This document shows positions 1-64,000 of a stretch of 64,000 nucleotides of DNA, in pieces. A program made the position numbers and the translations under genes. Under the pieces are notes generated by a model, which saw only the letters and a program-made list of their open reading frames with translations, made no database searches and had not been told where the DNA came from. The stretch is from Limnanthes douglasii subsp. nivea (lineage: Eukaryota; Streptophyta; Magnoliopsida; Brassicales; Limnanthaceae): assembly GCA_036936605.1 (NCBI GenBank), contig JAUPFV010000001.1:171696386-171760385 (forward strand), written 5' to 3'. The first letter of the stretch is position 1; each line of letters begins with the position of its first letter.

Positions 1-1412
1 ACATAACTCTTGGTTTTATCAAAAATTGATGCCACACTTTCAGTTAAATCCACATAATAATCTGGTCTTATCCACTGATTCTGCCTCGACATATTGTAGT
101 TGTAGGCTGGGGCTTGATTTGAATATCCCACGGTTCGAGGAGGCAAATTATTATTCCTTGGACGCGCCTGCTGATTAGCATTTGAAGATTGTCCTTGGTT
201 ATGGGCCGCCTGTCCTGAATTATTTGGAACATTAGTCGGTCCTCCTTGGACCCTACAAAATTTTACCTTCAACTTTTATCTGACCTTCAACCTGAGCAAT
301 TAATGGTTCAAAAGTTAAAACCCTTTTTTTGTCTCGTTAGCCATATCATCTGGCAGGTTACCCTTGGTGAAAAGCTGCATCACCACTCCCTCTTCACAGT
401 TATCCAAACTTTCCTTTGTTAAAACAAATCATTTTGTGTAGTCCTTCAATTTTTCTCCAACTATCTGTTTTCCTTAGAAAATTGTATCACTATTTGCCCT
501 CATCTCTTTGCTACCAATAAACTGCCTTCGAAAAGTAGTGTAAAAATATCTAAAATTCAAAATAGATCTCCTCGAAATCAGGTTGTACCACTTTAAAGTT
601 GTTCCTTTAAAAGTCTGTGAAAAAAGCACGACACACCAGCATGTCGTCATCTTCGAAGTTCATCATGTAATTTTTGAATTGTTCGATGTGATCGTCTGGA
701 TCCTGCATCCCCTCAAAATTTTCAACCTTGGCAATATCAAAACGCTTCAGAAGTGTAATAGATCTGATTTCACTTGTCAACGGAGAGTTCCTCAAATTGA
801 CACTCTACACGTACTGATCTTCAGTTCTCATGACAACGTAAAAATTCTAATTAGTCTTAGCGTACTGATTCGATGTGCTCCCCTCACACCAATTAGATTC
901 CCTCATACAACGAGGAACGTTGTCCCTCCTAGATTTGTGTTCCTTCTTATATTTTCGAATTTGTTCCCGCTCTTCTTTCGAAGAACCCTTATACTTCTTA
1001 AAACCTAAGCCAGCCCTCTTAACTTTCTCATCACTAGATGTGACACACTTTTGCTTATCTTTATTTCATTTTCGAGAAGAATAACGCTCTTTTGGAACTT
1101 TAAAGCGCGCCTTCTTCTGTTCATTCCTGATCTGTCGATCAGTGCAAGATCAATTAGATTGGTTTCTAATTTCAGTTTGTTCATTCATTTGTTTCACTTT
1201 GGACTTCGGTTTTGCCGAGTGAATTTCTTGTTCTCTTTGCTCGTATTTCGCATTTAACGCGTTTATCTTATCCTAGATCTGGTTTATACGCATTTCTATA
1301 TCAGATTGAGTTGGATCAGAATAAATCCTCATGGTCTATCCTATGTCCTCTACAAGTCTTCCCTCAATGTTTCAATAGCTGATCGAACCAAAGGATTGTT
1401 TTATGGATTCAT
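1..1412 (-). pseudogene. Element I gag (Ty3/Gypsy, Tat-like), decayed, cut by window edge
   Basis: The minus strand encodes recognisable gag pieces in several frames. The 607-795 stretch carries a capsid-type block (FEGMQDPDDHIEQFKNYMM), close to the block in the other Gypsy elements here. A likely start codon lies at 1412, about 100 bases after the LTR. The part below 300 continues as an Asn/Gln-rich, proline-containing segment typical of the region between capsid and nucleocapsid. Stops and frame changes show it is not functional. Gag would form the virus-like particle core in the cytoplasm. Pol is not seen because the window ends. A partial second copy, matching about 773-1500, lies inverted at 40546-41285. 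Confidence 0.7.
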
Positions 1413-1483
1413 CACACAATTTCAAAGATTATTTTTCTAATTTGATAAAATTGAACTAAAATAGAAGACACTGATTGCTAATC

Positions 1484-1505
1484 ATCCCCAGTGGATTCGC
1501 CAATT
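1484..1505 (-). other. Element I primer binding site
   Basis: Next to the inner LTR end the minus strand reads TTGGCGAATCCACTGGGGA. The other Gypsy elements here carry the same TTGG...GTGGGAGC-like pattern in this place, and it differs from the TGGTATCAGAGC initiator-Met type. The priming tRNA was not identified. Confidence 0.5.
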
Positions 1506-1508
1506 TAG

Positions 1509-1775
1509 TGAGTTTGATCATTTCGGATTGTCTTAGTAAACAAGAGAATAAGTGGTTTAGAGAGACAAATAGATTTTAAAGATAAAATGGAAGTGCGCAA
1601 GCGATCTAATCTCATAAATCCAACCCTTTTATTAGTTCAGGTTTGACCTTTATATAGATGCGCAAAGACTTAGCTTATAACTGAAATCAGTTACACAAAA
1701 AGCGTAAATTGCACTCTTAGTCCTTAACTAAAATATATATTCTAAATTCCTCCTCTAACGTTAACACTTGTTACA
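1509..1775 (-). repeat. Element I 5' LTR, copy A
   Basis: A 267-bp LTR, on the minus strand starting TGTAACAAG and ending AAACTCA. It holds a TATATAAA-type box (minus strand, about 1650). It is defined by its position before the primer binding site and by its inverted counterpart at 40276-40545. The 3' LTR lies outside the window. The adjacent outer side is a Copia fragment, so the element inserted into or beside Copia DNA. Confidence 0.7.
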
Positions 1776-1984
1776 TAACGTTTTATTGTTTACACTTTTA
1801 GTACGTGAATTTCTATTTCCTTATCAATGTCGAAAGTGTGAAAATTCATAAAATAGAACACATTTCTTGTTAGACTTCTGTGGTGAAAAGATTCATGTCA
1901 AAGCCCTCTTTGGAAAATTGACAGGTTGTTAAGTGGGTTCAGAGATACATCAAAAGATCTATTAAGCTGAGACTGGTGTATGGA

Positions 1985-2440
1985 GAAGTTGGTTTATGAA
2001 TGGAAGTTGTTGAGGGTTTTGTTGATTTCGATTATGTTACTTATCTGAAAACTATGAACTCTTTGACTAGATATCTATTTTTTATATTTGTCAATATTGT
2101 AAGTTGGAAATCTAATCCTTAATTTGTAGTAGCATATTCCTTTACTGAAACTGAATATATTTTTGTCACCGATGTAAGAAAATAAGCTATGTGGTTGAAA
2201 GAAATGTTGAGGGAGCTTGAGGTACAGCAGAAAATTCTGATGGTGCACTATGATGACTAGAATGCAATATACTTGTCAAAGAATTATATGTTTCATGAAT
2301 GAACTAAGCACATTGATGTTAAACTTTATTTCTTAATAAGTATTATTGAGAATGATAACCAACATATATGTTTACTAAACTAGTGACATCGAGCAAGTTC
2401 AAGCACCGCTTGGACTTGGTTCATATCTGAACCATCTAGG
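1985..2440 (+). pseudogene. Ty1/Copia RNase H domain remnant, copy A
   Basis: Translation of the plus strand shows the end of a Copia polyprotein. A block like EGFVDFDYVTYLK...SLTRYLF is followed by a VSWKS-like stretch, then YSFTETEY, AMWLKEMLRELEV, the HYDD core, a NAIYLSKN-like stretch and TKHIDVK, and finally FKHRLDLVH. These match the order of the Copia RNase H domain. Several stops interrupt it. No other Copia domain was found upstream; element I's LTR begins about 200 bases before. It is duplicated in two pieces elsewhere, at 39765-40100 (inverted) and 45620-45870 (direct). Confidence 0.75.
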
Positions 2441-4289
2441 GGCCTTCGTGGTGGCAAGCAGAGCCATAACTTTATGTTTTTGCGAAGTCAAACCAAGGAT
2501 GAGAGTTGGGAAAGTATGGTTCTACTTGGTGAGTAAAGCATAACTGATGGAATGCATCACTTGTATGTGTATAGGCAACATCGAGGCAACTGATGGAATG
2601 CATCGCTTGTATTGGTATAGGCATTTCCGAGATATCAGTTGCTTCGACTAAATTATTGTTTGCTTTTTCCTTGAAGACTTTGTTAAAGCCGAGGAACTGT
2701 TTATACCAAAATATTACCATACAAGGCCTTGACGGCTACATCTAGGAAGAAATTGGCTGCTACAGTTATGAATACATTTGTAAAGTCGAGCGAGGTCATT
2801 GATCTACGGCCCTTCGGAGGAGCCAAAGGCTGCTTCGGACCGAAAAACTAAAAATAAGGTGAAGTATACATTAGTCAAAAGGTTGATGTCTCATAATTTA
2901 TTTGTTAAGTGCGTTAGGTGGTATAAGGTGTCAGTTAAAGTGGTTAGATCGATCTTCTATTACACCAGAATCAGTTACTCGTTGTTTCATCGTAAGTGAT
3001 TAATTTTCTTGAGGAATTTGTTACATTCTTTCTAGAGATATATTGACATCAAAAATTATGTATAATTCTTATTAGACTTCGAAGAAGACGGACTTGACTT
3101 TTGTTAAGTGTGCAACGAAGATTGAGCGAGAAAAAGAAATACTTAGTAAGATCAAAGAGTGATCTTGGAAGAGTATAGAGTGTGACCTATGGATTTGGAG
3201 TTTCTGTAAACACTGTATTTCTTTGCTATCTCAATCTTCTAAAATATTTTTATTATTGAACAACCATGAGAATGAACTATTCCTGCTCCATTGTATCTTA
3301 CGCTTTAATTGCTTTGTTTCATTTTCTAGTAGAATTAGTACATTTTTAGTGGCATACTATAAAGAGCGATCAGTTTCAGACCTAACATGATCGAATAGAG
3401 CTTATATAAGCGTCACACTGCCATTTCAGATGTTAACCCCAAGTCATTTGGAAACGATAAGGGATGGACTACAGAAAGTGACTTTCCATCTTTGATTTTT
3501 AGCTCGTTGAATAGTCCTGATACTTTTTGTTGAAAGATAAAGGAACGACTAGATAAATTCTTGTTCAAACTGGTGTAACCGAAACCATACTCTTTGTTGT
3601 TGGATTTTTATTTTCATATGAGTTCAAAAAAAGTTTGTAAAATGAAATAACAATAAAAAAAAATTATGCTTTAATTATTTTGAAAAAGAAAACAAAATAT
3701 GGTCTCGTAATTCAAACATTGGTTGTAATAGTAAATTAATAATGTTGGAATGAATAATTTTAATCACTTGGTTTGAAAATCTGATTTTATTGAACTTTTG
3801 CTCATAAATCAACAACCATAAGCATATTATAAAACAGTGTAACCTTGCTCATATCAGTTTTTTAACCCATAAGCATATTACAGAATAAGTCCAATATGCA
3901 ACATTAATTTTTGTTTACAAAAATAAATAAATAAGACTAGATAACTTAGTTTTGCAAAGATAAAACAACAATAGAGCTAAAAAAAGATTATTTCTACATT
4001 CGTTTGGATAATATCTACATTCTTAGAAAAGCAAATAGTAATTGATAAAAAGTAACATGGAAGGTGAAAGCGTAGAATATTATAAAATCTCTAATTTTTA
4101 AACACCGAGAAATCTCGCCAAATGTTCACTTACTCAGGTTCACTAGAACAAGACTTCAATCCCAAACAATTACACTGAGTTCGTTCGGGAAGATAACATT
4201 AAGAAATTATTGAATGGTATAAATTTTCATCACCATCTAAAGTTATATATCACATTAACATCAGGAAAAAGAAGAAAACTTATAAATAC
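2441..4289. repeat. Duplicated Copia 3' remnant plus downstream flank of carrier gene
   Basis: No gene is supported here. The stretch is a direct copy of about 45870-47676. Its first part follows the Copia RNase H and may include Copia 3' non-coding or LTR sequence, though I could not fix LTR ends. Its last 700 bases match the 3' flank of the intact ADP/ATP carrier. A partial tandem duplication of about 50 bp at 2540-2625 (ACTGATGGAATGCATC twice) is absent from the other copy. Confidence 0.65.
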
Positions 4290-4533
4290 TTAACCACTAC
4301 AGGATCCGTACTTCTGGCCGAAAACAATTAACTGCAACTTGTCGTAACCGACGAGCACACCAGGCCCAGCAACCGCACGGAGGAGGTTAGCTCCAGCGCC
4401 CTTGAAGAGAGACTTAGCACCCTCGTTCTTAAGGATTGAATGCATCGAGAGAGTTCTTGTATTTAACTGCCTCACCGGAGGTCATCATCATTCTTCTGCA
4501 GACGGTATTATTTGGGTAAGATGCAAGCCTTGG
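4290..4533 (-). pseudogene. ADP/ATP carrier 3' fragment, fused to retrotransposon gag
   Basis: The minus strand encodes the C-terminal end of the mitochondrial ADP/ATP carrier, roughly from the RRMMM signature to the stop codon. The best-preserved segment is [20 protein letters not shown] and the residues after it. Compared with the intact gene (47677-48798), a 5-bp deletion just before that segment shifts the frame, and several residues differ, for example Asp and Leu changes near the end. At about 4533 the homology stops and sequence matching element III gag (about 50495) begins. It is a non-functional, broken duplicate. Confidence 0.85.
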
Positions 4534-5010
4534 AGAAAATGAGGAATCCCTAAAGACTCATCTGAGCTCAAAAAAAAATACACCAATCTAAACATGTGGA
4601 GAATTCTACATCGGAATCATCCAGCAGCTCATCTAATGAGGCAGAACTTGAAGAATCAGTGTCCTCATGCAGTGATGAAGGACGGTCAAAAAATAAAATG
4701 AGGTTAACTAAAAAACATTCAGGAAAAAGAGATATGCATGGCAGGCTCAAAAAGCACCATGGGAAGGAAAAGGGTTCAGCTGATCACCATATTGGATGTT
4801 TGTTGATTGATCCTTTCGCTTTTCAATCCGAACCATGTATTTTTGCTACACCAAACAAAGATATTGTTTTTAGCCGCAACATAAACTGGAGGCAATCGCC
4901 TTTATCTGCGAAAATACTCTCCGGACACCTTCCGAAGAGGTTTGAAAGCTCTAAAATGGAGAAATATGATGGGAGCAAAGATCCGGACAATCATCTGGAA
5001 CAATATTATC
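4534..5010 (+). pseudogene. Element III-type gag fragment, copy A
   Basis: The plus strand matches the N-terminal half of element III gag: a Ser/Glu-rich acidic stretch (ENSTSESSSSSSNEAE), a basic stretch (KKHHGKEKG), then IDPFAFQSEP and KMEKYDGSKDPDNHLEQ. An open frame runs 4596-5078, but its last residues come from the satellite leader, so the capsid domain is cut. It lacks its LTR and start region, having been joined to the carrier-gene fragment at 4533. Copies lie at 37157-37687 (minus) and 50500-50985 (plus). Confidence 0.75.
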
Positions 5011-6495
5011 TCCGACAAGCAACGTACTTCCGACCAATTAAAATTATCCGGTACTTTTCCGTAAACCATATTACTTAACTAAACTTTAGGATACAAACAC
5101 CTCAAATTTCTATATTTTCTATCTTATATAATTATATAATCCATGATATCTATATATTACAATTTGTGTTTTTCATGGATGAATATGACTTCAATGGTTC
5201 CAAAACTAAAGATCCCTAATTCATTACTTCCACGTCTTATAGAGGTGTCTCACATATTTGAATATCAGTATGATTTTGACCGGTCCGTTATCGTGTTATG
5301 ACGTAGTTTCGTCAAAATATCTATTTTGACGTCGTCAAATATTATATTTATATTATGTTACTAAATTATATATATGTGAATTTTTTATAAAGGAAAGTAA
5401 CATAATCTATAACATATATATTTACCTATTTTTAATATTTTACAAATTGTTTTGATCATGGATGAATATGACTTCAATGGTTCCAAAACTAAATATCCAT
5501 AGTTCACTACCATCCACCTCTTGTAGAGGTGTCTCATAGGTTTGAATAGCTTTATGATTTCAACATGTTCGTTATTGTGTTATTTCGTAGTTTTGTCAAA
5601 GAATATATTTGACATCGTAAAATATTATATTTATATTATGTTACTAAATTATGTATATGTGATTTTTTTATATTAAGGAAAGTAACATAATCTATGTCAT
5701 TTATATTTATCTATTCTAATTATTCAATAACTTGTTTTTATCCTCGATGAATATGTCTTCAATGGTTTCAAAACTAAAGATCCCTAGTTCACTCCACCTC
5801 TTGTTGAACTGTCCCACAGGTTTGAATACCGATATGATTTTGACCGGTTTGTTACTGTGTTATGTTGTAGTTTCGTCAAAAAATATATTTTGTCATCATC
5901 AAATATTATATTTATATTATGTTACTAAATTATGTATATGTGATTTCTTTTCTTAAGGAAAGTAACATAATCTATAACATCTATATTTACCTATTTTAAA
6001 TATTTTACAACTTGTTTTGATCATTAATTAATATGACTCCAATGGTTACAAAACTAAAGATCTCTAGTTCACTACCATCTACCTCTTATACAGGTGTCTC
6101 ACAAGTTTGAATAATGGTATGATTTCGACCTGTTCTTTACCGTGTTATGTCGGAATTGCGTCAAAAAATCTATTTTGACGTCTTCAAATATTATATTTAT
6201 ATTATATTACTAGATTATGTATATGCGAATTTTTTATTTAGAAAAGTATCATAATCTATGCCATCTATGTTTTACTATTTTAATTATTTTATAACTTGTT
6301 TTGATTCTGGATGAATATGACTTCAATGGTTCAAAAACTAAAGATCCCTAGTTCATTACTATCCATCACTTGTAGAGATGTCTCACATGTTTGAATAACG
6401 GTATGATTTCGACTTGTTAGTTACTGTATTATGTCGTAGTTTCGTCAAAAAATCTAATTTGATGTCGTCAAATACTATATTTATATTATGTTACT

Positions 6496-6532
<37 letters not shown>

Positions 6533-6833
6533 TTTATTTAAAAAAATAACATAATCTATGATATTTATATTTATTTAATTTATATATTTTTATAAATTAT
6601 TTTGATCATAGATGAATATGATTTTTAATGGTTTCAAAACTAAAAATTGATAATTCACCATCATCGACCCTATATAGAAATGTCTCACAAGTTTAAATAA
6701 CGGTATAATTTCGACCGGTTTGTTACTAGTTCCATCGTAGTTTAGTAAAAAATGGTATATTGGCATAGTTAACTATTATATTTATATATATTACTAAATT
6801 ATGCATGTGTGACTTTTTGGCGTACCGGTACCT
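5011..6833 (+). repeat. 283-bp satellite block with leader, copy A
   Basis: Tandem monomers start (at GATGAATATG or its variant) at 5178, 5461, 5746, 6026, 6310 and 6611, giving periods of about 280-301 bp. Each unit carries an ACCTCT...AGAGGT dyad, a TTTGACG...CGTCAAA dyad and the conserved TTATGTTACTAAATTATGTA. A leader of about 160 bp (5011-5170) precedes the first unit and also occurs beside the carrier gene. An (AT)n run at 6499-6527 expands one unit. The spurious reading frames in this block have no coding support. Confidence 0.9.
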
Positions 6834-6974
6834 CTAGTTTGATAAATGTGAACCCTCACGAATATCAACTCTGTTTTTCTTGGAGATATAACCGTATCCC
6901 ATGGAAGAAAAAAAGTCAATGAACAAAAATAACACAACCAACATGTAACATTATCTTTAGAGACGATCAAATAT
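6834..6974 (+). repeat. Tail of the satellite insertion, copy A
   Basis: A 140-bp non-satellite segment with TCACGAATATCAACTC and GTAACATTATCTTTAG. It occurs in the same place after the gag-internal satellite blocks at 52762-52914 (plus) and 35230-35390 (minus). Homology to those copies stops at GACGATCAA (6974), which marks the right edge of duplicated copy A. Confidence 0.75.
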
Positions 6975-7006
6975 TTGATTTGATACATGATAAGGAAAAG
7001 TTTGTA

Positions 7007-7371
7007 CGATTATATGGGGTAAAAAACACTGTTGGTCCTCCATGTTTACCACTTGTATAAACATAGTCCTTTTCGCTCACTTCAGCATAAAAATCATCCC
7101 CTTCGTTTTAAATCTTTGCAAATATAGTCCCCCGCACATATAAACCATTTAAAAACTGACACGTGACACTTAAATCCTAAGTTTTGTATCACTTTTGGTC
7201 TCCAAATCCCAAGTTTTGTATCACTTTTGTTCCCCTAAAATATGTGGAGGGACTAATCGTGCAAATTTTTAATACGAATGGGATGAGTTTTATGCAGAAG
7301 TGAACGAAATGGACTATGTTGATACAAATGGTAAACATGAAGAACTAAGAGTGATTTTTAGCCGATTATAT
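7007..7371. mobile_element. Mutator-like MITE with 9-bp target duplication
   Basis: The element spans 7016-7362 and is flanked by perfect 9-bp direct repeats CGATTATAT at 7007-7015 and 7363-7371. Its ends form inverted repeats of about 65 bp; one starts GGGGTAAAAAACACT, the other GCTAAAAATCACT, and both share CATGTTTACC and a CATAGTCC-type stretch. Long terminal inverted repeats plus a 9-bp target duplication are the hallmark of Mutator-like elements. There is no coding capacity, so it is a non-autonomous element. Confidence 0.85.
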
Positions 7372-7399
7372 ATGATTAATATTTAAACTAGGATTCTGC

Positions 7400-7565
7400 T
7401 AACCGGTTTCCTCGGACACCGGTTAAGGAAAAGAGAAGTTACTTCTTTCGGAAAAATTCAGTCATTTAATATTTAAATTAATTTATTTTTATTTTATACA
7501 ATATAAAATGTTTCCGAAACAAGTAACTTTTCTCTTCCTTAACCGGTGCCGGAGGGCACCGGTTA
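7400..7565. mobile_element. Foldback MITE-like element (AACCGGT ends)
   Basis: An inverted repeat with arms of about 60 bp around an AT-rich loop. The ends read TAACCGGT...ACCGGTTAAGGAA, each arm itself carrying an ACCGGT dyad, and the inner part is AGTTACTT...TTCGGAAA. I could not define an unambiguous target duplication, so the superfamily is open. Confidence 0.65.
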
Positions 7566-7600
7566 ATATTTTTCTTTAAATGATATGATCTTTTGGGCAT

Positions 7601-7986
7601 TAAATAGTACATCATCCTTCGACTATCACGTTTGGTGGCAGATAGTCTCTTGACTTTCAAATGTCTGTTGACCGTCTCTAGACTATCGCGTTTAGATAAA
7701 GTTAGTCCACCAGATCCTGTGATCCATGAGAGGCTGCCACCTGTCACCATAGTCCCCAGATTTTTGTATCACCACTAGTCCCTTGAGTTTTTGATCAAAC
7801 CCAAAATATAAAATATTACGGATACAAAAATCTGGAGACTATGGTGCTAGGTGGCAGTCTATGATGGATCAGAGGATCTGGTGGACTAACTTTATGCAAA
7901 CGCGATAATCCAAACACTGTCAACGAACATTTGAAAGTCAAAAGACTATCTGCCACTAAAGAGTCGATGGACGATATACTCTTCAA
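7601..7986. mobile_element. Long-arm foldback element
   Basis: Two inverted arms of about 165 bp (about 7606-7770 and 7820-7984) surround a loop of about 50 bp. Matched blocks include GGCAGATAGTCTC, GACTTTCAAATG, CCACCAGATC and ATACAAAAATCTGG. The arms are imperfect. No transposase is present. Three foldback elements in about 1 kb suggest a repeated target site or nested insertion. Confidence 0.65.
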
Positions 7987-8942
7987 AGCCTGCTATCTAG
8001 TCTTTTCACTAATATTAAATATGTATGTTTTATGCTGTGGATAATGGTGTGTGGGCCAGTGGAAGTTTGGTAAGAGGTAAACAATAATAACGTAAATATA
8101 CCCAACGAAGATGGTATTGCCATTTGGTGCATTTATAGCCGTCCACATTTTGAATCGGACGTCTGCGATTTATTACTAGAGTGATAATAGTAGTTTGCGG
8201 CTTTGATGGTGCCTCAATGTTGTTACTTGTTAGTGTTGTGCGCAGAAGAAGATATTGATATTTTGGAGTTCAGACAAGTTGAATTTCGTGTCGGAATTTT
8301 TATATATATAAATAATATATCGCTTTGCATTTTGTATACCAAATTTATAAAACAAAATCGTGAAAATTTTGGTACAAAATAAACCAAAACTAGCTACTTT
8401 TGAACATATTTCATACGGGCAAGAAACACTCGATTAAGGGTCACAGACATCTATTTTAACATTACCGTGATCAATAATAATTTTTTCAATTTGTTGGAGT
8501 GTTCGTATGATTTTTTACCGACTCTATATTTTCATTATTTTGTATTTGAATATTTATTTTGATTAGGATGATACATTCATTTGATCAAACTCTTCGAACT
8601 TAGTAGCTAAGTATATTGATTTGAGATTAGATGTCTAAATATTGATAATACATCATCTTCTTTCGGATCCAATGAAATTGTTGGTAATGTTTTAAACAAT
8701 TGCAGTCTGGTCGAATACCATTCATTAAATAAGAATAATCTAAACACAATTGCTTCAAACACAGAGAAATTATATAAAAATACAGTAGAATGATCATTAA
8801 AAGTGAGTAGTTGCATTGATAGAAACTTGAGGGATGACCAGTAGACAATTAGATGAATTAGAAAAATAATTTCAAAAAGCTAACTTTGTCAGGTGCTCGA
8901 AATTCATGCATATATGTTAAAAAAATTATACCTTACAAACTC
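7987..8942. other. AT-rich stretch, nothing recognised
   Basis: No gene, repeat or element could be supported. A minus-strand frame ends at 8607 but has no recognisable domain. The stretch is not duplicated elsewhere in the window, so it may be older single-copy DNA. Confidence 0.4.
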
Positions 8943-9185
8943 CTAAAAGCTTAGACTCACCTCATCGACCTTATCTTCTATTGGAAATTCAAACCATTTG
9001 TTAGTGTCAGGTAAACCACGGTTAACTAGTACTATACCAAAAAGAAAAAATACTTAGGGTTTTTTCATATCATAACGAGCTAGGATATCCTCAGTGATAT
9101 TCAAATGTTCTTCATGAATATCTCTAACACGAGGAACGTGACAAACTTCAAAATAGACTTTTATTGTTATGAAATAACAATAATT
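8943..9185 (-). pseudogene. Unrecognised coding-like relic
   Basis: One minus-strand frame of 81 codons stays open except for a single TAA at 9054-9056. The residues have protein-like composition, for example HVPRVRDIHEEHLNITEDI before the stop and PDTNKWFEFPIEDKVDE after it. A GTGAGT follows that last segment and could be a splice donor, and a pyrimidine-rich TATAG precedes it. I do not recognise the family. It could be an exon relic of a host gene or of an old element; chance is possible for a segment this short. Confidence 0.3.
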
Positions 9186-9280
9186 CTAATAGCTTCTCTA
9201 GTGGTGGAAAACACACTAATAATGTGTATGAGTATCAGGTCAGGTAAGTTGCTAATATTCATAATAACTTCCATAATACA

Positions 9281-9645
9281 TGGTGATGGTAAAACTTGGT
9301 CCAAGGTTAAAATTGGGTTTTAAACATTTTTGTAAGATGTTGTGAGAGAAAGGAGGCGTGTCCTTGTATTTAATGTTTTTAAAAAAGTCCAACCCCTATT
9401 AATGATGTTGGTTGAGGTATTTTACTGTTTTTCTCTTACCCATGGGCTGTGCGGATCAGATCTTATAGTCGGGTCAATCATATGAGCCCTCAAGCCTAAG
9501 AAATGAGGTGTTAGGCACATAGCTGAGTCATTGTTCCACTCAAGCTAATGTTCATCCATTAAATTTTATTCAATCTGTTTGACATGCCCTTCGGATAATA
9601 TTAGAATCACTGGTGATATGCTTCCAGAGATATCCGAACTGATCA
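9281..9645 (-). repeat. Element II 3' LTR
   Basis: 365 bp, on the minus strand starting TGATCA and ending CCATCACCA. It is clearly homologous to 18594-18975 and 23830-24210 through blocks such as TGAGGTGTTAGGCACATAG. Confidence 0.85.
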
Positions 9646-10199
9646 TATAGCCCCCTTAGCTCTTTCAAAAAATATTTGAAAGAGCTAACCATGATGAATA
9701 ATATCTGATATGCCTTCGAAGTGAATTTGAAGGGTATATCGACTCGTTCAAAGGTTGCGACTTTATTATTAGTCCTCTGTTACACGTCTCAGTTTCTAGT
9801 TTGATACTAGTCGTTTTCTTTTAGGTACTTGTTGCTAAATTTTCAAAATAAATTGGGCTATAGTTAATAGACTTTAATCATTACTTAGCCGATTCACTTC
9901 CCTTATGTAAAGCACTAAAGAAGACTTTTTTGCTATATAAGTATGATTTTTACTGTTTTAATTTCTAGAGTAAGAAAAATTTCAAATTTCAAATCTAGAG
10001 AGAGAAGGTTAGAAATCTAACAAGTGTTCAACTCCTCCAATATTTCTCAAGATTTTTATGTTCACAGCAATAACTTCATTAGTTAAAGGAGGTTGGCTCA
10101 ACTTGTTTGAGTTAGATAGAGAGAAAATAGAACAACCAATAAAACTTCTCATGCTCAATCTTTGACAAATCTTGAACAACCAGAACTACCAATTCAAAT
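9646..10199 (-). other. Element II polypurine tract and 3' leader region
   Basis: The minus strand reads AGCTAAGGGGGCTATA directly before the LTR start, a clear polypurine tract for plus-strand priming. The remainder to 10199 is non-coding and would serve as the 5' leader of the antisense ORF on the plus strand. No coding region is supported. Confidence 0.7.
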
Positions 10200-12863
10200 A
10201 AATGAACCAACTTTTACCAAAACCAGAGCCGTTACCAGTCATAAAGCTCCATCTCTTTTCACATCTATGGGGTCAGATATATGAGAGAGTCCACCTTCAA
10301 GGGTTACTAGGCTTTCTAAAGCCAAAACTGCAACTTCAACTAACAAGGAGGGAGAGGAACTTAATGAAGGTTCTACAAGGATAGAGTCTCCAATACTGCT
10401 TACTTTGGATTCAATCCAATCGATTTTTCTCATAAAAACTTCTCATACTGAGAAAGAGGATACTAGACTCAACTCAGCTGATCAACCACCACAAATAATG
10501 GATGAGACGATGGAATATAATGGGAAATATATCTCATTAGAGACCTCCGTACATACAGGTGTAACATTACATTTTGAGAAAAGACAAAGATAGTAGCACA
10601 ACCTGATGCCTAACCGCTTCCGGAGTGCCTTGTTAGGCGAGTGAGGCTTAACTTTTCCAAGGTCAGTGTTAAGTACTTGTTAGCACTTCAAAAAATTTCT
10701 TATATGTATACCCACACTGCTGAGTTGGATAGAATAAGGAAGAAATGGGGCTTCGGGAGTCCATCAAGGTGAGAATTCTCATCTCTGATGAGACTCCAAT
10801 GGATAGCAAGGCTAAAGAACTAGTGGTATATACCAAAGTACTCAACTGGGGTCTTCGATTCCCTTTCGACCCAAAGATAGTTAGATACTTTTACTTGATA
10901 AAGCTATATCCGAGTCAGTTAAGCCCCAATGTTTGGTATACCTTATTAGCTAACATCATTGCTTCAAGACTTTCCAAGATTGCAATGCCCATGGAACATT
11001 TTGCTGTTGTGGTCGCCTTGTGTCGAAACCATCATATCCCATTCTATTATTTCAATATGGGGAATGCTTATAAGATGGTTGATGATTTGCTCAAAGCTGA
11101 TAAGCCTTCAAGGAATCAATTCCTCTTCATCAGTGTTTCATAGGAGAATGGAAAGATGATCACTTCCAACGGAAAATCCAATCTCCTTAACTAGATACTG
11201 GAAACGTTCAGGTAAACACTCTACAATTAATATTAAATTTCACATTGGATGTTCAAATTGAACTTCATATCGGATGATAATATTAAAAATCCACATCGGA
11301 TTTATCTTTCAGTGTTTTCAAAGATTTCCTCATAACATTTAGATAAGGGACGAACCATATTTTTAAAGTTAAATCAGTGGGCTACATAGAATTGGGGAAA
11401 TGGGTTCCACAATTATTTTACTACAGCTAACATGGTAAGGACCCATCTATGGAGAACAAGCTCAACCATGGAGCTCTTATGGGAACAGTTTACCCCTCCT
11501 GAAGCTGCTGATATCTTCAAACGGATTGAGGAAAAAGATAGTAAGCTTTATTTACCAGCTAGGAATAAGACTCCTAGTGATCTCGACAAAATCAAAAAGA
11601 AGAATAAATATGGAGATTTCTCTTAAGGGCTTCCCGATGTAGGTAGTTCAAGATTTCCAGGAGAGATTGATGTTGTATTATTGGAGGTTGTCGTGGTAAC
11701 ATTAGGTGAGGCCAAAGGGCCACACCATTCTCCAAAAATCAAAAAAGAAAAAAGGGCACAAGAGACGTCAAAAGACTAGTGATAACATGGTAGAAAAGAA
11801 GAAGAAAGTGACCATCAGTTCGGAGATCATACTTCGATCAGAGGTTATTCCTCATATCTTTCCCACTGAAGTTCCACCTCAAGAAGAGGTACATGTCGAT
11901 CATTCTTCTCCAGTTTTTCGTACCGCTGACCAACCTCCTCCTAAAGGTGATGTTAACCTAGATGAGATACAAAACTTGTACTTCAGTGAATTTGACAAAG
12001 AATATTTTGATCGAACCTTCTCCCAATCAACCAACATAGCCAATGCAGAAATTCACGATGATGAATCTTTTGAAGTATCTAATGAGCATGATACCTTGGT
12101 CTATATAGTCTTAGGCTACATCAGGCCAATAGTTGATTTATAAAGACAAGTCTAAGCTCAGACTAAAGACATCACTTCCCTTCAAACTGACAATCAAGGC
12201 CTGAAGGATTCTCTCGTGGCCGAACAGAAAAAAGTTGAAACTTTAGGCAAAGAAAAAGAGCAACTGAGTGTTGATTTTGAAACAAGCTAAGACCGATCGA
12301 GAAAATCATGAACCAACTATACCGAACTATTATCTACCACTTCTTAATAAATTAAATCCTTGAAAGAAGCCCTGATCAAGGAGAAGACTGCCAAGGAAAA
12401 ACTATCCAAGGAGAAGAAGGAATTACAAGATCTTCTCAATAAAAAGGATGATGAGATCATCTCTTTGAAAGAAACAAAGTCCCAAGATACAGCCGCTGCA
12501 AGGAATGAATATGTGGAGGAGGTTGAAATCCATGGAACAGAGGGAAGAGTCGGTCAAACGGGATATGGTCCTTTTGTTCCATGAAATTTTCCCAAGTGGT
12601 CTCTTGGAAAACTGTGGAGTTTTGTGTCGGATGACGAAATTCTCTTGCATATTATGGCACAAAGTGATAAATTCAACATGACTTTGGATGACTCTGAATC
12701 TGATGATGAAGCTGATGAAGGCCCAAGTAATGATAAAAAGGAGAAAAAAAAGGTAACACTAAGAAGAAATCCGAAGGGAATGAGCTCTAAGATTAATTAT
12801 TTTTACTATGTTGGTATTATGAATCAAAGTCCTTGGAGTATGCAAGGAGTTTTGTTGTTTTAA
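10200..12863 (+). pseudogene. Element II antisense ORF (Transposase_28-like), with intron
   Basis: Opposite to gag-pol, the plus strand carries a decayed gene. The best part (10745-11143) contains LNWGLRFPFDPKIVRYF, an SPNVWYTLLANIIASRLSK stretch and CRNHHIPFYYFN. I recall this pattern from the plant domain called putative gypsy-type transposon (PF04195); not searched. An intron is likely at 11212-11312 (GTAAAC to CTTTCAG), at the same place as in element III. Downstream are a lysine-rich stretch and coiled-coil segments (12360-12580, KEKLSKEKKELQDLLNKKDD), then an acidic tail. Frames are broken. The protein's role is unknown; in Tat elements such extra ORFs are established. Confidence 0.7.
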
Positions 12864-13494
12864 AATCATATTTTCTAGGAACTCTAGTTTTACAAGTCTT
12901 TATGGTTTACTATGCATTTTGTAATGTGGATCAGATTCTTTCATGATCGTATTGATATTCCATGCCATTTCAACTTTCACTTACTTAGTATTTTTCCTTG
13001 TCTCCTTCTTTTTTATACTTTCATTGATATCCGAGTATTTTGAACATAATAAAACCATATTTATGTATATCAAATTTGATCAAAGTATTTTAAAAAATAT
13101 TTTCTTCAAAGGAATTAAACACTTAATTAGTCTTACATGTATCTGATCCATACTTAGGTCACCTATTTTGGTGTAATAAGCGTTTAATAAACCTTTAATT
13201 TATCTGATCCACACCTAGATCACTCATTTGAAGGTAAAAAGAATTTAATAAGCCTTTAATTTATCTGATCCACACATAGATCACTCATTTGGAGGCAACA
13301 AAGGTTTAATAAACCTTTAATATATCTGATCCACACATAGATCACTCATTTGAAGGCAACAAGTATTTAATAAGCCTTTAATCCATCAAATGTTTAATTA
13401 GTCTTTAATACACTCAATCCACTCAAAACAACAATTTTAATAAAAGGAAAAAGATAGTATATCGAGTGAAATCAGAACACCTCATTAAAACCTC
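12864..13494 (-). repeat. Element II hypervariable 3' region with 62-bp tandem repeat
   Basis: Four tandem copies of a unit of about 62 bp lie at 13138-13385, marked by ATCTGATCC at about 13140, 13202, 13264 and 13325, each with AGATCACTCATTT-like and TTTAATAA stretches. The region lies between the end of integrase and the antisense ORF. No gene is supported. Confidence 0.75.
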
Positions 13495-14580
13495 CCTACG
13501 TCACCTGGGTCGAATATGCCCCCAAATATTTACATTAAGATAAAGTAAATATTTACAAGATTTCATATACGAGGTATGGTCCTTCCCAATTTGGAGCTTC
13601 CCAATTTGCCTGGGTCGAATAAACCTTTCAATATTTCGTGGATGCTTCAACAAGTTGCCTTATTTATCGTGGAGTTTGTATGTTCTTTGCTTAACTCTTT
13701 CATATACGAGGTATGGTCCTTCCCAATTTGGAGCTAACTTTTCGAACTTTTTTTCCTTATTATGCATAAATAGTTTTCTCAACACTTTAATCTCCAACTT
13801 GGAAATATCTTTTTTTTTACCTTAGAGGAAAATCTGCTCCTAATCAACCCTCGATAATGTGCAGTTTTTAAATATGCCTTCACCCTTTTTTCTTAACCTA
13901 AATCCAACTGATCGCTCATATCTAGTTTATTCTCGTTTTCATAATAATTTTGAACCCTAACCGAAGGAAGAGTAGCCTCTATAGGTGTTATTGCATCCAT
14001 CCCATAAACTAAAGTAAATGGAGACTCTTGTGTGGTTGTATGTGGAATGGTCTGGTATGTCCATAGTACTTTTTGTAAATAACTTGGCCATTTTCCAACA
14101 ACTCATTATATTTTTTAAACCTGATATAATTGTGATTTGCTACTTCAACTTGTCCATTGGCCTAGGGATAAAAAGGAGAATAAAAACAATGCGGAATGCA
14201 TCTAGATGTAAAAAAAGTATCCATGTCTTTATTATTAAACTGAGGTCCAATATATGTGGTGATAAGTTTAGAAATTCCCAATCGCCAGCATATGTTAAAG
14301 AGAATAAATTTAATGAGTGCCTTAGAGTTTCTTCCGAACAAAGGTACAACCTCTATCCATTTGGAGAAGTAATCTATTGCCACAATTATGGTACGACAAC
14401 CCCCTAAAGCCATTGGGAGGGCCCAACCAGATCAAGCCTCCTCTATCAAATGGTATAGGCTCAGATATTAATTCTATGGGGACTGCTGGCACATGAATGA
14501 CATTTCCATATATTTGACAAAGATCACATTTCTTCACCAAATTTTTAGCATCTGCCATGATGGTAGGACAATAATATCCT
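13495..14580 (-). pseudogene. Element II integrase, degenerate
   Basis: The minus strand encodes the zinc-finger side (KKCDLCQIYGN), the core (IVAIDYFSKWIEV) and C-terminal parts, in shifting frames. The second catalytic aspartate motif, normally TDNGPQF, reads TYIGPQF, so an active-site residue is lost. About 40 bp including GAGGTATGGTCCTTCCCAAT occurs at both 13561 and 13697, a local duplication of about 135 bp in the C-terminal part. Integrase would insert the cDNA into the genome; this copy cannot. Confidence 0.75.
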
Positions 14581-15089
14581 GTTAGTAAGACTCTTCTAGT
14601 TAAAACTTTATAATCACAATGTGCTGACCCTTCTCCATCATGTAATTCTGATAGAATACTCTAGGACTCATTCAATCTTAGGCAACGTAGTAGAGGTATA
14701 CTGAAAGAATTTTTATAAAGAACTCCCCTCAAGACTACGAAACCATGAGCTTTATATATCATTTTCTTAGCCAAAGCTTTGTCCGGAGGTAGAACTCCAC
14801 TAGTAATAAACTCTTGGATTTCACTCTCCAATCTTTAGAGAGTGCATCGTATATGTGCAAATTTTCTCCAACTTCGACTTTATTTTATGTTGTTGCATCT
14901 ATAGAAGGACATTCTTACATAAGAATCCAGGGATATGCTTCAGAGTATGCGATAGTGGCTTAGGAATTTGCAATGGTGTTTTCCGATCTAGGGACGTGCT
15001 CATATCTGGCGCATTTAAAGCTGTTGGCAACTTCCTTTAACACTTTTAAATATTTTATCAAGTGTTATTTCCTTATTTCATATTGCCGA

Positions 15090-15771
15090 GCCTGATGGAT
15101 AAGCAATTAGGAATCACTTATTAGTTGGTCTCTTTTAGCCCAACATGTATGAGTTAACCTTAAACCAGCTATTGCTGCTTCATACTCTGATTCATTGTTG
15201 GATGCTCTGAAGCCAAAACGTATGGCCTGGTACATGGTATCTCCATAGGGAGAGGTTAGGAAAATTACAGCTCCACATCACATTGTACTAGACCTACCGT
15301 CAATTCTGACTACCCATTCTTTTTTAAACTTAATGACTTTTGCTTCTTCGCGAGGCCGTTTAGAATGGATTATACTAAGAAATCAACCACAGATTGAGCT
15401 TTGACTGTTGTTCAAGACGCAAAATTAGTGTCATAATCTTTAAGCTTAATTGACCACTTAGTCATTCTTCTCGATATGTCAGCCTTTTACAACACATTCT
15501 TCAGAGGAAAAGAAGTTCAAACTGTGATTGTATGTGCTTAAAAGTAAGGCCTCATCTTTCTAGTAGCTATCCCCAACACCAAAGCTAACTTTTCTAATTT
15601 TAAATACATTTTCTCAGCTTCTAATAAACTCTTGCTTATATAGTAAACTAGAAGAGGGTAATTATCCACTTCTTGTACTAACATAGCACTTACAACATAC
15701 TCTGATACAACCAAATACATATAGAGTCTTTCTCTATCAATAGGTTTGAACAATGTCTTGGATGGGGACAA
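15090..15771 (-). pseudogene. Element II tandem RNase H domains (gRNH then aRNH)
   Basis: At 15538-15771 is the classical Gypsy RNase H start (YMYLVVSEYVVSAMLVQE, then YYISKSLLEAEKMYLKLEKL). At 15100-15400 a second RNase H follows, with a WVVRIDGRSS-like start and AIRFGFRASNNESEYEA, the archaeal-type domain. Two RNase H domains in series are a known mark of the Tat lineage. Stops interrupt both. The 14581-15090 stretch links to integrase and is too broken to assign. Confidence 0.7.
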
Positions 15772-16430
15772 ATGACTCTTAATTTCAAGGAAAGTTTGAT
15801 CACAGTTAGGATACCAATTGAGTTCAAAGATATGATCCTCTTATTTAGGACTCTTGACAATCATATCATCGATGTAGACTTCCATATTTCTTCCAATTTG
15901 ATTATCAAAGGCTTTATATACCAGTCGTTGATAAATGGCTTCAATATTTTTTTAACCCAAATGGCATTACCTTATAAGAATGAAGCCTCGGTTATTAAAG
16001 TAGTATGGTCTTAATCATCAGGATTAATTTGTATTTGATTATACCCAGAGAAGGCTTCCATGAAAGACAACAACTTATTCCCTCATATAGAGTCCACAAG
16101 CTGATCTATTCGGGGCACTTGGAAAGGATCTTTAGGGAAAGCTCTATTGAGGTATGTGAAATCAATGCACATATGCTATTTTCCATTCTTTTTCTTGACC
16201 AAAATAGGATTAGTTGTCCAAATGGGGTATTGGGATTTTTTGATATGCCCTATCTTGGTCAACCGATCTATTTCATGGACAATCGCTTCAGTTTTTTTTT
16301 TGAAAATGATCTTCTTCTTTGTACCACTAGTCCAGCATCAGATCGTATAGATAGTTTGTGACTAATCACAAGATCCGACACTCCAGTCACATCCTCTTTG
16401 CACCATGCAAACACGTGTAAATTATTAGAT
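15772..16430 (-). pseudogene. Element II reverse transcriptase, degenerate
   Basis: The minus strand matches reverse transcriptase segments in broken frames: palm sequences around a YIDD-type site (near 15870), a GYNQIQI-like segment near 16040 and an N-terminal region near 16200-16330. It is parallel to the better preserved domain in element IV (41583-41930). It would copy the element RNA into cDNA; here it is inactive. Confidence 0.65.
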
Positions 16431-16559
16431 AAAAAAAGATAGCAATTTTTCTTTTAGCTTTAATGGTATTTTAGATCCGATCCTGACGATTTTACCTTCT
16501 GCCAAGTAATGAATTTCTACCTCTTCGACTGGGATTACCGCACGAGGAACCTCCATCGA

Positions 16560-17052
16560 ATCATCTATATTATTTTGGTTGGCAGAACGCTCCACTGATT
16601 GTTATTCTTTGTTAACCTTGCTGCTTATAGTGATTTCGAAGCAAGAGCAGAAACATTCACATGCTACCTTTTGGCTACTTCGGACGACGCCCACTTGCCC
16701 TCCCACGACATATTTCAAACATTGGTGGATCGTGAAAGCTACCGCATGCATCCTGAATAGCCAAGACCTACCAAATATAGCATTATAAGATGTCAGACAA
16801 TCAACTACCATAAATAAAACTCTTACCGACTTTTTTAATGGACCTTTTTCCCAATAAAACCTCTTCTTCAAATTCCCCAATTACATTAGTCGTACTTCCA
16901 TTAAACCCTACTATGGTCCTATTTAAATGCTGGATAACTGAGGGATTTGTTATTTTCTTGTAGGCTGATAGGAACAATATATTCGTCGAACTTCCAGTAT
17001 CAATTAAATTCCGTCGTACATTATTTCCTTCAATAGATCCCCTTATTACCAC
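16560..17052 (-). pseudogene. Element II aspartic protease, first tandem copy
   Basis: The frame 16801-17052 has the retroviral-type protease core RNLIDTGSSTNILFLSAYKK, with the catalytic DTG intact, and continues in another frame (16602-16880) with VDCLTSYNAIFGRSW. Protease would cut the Gag-Pol polyprotein. The tandem copy at 21530-21781 reads DTS instead of DTG. Confidence 0.75.
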
Positions 17053-17439
17053 AACATCTTCATGTGGCCCAACAATGTCTCTTAAATAATCTTTATCAAA
17101 TACAATGAATGGCGCATGGCTTTGATAAGATATGTAGATATGTTTCCCTCTATTTGAGTTATTAGGCTATTAACATGTCTTTTTCTTGAGTATCTTGAAG
17201 GTATCTCCCCCAAAAATAGTAAGGGATTCAAAAACGTTATGCAGATTAGACACTATAGAAACCTTGTATGTTATCATTTCAACCTAATTCTGATCCGGGT
17301 CAGGATCTAGATATTCTGAATCCACATTAAATCTTTCCATAATCAGCATAACATATTCTTGTCTAGGTGCTCATATACTTTGTCATTGACCAGTGTTATG
17401 CAACTTGGGATGCATTTGCAATAGATTGGGTATTGACTG

Positions 17440-18520
17440 GCCTATTCTCCTTTGTTGTTTTTTAACAACAGCTGACAACTTTCGTCTCTCAATTAAGTTC
17501 TGTACTTCTTGTTTTAGTCAAATGCAGTCTTAGGTATCGTGCCCACATCATTATGGTATTTACAAAAACGAGTATTTCAATTCTTTTTAGGAGACTGAAT
17601 TGGTCATGGTCTTCTAAAACACACATTATTTTTAGTTTTATCATAAATGGTAGCCACACTCTCCCCTAGTTCGGAAACCATTTGGGTTAAACCCATGGAC
17701 CCCGCTAGGGTTTAAATTGTTGGGATTGACTTTATTGATTCTGTTTTGGCCGATGTGATCCTTTTCCGGAATCTTTAGGCTTGTAATTAACTGTGACCAG
17801 AGATTGAGTACTAGCTTGTGGGATTGGCGTTGTTGGAGCAGACCTATTTTGGCATGGTACTCTAGATTTCTTAGTCTTTTCTAACATAATATGTTTCCTG
17901 ACCTGATTTAACATACTGGCCCATGTCATCGCTTTTTTCCGAGTTACTAAATGAATCAATTCACCTGGTTCGGATTGGGTAGCAAATTGATAACTCAGTA
18001 GATGATCAATACAGTGATCTGCTGACCCCTTTAGTTTTCCCTAATATTTGTTTTTTATTTTCCCCTTCGTGTCTCTTTTTCTCGGTTGTTTCTAGGTTAA
18101 CCTTATTTTCTTTTTTTGACGACCCCGCTCACTACTAGATGAAAAAAACCTCTCATAATCAGAAGCAATGGTGGAGCTATCAGAAGAATCCGATATACTC
18201 ATTTTTTTCTCGATGTGTCTTTTTACGATTAGTATGAAGTTTTTGGGACTGATCATTCTCGTATTATTTGTTATTGTCCACACACTAATCTGTAGATATA
18301 CCTCCCGCATCGTACTTTTCTTTCAACGATCTGCCTGCTTTTGGGCCCTCAAAGCTTCAATCTCAACCCTCAACTGATCAAGCTCATCTTGCATGAATGG
18401 TCTTTACTCGGTATTATGATTGACATGAGATACAGTAACATGCTCGTTTTCATCTCCTATTACTTCATTTTCATGAGGCAACACTTCCTGAATATTGAGA
18501 TCTATATCTCAACAATTTCC
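17440..18520 (-). pseudogene. Element II gag, internally deleted
   Basis: Fragments at 17732-17959 and 18092-18310 correspond to gag, including a Ser-rich segment (SISDSSDSSTIASDYERF) and a basic SRVPCQNRSAPTT-like stretch. Most of the capsid coding region (about 505 bp) is missing at about 17967. It is present in the tandem copy as 22690-23205. The deletion ends share the short sequence ACCTGG/ACCCGG, suggesting microhomology repair. Confidence 0.75.
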
Positions 18521-18573
18521 AAACTTTGTACTACAATTAAGGTTTCGAATATAGTTATTCAGGTACCTCCAGC

Positions 18574-18593
18574 TCCCACTGTAGCGGCCAAAT
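18574..18593 (-). other. Element II primer binding site
   Basis: The minus strand reads TTGGCCGCTACAGTGGGAGC next to the LTR end. The other Gypsy elements here have the same TTGG...GTGGGAGC pattern. The tRNA primer was not assigned. Confidence 0.6.
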
Positions 18594-18975
18594 TGGTGAT
18601 GGTAAAACTTGGTTCAAGGATAAAATCAGGTTTTAAACTTTTTATGGTTGATATTAAGTATTTTTGTAAGAAGTTGTGAGAGACAGGATGTGTGTCCTTC
18701 TATTTAATTTTTTAAAAAAATGACAGCCCTTATCAATGATTTTAGTTATGGTATTTATATTTTTTTTCTCTGACTCGTGGGTTGTGCGGTCACATCTTAT
18801 AGTCGGGTCATATAAGCCGTCAAGCCTAAGTAATGAGGTGTTAGGCACATAGTTGAGTCATTGTTCAACTCAAGCTAATATTCATCCATTGCCTTTTGTT
18901 CGATCTGTCCAAAATGTCCTTCGGATAATATCAGAATCACTGGTGATATGCTTATAGCAATGTCCGAAATGATCA
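18594..18975 (-). repeat. Element II 5' LTR, first tandem copy
   Basis: 382 bp, minus strand TGATCA...ATCACCA. The duplicate at 23830-24210 belongs to the tandem duplication and is not an independent insertion. Confidence 0.85.
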
Positions 18976-19138
18976 ATACCAACACAAATATTTACTATAT
19001 TACCAACCCAAATATTTACGTTATAACTACACCAGTTTTGACCCATGAGGGTCAAAATCGTTTGAGTTGCAACTACAACTAATTTCAACCTCATGGGTCA
19101 ATTTGTTTTAAAACCTCACGAATCACAGACCACTTTTC
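18976..19138. other. Short unique flank with 13-bp stem
   Basis: Sequence between the element II target site and the satellite. It contains a perfect 13-bp inverted repeat, TTGACCCATGAGG at 19038-19050 and CCTCATGGGTCAA at 19089-19101. It is repeated with the tandem duplication at 24211-24372. Function unknown. Confidence 0.6.
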
Positions 19139-21483
19139 TTAATAAAAAAATATGCATATACGTAATTTAGTATATAATATAAATATAATATTTGATGAAT
19201 TTAAAATAGATATTTTGATAAAACTACGACATAACACAGTAACGAACCAATCGAAATCATGCCTTTATTCAAACCTGTACGACACCTCTAGAAAAGGTGG
19301 ATGATAGTAAACTACAGATCTTTACTTTTGGAACCATTGAAGTCATATTCATCGAGGATCAAAATAAGTTATAAAACAATTAAAATAGGTAAATATAAAT
19401 GCCATTTATGTTACTTTCCTTAATAAAAAAATCACATATACATAATTTAGTAACATAATATAAATATAATATTTAACAATGTCAAAATAGATTTTTTTGA
19501 CGAAACTACGATATAACACGGTAATGAACATGTCAAAATCATACCGCTATTTTAACCTGTGAGACACCTTTACAAGAGGTGGATGGTAGTGAACTAGGGA
19601 TCTTTAGTTTTGGAATCATTGAAGTCATATTTATCCATGATCAAAACAAGTTATAAAATATTTAAAATAGGTAAATATAGATCTTATAGATTATGTTACT
19701 TTCCTTAATAAAAAATTAACATATACATAATTTAGTAACATAATATAAATATAATATATGACGAAGTCAAAATAGATTCTATGACGAAACTACGACATAA
19801 CACAATAACGAATCGATCCAAATCATACCGTTAAACCTAATGGATAGTAATGAACTAATGATCTTTAGTTTGGGAACCATTGAAGTCAAAACAACTTATA
19901 AAATAGGTAAATATAGATGCCATAGATTATGTTACTTTCCTCAATAAAAATGCACATATACATAATTTAGTAATTTAGTATAAATATAATATTTGACGAC
20001 ATCAAAATAGATTTTTTGACGAAACTACGACAGAACACAGTAAAAATCGGTCGATATCATACCGCTATTCAAACTTGTTAGACACCTCTACAAGAGGTGG
20101 ATGATAGTGAACATGGAGCTTTAGTTTTGGAACCATTGAAGTTATATTCATCCATGATAAAAAAAAGTTATAAAATAATTAAAATAGGTAAATATATATG
20201 TCATAGATTATGTTACTTCCCTTAATAAAAATCAGATATACATAATTTAGTAACATAATATAAATATAATATTTGACGATGTCAAAATAGATTTTTTGAC
20301 GAAACTATGACATAACACATTAACAAACATGTCGAAATCATACCGTTATTCAAACTTGTGAGACACCTCTATAAGAGGTGGATGGTAGTGAACTAGGGAT
20401 TTTTAGTTTTGAAACCATTGAAGTCATATTTATCCATGATCAAAACAAGTTATAAAATATTTATAATAGGTAAAAATATATGTTATAGATTATATTACTT
20501 TCCTCCATAAAAAAATTTACATATACATAATTTAGTAACATAATATAAATATAATATTTGACGACGTCAAAATAGATTTTTTAACAAAACTACGATACAA
20601 CACAATAACGAACCGGTTGAAATCATATCGCTATTCAAACCTGTGAGACTCCGCTACAAGACGTGGATAGTAGTGAACTATGGATCTTTAGTTTTGGAAC
20701 CAATGAAGTTATATTCATCTAGGATCAAAACAAGTTATAAAATACGTAAATATAGATGTCATAGATTATGTTACTTTCCTTGATAAAAAATCGCATATAC
20801 ATAATTTAGTAATATGGTATAAATATAATCTTTGACGACGTCAATATAGATTTTTTGACAAAAAGACGACAAAACACAGTAAAAACCGGTAGAAATCATA
20901 CTGATATTCAAACCTCTGAGACACCTCTACAAGAGGTGGATGATAGTGCACTGTGGATCTTTAGTTTTGTAACCATTGAAGTCATATTCATCCATGCTCG
21001 AAAAAAGTTATAAAATATTTAAAATAGGTAAATATAGATGTTATAAATTATGTTACTTTCCTTATTAAAGAATTCATATATACATAATTTAGTAACATGA
21101 TATAAATAAAATATTTGACGACGTCAAAATAGATTTTTATGACGAAACCACGACATAACACAATAATGAAGAGGTTGAAATCATACCGCTATTCAAAACT
21201 GTGAGACACCTCTACAAGAGGTGAATGGTAGTGACCTGTGGATCTTTAGTTTTGGAACCATTGAAGTCATATTTATCCATGATCAAAAGAAGTTGTAAAA
21301 TATTTAAAATGGGTAAATATATATGTTATAGATTATGTTACTTTCCTTAATAAAAAATTCACATGTACATAATTTAGTAACATGATATAAATATAATATT
21401 TATAGATGTCAAAATAGATTTTTTTGACGAAACCACGACCTAACACGATAACTAAGAGGTTAAAATCATATCGTTATTCAATA
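19139..21483 (-). repeat. 283-bp satellite block, about 8 monomers
   Basis: Same monomer as at 5178 but on the minus strand; CCATTGAAG-type landmarks recur at about 19336, 19617, 19876, 20140, 20420, 20705, 20985 and 21260. One unit near 19830 is shortened. The block ends abruptly at 21483, where the second tandem copy begins. Confidence 0.9.
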
Positions 21484-21529
21484 CTGAATAGCCAAGACCT
21501 ACCAAATATAGCATTATAAGATGTCATAC

Positions 21530-21781
21530 AATCAACTACCATAAATAAAACTCTTACCGACTTTTTAATGGACCTTTTCTCAATAAAACCTCTTCTTCAA
21601 ATTCCCCAATTACATTAGTTGTACTTCCATTAAACCCTACTATGGTCCTATTTAAATGCTGGATAACTGAGGGATTTGTTATTTTCTTGTAGGCTGATAG
21701 GAACAATATATTCGTCGAACTACTAGTATCAATTAAATTCCGTCGTACATTATTTCCTTCAATAGATCCCCTTATTACCAC
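21530..21781 (-). pseudogene. Element II protease, second tandem copy
   Basis: It matches 16801-17052. The catalytic motif has changed to DTS (IDTSSSTNILFLSAYKK), which would abolish aspartic protease activity, and the downstream frame is cut after the VLLRKGPLK-like stretch. Confidence 0.75.
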
Positions 21782-22149
21782 AACATCTTCATGTGGCCGA
21801 ACAATGTCTCTTAAATAATCTTTATCAAATACAATGAATGGCGCATGGCTTTGATAAGATATGTAGACATGTTTCCCTCTATATGAGTTATTAGGCTATT
21901 AACATGTCTTTTTCTTGAGTAGCTTGAAGGTGCAATCACAATATCTCCCCCCAAAATAGTAAAGGATTTAAAAACGTTATGCAGATTAGACACTGTAGAA
22001 ACCTTGTATGCTATCATTTCAACCTAATTCTGATTCGGGTCAGGATCTAGATATTCTGAATCCACATTAAATCTTTCCATAATCAGCATAACATATTCTT
22101 GGCTAGGTGCTCATATACTTTGTCATTGACCAGTGTTATGCAACTTGGG

Positions 22150-23760
22150 ATGTATTTGCAATAGATTGGGTATTGACTGGCCTATTCTCCTTTGTTATTT
22201 TTTAACAAAAGGTGACAACTTTCGTCTCTCAATTAAGTTATGTACTTCTTGTTTTAGTCAAATGCAGTCTTAGGTATCGTGCCCACATCATTATGGTATT
22301 TACAAAAACGAGTATTTCAATTCTTTTTAGGAGACTGAATTGGTCCTGGTCTTCTAAAATACACATCATTCTTAGTTTTATCATAAATGGTAGCCACACT
22401 CTCCCCTAGTTCGGAAATCATTTAGTTTAAACCCATGGACCCCGCTAGGGTTTAAATTGTTGGGATTAACTTTATTGATTCTGTTTTGGCCGATGTGATC
22501 CTTTTCCGGAATCTTTAGGCTTGTAATTAACTGTGACCAGAGATTGAGTACTAGCTTGTGGGATTGGCGTTGTTGGAGCAGACCTATTTTTGTGTGGTAG
22601 TCTAGATTTCTTAGTCTTTTCCACCATAATATGTTTCCCGACCTGATTTAACATTCTGGCCCATGTCATCGCGTATTTCCGAGTTACTAAATGAGTCAAT
22701 TCACCCGGACTTAAGCCTTGCCTTAGAGGAACAATGGCCACTTGTTCAAAATAATAAGCCAACCCATTTTTCGTATTCACAAAACGGTTAATGTATTCCG
22801 TCATAGATTCATTCGACTCTTGGGAACAATGGATGATAGTGTCACCATTCCCTTTAATCTCCCTACTCCTGACGATCTGTCTCCGAAATGTCATCCAGAA
22901 CATATCAAAGTTCTTTATTGATCTATGTGGTAAACTATTATATCACTTTGAAGTACTTACTTTGAAATTTTGTGAGAAAGCCCGACAAAAAAGTTTGGCA
23001 TCATCATCAAAACGCATCATAAAATTATTGAACTGCTCGAGATGATTATCAGGGTTTTTACTCCCATCACACTTCTCCATTTTGGAATTATCAAACCTCA
23101 TGGGCAGATGTCCGGAGAGTATTTTTTTAGGACAAGGGTGATTGCATCTAATTATAGTTTTGGCTAAATATTGTATCTTCATCAAAAATGGAAAATATAC
23201 CTGGTTCGAATAGGGTAGCAAATTGATGACTCAGTAGACGATCAATACATAGATCTGCTGACCAGTTTAGTTTTCCCTGATATTTTTTTTCATTTTCCCC
23301 TTCATGTCTCTTTTTCTCGAATGTTTCTTGGTTAACCTTATTTTCTTTTTTTGACGACCCTACTCACTACTAGATGAAAAAAACCTCTCATAATCAGAAG
23401 AAATGGTGGCGCTATCAGAAGAATCCGATGTACTCGTTTTTTTTCTCGATGTGTCTTTTTACGATTAGTATGAAGTTTTTGGGACTGGTTATTCTCGTAT
23501 TATTTGTTATTGTCCACACACTCATCTGTAGATATACCTCCCGCATCGTACTTTTCTTTCAACGATCTGCCTGCTTTTGGGCCCTCAAAGCTTCAATCTC
23601 ATCCCTCAACTGATCACGCTCATCTTGCATGAATGGTCTTTCCTTAGTATTATGATTGACATGAGATACAGTATCATGCTCGTTTTCATCTCTTATTACT
23701 TCATTTTAATGAGGCAACACTTCCTGAATATTGAGATCTATATCTCAACAATTTCCAAAC
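22150..23760 (-). pseudogene. Element II gag, second tandem copy (more complete)
   Basis: The capsid part is well preserved at 22472-22903 (SQESNESMTEYINRFVNTKN, LRQGLSPGELTHL) and at 22943-23221 (KMEKCDGSKNPDNHLEQFNN). A Ser-rich N-terminal region follows further upstream on the minus strand, with frame breaks. It shows what was lost from the first copy. Confidence 0.75.
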
Positions 23761-23829
23761 TTTGTACTACAATTAAGGTTTCGAATATAGTTATTCAGGT
23801 ACCTCCAGCTCCCACTGTAGCGGCCAAAT

Positions 23830-24210
23830 TGGTGATGATAAAACTTGGTTCAAGGATAAAATCAGGTTTTAAACTTTTTCTGGTTTATATTAAGTATTTT
23901 AGTAAGAAGTTGTGAGAGACAAGATGTGTGTCCTTCTATTTAATTTTTAAAAAAATGACAACCCTTATCAATGATGTTAGTTATGGTATTTATATTTTTT
24001 TCTCTGACTCATGGGTTGTGCGGGTCACATCTTATAGACGGGTCATATGAGCCGCCAAGCCTAAGTAATGAGGTGTTAGGCACATAGCTGAGTCATTGTT
24101 CAGCTCAAGCTAATGTTCATCCATTGACTTTTATTCGATCTGTCCAAAATGTCCTTCGGATAATATCAGAATCACTGGTGATATGCTTATAGCGATGTCC
24201 GAAATGATCA
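23830..24210 (-). repeat. Element II 5' LTR, second tandem copy
   Basis: 381 bp, near-identical to 18594-18975, followed by the same ATACC flank and 13-bp stem (24273-24285 with 24324-24336). Confidence 0.85.
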
Positions 24211-24372
24211 ATACCAAAACAAATATTTACTATATTACCAACCCAAATATTTACGTTATAACTACACCAGTTTTGACCCATGAGGGTCAAAATCATTTGA
24301 GTTGCAACTACAACTAATTTCAACCTCATGGGTCAATTTGTTTTAAAACCTCACGAATCACAGACCACTTTT

Positions 24373-27115
24373 CTTAATAAAAACATATGCATATACAGAA
24401 TTTAGTATATAATATAAATATAATATTTGATGAATTTAAAATAGATATTTTGATAAAACTACGACATAACACAGTAACGAACCAGTCGAAATCATACCTC
24501 TATTCAAACCTGTACGACACCTCTACAAAAGGTGGATGATAGTGAACTACAAATCTTTACTTTTGGAACCATTAAAGTCATATTCATCCAGGATCAAAAT
24601 AAGTTATAAAACAATTAAAATAGGTAAATATAAATGTCATTTATTTTACTTTCCTTAATAAAAAAATCACATATACATAATTTAGTAACATAATATAAAT
24701 ATAATATTTAACAATGTCAAAATAGATTTTTTTGACGAAACTACGAACGATATAACACGGTAACGAACATGTCGAAATCGTACCACTATTTTAACCTGTG
24801 AGACACCTTTACAAGAGGTGGATGGTAGTGCACTAGGGATCTTTAGTTTTGGAATCATTGAAGTCATATTTATCCATTATCAAAACAAGTTATAAAATAT
24901 TTAAAATAGGTAAATATAGATGTTATAGATTATGTTACTTTCCTTAATAAAAAATTAACATATACATAATTTAGTAACATAATATAATATATAATATATG
25001 ACGATGTCAAAATAGATTCTATGCCGAAACTACGACATAACACAATAACGAACCGATCCAAATCATACCGTTGAACCTAATGGATAGTAATGAACTAATG
25101 ATCTTTAGTTTGAGAACCATTGAAGTCATATTCATCCAATATCAAAACACCTTATAAAATAGGTAAATATAGATGTCATAGATTATGTTACTTTCCTCAA
25201 TAAAAAATGCACATATACATAATTTAGTAATATAGTATAAATATAATAGTTGACGACATCAAAATAGATTTTTTGACGAAACTACAACAGAACACAGTAA
25301 AAAATCGGTCGATATCATACCACTATTCAAACCTGTTAGACACCTCTACAAGAGGTGGATGATAGTGAACGAGGGAGCTTTAGTTTTGGAACCATTGAAG
25401 TTATATTCATCCATGATAAAAAAATGTTATAAAATAATTAAGATATGTAAATATATATGCCATAGATTATGTTACTTCCCTTAATAAAAATCAGATATAC
25501 ATAATTTAGTAAAATAATATAAATATAATATTTGACGATGTCAAAATAGATTTTTTGACGAAACTATGACATAACACATTAACAAACATGTCGAAATCAT
25601 ACCGTTATTCAAACTTTTGAGACACCTCTATAAGAGGTGGATGGTAGTGAACTAGGGATTTTTAGTTTTGAAACCATTGAAGTCATATTTATCCATGATC
25701 AAAACTAATTATAAAATCTTTATAATAGGTAAAAATATATGTTATAGATTATATTACTTTCCTCCATAAAAAATTTACATATACATAATTTAGTAACTTA
25801 ATATAAATATAATATTTGACGACGTCAAAATAGATTTTTAACAAAACTACGATACAACACAATAACGAACCGGTTGAAATCATATCGCTATTCAAACCTG
25901 TGAGACTCCGCTACAAGACATGGATATTAGTGAAGTAGGGATCTTTAGTTTTGGAACCAATGAAGTCATATTCATCTAGGATCAAAACAAGTTGTAAAAT
26001 ACGTAAATATAGATGTCATAGATTATGTTACTTTCCTTGATAAAAAAATCACATATACATAATTTAGTAATATGGTATAAATATAATCTTTGACGACGTC
26101 AATATAGATATTTTGACAAAAAGACGACAGAACACAGTAAAAACCGGTAGAAATCATACTGATATTCAAACTTGTGAGACACCTCTACAAGGGTGGATCA
26201 TAGTGCACTGGGGATCTTTAGTTTTGTAACCATTGAAGTCATATTCATCCATGCTCGAAAAAATTTATAAAATATTTAAAATAGGTAAATATAGATGTTA
26301 TAAATTATGTTACTTTCCTTAATAAAGAATTCATATATACATAATTTAGTAACATGATATAAATATAATATTTGACGACATCAAAATAGATTTTTATGAC
26401 GAAACCACGACATAACACAATAATGAAGAGGTTGAAATCATACCGCTATTCAAAACTGTGAGACACCTCTACAACAGGTGAATGGTAGTGACCTGGGGCT
26501 CTTTAGTTTTGGATCCATTGAAGTCATATTTATCCATGATCAAAACAAGTTGTAAAATATTTAAAATGGGTAAATATATATGTTATAGATTTTGTTACTT
26601 TCCTTAATAAAAAATTCACATGAACATAATTTAGTAACATGATATAAATATAATATTTAAAGATGTCAAAATAGATTTTTTAGACGAAACCACGACATAA
26701 CACGATAATGAAGAGGTTAAGATCATATCGTTATTCAAACCTGTGAGACACCTCGACAAGAGATGGATGGTAGTGAACTGAGGATCTTTAGTTTTGGAAC
26801 CATTGAATTCATATTCATACATGATAAAAACAAGTTGTAAAATACTTAAAATAGGTAAATATATATGTTATAGATTATGTTACTTTCCTTTATAAAAAAT
26901 TCACATATACATAATTTAGTAACATAATATAAATATAATATTTGACGACGTCAAAATTAATTTTTTAATGAAACTACGAAATAACACAATAACGAACATG
27001 TCGAAATCATACCGTTATTCAAACTTGCGAGACACCTCTATCAGAGGTGGATGGTAGTAAACTAGGAATATTTGGTTTTGGAACCATTAAAGTCATATTC
27101 ATCCATGATCAAAAC
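24373..27115 (-). repeat. 283-bp satellite block, about 10 monomers
   Basis: Tandem monomers on the minus strand. The part from about 25041 to 27115 is the inverted counterpart of 61922-64000. The block is interrupted at 27115 by the insertion of element III and resumes at 38257. Confidence 0.9.
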
Positions 27116-27470
27116 TGGTGTGGATTATTTCAGATTGAGGGTAATTTACTAAAGTATTTGGGGAATTTAATGTTTAAGGTGGAGTGTAGCGAGATAATTA
27201 AGGTGTGTGCTTGTATTAAATTCTGATCACCCTCATTAATGAAAGTGGTTCGGATATTTATACTTAATTAACGATCCATAGACATTTCGGGTCGGGTTAT
27301 ATGTTTAGGTTAAGTTTAAGAACCCGTTTCTCTAGGTGTGAAATGACCAGCACCTAGCTTAGTCACATTCCACTACATTTGTCCTGTTCGGTTTATTATG
27401 GTCGTGGTTTGGTCAGAACTGCCCTTCGGATATAGGTAAGTTGTTATGTTAAAAATATCCGACCTTATCA
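27116..27470 (-). repeat. Element III left-arm 3' LTR
   Basis: Minus strand starts TGATAAGGTCGGATATTT and ends ATCCACACCA. The adjacent polypurine tract reads GATCTAAAGGGGCTAC (minus strand, 27471-27486). Confidence 0.9.
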
Positions 27471-27486
27471 GTAGCCCCTTTAGATC

Positions 27487-28262
27487 TTGCAAAAATTATT
27501 TGGAAGAGCCAATCCATAAGAATAGAAATCAACGCATTCTCAATGTGAAATGTATTCTTCCGATCTACCTTTGTATCCGAACTAAATAGATCAATTTTTT
27601 ATATTTAAGAATTTCAAGAGTCAGCTCGATCGGAAGTCGGTGGGACTGATTTTACGGTTAAGAATTTCAAGAGTCTTTTTTCAACGTGGGACACGTGTCA
27701 GGCTCTAGTTCGACCTCTCAGCCGTTTTTCTCCTAGATTCTCGTACTTACTAGGCTAGAAAGTTACTTAGGACTTAACCCCCATGCTTAATAGCCTTTAA
27801 TCATGGCTATGATAAGTTTATCTTCCCCTATGTAACCTTTTTCATTTTCACAGTTATTTAACTCGATTTCACTGTTCTATTTTCTTAAAAAACCCAAACA
27901 CTTCTAGAGAGAGAAAGCTTAGTACTCTTTTAAATTGTGTTCAAGTAATTTATATTCACAGCCAGAAACGCACTAGTAAAAGGGGTTGGCTAAATTCGTC
28001 TGAATTGGAGAGAGCGAGAAAAGTTGTAAGAGACGAAAGAATAGCTGATGATCTTCTTGTCTCTCCTGGTGGAGAACTCAATCAACTAAAAGCAAGCACA
28101 AACTAAGGTTCATCGTCATCAAAGAAATCTAAGGTCAGAAAATTTCCTTTTGTCCCAACTATTTATCCTCTTCAATCAGGATCTTATGTTCAAGAATCTC
28201 AGAACCCTCTCCCTAAAGAAAAGACAATTTCCACTGTTAGGAAACCTTCACCCTTTATTGTC
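27487..28262 (+). other. Leader of the element III antisense ORF, left arm
   Basis: Non-coding stretch between the polypurine tract and the antisense ORF start. The counterpart is 60777-61551 in the right arm. It contains a short repeat, AAGAATTTCAAGAGTC, at about 27606 and 27660. No gene supported. Confidence 0.5.
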
Positions 28263-30622
28263 ATGGGTTCGAACGCTGAGAAGTCTCCTGAGAAGAACAC
28301 CCCTCGCCGAATTACTCGCCAATCCAAGGCTAAGTCCACTCCTAGCTCTTCGAAACATACTAGTTCGGGGACAATAAAGCCCCTGGCATAAACCAAGCCA
28401 TCCGAAAAGCAATCCATCATAATGGAAGAAAATATGGAGGATAGTATACAAGATACTTCTTTTGGGGTGTCCGGACAGACGGAGGACACCGCAGCAGATC
28501 GAAGGGGAAAAATTAAAGTGGGTCTGTCCAATCTAGACGCGCTTCCGGAGTGTCTGGAAGGGAAGCTGGGGCTAAATTTCCAGAAAGTCAATGTGAAGTA
28601 CCTGATATCCCTCCAGAACATTTCTTATGTATACACCCACACCGTCAAATTGGGTCGTATTCGTACAAATGGGGGTTCCCTGATTCTATCAAGGTGAGAA
28701 TCACGATCAGCCCGTAAACTCTGATAGATTGCAAATCTAATGATCTAGTGGTGTAAACCGAGGTGCTGAACTGGGGACTCCAGTTTCCTTTGGATCCGAA
28801 GATAGTCAGGTACTTTCACCTGATTAAGTTATGTCCGAGTGATTTGAGTCCAAATGCGTGGTACACTTTCATGGTTGGCATAATATCTTTAAGGCTTTCC
28901 AAGATCCCACTAACAATGGAGCAATTCGCTGTTGTGGTAAATTTGTGCAAGAACCACCACATTCCCTTCTATCACTAAAATATGAGGAACAATTACAAGG
29001 TAACCTATTAGAGTCTGAAAAACCATGAAGAATATAATTCCTATTCATCAGCGGAGCGTGGAAGAATGGGAAAAAAGATAAAGGTTGACTCGAATCCAAG
29101 CCAACTGACTAGTCACTGGAAGAACATAAGTAAGTTTTATTTATGTTTCTTTAATCTTTTAAATACTATGTGATTATTCCGAACTGACTTGTGCCTTTTG
29201 CAGTTTTTTTAAAACGTTCTTAGAGCATGTAAAGGCAGGTCAAAGCACTTGCGCCAAGCTAAACGCATGGGCCTTGGAGAAATGGGGTAATGGTTTTCAC
29301 AATTGCTTCACCTCATGGAATTTTGTGAGGTCTCATCTGTGGAATAATATAGAAGACCTTACCTGGGAAGAACTGATTACCCCTCCTGCTACAGATGTTA
29401 TCCTGAGGAGAACTAAGGCTAAGGACGCAAAGCTCTACTTGCCTTCTAGAGTCAAAGCCCCTAGTCATCTGGACAAGATGAAGAATAAAAGAAAGAAAGA
29501 AAACCACATCAGACCCACCTAAGCCAACTACCAATGGGACCGGTTCAGAGAATCAATGATAGATCAATGATGTACTGCTGGAAGAAATTGAAGTTACCGT
29601 TAAGGATGGTGGATCGAACAACCAAAGGTTACAAAGAAGGATAAGAAGCGCAAGGCAAGAAGTGATGAAAAAGTTGCAAAGAAGAAGAAAGTCACTATGG
29701 GATCAAATATAATTCTACATCCTTCTGAACTGCCTCCTCCGGTTCCTGTTGGTCCTACTCTTCAAGAAGAAATTCTATCTAACCTTTATTCTAAATAGGC
29801 TACTACCGATGGAGAGGTAAACTTGATGCATTCCATAACATTAATATATAATTTAATGATCTGGACAATGATGAATTCGCGGAGCCTTATCGTCTTGCCA
29901 ATTCGTCCAATGTTGTGACCCATAATGGTGAGACTTATGTGATATCAAGCGAGCAAGACACCCTGATTCATGCCCTCTTAGGTGATATATGTCCGGTAGT
30001 TGACCTAGAAAGACAAATAAGAGAACAAACACATACTATTACTTCCCTGACCACAGCAAACCGAGGCTTGACTAATAACATCTCTACTGCTTGGCAACGC
30101 ATAGAATCTCTAAAGAAGGAAAAAGAGGATTTGGCTGCCAAACTGCTTAAGTCAGAAAAGGCTCAAAGAGATCTCCAGACCAAGTATTCCAGACTGGAAA
30201 TTTCTTCTTCCGATAAGATCAAGGATTTGAAGGAGCAACTAAAAGCTACAGACAATACCATCAAGACTCTATCCGAGGACAAGGTCAACTTGGAGGATTT
30301 TGTTAAGAAGAAAACAGAGGAGAATACATCTCTAGTACAAAAGCAAGCTGAAGAGATGATTGGAGAAAATAGATGATGGCATTAAATACGATATGGTCTT
30401 ACTGTTTCATGAGACTTTTCCTAAGAGGGATCTTGGTCCTCTGTGGAAATTTTTGGAATACGATGACCTTCATTTTCATACAATGGCTGACGGTGACAAG
30501 CACGACTACTCAAGTGGGGAATATTCTGAGGACAATGAAGGAGTTAGTGAGAGTTCAAGTAATGAACTCAAAAATCCTAAAAACGATGGTGGTGAAGAAA
30601 AAATTGAAGGAGACAAGCCCTA
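28263..30622 (+). pseudogene. Element III antisense ORF, left arm, with 74-nt intron
   Basis: Starts at ATG 28263 with a basic, Ser/Thr-rich segment (RRITRQSKAKSTPSSSKH), then DTAADRRGKIKVGLSN, then the conserved core at 28763-28978 (LNWGLQFPLDPKIVRYFHL, CKNHHIPFYH) resembling the plant putative gypsy-type transposon domain. A 74-nt intron fits at 29130-29203 (GTAAGT to TTTTGCAG). Exon 2 gives KLNAWALEKWGNGFHN. A coiled coil lies at 30010-30350 (IESLKKEKEDLAAKLLKSEK) and an acidic Ser/Asp/Glu-rich tail at 30480-30600. Stops such as TAA at about 28389 show decay. Function unknown. Confidence 0.75.
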
Positions 30623-31089
30623 AGGTTGTATTGTAATGTTTTGTGTTTTTTTGTGTTGAAAAAATAACGTCCTTGGATGGACAAGGCATCTTGTTGCATT
30701 GTTTGTTCAATTCATGTTCTTAACACTTAAAGTCTTTGAATGGTCAAGGAATTTGTAAACCATGGATCGGGTATACTCCAATCAGACTTTAAATTTTACT
30801 CCAAGTGTATTAAATAATTCTAATCACATATGTTTGACAAATGTGATCAAGTATTTAACATATCTGATCACCTCAAAGATGTTTGAGAGTCGGGATGTTT
30901 AATAAATATTTAATATATGACAATATCACAGTATGATTAAGTCAAGAAGAACTTTGCACTAGACTTTTGAAGGAAGGCATATGCAATTATTGAAAACTCG
31001 GACACCTAGTTCAAACCTCCTCGCGCCACCAGGGTAAGAAAGAGTATGCCCCCCTAATATTTACATTAACATTCAAAAAGTAAATATTT
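30623..31089 (-). other. Element III 3' untranslated region, left arm
   Basis: AT-rich non-coding region between integrase and antisense ORF, facing both. The right-arm counterpart, 57856-58402, is longer, with an extra segment around 58150-58230, so this zone varies between copies. No gene supported. Confidence 0.6.
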
Positions 31090-31816
31090 ACAAGAGAGAT
31101 CTATACTAAGTATAACCTGAGATGTTCAACGTTCCATGGGTGCTTTAGTGTTCTCCCTTCCCTATCTTGAAGTTCGTATGTTCCTGGTTTAACTTTCACA
31201 CACACCACATAAGGACCTTTCCAATTCGGAGCCAGCTTGCCGAACTATTTTTCTTTGGTGTGTAAAAAGACTTTTCTTAAAACTGTGTCCCCTAATTGAA
31301 AATGTCTTCTTTTAACTTTAGAATAAAATATTCTCCTCATCAAACCCCGGTAATGCGTCGTTCTTAGATGCGCTTAAACTCTTCTTTCTGCAATAAAATC
31401 CAAATGATTCTTAACTGCCATATCGTTTGTATGTTTGTAATAGTTCTAGATTTTGTAAGATGGTAAAGTAGCTTCTATGGGAGTAATTGCAGTCATCCCA
31501 TAGATAAGGGCAAACGGAAATTCTTGTGTAGAAACCCGAGGTGTAGTTCGGTAGCCCACAATACTTCTTGTAGATAACTTGGCCATTTTCCTACAGCTCC
31601 CTCCATATTTTTCTTTAGCCTTAACAAGATTGTTCGATTAACAACTTCATCTTGTCCATTTACTTGAGGGTAGAAATGAGAAGAAAAGAAGTTTTGAATT
31701 CCTCTGGAGGTGCAGAACATTTCCATGTCTTTATTATCAAACTGTGGCCCATTATCTGTGGTAATATTTTGAGGAACCCCAAATATGAAGGCCAACTTAA
31801 GACCAGCTATAGCCAC
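31090..31816 (-). pseudogene. Element III integrase, left arm, N-terminal part deleted
   Basis: The frame 31493-31816 enters integrase in the middle of the core, VPQNITTDNGPQFDNKDMEM, with the second catalytic Asp of TDNG intact, and continues GKWPSYLQEVLW. The zinc finger and first catalytic Asp are deleted together with the end of the second RNase H. The first residues, IAGLKLAFIF, come from a short copied insertion at the deletion scar. Confidence 0.8.
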
Positions 31817-32400
31817 TCAGTAATCGGATTCTTTTTGCGCCGTATATGAGGGCCAACTTAAGACTAGCTATAGTTGCTTCACATTCAGATTCATTATTAG
31901 AATCCCTGAAACCAAAACATATAGCATGATACATAGTATCACCATAGGGATAAGTTAAACAAATTCCAGCCCCACAACCCATAATACTTGATCCACCATC
32001 AGTTCAGACTACCCATTCTTTCTTAGACTGGTTTTCTGACATATGTCCGGGGGATCTATCAGCATGAAATTCTACCTAGAAATCGACCACTGAATGGGCT
32101 TTAATCTTCGTTCAGGGTGCAAAATCAATATCATAATCACCCAGTTCTACTGACCACTTGGTCATCCTGCTTGACACATCAGCTTTCTGAAGAACACTCT
32201 TCAAGGGAAAAGATGTTCGAACGACAATGAAATAAGATTGAAAGTATTGTCTCATCTTTCTTCCTGCAATTACCAAGTCCAATACTAGTTTTTCCAACTT
32301 CAAATATCTTATTTCATCATCCAATAAAGTTTTGCTAATGTAATGCACCGAACGAGGGTATTTGTACACCTTTCTTACTATCACAACACTTATTGCATAC
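31817..32400 (-). pseudogene. Element III RNase H domains, left arm
   Basis: The frame 32112-32384 carries VHYISKTLLDDEIRYLKLEK, the end of the Gypsy RNase H. 31797-31982 carries the second, archaeal-type RNase H (DTMYHAICFGFRDSNNESEC), which is cut by the deletion at about 31816. The two domains in series support Tat-lineage assignment. Confidence 0.75.
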
Positions 32401-32499
32401 TCTTATACAGCTAGATATAAGTAGAGCTTCTCCCTCTAAACATGTTTAAAGAGAGTCTCTGATGAAGACAAATGCTTCTTGATTTCAAGAAATGCCTAA

Positions 32500-33347
32500 T
32501 CACACTGGGGAGACCAATTAAACTATTTGACATTCCTTAATACCTGGAAAAATGAAGAACATTTTTCTGATGATCTTGAAATAACCTATTCAAAGCAGCC
32601 AATCTTCCGTTCAGACTTTGAACTTCTTTGGTGCTCCGAAGAGGATCCATAGCTAGTAGGGCATTAAGTTTATCCATATCAGGTTGAATTCCTTTTTTAC
32701 TTATTATGTAGCCCAAGAATTTTCCAGATCGGACCCCAAAACACTTTTTCAGGGTTTAGCTTCAAGTTCACAATCTTTAAATTAGAAAAGTTTCTTGAAG
32801 ATTAGATATATGTGCATATTCCTCAAAGCTCTTTACCAGCATATCATCTATATAAACTTCCTTGTTTCTGCCAATTTGATTAGTGAAAGCTTTATTTACT
32901 AATATTTTATAAGTGGCTCCAGCATTTTTCAATCCGAACGACATCATCTTTTAACAATGAAGACCTCTGTCCCTAATAAAAGTGGTGTGGTCTTGATCCT
33001 TCAGATCTACTTGTATTTGGTTGTACCTCAAAAATGCATCCATGAAAGACAAACGTTTATTCCCAACTGATCTATCCGAGGAACAAGATAAAGGTCCTTA
33101 GGGCATGCTCTATTAAGTCCAGTAAAGTCAATGCACATGCGCCATTTGACATTCTTTTTCTTGACCAAGAAGGTTTGGCAGTCCACAAAGGGTAATGACA
33201 CTCTTTTATGTGGCCCATCTTGGTCAGACGATCAACTTCTTGAACAATCACATCTGTTTTTTCTTTAGAGAAATACCTTCTTCGTTGTACAACTGGTGCA
33301 ACATTAGTTCGTACAGATAACTTGTGACAAATTATATCAGCTGGCAT
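32500..33347 (-). pseudogene. Element III reverse transcriptase, left arm
   Basis: Minus-strand fragments include RTNVAPVVQRRRYFSKEKTD and VDRLTKMGHIKECHYPLW at 33072-33347, then further palm segments to about 32820 in other frames (a YIDDMLVKS site near 32830-32850). The frame is broken in the middle. The right arm has a better version at 55090-55365. Confidence 0.75.
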
Positions 33348-33439
33348 TCTGGTAACATCGTCATTGCACTAAGAAAATACATGTTGATTATTCATTAAAA
33401 ATGACAACAGCCTGTGTTTTTTAAACTCAGTGCTAAAAC

Positions 33440-33846
33440 ATGCATTCTGGAGATCCAAGACCTCCCAAATATTGCATTCTAAGATGTTGGGCAATATACC
33501 ACAACAAACAGTACTCTTATCATTTTCTTAAAAGGTCATTTTCCCAGCAACACCTCTTTTTCAAATTCCCCAATCACATCTGAAGAACTCCTTGTGAAGC
33601 GCACGATGTTCTGTTTGATCGTTGTATAACCGAAGGGTTTCTCATCTGCTTATAGGAGCTTAAAAATATGATTTTTGCTGAACTGCATGAGTCAATCAGA
33701 ATCCAACGTATATCATTTCCCCCTATCGATGCCTCTATTACCACAACGTCTTCACGAGGCCCTGCAATGTCTCTTAGATCATCCTCATCAAAAACTGTAA
33801 AAGGAGATGGAGTTTGATATAAGTGCGTGGACATTCTTCCTTCCAA
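33440..33846 (-). pseudogene. Element III protease, left arm, catalytic motif lost
   Basis: Sequence DDLRDIAGPREDVVVIEASI leads into the protease core, but the catalytic triad reads DSCSS where active copies (element IV, element II first copy) have DTGSS. The right arm reads DTCSS. So the Gly-to-Cys change predates the arm duplication and Thr-to-Ser followed in this arm. Confidence 0.75.
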
Positions 33847-35229
33847 CTAGGTGGTCAAACTGTGGACATGCCTCTTTCTTGATGAAGTAGAAGGTGCAGT
33901 CACAGTGTCCCCCTTAAAGATGGTTAGAGATTCAAAAAAAATTAATCAAACCAGAGAGAATTTTAGTCTCGTCTGTTATTACACTTACCCGGTTCCAACT
34001 TGGATCCTGATCAAGGTACTCAAATTCTATATCAAACCTTTCAGTTATCACGATATCATCTTCTTGTGTAGACGTTCTAGGATTGTTTGAAAGAGTAATT
34101 CGAGGATTATTGGTATTGGCTTGTGCGCTATTCGGCCTATTCCCCCCTCATTTTTTGACATAGGCCCCCAACTTACACTTTTAGTGAGGTTATGGACCTC
34201 CTACTTCAATGCTATACAATCATGTGTATCATGTCCTATGTCATTATGGTATTTACAAAAACGAGTACTCTGATTCTCTCTGGGGACCGCAACGCTGCTG
34301 GCTTTCTAAAGTGCACTTCGTTCTTAGTTTTGTCATAGATTGTAGCCACACTTTCCTCAAATTCAGCAAACCACTCAGGTTGAACCCATGGTCCCCTCTT
34401 GTTTCTGATCTGTTGGTTCTGATTTTAGTTAGACTGATTCTGTCTTGATCGATTAGATCCATGTCTGGTCTCCTTTGACCTGTACTCGGACTGATTAGTA
34501 GCATGAGGTATTGATGTTATAGTAGTGGACATTATCTGACGAGGTACGCTGGTCTTTTTAGTTTCCTTCATATTGATTTGTTTCCCCACCTGATTCAACA
34601 ACCCTCCAAAAGTCATGGCTTACTTCCGGGTGACTGAACCAAGTTGCTCGAATTTAACCCTTGTCTAAGGGGAGCAATTGCAACTTGTTCGAAGCAATCT
34701 TCTAGCCCATTCTTTGTATTTAAAAATTGGTTGCTGTACTCATTCAGAGACTCATTTGGCTCCTTAGCACAATGGATAATGATATCCTCATTTAAGCTCT
34801 TTGATTCCAACATACTGCATCCGAAAGACAACCCAAAATATATCAAAAAATTTAATGGATCCCTGAGGGAGACTATTATACCATTTGAGGGCACTTCCTG
34901 TGAAAGTTTGAGAGAAGGCCCTGCATAACAGTCTATCATCATCATCATCGAAGTTCATCATAAAGTTCTTAAATTGTTCCAGAAGGTTGTCCGGGTCTTT
35001 TCTCCCATCATATTTCTCCATTTTAGAGCTGTCAAACCTCTTGGGAAGGTGTCGAGAGAGTGTTTTCGCAGATGAAGGCGATTGCCTCCAGTTTATGTTG
35101 CGGCTAAAACACTAGTTTCGTTTGGTGTAGCAAAAATACATGGTTTGGATTAAAAAGCAAAAGGATCAATCAACAAACAGTCAATATGTTGATCAACTGA
35201 ACCTTTTTCCTTCCCATGGTGCTTCTTGA
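33847..35229 (-). pseudogene. Element III gag, main part, left arm
   Basis: Capsid region at 34613-35021 (KMEKYDGRKDPDNLLEQFKN, then FSQTFTGSALKWYNSLPQGS), followed by 34425-34616 and a nucleocapsid zone near 34180-34260, where the element IV counterpart has the CxxH...C knuckle. The first 230 bases (34990-35229) repeat coding sequence also present at 37165-37430 on the other side of the satellite insertion. Confidence 0.75.
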
Positions 35230-37156
35230 TCGTCTCTAAAGATAATGTTACATGTTGGTTGTGTTATTTTTGTTCATTGCTTTTTTTTCTTCCATGTGAT
35301 ACGGTTATATCTCCTAGAAAAACGGAGTTGATATTCGTGAGGGTGCACATTTATCAAGCTAGAGGTATTGGTACGACAAAAAGTCACACCTGCATAATTT
35401 AGTAATATATATATAAATATAAAATTTAACTACGCCAAAATACCATTTTTTACTAAACTACGATGGAACTAGTAACAAACCGGTCGGAATTATACCGTTA
35501 TTTAAACTTGTGAGACATTTCTATATAGGGTCGATGATGGTGAATTATTAATTTTTAGTTTTCAAACTATTAAAAATTATATTCATCTATGATCAAAACA
35601 GGTTATAAAAATATTTAAAATAAATAAATAAATAAATATAAATATCATTGATTATGTTATTTTTTTTAATAAATAATTCACATATATATGATTTAGTAAC
35701 ATAATATAAATATAATATTTGACGACATCAAAATAGATTTTTTGACGAAACTACGACATAAAATAGTAACGAACAAGTTGAAATCATATCGTCATTCAAA
35801 CATGTGAGACATCTCTACAAGTGATGGATAGTAATGAACTAGGGATCTCTAGTTTTGGAACCATTGAAGTCATATTCATCCAGAATCAAAACAAGTTATA
35901 AAATAATTAAAATAGGAAAACATAAATGGCATAGATTATGATACTTTTCTTAATAGAAAATTTGCGTTAACATAATCTAGTAATATAATATAAATATAAT
36001 ATTTGAAGACGTCAAAATATATTTTTTGACGAAACTGTGACATAACACAGTAAAGAACAGGTCGAAATCATCGCTATTCAAACTTGTGAGACACCTCTAT
36101 AAGAGGTAGATGGTAGTGAACTAGAGATCTTTAGTTTTATAAACCATTGGAGTCATATTAATCAATGATCAAAACAAGTTGTTAAATATTTAAAATAGGT
36201 AAATATAGATGTTATAGATTATGTTACTTTCCTTAATAAAAGAAATCACATATACATAATTTCGAAACATAATATAAATATCAGTAACAAACCGGTCAAA
36301 ATCATACCGGTATTCAAACCTGTGGGACACTTCTACAAGAGGTGGAGTGAACTAGGGATCTTTAGTTTTGAAACCATTGAAGTCATATTCATCGACGTTC
36401 AAAACAAGTTATTGAATAATTATAATAGGTAAATATAAATGACATAGATTATGTTACTTTCCTTAATAAAAAAATCACATATACATAATTTAGTAACATA
36501 ATATAAATATAATATTTGACGATGTCAAAATATTTTTTTTTGACGAAACTACGTAATAACACTATAACGAACAGATTGAAATCATAAAGCTATTCAAACC
36601 TATGAGACGCCTCTACAAGAGGTGGATGGTAGTGAACTATGGATATTTAGTTTTGGAACCATTGAAGTCATATTCATCCATGATAAAAACAAATTGTAAA
36701 ATATTAAAAATAAGTAAATATATATGTTATAGATTGTGTTACTTTCATTTATAAAAAATTCACATATATATAATTTAGTAACATAATATAAATATAATAT
36801 TTGACGACGTCAAAATAGATTTTTTGACGAAACTACGTCATAACACGATAACGGACCAGTCAAAATCATACCGCTATTCAAATCTGTGAGACACCTCTAT
36901 AAGACGTGGAAGTAATGAACTAGGGATCTTTAGTTTTGGAACCATTGAAGTCATATTCATCCATGACAAAAACAAATTGTAAAATATAGATGTCATAGAT
37001 TACATAATTATATAAGATATTGATAAATAATATTTTGAACTTTATATTAAAATAAAAAATATAGAAATTTGAGGTGTTTGTATCCTAAAGTTTAGTTAAG
37101 TAATTTGGTTTACCAAAAAAGTACCGGATAATTTTAATTGGTCGGAAGTACGTTGC
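35230..37156 (-). repeat. Satellite insertion inside element III gag, left arm
   Basis: Minus-strand order: leader (about 36990-37156), about six 283-bp monomers, then the unique tail (35230-35395). It sits between two copies of about 250 bp of gag. The same arrangement is found in the right arm (50986-52914) and in copy A (5011-6974). Confidence 0.9.
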
Positions 37157-37847
37157 TTATCGGAGATAACATTGTTCTAGATGATTGTCCCGATCTTTGC
37201 TCCCATCATATTTCTCCATCTTAGAGCTGTCAACCCTCTTCGGAAGGTGTCCGAAGAGTATTTTCGTAGATAAAGGCGATTGCCTCCAGTTTATGTTGCG
37301 GCTAAAAACAATATCTTCGTTTGGTGTAGCAAAAATACCTGGTTCGGATTGAAAAGCGAAAGGATCAATCAACAAACAGCCAATATGCTCATCAGCTGAA
37401 CCTTTTTCCTTCCCATGGTGCTTTTTGAGCCTGTCATGCATATCTCTTTTTCTTGAATGTTTTTTAGTTAACCTCATTTTATTTTTTGACTGTCCTTCAT
37501 CACTGCATGAAGACACTGATTCTTCAGGTCCTGCCTCATTAGATGAGCTGCTAGAGGATTCTGATGTAGAATTCTCCACATGTTTAGATTGGTGTGATTT
37601 TTTAGAGCTGAGATGAGTCTTTAGAGATTGCTCATTTTCTCCAGGATTGTCCTGTATGGTGAAGTACCGACGCACATGATTTTTCATTAACCCCTTTTTC
37701 TGCTTGTTTCATCGCACTCAAAGCCTCTATCTGAGCCCTCAATTGATCCCGCTCCTCGATAGTATACTCATTGTTTTCTTTTACGACTTCCACGTCATGA
37801 GGTGCAACATTCTGAGCATTCGTATCCATCCGAACTACCTTATACAC
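37157..37847 (-). pseudogene. Element III gag N-terminal part, left arm
   Basis: Start codons at 37847 or 37829 (MDTNAQNVAPHDVEVVKENN), then RDQLRAQIEALSAMKQAEK, then, with a frame change, 37157-37687 with the acidic Ser-rich segment and the IDPFAFQSEPGIFATPNED block. It ends at LEQ, where the satellite leader begins. It is interrupted by the satellite, so no complete Gag can be made. Confidence 0.75.
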
Positions 37848-37879
37848 TGGTTTTGAATATAAAATTCAGGCACCGTCGT

Positions 37880-37901
37880 GATCCAATTGTGGTCACCAAT
37901 T
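37880..37901 (-). other. Element III primer binding site, left arm
   Basis: The minus strand reads TTGGTGACCACAATTGGAT beside the LTR end, a diverged form of the pattern in elements II and IV. Confidence 0.5.
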
Positions 37902-38256
37902 TGGTGTGAATTATTTCTGATTGAGGGTAATTTAGTAAAGTATTTTGGGAATTTAATGTTTAAGGTAGAGTGTAGTGAGATAATTAAGGTGTGTGCTTGT
38001 ATTAAATTATGAGCACCCTTATTAATGAAACTGGTTGTGGTATTTATACTTAATTAATGACCCATAGGCCTTTCGGGTCGGGTTATGGGTTTGAGTTAAG
38101 TTTAAGAACCCGTTTCTCTAGGTGTGAAATGACCAACACCTAGCTTAGTCATATTCCACTACATTTGTCGTGCTCGGTTTATTATAGCAGTGGCTTGGTC
38201 CGAACTGCCCTTCAGATAGAGATAAGATATTCTGTCAAAAATATCCGACCTTATCA
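37902..38256 (-). repeat. Element III left-arm 5' LTR
   Basis: 355 bp. By eye it is closer to the right-arm 5' LTR (49881-50235) than to its own 3' LTR (27116-27470), which dates the arm duplication after the insertion. Confidence 0.9.
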
Positions 38257-38759
38257 AAAACAAGTTATAAAATATTTATAATATGTAAATATAGATGTTA
38301 TAGATTATGTTACTTTCCTGAATAAAAAATTTAAATATACATAATTTAGTAACATAATATAAATTTAAATATTTGACGACGTCAAAATAGATTTTTTTAC
38401 GAAACTACGTCATAACACAACAACGAACCGGTTGAAATCATACCGCTATTCAAACTTGCGAGACACCTCTGCAAGAGGTGGATAGGTGTGAACTAGAGAT
38501 CTTTAGCTTTGGAACCATTGAAATCATATTCATCCATGATAAAGGAAGTTGTAAAATATAGATGTAATAGATTATATAATTATATAAAATATTGATAAAT
38601 AATATTTTGAACTTTATATTAAAATAAAAGATATAGAAATTTGAAGTGATTGTATCCTAAAATTTAGTTAAGTAATTTGGTTTACCGATAAATATACGGG
38701 ATAGTTTTAATTGGTAGGGAGAACATTGCTTGCAATAGGGAACGATGGAGTTAAAAGAA
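38257..38759 (-). repeat. Satellite end and leader beside the lost carrier gene
   Basis: One monomer (38257-38590) then the leader (38590-38755), which matches the gag-internal leader through CCAATTAAAA and GGATACAA-type blocks. The counterpart is 49405-49880 in the right arm. The leader edge next to the carrier promoter is at about 38755. Confidence 0.8.
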
Positions 38760-39306
38760 ATAAATTTGTAAGGATATATTATAAATAAATTTATATAACT
38801 TCAAAAAAAAATATAATAAAATGATAAAATAAAATATATTGCCTCTCCATCTAAAATTTAAATGGTCGGTGTAAAAGCTCAGAAAGTAATTGACAAAGAG
38901 TTTGGACATTCGAACTATGAAATTTTTGAAGAATTTTATTATTATTATTATTATTATTAATGAACCAAAATCAGATTAATAAAATTAGAAAAAAATTAAA
39001 AAGTATATAATTTGTAAAAAGATTAATGAAATGAATAAAAACGTGAGAGAAGTCAATAAACACTGCGCCCTCACAATAAACAAGCAAGTACAGCACCCCA
39101 TGGAATAAAATCTCAACTCAAAATGCAAAGCCCTAGTGGGCTGAGCACCAAAATAAAAAGGGCAGCATATCACTCTTTTCAACACCTCGTCTCTTCTTCT
39201 CTCACTAAAATATCTTCCTTATCGTTTTTGTTTCGTAGGGAAGAGAAACGCGGAGCGATCCTACTTCCGTCAATCCATCGTACTCTCAGTCCCAAGACAG
39301 GTCAAA
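38760..39306 (+). promoter_or_regulatory. Orphan promoter region of the lost carrier copy
   Basis: Inverted copy of the carrier 5' flank (48799-49400). It retains TGGGCT (39137-39142), the AAATAAAAAGGG stretch and the 5' leader, with an 11-bp difference near 39240 and an (ATT)n run at 38937-38959. It now drives only a 22-codon frame. Whether it is transcribed is unknown. Confidence 0.6.
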
Positions 39307-39375
39307 ATGGTCGACCAAGTCCAAGTTCAACACCCTAGTGTCATCCAGAAAGTCTCTAGCCATTTTTTAACTTAA
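39307..39375 (+). pseudogene. ADP/ATP carrier 5' remnant (22 codons)
   Basis: Starts at the same ATG as the intact gene and encodes [20 protein letters not shown], with an extra Val-Gln compared with the intact copy. After HF the sequence jumps to the counterpart of 45427, giving LT and a stop. The shared TTTT at the join suggests microhomology repair. The deletion removed about 94% of the gene and its 3' flank. Confidence 0.9.
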
Positions 39376-39745
39376 CTCTAACTTCTTGTTGTATTGTCAT
39401 TTTCCAGCTATCACTTTTCCCAAGTGATGGTTGCAGTCATTTCTCGTTGTACTCGATGCCTGATCTAGATCCGATACTATATATTTATTGAGGACGAGAC
39501 GTCTGATTACCTCTGGCTCTATATTGTTTTTCTTTTGTATTCCAGTCTTTCTATGTATCGGGGTTGGTAACTAGTCGATTGTCACTTTTTTTATAAGACT
39601 TGCATGGCTTTCATCGGGATATGCTTTATTTATATGGAATAACTTTTTTTTTAAACAAAAGTTAAATTATATTAAATTAAATAGGCCAATATTCCATTGA
39701 GTTAAAAATCCTAATTTAAACAAAGTACTTGAGAACAATAATAAA
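39376..39745 (+). repeat. Inner end of the left palindrome arm
   Basis: Inverted copy of 45042-45427. No gene recognised. It ends at AATAATAAA (39745), where inverted homology stops and the spacer begins. Confidence 0.75.
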
Positions 39746-40275
39746 GGAAACATAGTGCACCATTAGTATTTTTTGACAAGTATATTGCATTATAGTCATC
39801 ATAGTGCACCATTAGAATTTTATGCTGCACCTCAAGCTCCCTTAACATTTCTTTCAACCACATAGCTTATTTTCTTACATCGGTAACAAAAATATATTCA
39901 GCTTCAATAAAGGAATATGCTACTACAAATTAAGGATTAGATTTCCAACTTACAATATTGACAAATATAAAAAATAGATCTCTAGTAAAAGAGTTCATAG
40001 TTTTCATATAACTAACATAATCGAAATCAACAAAAGCCTCAACAACTTACATTCATAAACTAACTTCTCCATACATCAGTCTCAGCTTAATAGATCTTTT
40101 GATGTATCTCTGAACCCACATAACAACCTGTCAATTTTCTAGGGAGGGCTTTGACATTAATCTTTTCACCACAGATGTCTAACTAGAAATGTGTTCTATT
40201 TTATGAATTTTCACACCTTCGACATTGATAAGGAAATAGAAATTCAGGGACTAAAAGTTTAAACAATAAAACGTT
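39746..40275 (-). pseudogene. Ty1/Copia RNase H remnant, spacer copy
   Basis: Inverted copy of 1776-2270. The minus strand again gives the TETEY, WLKEML and HYDD-like RNase H landmarks with stops. At 39750-39830 the sequence ATGGTGCACTATG-type segment occurs twice, marking a small duplication at the break edge. Confidence 0.7.
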
Positions 40276-40545
40276 ATGTAGCAGGTGTTAACGTTAGAGG
40301 AGGAATTTAGAATATGCATTTTAGTTAAGGACTAAGAGTGAAATTTACCCTTTTTGTATAACTGATTTCAATTATAAGCTAAGTCTTTGCGCCTCTATAT
40401 AAAGGTCAAACCTGAACTAATAAAGAGGTTGGATTTAGGAGATTAGATCACTTGCGCACTTTCATTTTATCTCTCTAAAATCTATTTGTCTCTCTAAAAC
40501 ACTTATTCTCTTGTTTACTAAGGCAATCTGAAATAATCAAACTCA
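40276..40545 (+). repeat. Element I 5' LTR, spacer copy
   Basis: 270 bp, TGTAGCAGG to AAACTCA, with a TATATAAA box at about 40396-40403. Inverted copy of 1509-1775. Confidence 0.75.
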
Positions 40546-41285
40546 CTAAATTGGTGAATCTACTGGGATGATTAGCAATCAGTGTCTTCTAATCTAGTTC
40601 AAATTTTATCAATTTAGAAAAATAATAATTGAAATTGTGTGATGAATCCAGAAAAAAATCATTTGGTTCGATCAGCTATTGAAACATTGAGGGAAGACTT
40701 GCAGACGACATAGGATAGACCATAAGGATTTATTCTGATCCAACTCAATCTGATATAGAAATGCGTATGACCCAACACTAGGATAAGATAAACGCGTTAA
40801 ATGAGAAATACGAGCAAAGAGAACAGGAAATTCACTCGGCAAAGCCAAAGTCCGAAGTGAAACAAATCAATGAACAAACTGAAATTAGAAACTAATCTAA
40901 TCAATCTTGCACTGATCGGCAGATCAGGAATGAACAGAAGAAGGCGTGCTTCAAAGTTCCAAAAGAGCGTTATTCTTCTCGAAAAGGAAAGAAAGATAAG
41001 CAAAAGTGCGTCACATCTAGTGACGAGGAAGTTGAGAGGTCTGGCTCAGGTTTTAAGAGGTATAGGGGTTCTTCGAAAGAAGAGCGGGAACAACTTCGAA
41101 AATATAAGAAGGAACACAAATATAGGAGGGACAACGTTCCTCGTTGTTTGAGGGAATCTAATTGGTGTGAGGGGAACACATCAAATCAGTACGCTAAGAC
41201 TGATTAGATTTTTTACGTTGTCATGAGAACTGAAGATTAGTACGTGTAGAGTGTCAATTGGAGGAACTCTTCGTTGACAAGTAGA
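40546..41285 (+). pseudogene. Element I gag 5' part, spacer copy
   Basis: Begins after the primer site (TTGGTGAATC) with ATG at 40642 (MNPEKNHLVRSAIETLREDL), then stops. Homology to 773-1500 ends at 41283, where element IV pol on the opposite strand begins. The join cuts both elements. Confidence 0.7.
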
Positions 41286-42130
41286 AGAATGGAGCGCACT
41301 TATTTGATGACCTGAAGATAAACCTATTTAATGCAGTCACTCTTCCTGTGAGCCTTTGAACTTCTTTAATATTCTGAGGAGGGTTCATTTCTAGTAAGGC
41401 ATTAAGCTGATCTGGATCATGCAGGATTCCTTTTTCACTTATTTAGGTATCCTAAGAATTTTCCAGATCGGACCCTAAATACACACTTTTCAGTGTTTTA
41501 CTTTAAATTCACAGCTTCTAAATTGGAAAACATCTCTTGAAGGTCAGAAATATGTAAATCTTCCTCCAAGATTTTGACCATCGTGTCATCTATGTAGAAT
41601 TCTATGTTTTTGCCAATCTGACCAGCAAAAGCTTTATTTACCAGCCTCTGATTAGTGGCCTCAACATTTTTTTAACCCGAATGACATCACCTTGTAACAA
41701 TGAAGACCTATGTCTATGATGAAAATAATGTGATCTTGATCCTTTAGATCTACTTGTATCTGGTTGTACCCTGAGAAGGCATCCATGAAGGACAACAACT
41801 TGTTTCCAGATGTGGAATCCACTAACTGATCTATCCGAGAGACGAGATAAATATCCTTAGGGCATGCCCTATTGAGGTTAGTGAAATCAATACACATATG
41901 CCACTTACCATTCTTTTTCTTGACTAACACAGGGTTGGAAGTTCACAAAGAGTACTGAGACTCTTTAACGTGACCCAGCTTGGTTAACCAGTCAAATTTT
42001 TGAACAATCACATATGTTTTTCCATAGAAAAAGCTCTCCTCTTTTGTACAACTGGTGCAATATCACTCTGGATCGACTACTTATGTGAAATAACATCTGC
42101 TGGTACTCCGGTTACATCATTGTTGCATGA
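41286..42130 (-). pseudogene. Element IV reverse transcriptase
   Basis: The frame 41661-41930 has LVKKKNGKWHMCIDFTNLNR, ACPKDIYLVSRIDQLVDS, FMDAFSGYNQIQVDLKDQDH and YKVMSFGLK, the palm and fingers of a Gypsy reverse transcriptase. A frame change follows, then the catalytic YIDD (near 41600) and the connection segment. The N-terminal segment lies at about 41931-42080. Confidence 0.85.
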
Positions 42131-42815
42131 TGCAAATACTTGTTGATTATTCGGTAAAAAAGACAACAATCGGTGCTTTAACTCTGGTGCCAGCTTAAAT
42201 ACAATTTTAATATTCTTGCCCTCTATGAAGGAGTGAGTTTTAACCTCTTCAATAGGTATTATAAAACTAGGAGCCTCCCTGGGATCAATAATTTCACTCT
42301 CCTCAATAAAAGGCTCCACTAGCTGCTAATCGTTGTTAATTTTGATTGCCCCTAGAGTTTTAGGGGCAAGAGATGTTGCATAACACTCCCTTGCTATCTT
42401 TTGACTGCTCCGAACTACACCAACTTGTCCCTGAACAGTATATTTTAAGAATTGGTGGACTATAGAGGCGACAACATACATTCTGGAGAACCAAGACCTC
42501 CCAAAAATTTCATTATACGATGTTGGGCAATCTACCACAACAAACGGCACTCTTACCATCTTTTTTAAAGGGACCTTTTCCCAACAATACCTCCTCTTCA
42601 AACTTCTCGATCATATTTTTAGAACTTCTTGTGAAGCCTACAATGGTTCTGTTCGCACGCTGAATAACTGTTGGATTTCTCATTTGTTTGTAGGAGCTTA
42701 AAAACAAGATGTTTGCTGAACTGCCAGTATCAATCAATATTCGGCGTATATCGTTCCCCCCTATTGAAGCCCCTATGACCACCGTATCCTTATGATGTCC
42801 TGTAATATCCCTCAA
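42131..42815 (-). pseudogene. Element IV protease region
   Basis: 42513-42815 carries the core RRILIDTGSSANILFLSSYK with an intact catalytic DTG, followed by FEEEVLLGKGPFKK. 42326-42601 continues in another frame with PFVVVDCPTSYNEIFGRSWF. 42077-42319 gives the linker to reverse transcriptase. One frameshift separates the first two parts. Confidence 0.8.
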
Positions 42816-43055
42816 GTCATCCTCATCAAAAAATATGAATAGGAATGGGAATTTTCACTGGTGGGAAGACATTCCACCATCTAAATGGGTGGCCAAATTA
42901 TGGACATGCCTCTTACTTGATAAAGTGAAAGGTGCAATCACTTTATCTCCTCCAAAAATTGTTATTGATTCGAAGAAGCCGATCTGTCTGGAAACTATCT
43001 TAGTTTTCTATGTTATTACCCCCACCTGATTTCAATCTGGATTAGGGTCCACGTA

Positions 43056-44590
43056 CTAAGACTCTACATCAAATATTTCAACAATCGTCATTACACCCTC
43101 TTGTGTAGATGTCACAGGGTTGCTCGAAGGACTTGTCCGGGGAGCATTGGCTTGAGAATTATCTAGTATGTTCCCACTTTGATTTTTAACGTAAGCTCCC
43201 AACTTTCCCCTAAGGTTATGGACCTTCTGTTTCAACGCAATGCAATCATGAGTATCATGGCATATATCATTATGATATTGGCAAAGCCGAGTGTTCCGGT
43301 TCTCTCTAGGGGACTGCAAGGCTGCCGGTTTTCAAAAGTGAACTTCATTCTTGGTCTTATCATAGATTGTGGCCATATTTTCCCCTAACTCAGCAAACCA
43401 CTCAGGCTGGACCCAGGGCCCTCTCTTACTTCTGGTTTGTTGGCTCTGGGTCTGGTTGAATTGATTATGCTATGACCGGTTGGACCCATGTCCGGTCTCT
43501 TTTGCCATATAACCGGATTGGTTATTGGTTGAAGGAGTTGTTGTTGTAGTGGTAGACCTCACTTAATGGTGTACTCTTGTTTTCTTTGTTTTTTCTACAT
43601 TGATATATTTTCCCACTTGGTTTAATAATCCACCCCAGGTCATAGCCTTCTTCCAAGTCACAGAATTGACCAAATTCCCAAGATTTAAACCTTGCCTAAG
43701 GGAAGCAATTGCAACCTGCTCTAAGAAATCTACCAACTTATTCTTTGTATTCACAAAGCGACTTATATACTCCTTCAGGGACTCGTTTGATTCCCGAGCA
43801 CAATGGATAATGGTGTCCCCATTACCCTTCAATTCCTTACTTCCAACAAATTTCCTCCGGAAGGCAACCCATAATGTATCAAATTTTCTTATAAACCCCT
43901 GAGGGAGACTGTTATACCATTTAAGGTCACTCCTCGTGAAAGTTTGGGAGAAAGCCCTACGCAAAATCTTGTCATCGTCTTCAAAGTTCATCATGAAGTT
44001 CTTGAACTATTCCAGATGGTTGTCCGAATCTCGGCTCCCATCGTATTTCTCCATCTTGGAGCTATCAAACCTTTTAGGAATATGTCCGGAGAGTATTTTT
44101 GTTGATAAGGGCGATTGCCTTCAATTTTTGCTGCGACTGAAAACGGTATATTCATTAAGGGTTACAAAAATACCCGGTTCGGACTGGAAGGCAATGGGAT
44201 CAATCAACAACTGATCAACATGCTTGTGAGCTGACCTCTTACACTGGTGCCTCTTGAGCCTGCCATGTCTGTCCCTCTTCCTAGAATGCTTTTTAGTTAA
44301 CCTCATCTTCTTTTTAGATCTCCCTTCATCACTACTTGAAGATAATGATTCTTCAAGTTTTGCCTCATTTGATGAGCTGTTGCAGGACTCAGATGCAGAA
44401 CTCTCAACAGGCTTGGATCGGTGTGTCTTTTTTTAGCTGAGGTGAGTCTTCAAAGATTGCTCATTGTCTCTAGAATTTTCAGTGTGGTGAAGTACTGACG
44501 CTCCATATTTCTTTTTAATACATTTTTCTACTTGTTTTATTTCTCTCAACGCCTCTATTTCAACCCTCAGCTGGTCTCGTTCCTCGATGG
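43056..44590 (-). pseudogene. Element IV gag with zinc-knuckle-like motif
   Basis: Capsid at 43563-43994 (FSQTFTRSDLKWYNSLPQGF, ESNESLKEYISRFVNTKNKL). N-terminal basic region at 44121-44306 with the IDPIAFQSEPGIFVTLNEYT block. The C-terminal part 43056-43319 has CQYHNDICHDTHDC, a CxxH...HxxxxC pattern that I recall from Tat-type gag nucleocapsids. No satellite is inserted here, so this copy shows the uninterrupted layout of gag. Confidence 0.8.
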
Positions 44591-44639
44591 TATACTCCTT
44601 TGCTTTTTGGTTTTGAATGTAAAATTCAAGTACCGTCGC

Positions 44640-44661
44640 GCTCCCACTGTGGTAGCCAATT
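44640..44661 (-). other. Element IV primer binding site
   Basis: The minus strand reads TTGGCTACCACAGTGGGAGC next to the LTR end, nearly the same as in element II. Confidence 0.6.
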
Positions 44662-45025
44662 TGTTGTGGTTCGTTTCTGCCTGTGGGTAATCTAGTAAAG
44701 TGTTTTGGGTATTTTGTGGTGTTTTGTGTTTAGTATGAAGAGTAGCGAGATAATTAAGCTTCCTACCAGTAATAAATTCTTATGACCTTCATTAATAAAA
44801 GTGGTTGGGGTATTTATACTTAATTACTGACCCATGGGCTTATTGGGTCGAGTCATGAAATTGGGTCGAGTTTAAGGACCTTTTAGTAATATAGTTTAAG
44901 GTGATTAACAACTAGCTTCGTCAATACTTAATACATTTCTTCTGTCCGGAATTTCATTTTGGTGGTTTAGTCCGAATTTCCCTTCAGATTTATTCAAGTC
45001 CCAGTGACTTAAATATCCGAACTCA
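44662..45025 (-). repeat. Element IV 5' LTR
   Basis: 364 bp, minus strand TGAGTTCGGATATT to CACAACA. It resembles the element III LTR in layout and in blocks such as TATTTATACTTAATTA. The 3' LTR is missing, so no target duplication can be tested. Confidence 0.75.
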
Positions 45026-45041
45026 TGAGGCAACAGCTTAT

Positions 45042-45427
45042 TTTATTATTCTTCTCAAGTACTTTGTTTAAATTAGGACCATCATATTGTAACTCAATGG
45101 AATATTGGCCTATTTAATTTAATATAATTTAACTTTTGCTTTAAAAAAGTTATTCCATATAAATAAAGCATATCCCGATGAAAGCCATGCAAGTCTTATA
45201 AAAAAAAGTGACAATCGACTAGTTACCAACCCCGATACATAGAAAGACTGGAATACAAAAGAAAAAAAATATAGAGCCAGAGGTAATCAGACGTCTCGTC
45301 CTCAAATAATATATAGTATCGGATCCAGATCAGGCATCGAGTACAACGAGAAATGACTGCAACCATCACGTGGGAAAAGTGATAGCTGGAAAATGACAAT
45401 ACAACAAGAAGTTAGAGTTAAGTTAAA
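45042..45427. repeat. Inner end of the right palindrome arm
   Basis: Inverted counterpart of 39376-39745. No gene recognised. It is AT-rich at the inner end. Confidence 0.7.
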
Positions 45428-45619
45428 AAAATTACCCCGACCCGCAATCATAATACCAAGAAATCTAAATCGAAGGTCCTAAAGAATACAGTACGAAACC
45501 ATAGAGGAAATGGTAGGAGGAGAACAAAACAATTTCGCGTTCCTCATCCGTCAAGCGTGGTATATAAACGAGCCAAAGAAAGAACGTCAGTGATGTCGGT
45601 TTCGAGAGGAAGACCGATG
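45428..45619 (-). other. Unique segment, possible gene relic
   Basis: This is the only part of the right arm's inner region with no second copy in the window. The minus strand has a frame giving GLPLETDITDVLSLARLYTT and a stop soon after, and a second frame open for about 50 codons. I do not recognise either. It may be the 3' end of a host gene or chance. Confidence 0.25.
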
Positions 45620-45870
45620 TAATAAAAGAAGCTACGCGGTTGAAAGAAATGTTGAAGGAGCTTGAGGTGCAGCAGGAAATTCTAATGGTGCACTATGACG
45701 ACTATAATACAATATACTTGTAAAAGAATTATGTGTTTCATGAATGAACTAAGCACATTGATGTTAAACTTCATTCCTTAATAAGTATTATTGAGAATGA
45801 TAACCAACATATATGTTTACTAAACTAGTGACATCGAGCAAGTTCAAGCACCGCTTGGACTTGGTTCATA
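45620..45870 (+). pseudogene. Ty1/Copia RNase H C-terminal remnant, right-arm side
   Basis: Direct copy of 2185-2440: LKEMLKELEVQQEILMVHYD, TKHIDVK and FKHRLDLVH landmarks with stops. It starts where the unique segment ends. Confidence 0.7.
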
Positions 45871-47252
45871 TCTGAACCATCTGGGGCCCTTTGTGGTGGC
45901 ATGCAGAGCGATAACTTTATGTTTTTGTGAAGTCAAAACCAAGGATAAGAGTTGGAAAAGTATGGTTCTGACTTGGTGAGTAAAGCATAACTGATGGAAT
46001 GCATCGCTTGTATTGGTATAGGCATTTCCGAGATATCAGTTGCTTCGACTAAATTATTGTTTGCTTCTTCCTTGAAGACTTTGTTAAAGCCGAGCAACTG
46101 CTTATACCAAAATATTACCATACAAGGCTTTGACGGCTACATCTAGGAAGAAATTGGTTGCTACAGTTATGAATACATTGGTAAAGTCGAGCGAGGTCAT
46201 TGATCTAGGGCCCTTCGGAGGAGCCGAAGGCTGCTTCGGACCGAAAAACTAAAAATGAGGTGAAGTATACATTAGTCAAAAGGTTGATGTCCCATAATTT
46301 ATTTGTTAAGTGCGTTATGTGGTATAAGGTGTCGGTTACAGTGGTTAGATCGATATTCTATTACACCAGAATCAGTCACTCGTTGTTTCATCGTAAGTGA
46401 TTAATTTTATTGAGGAATTTGTTATATTTTTTCTAGAGAGATATTGACATCAAACATTATATATAATTCTCATTAGACTTCGAAGAAGACGGACTTGACT
46501 TTTGTTAAGTGTGCAACGAAGATTGAGAGAGAAAAAGAAATACTTAGTAAGATCAAAGAGTGATCTTGGAAGAGTATAAAGTGTGACCTATGGATTTGGA
46601 GTTTCTGTAAACATTGTATTTCTTTGCTATCTCAATCTTCTAAAATGTTTTTACTATTGAACAACCATGAGAATGGACTATTGCTGCTCCATTGTATCTT
46701 ACGCTTTTATTGCTTCGTTTCATTTTCTAGTAGAATTGGTACGTTTTTAGTGGCATACGACAAAGAGCGATCAGTTTCAGACCTAACATGATCGAATAGA
46801 GCTTATATAAGCGTCACACTGCCATTTCGGATGTTAACCCCAAGTCATTTGGAAACGACGAGCCTGATAGTTCTTATTAAAAGATGAAAGAAGGACTAGA
46901 TAAATTCTTGTTCAAACTGGTGTAACCGAAACCATACACTTTGTTGTTGGATTTTTATTTTATTTTGATATGTGAGTTCAAAAAAAGAGTTTGTAAAATG
47001 AAATAACAATAAAAAAAAGAATTATGCTTTAATTGTTTTGAAAAAGAAAAGAAAATATGGTCCGGTAATTCTTGGTTGTAATAGTAAATTAATAAAGTTG
47101 GAATGAATAATTTTAATTGAATTTATTGGATTTTGCTCATAAATCAACCCCCATAAACATATTAGAGAATAGTGTAACCTTGTTGATATCAGATTTTTAA
47201 CCCATAAGCATATCATGGAATAAGTCCAGTATGCAACATTAATTTTTGTTTA

Positions 47253-47289
<37 letters not shown>

Positions 47290-47676
47290 GACTAGATAAC
47301 TTAGTTTTGCAAAGATAAAACAACAAAAGAAATAAATAAAAAAATGATTATTTCTACATTCGTTTGGATAATTTCTACATTCTTAGAAAGGCAAATAATA
47401 ATAGATAAAATCTCTTATTCTTAACCAGGGAGAAATCTGGCCAATTGTTCACTTACTCAGGTTCACTAGAACAAAACTTCAATCCCGAAAAATTACATTG
47501 TTCACTTACTCAGGTTCACTAGAACAAAACTTCAATCCCGAAAAATTACACTGAGTTCGTTCGGGAAGATAACATTAAGAAATTATTGAATTGAATGGTA
47601 TAAATTTTCATCACCATCTAAGGTTATATATCACATCAACATGAAGAAAAAGAAAAAGAAGAAAACTTATAAATAC
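45871..47676. repeat. 3' flank of the carrier gene (duplicated at 2441-4289)
   Basis: No further gene is supported. An (AAAT)n run lies at 47256-47289. A perfect or near-perfect 53-bp tandem duplication lies at 47447-47499 and 47500-47552, beginning GTTCACTTACTCAGG; copy A has this unit once. The last 250 bases are the likely 3' UTR of the carrier, with an AATAAT-type signal near 47590. Confidence 0.6.
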
Positions 47677-48798
47677 TTAACCACTGCCGGATCCGTACTT
47701 CTTGCCGAAAACAATTAACTGCAACTTGTCGTAACCGGCGAGCACACCAGCCCCAGCAACGGCACGGAGGATGTTAGCTCCAGCGCCCTTGAAGAGAGAC
47801 TTAGCACCCTCGTTCTTAAGGATCTGAGTGAATGCATCGAGAGAGCCCTTGTACTTGACTGCCTCACCGGAGGTCATCATCATTCTTCTGCGGACGGTGT
47901 CAATTGGGTAAGATGCAAGTCCAGCACCATTGGTGATAAGCCATCCAAGACCAAAGCTAGCGAAGAAACTATCCTGTAGGTTTCCGGTCAAGAGAACTGG
48001 CTTCAAGGAATCGTACATTCCAAAGTAGAGACCACGGTAGACGATGATCCCAACACAAGAGATGTTGAATCCACGGTAAAGGCCAGCAACACCATCAGTT
48101 TTCAAGGTCTTCCTGTAGACATCAACCAGACCGTTGAATTGCCTCTCACCTCCCTTCTTTGCAGCCTTGGCGTCATTAGCAAGACGAGTACGAGCATAAT
48201 CGAGGGAGTAGACGAAGAGAAGGGAAGAGGCACCAGCAGCACCTCCAGATCCCAAGTTTCCAGCAAACCACTTCCAGTAACCATCTCTTTCCTTCTTAAA
48301 GTTGAAAAGCTTCTTGAAGTAATCCTTGAACGCAAAGTTCAAAGCCTGAGTAGGGAAGTAACGGATGACATTAGCAGTGTTTCCTCTCCACAACTGACCG
48401 AAACCTTCTTCCTTGATTGTCCGCTTGAAGCACTCACCAATACTCTTGTAGGGTTCTGATAGCCTACCAGACTTGAGCATCTCGTCCTGATTCTGGATCA
48501 AAAGCTTGACACGCTCAATTGGAGCAGCAGCTGTCTTGGATACGGCAGCAGAAACTCCGCCCATAAGGAAATCAATTGCAAACCCAGTTAGCCCTTTCTC
48601 TGCGGGGGCTTGAACACAAATGCAAGATGATGATGATGGTGATGATCTAACCATGGAGTAATCAGTAGGGTATTGGAATGCAGCATGTTGGTAGACAGCT
48701 GGCCTCTTGAAAGCACCATTATAAACTTGAATGTCTGAAGTAGCAAAATGGCTAGAGACTTTCTGGATGACACTAGGGTGTTGAACTTGGTCGACCAT
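47677..48798 (-). CDS. Mitochondrial ADP,ATP carrier protein
   Basis: 373 residues, an intact single-exon frame. The product exchanges cytosolic ADP for matrix ATP across the mitochondrial inner membrane. Three carrier repeats are visible: PIERVK at 93-98, SLDYAR at 198-203 (Ser for Pro, usual in this repeat) and PIDTVR at 298-303. The family signature RRRMMM is at 303-308. Residues 1-70 are a Ser/Gln-rich N-terminal extension as in plant carriers, probably removed or dispensable after import. The start fits well: AAAATGG context and plant-type [10 protein letters not shown]. No intron, poly(A) tract or target duplication was seen, so a retrocopy cannot be fully excluded but its kept promoter argues for a true locus. 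It is the only complete gene in the window; two broken copies lie at 4290-4533 and 39307-39375. Confidence 0.97.
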
Positions 48799-49404
48799 TT
48801 TGACCTGTCTTGGGACTGAGAGTACGATGGATTGACGGAAGTAGGATCGCTCCGCTACGAAACAAAAACGCTATGGAAGATATTTTAGTGAGAGAAGAAG
48901 AGGCGAGGTGTTGAAAAGAGTGATATGCTGCCCTTTTTATTTTGGTGCTCAGCCCACTAGGGCTTTGCATTTTGAGTTGAGATTTTATTCCATGGGGTGC
49001 TGTACTTGCTTGTTTATTGTGAGGCCGCACTTCTCTCACGTTTTTATTCATTTCATTAATCTTTTTACAAATTATATCTTTTCAATTTTTTTCTAATTTT
49101 ATTAATTTGATTTTGGTTGATTATTATTATTATTAATAATAGTAATGATGATAATAATAATATTAATATTAATATTAATATTAATATTAATAAATTTTTC
49201 TTCAAAAATTTCATAGTTCGAATGTCCAAACTCTTCGTCAATTACTTTCCGAGCTTTTACACCGACTATTTAAATTTTAGATGGAGAGGCAATATATTTT
49301 ATTTTATCATTTTATTATATTTATATCTTTTTTTGAAGTTATATAAATTTATTTATAATATATCCTCACAACTTTATTTCTTTTAACTCCATCGTTTTCT
49401 ATTG
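48799..49404 (-). promoter_or_regulatory. Carrier gene promoter and 5' leader
   Basis: A TGGGCT site II element (48951-48956, minus strand) lies about 155 bp upstream of the ATG, within the near-palindrome AGCCCTAGTGGGCT. Site II elements are known in promoters of plant genes for mitochondrial proteins. An AATAAAAAGGG stretch just downstream could act as a weak TATA box. A simple repeat of ATT and TAATAT units lies at 49121-49193. The block ends at the satellite leader (about 49405). The promoter reading is inferred from position and motif only. Confidence 0.55.
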
Positions 49405-49880
49405 CAAGCAATGTTCTCCCGACCAATTAAAACTATCCCGTATATTTATCGGTAAACCAAATTACTTAACTAAATTTTAGGATACAATCCCTTCAAATTT
49501 CTATATCTTTTATTTTAATATAAAGTTCAAAATATTATTTATCAATATTTTATATAATTATATAATCTATTACATCTCTATTTTACAACTTCTTTTATCA
49601 TGGATGAATACGATTTCAATGGTTCCAAAGCTAAAGATCTCTAGTTCACACCTATCCACCTCTTGCAGAGGTGTCTCACGGGTTTGAATAGCGGTATGAT
49701 TTCAACCGGTTCGTTGTTGTGTTATGACGTAGTTTCGTCAAAAAATCTATTTTGACGTCGTCAAATATTTATATTTATATTATGTTACTAAATTATGTAT
49801 ATTTAAATTTTTTATTAAGGAAAGTAACATAATCTATAACAGCTATATTTACATATTTTAAATATTTTATAACTTGTTTT
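49405..49880 (+). repeat. Satellite leader and first monomer, right arm
   Basis: Leader at 49405-49570, one monomer to 49880, interrupted by element III after GTTTT (49876-49880). The array resumes at 61922. Confidence 0.85.
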
Positions 49881-50235
49881 TGATAAGGTCGGATATTTTT
49901 GACAGAACAGCTTATCTCTATCTGAAGGGCAGTTCGGACCAAGCCACTGCCATAATAAACCGAGCACGACAAATGTAGTGGAATGTGACTAAGCTAGGTG
50001 TTGGTCATTTCACACCTAGAGAATCGGGTTCTTAAACTTAACTCAAACCCATAACCCAACCTGAAAGGCCTATGAGTCGTTAATTAAGTATAAATACCCC
50101 AACCACTTTCATTAATGAGGGTGATCATAATTTAATACAAGCACACAGCTTAATTATCTCACTACACCCCACCTTAAACATTAAATTCCCAAAATACTTT
50201 ACTAAATTGCCCTCAATCAGAAATAATTCACACCA
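49881..50235 (+). repeat. Element III right-arm 5' LTR
   Basis: 355 bp, TGATAAGGTCGG to TTCACACCA, followed by primer site TTGGTGACCACAATTGGAGC (50238-50257). Confidence 0.9.
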
Positions 50236-50307
50236 AATTGGTGACCACAATTGGAGCACGACGGTGCCTGAATTTCATATTCAAAACCAGTGTATAAGGT
50301 AGTTCGG

Positions 50308-50985
50308 ATGGATACGAATGCTCAGAATGTTGCACCTCATGAGGTGGAAGTCGTAAAAGAAAACAATGAGTATAGTATCGAGGAGCGGGATCAATTGAGG
50401 GCTCAGATAGAGGCTTTGAGTGCGCTGAAACAAGCAGAAAAAATGGGTTAATGAAAAATCCTGTGCGTCGGTACTTCACCATACAGGACAATCCTGGAGA
50501 AAATGAGCAATCTCTAAAGACTAACTCAGCTCTAAAAAACGCACCAATCTAAACATGTGGAGAATTCTACATCGGAATCCTCTATCAGCTCATCCAATGA
50601 GGCAGGACCTGGAGAATCAGTGTCCTCATGCAGTGATGAAGGGCGGTCAAAAAATAAAATGAGGTTAACTAAAAAGCATTCAAGACAAAGAGATATGCAT
50701 GGGAGGCTCAAAAAGCACCATGGGAAGGAATAGGGTTCAGTTCATCAGCATATTGGTTGTTTGTTGATTGATCATTTAGCTTTTCAATCTGAACCAGGTA
50801 TTTTTGCTACACCAAACGAAGATATTGTTTTTAACCGCAACATAAACTGGAGGCAATCGCCTTTATCTGCGAAAATACTCTCCGGACACCTTCCGAAGAG
50901 GTTTGACAGCTCTAAGATGGAGAAATATGATGGGAGCAAAGATCCGAACAATCATCTGGAACAATGTAATCTCCGACAAGCAAAG
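50308..50985 (+). pseudogene. Element III gag N-terminal part, right arm
   Basis: ATG at 50308 (MDTNAQ start as in the left arm), then frame changes and stops. The acidic Ser-rich and IDPFAFQSEP-like blocks are recognisable; 50761-51039 encodes the last part, ending at LEQ, where the satellite leader begins. Confidence 0.75.
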
Positions 50986-52914
50986 TACTTCCGACCAATT
51001 AAAATTATCCGGTACTTTTTCGTAAACCAAATTACTTAACTAAACTTTAGGATACAAACACCTCAAATTTCTATATTTTTTATTTTAATATAAAGTTCAA
51101 AATATTATTTATCAATATCTTATATAATTATATAATCTATGACATCTATATTTTACAATTTATTTTTATCATGGATGAATATGACTTCAATGGTTTCAAA
51201 ACTAAAGATCCCTAGTTCATTACTTCCACGTCTTATAGAGGTGTCTCATAGATTTGAATAGCGGTATGATTTTGACTGGTCCGTTATCGTGTTATGACGT
51301 AGTTTCGTCAAAAATCTATTTTGACGTCGTCAAATATTATATTTATATTATGTTACTAAATTATATATATGTGAAATTTTTATAAAGGAAAGTAACATAA
51401 TCTATAACGTATATATTTACTTATTTTTAATATTTTACAAATTGTTTTGATCATTGATGAATATGAATTCAATGGTTCCAAAACTAAATATCCATAGTTC
51501 ACTACCATCCACCTCTTGTAGAGGTGTCTCATAGGTTTGAATAGCTTTATGATTTCAACCTGTTCGTTACTTTGTTATTTCGTAGTTTCGTAAAAAACAA
51601 TTGACATCGTCAAATATTATATTTATATTATGTTACTAAATTATGTATATGTGATTTTTTTATTAAGGAAAGTAACATAATTTATGTCATTTATATTTAC
51701 CTATTATAATTATTCAATAACTTGTTTTGATCCTCGATGAATATGACTTCAATGGTTTCAAAACTAAAGACTCCTGGTTCACTCCACCTCTTGTAGAAGT
51801 GCCCCACAGGTTTGAATACCGGTATGATTTTGACCGGTTTGTTACTGTGTTATATTTTTATATTTATATTATGTTACTAAATTATGTATATGTGATTTCT
51901 TTTATTAAGGAAAGTAACATAATCTATAACATCTATATTTACCTATTTTAAATATTTTACAACTTGTTTTGATCATTGATTAATATGACTCCAATGGTTA
52001 TAAAACTAAAGATCTCTAGTTCACTACCATCTACCTCTTATAGAGGTGTCTCACAAGTTTGAATAGCGGTATGATTTCGACCTGTTCTCTACTGTGTTAT
52101 GTCGAAGTTTCGTCAAAAAATCTATTTTGATGTCTTCAAATATTATATTTATATTATATTACTAGATTATGTTAACACAAATTTTCTATTAAGAAAAGTA
52201 TCATAATCTATGCCATTTATGTTTTCCTATTTTAATTATTTTATAACTTGTTTTGATTCTGGATGAATATGACTTCAATGGTTCCAAAACTAGAGATCCC
52301 TAGTTCATTACTATCCATCACTTGTAGAGATGTCTCACATGTTTGAATGACGATATGATTTCAACTTGTTCGTTACTATTTTATGTCGTAGTTTCGTCAA
52401 AAAATCTATTTTGATGTCGTCAAATATTATATTTATATTATGTTACTAAATTATATATATGTGTGAATTTTTTATTAAAAAAATAACATAATCTATGATA
52501 TTTATATTTATTTATTTATTTTAAATATTTTTATAACCTGTTTTGATCATAGATGAATATAATTTTTAATGGTTTCAAAACTAAAAATTAATAATTCACC
52601 ATCATCGACCCTATATAGAAATGTCTCACGAGTTTAAATAACGGTATAATTTCGACCGGTTTGTTACTAGTTCCATCGTAGTTTAGTAAAAAAATGGTAT
52701 TTTGGCGTAGTTAAATATTATATTTATGTATATTACTAAATTATGCACGTGTGACTTTTTGTCGTACCAATATCACTAGCTTGATACATGTGCACCCTCA
52801 CGAATATCAACTCCATTTTTCTAGGAGATATAACCGTATCACATGGAAGAAAAAAAAAAGCAATGAACAAAAATAACACAACCAACATGTAACATTATCT
52901 TTAGAGACGATCAA
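50986..52914 (+). repeat. Satellite insertion inside element III gag, right arm
   Basis: Leader, about six 283-bp monomers (about 51170-52760) and the unique tail to 52914. Coding gag sequence of about 250 bp occurs on both sides (50708-50960 and 52912-53165). The spurious frames here read satellite only. Confidence 0.9.
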
Positions 52915-54290
52915 GAAGCACCATGGGAAGGAAAAAGGTCTAGTTGATCAACATATTGATTGTTTGTTGATTGATCCTTTCGCTTTTAATTCCAAACCAT
53001 GTATTTTTGTTACACCGAACAAAAATAGTGTTTTAGCCGCAGCATAAACTGGAGGCAATCGCCTTTATCTGCAAAAATACTCTCCCGACACCTTCCCAAG
53101 AGGTTTGACAGCTCTAAGATGGAGAAATATAATGGGAGAAAAGATCCGGGCAATCATCTGGAACAGTTTAAGAACTTTATGATGAACTTCGATGATGATG
53201 ATGATAGACTATTATGCAGGGCCTTCTCTCAAACTTTCACAGGAAGTGCCCTCAAATGGTATAATAGTCTCCCTCAGGGATCCATTAATTTTTTTTTTAT
53301 ATATTTTGGGTTGTCTTTCGGAGGCAGTTTGTTGGAATCAAAGAGCTTAAATGAGGATACCATTATCTATTGTGCTAAGGAGCCAAATGAGTCTCTGAAT
53401 GAGTACAACAGCCAATTTTTAAATACAAAGAATGGGCTAGCATATTGCTTCGAACAAGTTGCAATTGCTCCCCTTAGACAAGGGTTAAATTCGAGCAACT
53501 TGGTTCAGTCACCCGGAAGTAAGCCATGACTTTTGGAGGGTTGTTGAATCAGGTGGGGAAACAAATCAATATGAAGGAAACTAAAAAGACCATGGTACCT
53601 CGTCAGATAAGGTCCACTATTACAACATCAATACCTCAGGCTACTAATCAGTCCGAGTACAGGTTAAAGGAGACCAGACATGGATCTAATCGATCAAGAC
53701 AGAATCAGTCTAACTAAAATCAGAACCAACAGATGAGAAACAAGAGGGGACCATGGGTTCAACCTGAGTGGTTTGGTGAATTTGGGGAAAGTGTGGCTAC
53801 AATCTATGACAAAACTAAGAACGAAGTGCACTTTAGAAAGCCAGCAGCGTTGCAGTCCCCAGAGAGAACCGGAGTACCCGTTTTTGTAAATACCATAATG
53901 ACATAGGACATGATACCCATGATTGTATAGCATTGAAGCAGGAGGTCCATAACCTCACTAAAAAGTGTAAGTTGGGGGCATATGTCAAAAAATGAGAGGG
54001 GAACAGGTCGGATAGCGCACAAGCCAATACCAATAATCCTTGAACTACTCTTTCAAACAATCCTGGAACGTCTACACAAGAAGATGATATCGTGATAACT
54101 GAAAGGTTTGATATATAATTTGAGTACCTTGATCCGGATCCAAGTTGGAACCGGGTAAGGGTCATAACACACAAGACTAAAATTGTCTCTGGTTTGATTA
54201 ATGTTTTTGAATCTCTAACCATCTTTAAGAGGGACACTGTGACTGCACCTTCTACTTCATCAAGGAAGAGGCATGTCCACAGTTTGACCA
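52915..54290 (+). pseudogene. Element III gag continued, right arm
   Basis: 53119-53529 is the capsid region (GNHLEQFKNFMMNFDDDDDR, FSQTFTGSALKWYNSLPQGS, EPNESLNEYNSQFLNTKNGL). A poly-T run near 53290 gives a phenylalanine-rich error. 53526-53717 continues in another frame (MTFGGLLNQVGKQINMKETK). The nucleocapsid zone (about 53890-53945) and linker follow with stops. Confidence 0.75.
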
Positions 54291-54295
54291 CCTAG

Positions 54296-54660
54296 TTGGA
54301 TGGAAGAATGTCCACACACCTATATCAAACTTCATCTTCTTTTATAGTTTTTGATGAGGATGACCTAAGAGACATTGCAGGGCCTCATGAAGACGTTGTG
54401 GTAATAGGGGCATCGATAGGGGGAAATGATATACGTTGGATTCTGATTGACACATGCAGTTCAGCAAATATTATATTTTTAAGCTCCTATAAGCAGATGA
54501 GAAACCCTTCGGTTATACAACGATCGAACAGAACATCGTGCGCTTCACAAGGAGTTCTTCAGATGTGATTGGGGAATTTGAAGAAGAGGTGTTGCTGGGA
54601 AAAGGACCTTTTAAGAAAATGATAAGAGTACTGTTTGTTGTGGTAGATTGCCCAACATCT
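54296..54660 (+). pseudogene. Element III protease, right arm
   Basis: DDLRDIAGPHEDVVVIGASI leads to ILIDTCSSANIIFLSSYKQM. The catalytic Gly of DTG is replaced by Cys. The next part, GEFEEEVLLGKGPFKK-like, lies in another frame. Confidence 0.75.
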
Positions 54661-54779
54661 TAGAATGCAATATTTGGAAGGTCTTGGATCTCCAGAATGC
54701 ATGTTTTCGCACCGAGTTTCAAAAACACACGTTGTTGTCATTTTTTATTAATAATCAACACATATTTTCTTAGTGCAAT

Positions 54780-55560
54780 GACGATGTTACCAGAATGCCA
54801 TTTGATATAATTTGTCACAAGTTATCTGTACGAACTAATGTTGCACCAGTTGTACAACGAAGAAGGTATTTCTCTAAAGAAAAAGCAGATGTGATTGTTT
54901 AAGAAGTTGATCGTCTGACCAAGATGGGCCACATAAAAGAGTGTCATTACCCTTTGTGGACTGCCAACCCGTCTTGGTCAAGAAAAAGAATGTCAAATGG
55001 CGCATGTGCATTAACTTTACTGGACTTAATAGAGCATGCCCTAAGGACCTATATCTTATTCCTCAGATAGATCAGTTGGGAATAAACGTGTGTCTTTCAT
55101 GGATGCATTTTTGAGGTACAACCAAATACAAGTAGATCTAAAGGATCAAGACCACACCACTTTTATTACGGACAAAGGTCTTCATTGTTATAAGGTGATG
55201 TCGTTCGGATTGAAAAATGCTGGAGCCACTTATCAAATATTAGTAAATAAAGCTTTCACTAATCAAATTGGCAGAAACAAGGAAGTTTATATAGATGATA
55301 TGCTGGTAAAGAGCTTGGAGGAAGATGCACATATATCTAACCTTCGAGAAACTTTTCTAATTTAAAGATTGTGAACTTGAAGCTAAACCCTGAAAACGTG
55401 TTTTGGGGTCCGATCTGGAAAATTCTTGGGCTACATAATAAGTGAAAAAGGAATTCAACCTGATATGGATCAACTTAATGCCCTACTAGCTATGGATCCT
55501 CTTCGGAGCACCAAAGAAGTTTAAAGGCTGAACGGAAGATTGGCTGCTTTGAACAGGTTT
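54780..55560 (+). pseudogene. Element III reverse transcriptase, right arm
   Basis: Fragments in three frames. 55090-55365 holds FMDAFLRYNQIQVDLKDQDH, YKVMSFGLKNAGATYQ and the catalytic YIDDMLVKS. The usual SGYNQ reads LRYNQ. The N-terminal part around 54840-55060 is frameshifted. Confidence 0.8.
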
Positions 55561-56420
55561 ATTTCAAGATCATCAGAAAAATGTTCTTCATTTTTCCAGG
55601 TATTAAGGAATGTCAAATACTTTAATTGGTCTCCCCAGTGTGATTAGGCATTTCTTGAAATCAAGAAGCATTTGTCTTTACCCAAGACTCTCTTTAAATC
55701 TGTTTAGCGGGAGAAGCTCTACGTATATCTAGCTGTACAAGAGTATGCAATAAGTGGTGTGATAGTAAGAGAGGTGGAAAACTACCCTCGTTCGGTGCAT
55801 TACATTAACAAACGTTTATTGGATGCTGAAATAAGATATTTGAAGTTGGAAAAACAAGTATTGGCCTTGGTAATTGCAGGAAGAAAGATGAGACCATACT
55901 TTCAAGCTCATTCCATTGTCGTTCGAAAATCTTTTCCCTTAGAGAGTGTTCTTCAGAAAGATGTTGTGTCAAGCAGGATGACCCAAGTGGTCAGTAGAAC
56001 TGGGTGATTATGATATTGATTTTACGCCCCGAACGGCGATTAAAGCCCAGTCAGTGGTCGATTTCTAGGTAGTATTTCATGCTGATAGATCCTCCGGACA
56101 TATGCAGAAAACCAGTCTAAGAAAAAATGGGTAGTCTGAACTGATGGTGGATCAAGTATTATGGGTTGTGGGGATGGAATTTGTTTAACTTATCCATATG
56201 GTGATATTATGTATCATGCTGTATGTTTTCGTTTCAGGGATTTCAATAATGAATCTGAATGTGAAGCAGCTATAGCTGGTCTTAAGTTGGCCCTCATATA
56301 CGGCGCAAGAAGAATCCGATTACTGAGTGATTCCCACTTACTGATTCACCATGCTCAAGGGAAATATAAAGACAAGAAAGAAAAATTGATTAAATACTTT
56401 CTTATGTTGAGGTAAGTTGC
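55561..56420 (+). pseudogene. Element III RNase H and archaeal-type RNase H, right arm
   Basis: 55759-56007 carries SVHYINKRLLDAEIRYLKLE of the first RNase H. 56161-56415 is the second one, with DIMYHAVCFRFRDFNNESEC, AAIAGLKLALIYGARRIRLL and SDSHLLIHHAQGKY. Having both is the diagnostic Tat feature. The left arm loses homology at the TTACTGAGTG near 56328. Confidence 0.8.
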
Positions 56421-56839
56421 TACAAGCTTTAAAAGTATCCACTATGAGCACATCCTTAGATTGGAGAATATTGTGGCAGACTCTTCGGCAACTATAGCTT
56501 ATTCTGAATCTTACCCTTGGATTTTGATGTTAGAATGTCGATCAAGACAGACGAGCCAAGAAAAAGGTAAAACGAATGAAGAAAGTATGAGTATAATAAC
56601 CATTCAACCCAAAGACTAGAGGTATGTTATTCTTCAGTTTATTTCCGATGAGATTTTGCCTCCGGATAAAGTCATGGCTAAGAAAAACAAGTATAAATCA
56701 TGTGGTTTCTTGGTATTAAGGGAATTTATTTACAAGAAATCTTTCAACAGACCTCTTTTGCGTTGCTTAGGATTTGAAGAATCCCAATCGGCGTTATCTA
56801 AACTGTATGATGGAGAAGGTTCTGCACACTTTTGTGGCA

Positions 56840-57855
56840 AAAAATCCCTAACCATGAGAGTTTTATTAACATGGTACTACTGACCAACCATAATGGAAGA
56901 TGCTAAAGATATGGTAAAGAAGTGTGATCATTGCCAGAGAGATGGAAATAAAATTCATGTGCCAGCAGTTCCTATGTAATCCATATCTGAACCGATACCC
57001 TTCGATAGATGGGGGTTGGATCTTGTTGGGCCTCTTCCCATGGCGTCCAGTGGATGTGGAACAATCATAGTTGTTATTGAATATTTCTCTAAGTGGATAG
57101 AGGCAGCTTCTTTAGCTGGAACCACTTCCAAGTCAATTATTAAATTTATTTTATCTAACATATGTTGTAGATTTGGGGTTCCCCGAAATATTACCACAGA
57201 TAATGGGCCACAGTTTGATAATAAAGACATGGAAATGTTATGCACCTCCAGAGGAATTTAAAACTTAGTTTCTTCTCCTTTCTACCCTCAAGCAAATGGA
57301 CAAGATGAAGTTGTTAATCGGACAATCTTGTTAGGGCTAAAGAAGAATATGGAGGGAGCTGTAGGAAAATGGTCAAGTTATCTACAAGAAGTATTGTGGG
57401 CTTACCGAACTACACCTCGGGTTTCTACACAAGAATTTCCGCTTTCCCTTGTCTATAGGATGGATGCAATTACTCCCATATAAGCTACTTTACCATCTTA
57501 CAGAATCTAGAACTATTCCAAACAGACAAATGATATGGCAGTTGAGAATCAGTTGGATTTTATTGTAGAAAGAAGAGTTTAAGCGCATCTAAGAACGACA
57601 CATTACCAGGGTTTGATGAGGAGAATATTTTCTTCTAAAGTTAAAAGAAGACATTTTCAATTAGGGGACAAAGTTTTAAGAAAAATCTTTTTACACACCA
57701 AGGAAAAATAGTTCGGCAAGCTAGCTCCGAATTGGGAAGGTCCTTATGTGGTGTGTGGGAATGTCAAACCAGGAATATACGAACTTCAATATAGGGAAGG
57801 GAGAACACTAAAGCACCCATGGAATGTTGAACATCTCATGTTATACTTAGTATAA
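56840..57855 (+). pseudogene. Element III integrase, right arm
   Basis: Zinc-finger segment VKKCDHCQRDGNKIHVPAVP, core with MDLVGPLPMASSGCGTIIVV, TTDNGPQFDNKDMEM and GQDEVVNRTI (carrying the three acidic catalytic positions), then a C-terminal part with KLAPNWEGPYVV and HPWNVEHLMLYL. Stops at about 57259, 57481 and others make it inactive. It is the fullest integrase in the window. Confidence 0.85.
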
Positions 57856-58402
57856 ATATCTCTTATAAATATTTAATTTTTGAATGTTAATGTAAATATT
57901 AGGGGGGCATACTCTTTCTACCCTGGTGGCACGGGGAGGTTTGAACTAGGTGTTCGAGTTTTCAATAATTACTTATGCCTTCTTCAAAAGTCTGGTGCAA
58001 AGTTCTTCTTGACTTAATCATAGTGTGATGTTGTCGTATATTAAATATTTAATAAACATCCCGGCTCTCAAACATCTTTGAGGTGATCAGATATGTTAAA
58101 TACTTGATCACATTTGTCAAACATATGTGATTAGAATTATTTAATACACTTACTTAACAGCTCTGAAATATCAAAGATCAGTTAAACACTTGCAGTAAAA
58201 TTTAAACAAAATTTACGCAAAGGGAAGTACGATATTAAAGTCTGATTTGAGTATACCCGATCCATGGTTCATAAATGCCTTGATCATTCAAAGACTTTAA
58301 CTGTTAAGAACATGAATTAAACAAACAATGCAACAAGATGCCTTGTCCATCCAATGACGTTATTTTTTCAATAACAAAAACACATAGCATTACAATACAA
58401 CC
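57856..58402 (+). other. Element III 3' untranslated region, right arm
   Basis: AT-rich, non-coding. It contains about 80 bp (around 58150-58230) not found in the left arm. No gene supported. Confidence 0.6.
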
Positions 58403-60776
58403 TTAGAGCTTGTTTCTTTCGATTTTTTCTTCACTATCATCGTTTTTAAAACTTTTGAGTTCCACACTTGAACTCTCACTAACTCCTTCATTGTCCTCGG
58501 AATCTTCCCCACTTGAGTAGTTGTGCTTGTCACCGTCAGCCATTGTATAAAAAGGAATGTCATCGTATTTCACAAATTTCCACAAAGGACCAAAATTCCT
58601 CTTAGGAAAAGTATCATGAAATAATAAGACCATATCGGATTTAATGCCATCATCTCTTTTCTCCAATCATCTCTTCGGCTTGCTTTTGTACTAGAGATGT
58701 ATTCTCCTCTGTTTTCTTCTTAACAAGATCCTCTAAGTTGACCTTGTCCTCGGATAAAATCTTGATGGTATTGTCTGTAGCTTTTAGTTGCGCCTTCAAA
58801 TCCTTGATCTTATCGGAAGAAGAAGTTTTCAGTCTGGAATACTTGGTCTGGAGATCTCTTTGAGCCTTTTCTGACTTAAGCAGTTTGGCAGCCAAATCCT
58901 CTTTTTCCTTCTTCAGAGATTCTATGCTTTGCTGAGCAGTAGAGATGTTATTAGTCAAGCCATGGTTTGCTATGGTCAGGGAAGTAATAGTATGTGTTTG
59001 TTCCTTCATTTGTCTTTTTAGGTCAACTACCAGACAGATATAACCTAAGAGGGCATGACTCAGGGTGTCTTGCTCGCTTGATATCATATAAGTCTCACCG
59101 TCATGGGTCACAGCATTGGATGAGTTGGCAGGACGATAAGGCTCCGCGAATTCATCATTGTCCAGATCATTAAATTATATATTAATGTTATGGAATGCAT
59201 CAAGATCTACCTCTCCATCGGTAGTAGCCTATTTAGAATAAAGGTTAGGTGGAATTTCTACTTGAAGAGTAGGACCAACAGGAACCGGAGGAGGCATTTC
59301 AGAAGGATGTAGAATTATATTTGATCTCATGATGACTTTCTTCTTCTTTGCAACTTTTTCATCACTTCTTGCCTTGCGCTACTTATCCTTCTTTGTAACC
59401 TTTGGTGGGTTGTTCGATCAACCATCCTTAACAGTAACTTCAATTGCTTCCAGCAGTACATCATTGATCTCTTATTGATTCTCTGAACCGGTCCCTTTGG
59501 TAGTTGTCTTAGGTGGGTCTGATGTGGTTTTTTTCTTTCTTTTGTTCTTCATCTTGTCCAGATGACTAGGGGATTTGAATCTAGAAGGCAAGTAGAGCTT
59601 TGCGTCCTTAGCCTTAGTTCTCCTTAGGATAACATCTGTAGGAGGAGGGGTAATCAGTTATTCCCAGGTAAGGTCTTCTATATTATTCCACAGATGAGAC
59701 CTCACAAAATTCCATGAGGTGAAGCAGTTGTGAAAACAATTCCCCCATTTCTTCAAGGCCCATGCGTTTAGCTTGGCGCAAGTGCTTTGACCTGCCTTTA
59801 CAAGCTCTTAGAACTCTTTAATAAAAACTGCAAAAGGCACAAGTCAGTTCGGAATAATCACATAGTATTTAAAAGATTAAAGAAACATAAATAAAACTTA
59901 CTTATGCTCTTCCAGTGACTAGTCAGTTGGCTTGGATTCGAGTCAACCTTTATTTTTTTTCCCATTCTTCCACGCTCCGCTGATGAATAGGAATTATATT
60001 CTTCATGGTTTTTCGGACTCCAATAGGTCATTCACTACCTTGTAATCATTCCTCATATTGTAGTGATAGAAGAGAATGTGGTGGTTCTTGCACAAATTTA
60101 CCACAACATTGAATTGCTCCATTGGTAGTGGGATCTTGGAAAGCCTTAAAGCTATTATGCCAACGATGAAAATATACCACGCATTTGGACTCAAATCACT
60201 CGGACATAACTTAATCAGGTGAAAGTACCTGACTATCTTCGGATCCAAAGGAAACTGGAGTCCCCAGTTCTGTACCTCGGTGTACACCACTAGATCATTA
60301 GATTTGCAATCTATCAGAGTTTCCGGGGTGATCGGGATTCTCACCTTGAAAGAATTGGGGAACCCCCACTTTGTACGAATACGACCTAATTTGGCGGTGT
60401 GGGTGTATACGTAAGAAATGTTCTGGAGGGATATCGGCTACTTCACACTGACTTTCGGGAAATTTGGCCCCACCTTCCCTTCCAGACACTCCGGAAGCGC
60501 GTCCGGATTGAACAGACCCACTTTAATTTTTCCCCTTCGATCTGCTGCAGTGTCTTCCGTCTGTCCGGACACCTCAAAATAAGTATCTTCTATACTATCC
60601 TCTATATTTTCTTCCATTATGATGGACCGCTTTTGGGATGGCTTGGTTTCTGCCAGGGGTTTTATTGTCCCCGAACTAGTATGTTTCGAAGAGTTATGAG
60701 TGGACTTAGCCTTGGATTGGCGAGTAATTCGGCGAGGGATGTTCTTCTTAGGATACTTCTCAGCGTTCGAACCCAT
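58403..60776 (-). pseudogene. Element III antisense ORF, right arm, with 74-nt intron
   Basis: Minus strand from ATG 60776. Landmarks: IPRRITRQSKAKSTHNSSKH, DTAADRRGKIKVGLFNPDAL, the conserved core at 60003-60344 (NWGLQFPLDPKIVRYFHLIK, SPNAWYIFIVGIIALRLSK, CKNHHILFYHYNM), an intron 59828-59901, KLNAWALKKWGN, a coiled coil at 58650-59000, and an acidic tail (58403-58560). It is better preserved than the other two copies, with few stops. The core resembles the plant putative gypsy-type transposon domain. Role unknown. Confidence 0.78.
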
Positions 60777-61551
60777 GAAAATAAAGGGTGAAGGTTTCCT
60801 AACACTGGAAATTGTCTTTTCTTTAGGGGAGAGGGTTCTGAGATTCTTGAACATAAGATCCTGATTGAAGAGGAGAAATAGTTGGGACAAAAGGCAATTT
60901 TCTGACCTTAGATGTCTTTGATGACGATGAACCTTAGTTTGTGCTTGCTTTTAGTTGATTAAGTTCTCCACCAGGAGAGACAGGAAGACCAACAATTATT
61001 CTTTCATCTCTTGCAACTTTTCTCGCTCTCTCCAATTCAAACAAATTTATCCAACCCCTTTTACTAGTGCGTTTCTGGCTGTGAATATAAATTACTTGAA
61101 CACAATTTGAAAGAGTACTAAGCTTTCTCTCTCTAGAAGTGTTTGTGTTTTTAAGACAATGGAACAGTGAAATCGAGTTAAATAACTGTGAAAATAAAAA
61201 AGGTTACATAGGGGAATATAAACTTATCATAGCCATGATTAAAGACTATTAAGCATAGGGGTTAATTCCTAAGTAACTTTCTAGCCTAGAAAGTACGATA
61301 ATCTAGGAGAAAACGGCTAAGAGGTCGAACTAGAGCCTGACACGTGTCCCACGTTGAAAAAAGACTCTTGAAATTCTGAACCGTAAAATCAGTCTTACCG
61401 ACTTCCGATCGAGCTGACTCTTGAAATTCTTAAATATAAAAAGTTGATCTATTTAGTTCGGATACAAAGGTAGATCGGAAGAATACATTTCACATTGAGA
61501 ATGTGTTGATTTCTATTCTTATGGATTAGCTCTTCCAAAGAATTTTTGCAA
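60777..61551 (-). other. Leader of the element III antisense ORF, right arm
   Basis: Non-coding counterpart of 27487-28262. No gene supported. Confidence 0.5.
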
Positions 61552-61921
61552 GATCTAAAGGGGCTACTGATAAGGTCAGATATTTTAACACAACAACTTA
61601 CCTATATCCGAAGGGAAGTTCTGACCAAACCACTACCATAATAAACCGAACAGGACAAATGTAGTGGAATGTGACTAAGTTAGGTGCTGGTCATTTCACA
61701 CCTAGAGAAACGGGTTCTTAAACTTAACCTAAACATATAACCCGACCCGAAAGGTCTATGGGTCGTTAATTAAGTATAAATACCCGAACCACTTTTATTA
61801 ATGAGGGTGATCAGAATTTAATACAAGTACACACCTTAATTATCTCGTTACATTCCACCTTAAACATTAAATTCTCAAAACACTTTATTAAATTACCCTC
61901 AATCTGAAATAATCCACACCA
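61552..61921 (+). repeat. Element III right-arm polypurine tract and 3' LTR
   Basis: GATCTAAAGGGGCTAC (61552-61567) directly precedes the LTR start TGATAAGGTCAG (61568). The LTR ends ATCCACACCA at 61921. Confidence 0.9.
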
Positions 61922-64000
61922 GTTTTGATCGTGGATGAATATGACTTCAACGGTTCCAAAACCAAAGATTCCTAGTTCACTACCATCCACCTCTTATAGA
62001 GGTGTCTCGCAAGTTTGAATAGCGGTATGATTTCGACATGTTCGTTACTGTGTTATTTCGTAGTTTCATCAAAAAATTAATTTTGACGTTGTCAAATATT
62101 ATATTTATATTATGTTACTAAATTATGTATATGTGAATTTTTTATAAAGGAAAGTAACATAACCTATAACATATATATTAACCTATTTTAAATATTTTAC
62201 AACTTGTTTTGATCATGTATGAATATGAATTCAATGGTTCCAAAACTAAAGATCCTCAGTTCACTACCATCCATCTCTTGTAGAGGTGTCTCACAGGTTT
62301 GAATAACGATATGATTTTAACCTCTTCATTATTGTGTTATGTCGTGTTTCGTTAAAAAAATCTATTTTGACATCTTTAAATATTATATTTATATCATGTT
62401 ACTAAATTATGTATATGTGAATTTTTTATTAAGGAAAGTAACATAATCTATAACATATATATTTATCCATTTTAAATATTTTACAACTTGTTATGATCAT
62501 GGATAAATATGACTTCAATGGTTCCAAAACTAAAGATCCCCAGGTCACTACCATGCACCTCTTGTAGAGGTGTCTCAAAGGTTTTAATAGCGGTATGATT
62601 TCAACCTCTTCATTATTGTGTTATGTCGTGGTTTCGTCATAAAAATCTATTTTGACGTCGTCAAATATTATACTTATATCATGTTACTAAATTATGTATA
62701 TGTAAATTCTTTATTAAGGAAAGTAACAAAATTTATAACATTTATATTTACTTATTTTAAATATTTTATAACTTTTTTTTATCATGGATGAATATGACTT
62801 CAATGGTTACAAACTAAAGATCCCCAGTGCACTATCATCCACCTCTTGTACAGGTGTCTCACATGTTTGAATATCAGTATGATTTCTACCGGTTTTTACT
62901 GTGTTCTGTCGTAGTTTTGTCAAAAAATCTATATTGACGTCGTCAAAGATTATATTTATACTATATTACTAAATTATGTATACGCAATATTTTTATCAAG
63001 GAAAGTAACATAATCTATGACATCTATATTTACTTATTTTATAACTTGTTTTTATCCTAGATGAATATGACTTCATTGGTTCCAAAACTAAAGATCCCTA
63101 GTTCACTACTATCCACGTCTTGTAGTGGAGTCTCACAGGTTTGAATAGCGATATGATTTCAACTGGTTCGTTATTGTGTTATGTCGTAGTTTCGTTAAAA
63201 AATCTATTTTGACATCATCAAATATTATATTTATATTATGTTACTAAATTATGTATATGTAAAATTTTTATGGAGGAAAGGAATATAATCTATAACATAT
63301 ATTTTTACCTATTATAAATATTTTATAACTTGTTTTGATCATGGATAAATATGACTTCAATGGTTTCAAAACTAAAGATCCCTAGTTCACTACCATTCAC
63401 CTCTTATAGAGGTTTCTCACAAGTTTGAATAGCGGTATGATTTCGACATGTTTGTTAATGTGTTATGTCATAGTTTCGTCAAAAAATCTATTTTGGCATC
63501 GTCAAATATTATATTTATATTATGTTACTAAATTATGTATATCTGATTATTTATTAAGGGAAGTAACATAATCTATGACATATATATTTACCCATTTTAA
63601 TTATTTTATAACTTTTTCTTTTATCATGGATGAATATAACTTCAATGGTTCCAAAACTAAAGCTCCCTCGTTCACTATCATCCACCTCTTATAGAGGTGT
63701 GTAACAGGTTTGAATAGTGGTATCATATCGACCGATATTTTACTGTGTTCCGTCATAGTTTCGTCAAAAAATCTATTTTGATGTCGTCAAATATTATATT
63801 TATACTATATTACTAAATTATGTATATGTGCATTTTTTATTGAGGAAAGTAACATAATCTATGACATCTATATTTACCTATTTTATAAGTTGTTTTGATA
63901 TTGGATGAATATGACTTCAATGGTTCTCAAACTAAAGGTCACTAGTTCATTACTATCCATTAGGTTCAACGGTATGATTTGGATCGGTTCGTTATTGTGT
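61922..64000 (+). repeat. 283-bp satellite block, right arm, cut by window edge
   Basis: About seven monomers, the inverted counterpart of 25041-27115. The last bases, GGTTCAACGGTATGATTTGG, match the minus strand at about 25060-25079, so the inverted repeat continues past the window. Confidence 0.9.

Follow-up and report, generated by a model that had tools for sequence, protein, structure and literature searches.

Large inverted duplications of plant nuclear DNA are in print for willow and poplar (PMC7023750, PMC7465354), so the rarity that a preliminary description had ascribed to the present locus is not upheld, as far as the available parts of those reports go. According to those parts, the W palindromes of Salix purpurea have inverted arms of about 20 kb, a spacer of a few kb and LTR retrotransposons inside (PMC7023750), and the Y inverted repeats of Populus trichocarpa are thought to arise from duplications and rearrangements (PMC7465354). 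For the inverted VIM4-VIM2 pair of Arabidopsis Cvi, the available account has a central deletion shaping the present form (PMC13213937). The window analysed here, the whole 64-kb stretch of DNA, holds a large palindrome in its sequence around a mitochondrial ADP/ATP carrier gene (Table 1).

Table 1 Coordinates of the palindrome, its copies and the features within them (positions in the window).
Feature	Position	Strand	Remarks
Third locus copy (copy 3)	772..6970	+	right-arm orientation; without 47920-50494
Tandem duplicate 1 (retroelement piece and satellite)	16750..21481	+	K=0.035-0.036 to duplicate 2
Tandem duplicate 2	21481..26738	+	overlaps outer left arm
Left arm, visible part	25040..39366	-	reverse complement of 48745-64000
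285-bp satellite array, outer left arm	25081..27115	+	in register with right arm
Element III, left copy (LTR retrotransposon)	27116..38256	-	355-bp LTRs, 37902-38256 (5') and 27116-27470 (3')
Deletion of about 0.84 kb in left arm (56330-57171 of right arm) and 30-bp templated filler	31784..31813		filler resembles 31845-31874
Carrier gene start in left arm	39307..39366	+	20 codons (18 in right copy), broken at 39366
Block A, left copy	39363..39745		K=0.027 to its homologue 45042-45430 (381 positions)
22-bp stretch between blocks A and B	39746..39767		resembles 39795-39816
Block B, left copy	39768..39884	-	innermost sequence common to both arms and copy 3
Block D of left unit	39885..41282	-	common to copy 3, not found in right unit
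Spacer: fragment of a different element III relative (LTR, gag, RT)	41284..45029	-	right edge set by eye
Block A, right copy	45042..45430		order unlike that of left arm
Block B, right copy	45613..45729	+	next shared block
Intact ADP/ATP carrier gene, 373 aa	47677..48798	-	uninterrupted frame; among the two arms, right only
Right arm	48745..64000	+	reaches window edge at 64000
Element III, right copy	49881..61921	+	LTRs 49881-50235 (5') and 61568-61921 (3'); target duplication GTTTT
285-bp satellite array, right arm	61922..63959	-	

The arms are directly visible as three inverted matches (31814-39366 / 56329-48745, 7,634 columns; 30803-31784 / 58151-57171, 983 columns; 25040-30792 / 64000-58235, 5,773 columns) that form a single collinear chain of 14.3 kb. 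The two longest matches score 11,789 and 8,894 bits; in 20 first-order Markov shuffles of the window, inverted matches reached at most 41 bits. The alignment of left and reverse-complemented right arm spans 14,270 positions and has 51 gaps, and identity is 95.2%; segmental duplications are defined by at least 1 kb and 90% identity, and these two inverted copies lie above both values. The left arm may begin further to the left, because the match stops at 25040 only since the window ends at 64000. The giant imperfect inverted repeat of the preliminary description is borne out by this chain, as is its statement that the arms have diverged with arm-specific deletions, which we observe directly. 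Its inner arm ends (39745 and 45042) had to be corrected, as collinear homology stops at 39366 and 48745, and its simple arm-spacer-arm layout with a 5.3-kb spacer gives way to distances of about 5.7 kb between the copies of block B and 9.4 kb between the collinear arm ends.

Assemblies often fail in regions rich in satellite and retroelement sequence, as this one is, and the contig could contain an erroneous head-to-head join of two haplotypes or of diverged copies that lie in separate places. We consider this unlikely: the window contains no N, the spacer is mostly not arm sequence, and the same window also harbours a third copy and a tandem duplication, both comparable in age. Moreover, the arms differ at 4.8% of positions, which is high for alleles, and these differences, mostly substitutions with a methylation-type CG/CHG bias, are together with the arm-specific deletions too much for a read-through artefact, as had been argued before. 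C-to-T type differences between the arms affect 6.6% of CG, 5.3% of CHG and 3.3% of CHH sites. Single-base gaps number 31, with the left arm short in 14 and the right arm in 17, and 18 of them fall in runs of one or two bases. We infer that the assembly reflects the true chromosome.

Both arms carry element III at the same base, nested in satellite, and the two copies represent one insertion event, directly observable in the shared position. The element has the structure of an LTR retrotransposon, with paired 354-355-bp LTRs, TG...CA ends and a 5-bp target duplication, and the preliminary description had correctly read the latter as AAAAC on the left (27111-27115 and 38257-38261) and GTTTT on the right. 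Its coding frames are broken. Among domains expected of a gypsy-type gag and pol, an RT_RNaseH match at 32115-32402 scores 38.7 bits, above the Pfam cut-off of 24.8, while an rve match (24.6 bits, cut-off 32.6) and gag matches of 17.8 and 20.6 bits (cut-off 24.1; the latter at 53029-53526 in the right copy) fall below theirs, and none of the 100 candidates in a search with the gag frame reached E 1e-5 or better. Within an arm, the 5' and 3' LTRs diverge by K=0.113 (left) and K=0.121 (right), compared with K=0.050 (5' LTRs) and K=0.047 (3' LTRs) between arms. The LTRs of this shared insertion are more alike between arms than within them, a ranking observed directly, and the block was therefore copied after element III had inserted. 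Copying as a block is also evident in the AAAAC-flanked element common to both arms and in the satellite register: all seven left monomers compared match best the right monomer of the same rank (94-97% identity, versus 81-90% for other pairs).

Much of the arm sequence consists of retroelement fragments and satellites, and block D ends on one base in two copies, as might be seen if a single very large mobile element had inserted twice, by chance in opposite orientation. However, the arms contain host sequence (promoter and gene start), and in both of them element III sits in satellite with a target duplication of its own at the same base, which makes this explanation very unlikely. The 30-bp filler at the left-arm deletion matches a left-arm site 61 bp away at 27 of 30 positions and the right-arm counterpart of that site (56269-56298) at 29 of 30, matches that are plain in the alignment, where the best of 300 shuffled 30-mers reached 23 of 30.

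The carrier gene contains Mito_carr in three stretches (225 bits in the enclosing 396-aa frame) and matches solved ADP/ATP carrier structures, down to E 1.6e-150. In a homologue search, scoring was confined to the 7,999 candidates with the most words in common; among the best 120 listed, those covering at least 94% of the query belong to a wide range of flowering plants, Linum, Hibiscus and Hevea among them, at 76-84% identity, and three shorter matches are 73%, 88% and 92% identical. Plant carrier genes generally have introns, and this frame has none, as a processed retrocopy might; neither poly-A nor target duplication was seen by eye. The left arm retains the carrier promoter, common to both arms as previously stated, and the gene start without the gene body, and positions 45730-48744 of the right arm (about 3.0 kb; the gene minus its start, plus 3' flank) have no left-arm counterpart. 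The left-arm promoter faces the intact gene across the centre, so that read-through would enter the window's sole intact carrier gene in antisense direction. From this arrangement of sequences, the palindrome might conceivably silence or tune the gene via promoter- or gene-directed small RNAs, perhaps within a non-recombining (sex-linked or supergene) region, but we give this extremely little credence.

At the inner edge, block A (0.39 kb) is homologous between the arms and out of order, its left copy being fused to the broken carrier gene via a common TTTT. Because its K is lower than the average of the arm, a late origin of block A as filler was considered. The closest 1.1 kb of arm, however, diverges just as little (31 differences among 1,080 positions, hand-summed), and we therefore claim no later date for block A. 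The adjoining 22-bp stretch matches its look-alike at 18 of 22 positions, a narrow margin over the best of 300 shuffled 22-mers (17 of 22). The order of blocks A and B differs between the arms, which deletion alone does not explain and which counts against the history proposed below. So does block B (117 bp), whose divergence ranking is unlike that of the rest of the locus (K=0.053 between copy 3 and left, 0.111 between copy 3 and right and 0.111 between left and right; SE 0.02-0.03). Furthermore, block D terminates at an identical base in copy 3 (772) and in the left arm (41282) despite different flanks, and this shared endpoint, not expected from random breaks, is a further point against it. 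The spacer fragment shows Retrotrans_gag (34.9 bits) and RVT_1 (30.0 bits), and its LTR differs from the four element III LTRs by K=0.38-0.40. A Pfam search covered 130 of the 143 between-stop frames that were listed in 1-48900 outside the satellites; 40 families match at E 0.05 (first 25 listed), and weak matches such as SRCR, bPH_8 and NttE, and Nbs1_C and Chordopox_A30L in further scans, were taken for chance. An Rfam search at gathering thresholds and a tRNA scan found nothing.

The third copy and the tandem duplication (16750-26738) belong to the history of the palindrome. Copy 3 misses the 5' part of the carrier, its promoter and the 5' LTR, and the remaining 3' part of the carrier has a 5-bp deletion; it differs from the left unit by K=0.067 (772-2284 versus 39768-41282). 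With copy 3 as outgroup over 4531-6970, 92 changes are special to copy 3, 48 to the right arm and 37 to the left arm, and the arms are thus closest to each other in this region. In the part where the tandem duplicates differ from each other by 0.031, their distances to the right arm amount to 0.044 and 0.049.

Divergence along the arms is uneven, with K 0.043 in the inner half and 0.055 in the outer half, and the spread among 500-column bins exceeds that of all 1000 uniform simulations. The longest identical run, 274 bp in the inner satellite, was equalled in 5 of 1000 simulations. Uneven divergence and this unexpectedly long run, which likewise count against the history proposed below, make limited past gene conversion between the arms possible. 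A palindrome of the sex-chromosome kind, maintained by conversion and kept to protect or regulate its genes, would accord with these features and with the size, orientation and near-central gene. Such arms would be about 99% identical or more, and the available text on willow gives an average above 99% (PMC7023750); here the identity is 95.2%. LTRs at opposite ends of element III differ about equally between the arms (0.047 and 0.050), the gene is intact in one arm only, and no maintained conversion tract stands out in bin counts, identical runs or feature-wise K. Maintenance by conversion, already disfavoured, is in our view highly improbable.

Most probably, the locus is an old inverted segmental duplication that is decaying within a cluster of duplications, its arms not being strongly homogenised. 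The starting block would have comprised the 285-bp satellite together with a plant gene for an ADP/ATP carrier and the promoter of that gene. Element III would have inserted first (K 0.11-0.12), before the locus was duplicated once to give the present 772-6970 (K about 0.067). The block, with element III already inside, would then have been copied inverted beside itself to give the two arms (K about 0.049), part of the left arm would have been duplicated in tandem (K about 0.036), and the arms would have diverged by drift, each with deletions of its own. The junction at which the body of the carrier gene would have been lost from the left arm shows microhomology and filler-like DNA, as seen after end joining, which probably made the arm deletions; the copying itself may have occurred by break repair involving template switching, either as inverted break-induced replication or as foldback. 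Large palindromes had been said to be able to drive deletion and amplification; nothing seen in the window shows this one doing so at present, and the locus seems to be a genuine but unremarkable old duplication, not one under special maintenance. One sequence would thereby show the order of events in a plant palindrome: retroelement insertion, first duplication, inverted duplication, tandem duplication and one-arm gene loss. Provided that the assembly is correct, this large inverted repeat of a plant persists while its arms drift about 5% apart, without strong homogenisation.

Judged by the available portions of the comparative reports, the locus shares with the willow palindromes inverted arms, a spacer of some kb, LTR retrotransposons within and arm-specific deletion, as well as an extra partial copy outside the palindrome, the 'pre-arm' of willow (PMC7023750). 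In contrast, the willow arms, above 99% on average, carry evidence of gene conversion, of which there are at most weak signs here; several gene families occur in more than one willow arm, compared with one intact gene here, and most willow LTR elements inserted after the palindromes had formed, whereas element III preceded the duplication (PMC7023750). The locus is a useful contrast to the willow palindromes that leaves current ideas unchanged. The poplar Y inverted repeats resemble it in having several arms with truncated copies of one gene, the poplar arms being 90-95% identical, and differ in carrying response-regulator pieces proposed to make small RNAs (PMC7465354). Like VIM4-VIM2 and PAI4-PAI1 of Arabidopsis Cvi, it is an inverted gene duplication in a plant nuclear genome; the Cvi genes lie close together and are transcribed through, giving small RNAs (PMC13213937), whereas the arms described here exceed 14 kb and lie kilobases apart.

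Comparison of the window with itself yielded a single long inverted chain made up of three inverted matches (see table), the two longest scoring 11,789 and 8,894 bits, while no inverted match above 41 bits was obtained in 20 first-order Markov shuffles of the window. The window contains no N, and the match ends at 25040 solely because the right arm runs into the end of the window. The giant imperfect palindrome of the preliminary description is thus present in the sequence, and its scope is larger than was described there. Global alignment of the arms gave 14,270 aligned positions with 682 differences (95.2% identity; 392 transitions and 290 transversions) and 51 gaps, of which 31 span a single base; from these counts a K of about 0.049 was calculated by hand using Kimura's formula.

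Coordinates of the palindrome, its central blocks and related features in the window.
Feature	Coordinates	Orientation or location	Remarks
Inverted match 1	31814-39366 with 56329-48745	inverted	self-comparison
Inverted match 2	30803-31784 with 58151-57171	inverted	self-comparison
Inverted match 3	25040-30792 with 64000-58235	inverted	self-comparison
Block A, right copy	45042-45430
Block B, right copy	45613-45729
Block D	41282-39885	left
Block B, left copy	39884-39768
Block A, left copy	39745-39363
Spacer	41284-45029		fragment of another retroelement (LTR distance, gag and RT matches)
Third copy	772-6970	as right arm	K 0.060-0.074 to arms, longer segments
Tandem pair	16750-21481 / 21481-26738		K 0.035-0.036 to each other
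Carrier open frame	47677-48798	minus, right arm	373 codons

The pattern of the arm differences bears on raw-read error as their source. Counting both arms, C-to-T type differences were observed at 78 of 1,174 CG sites (6.6%), 67 of 1,271 CHG sites (5.3%) and 247 of 7,488 CHH sites (3.3%), and a CG > CHG > CHH bias is expected for methylated plant DNA. The 31 single-base gaps fell outside any run in 13 cases, in runs of two in five, of three in three, and of four or more in ten. The differences fit evolved sequence better than raw-read error; a correct central join is not proven thereby.

Both arms carry element III, an LTR retrotransposon with LTRs of 354-355 bp, which interrupts a satellite unit and is flanked on both sides in both arms by AAAAC (GTTTT on the opposite strand). 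Between arms, LTR K was 0.050 (5'-5', SE 0.012) and 0.047 (3'-3', SE 0.012); within arms, 5'-3' K was 0.113 (left, SE 0.019) and 0.121 (right, SE 0.020). The simplest reading is one insertion of element III with block copying afterwards. In agreement with this order, all seven compared left satellite units were closest to the right-arm unit of the same rank (94-97%, versus 81-90% for other pairs). A rate of 6.5e-9 gives about 3.8 million years for K=0.049. The rate of 2.5e-9 used for willow (PMC7023750) and poplar (PMC7465354) gives about 10 million years. Element III also contains a roughly 257-bp direct repeat (34973-35229 and 37171-37428), at 89% in the left arm and 88% in the right. Its two copies enclose a 1.9-kb block that bears satellite, an arrangement that would result had the satellite come into the element together with an internal duplication. 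Weak Transposase_28 matches, both below cut-off, were seen at 10733-11140 (E 0.0024) and 28757-28975 (E 0.023); the latter lies on the strand opposite element III's pol and may belong to an antisense frame located between pol and the 3' LTR.

In a three-way comparison of the third copy with both arms over 4531-6970, 92 changes were unique to the third copy, 48 were unique to the right arm and 37 to the left, and four positions differed among all three. The tandem duplicates were 0.031 apart, and their distances to the right arm were 0.044 and 0.049 (1,679-1,697 shared positions); the tandem step therefore seems to have come later, and the duplication should be missing from the right arm beyond 64000. 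Three neighbouring stretches (7014-7366, 7400-7565, 7596-7990), each matching its own reverse complement at 72-78%, resemble foldback or miniature inverted-repeat elements, and a 61-bp unit occurs four times at 13140-13382.

Divergence along the arms is uneven: in 500-position bins its spread exceeded every one of 1000 uniform simulations, and the longest identical run (274 bp, 35690-35965, inner satellite) was equalled in 5 of 1000. K was lowest at the gene start (0.018), followed by inner satellite pieces and promoter (0.028-0.036), then LTRs, 37159-37901, gag-pol and outer satellite (0.047-0.053), and highest in the outer element body (0.059-0.060). This may reflect mutation at unequal rates, constraint or a degree of past conversion; arm homogenisation is far from willow-type maintenance.

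Near the centre, the right arm comprises, outward, block A, an unshared 183 bp, block B, the 3' flank and gene of an ADP/ATP carrier, and the collinear arm from 48745; on the left the order is D, B, 22 bp that resemble filler, A and finally the arm, which begins at 39366. Blocks A and B are therefore ordered differently in the two arms, and 45730-48744 has no left-arm counterpart. The spacer, its right edge placed by eye, contains gag and RT matches and an LTR whose K to the four LTRs of element III is 0.38-0.40. Left-arm pol lacks about 0.84 kb, replaced by 30 bp matching a site 61 bp away at 27/30 and that site's right-arm counterpart at 29/30; the 22 bp (39746-39767) match 39795-39816 at 18/22. 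For comparison, 300 pieces were drawn at random positions, shuffled and matched against their own 200-bp neighbourhoods; the best reached 23/30 and 17/22, which makes the 22-bp case narrow. For polymerase-theta end joining in Arabidopsis, insertions that are templated and accompanied by microhomology are described as a hallmark (PMC10923293), and yeast without Sae2 or Mre11 has been shown to undergo foldback at breaks close to inverted repeats (PMC10622511); the original inverted copy could have been made by foldback or template-switch repair.

The palindrome is best explained as an ordinary duplication followed by decay. Unaccounted for by this explanation are the A/B order, the common end of block D, which stops at one and the same base in left arm (41282) and third copy (772) with differing flanks, and the block B distances (K 0.053 third copy-left, 0.111 third copy-right, 0.111 left-right; SE 0.02-0.03), whose deviant ranking we can attribute only to shortness (117 bp).

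The right-arm carrier lies in a 396-aa frame matching Mito_carr in three stretches (225 bits), and solved ADP/ATP carriers match it down to E 1.6e-150. The left arm retains the start only (20 codons versus 18 in the right copy), broken off through a TTTT common to block A, and in the third copy all that is left is the 3' end, which carries a 5-bp deletion; one of three window copies is therefore intact. From coordinates and strands, both carrier promoters point toward the centre. Compared by eye with its relatives P0002 and P0071, the right-arm frame lacks a short N-terminal stretch and departs at some positions those two share; it may be faster-evolving. A 53-bp unit with two tandem copies at 100% identity 3' of the gene (47444-47550) is probably a young duplication.

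At Arabidopsis VIM4-VIM2, inverted genes that are transcribed through are described as able to silence their own family via small RNAs (PMC13213937). Willow W palindromes are reported with arms of about 20 kb, a spacer of a few kb, identity averaging >99% and a partial pre-arm (PMC7023750), and poplar Y repeats with five arms, 90-95% identity and truncated gene copies (PMC7465354); on these accounts, such structures are already known in plants. The palindrome described here is nearer the poplar repeats in divergence and nearer the willow palindromes in size.
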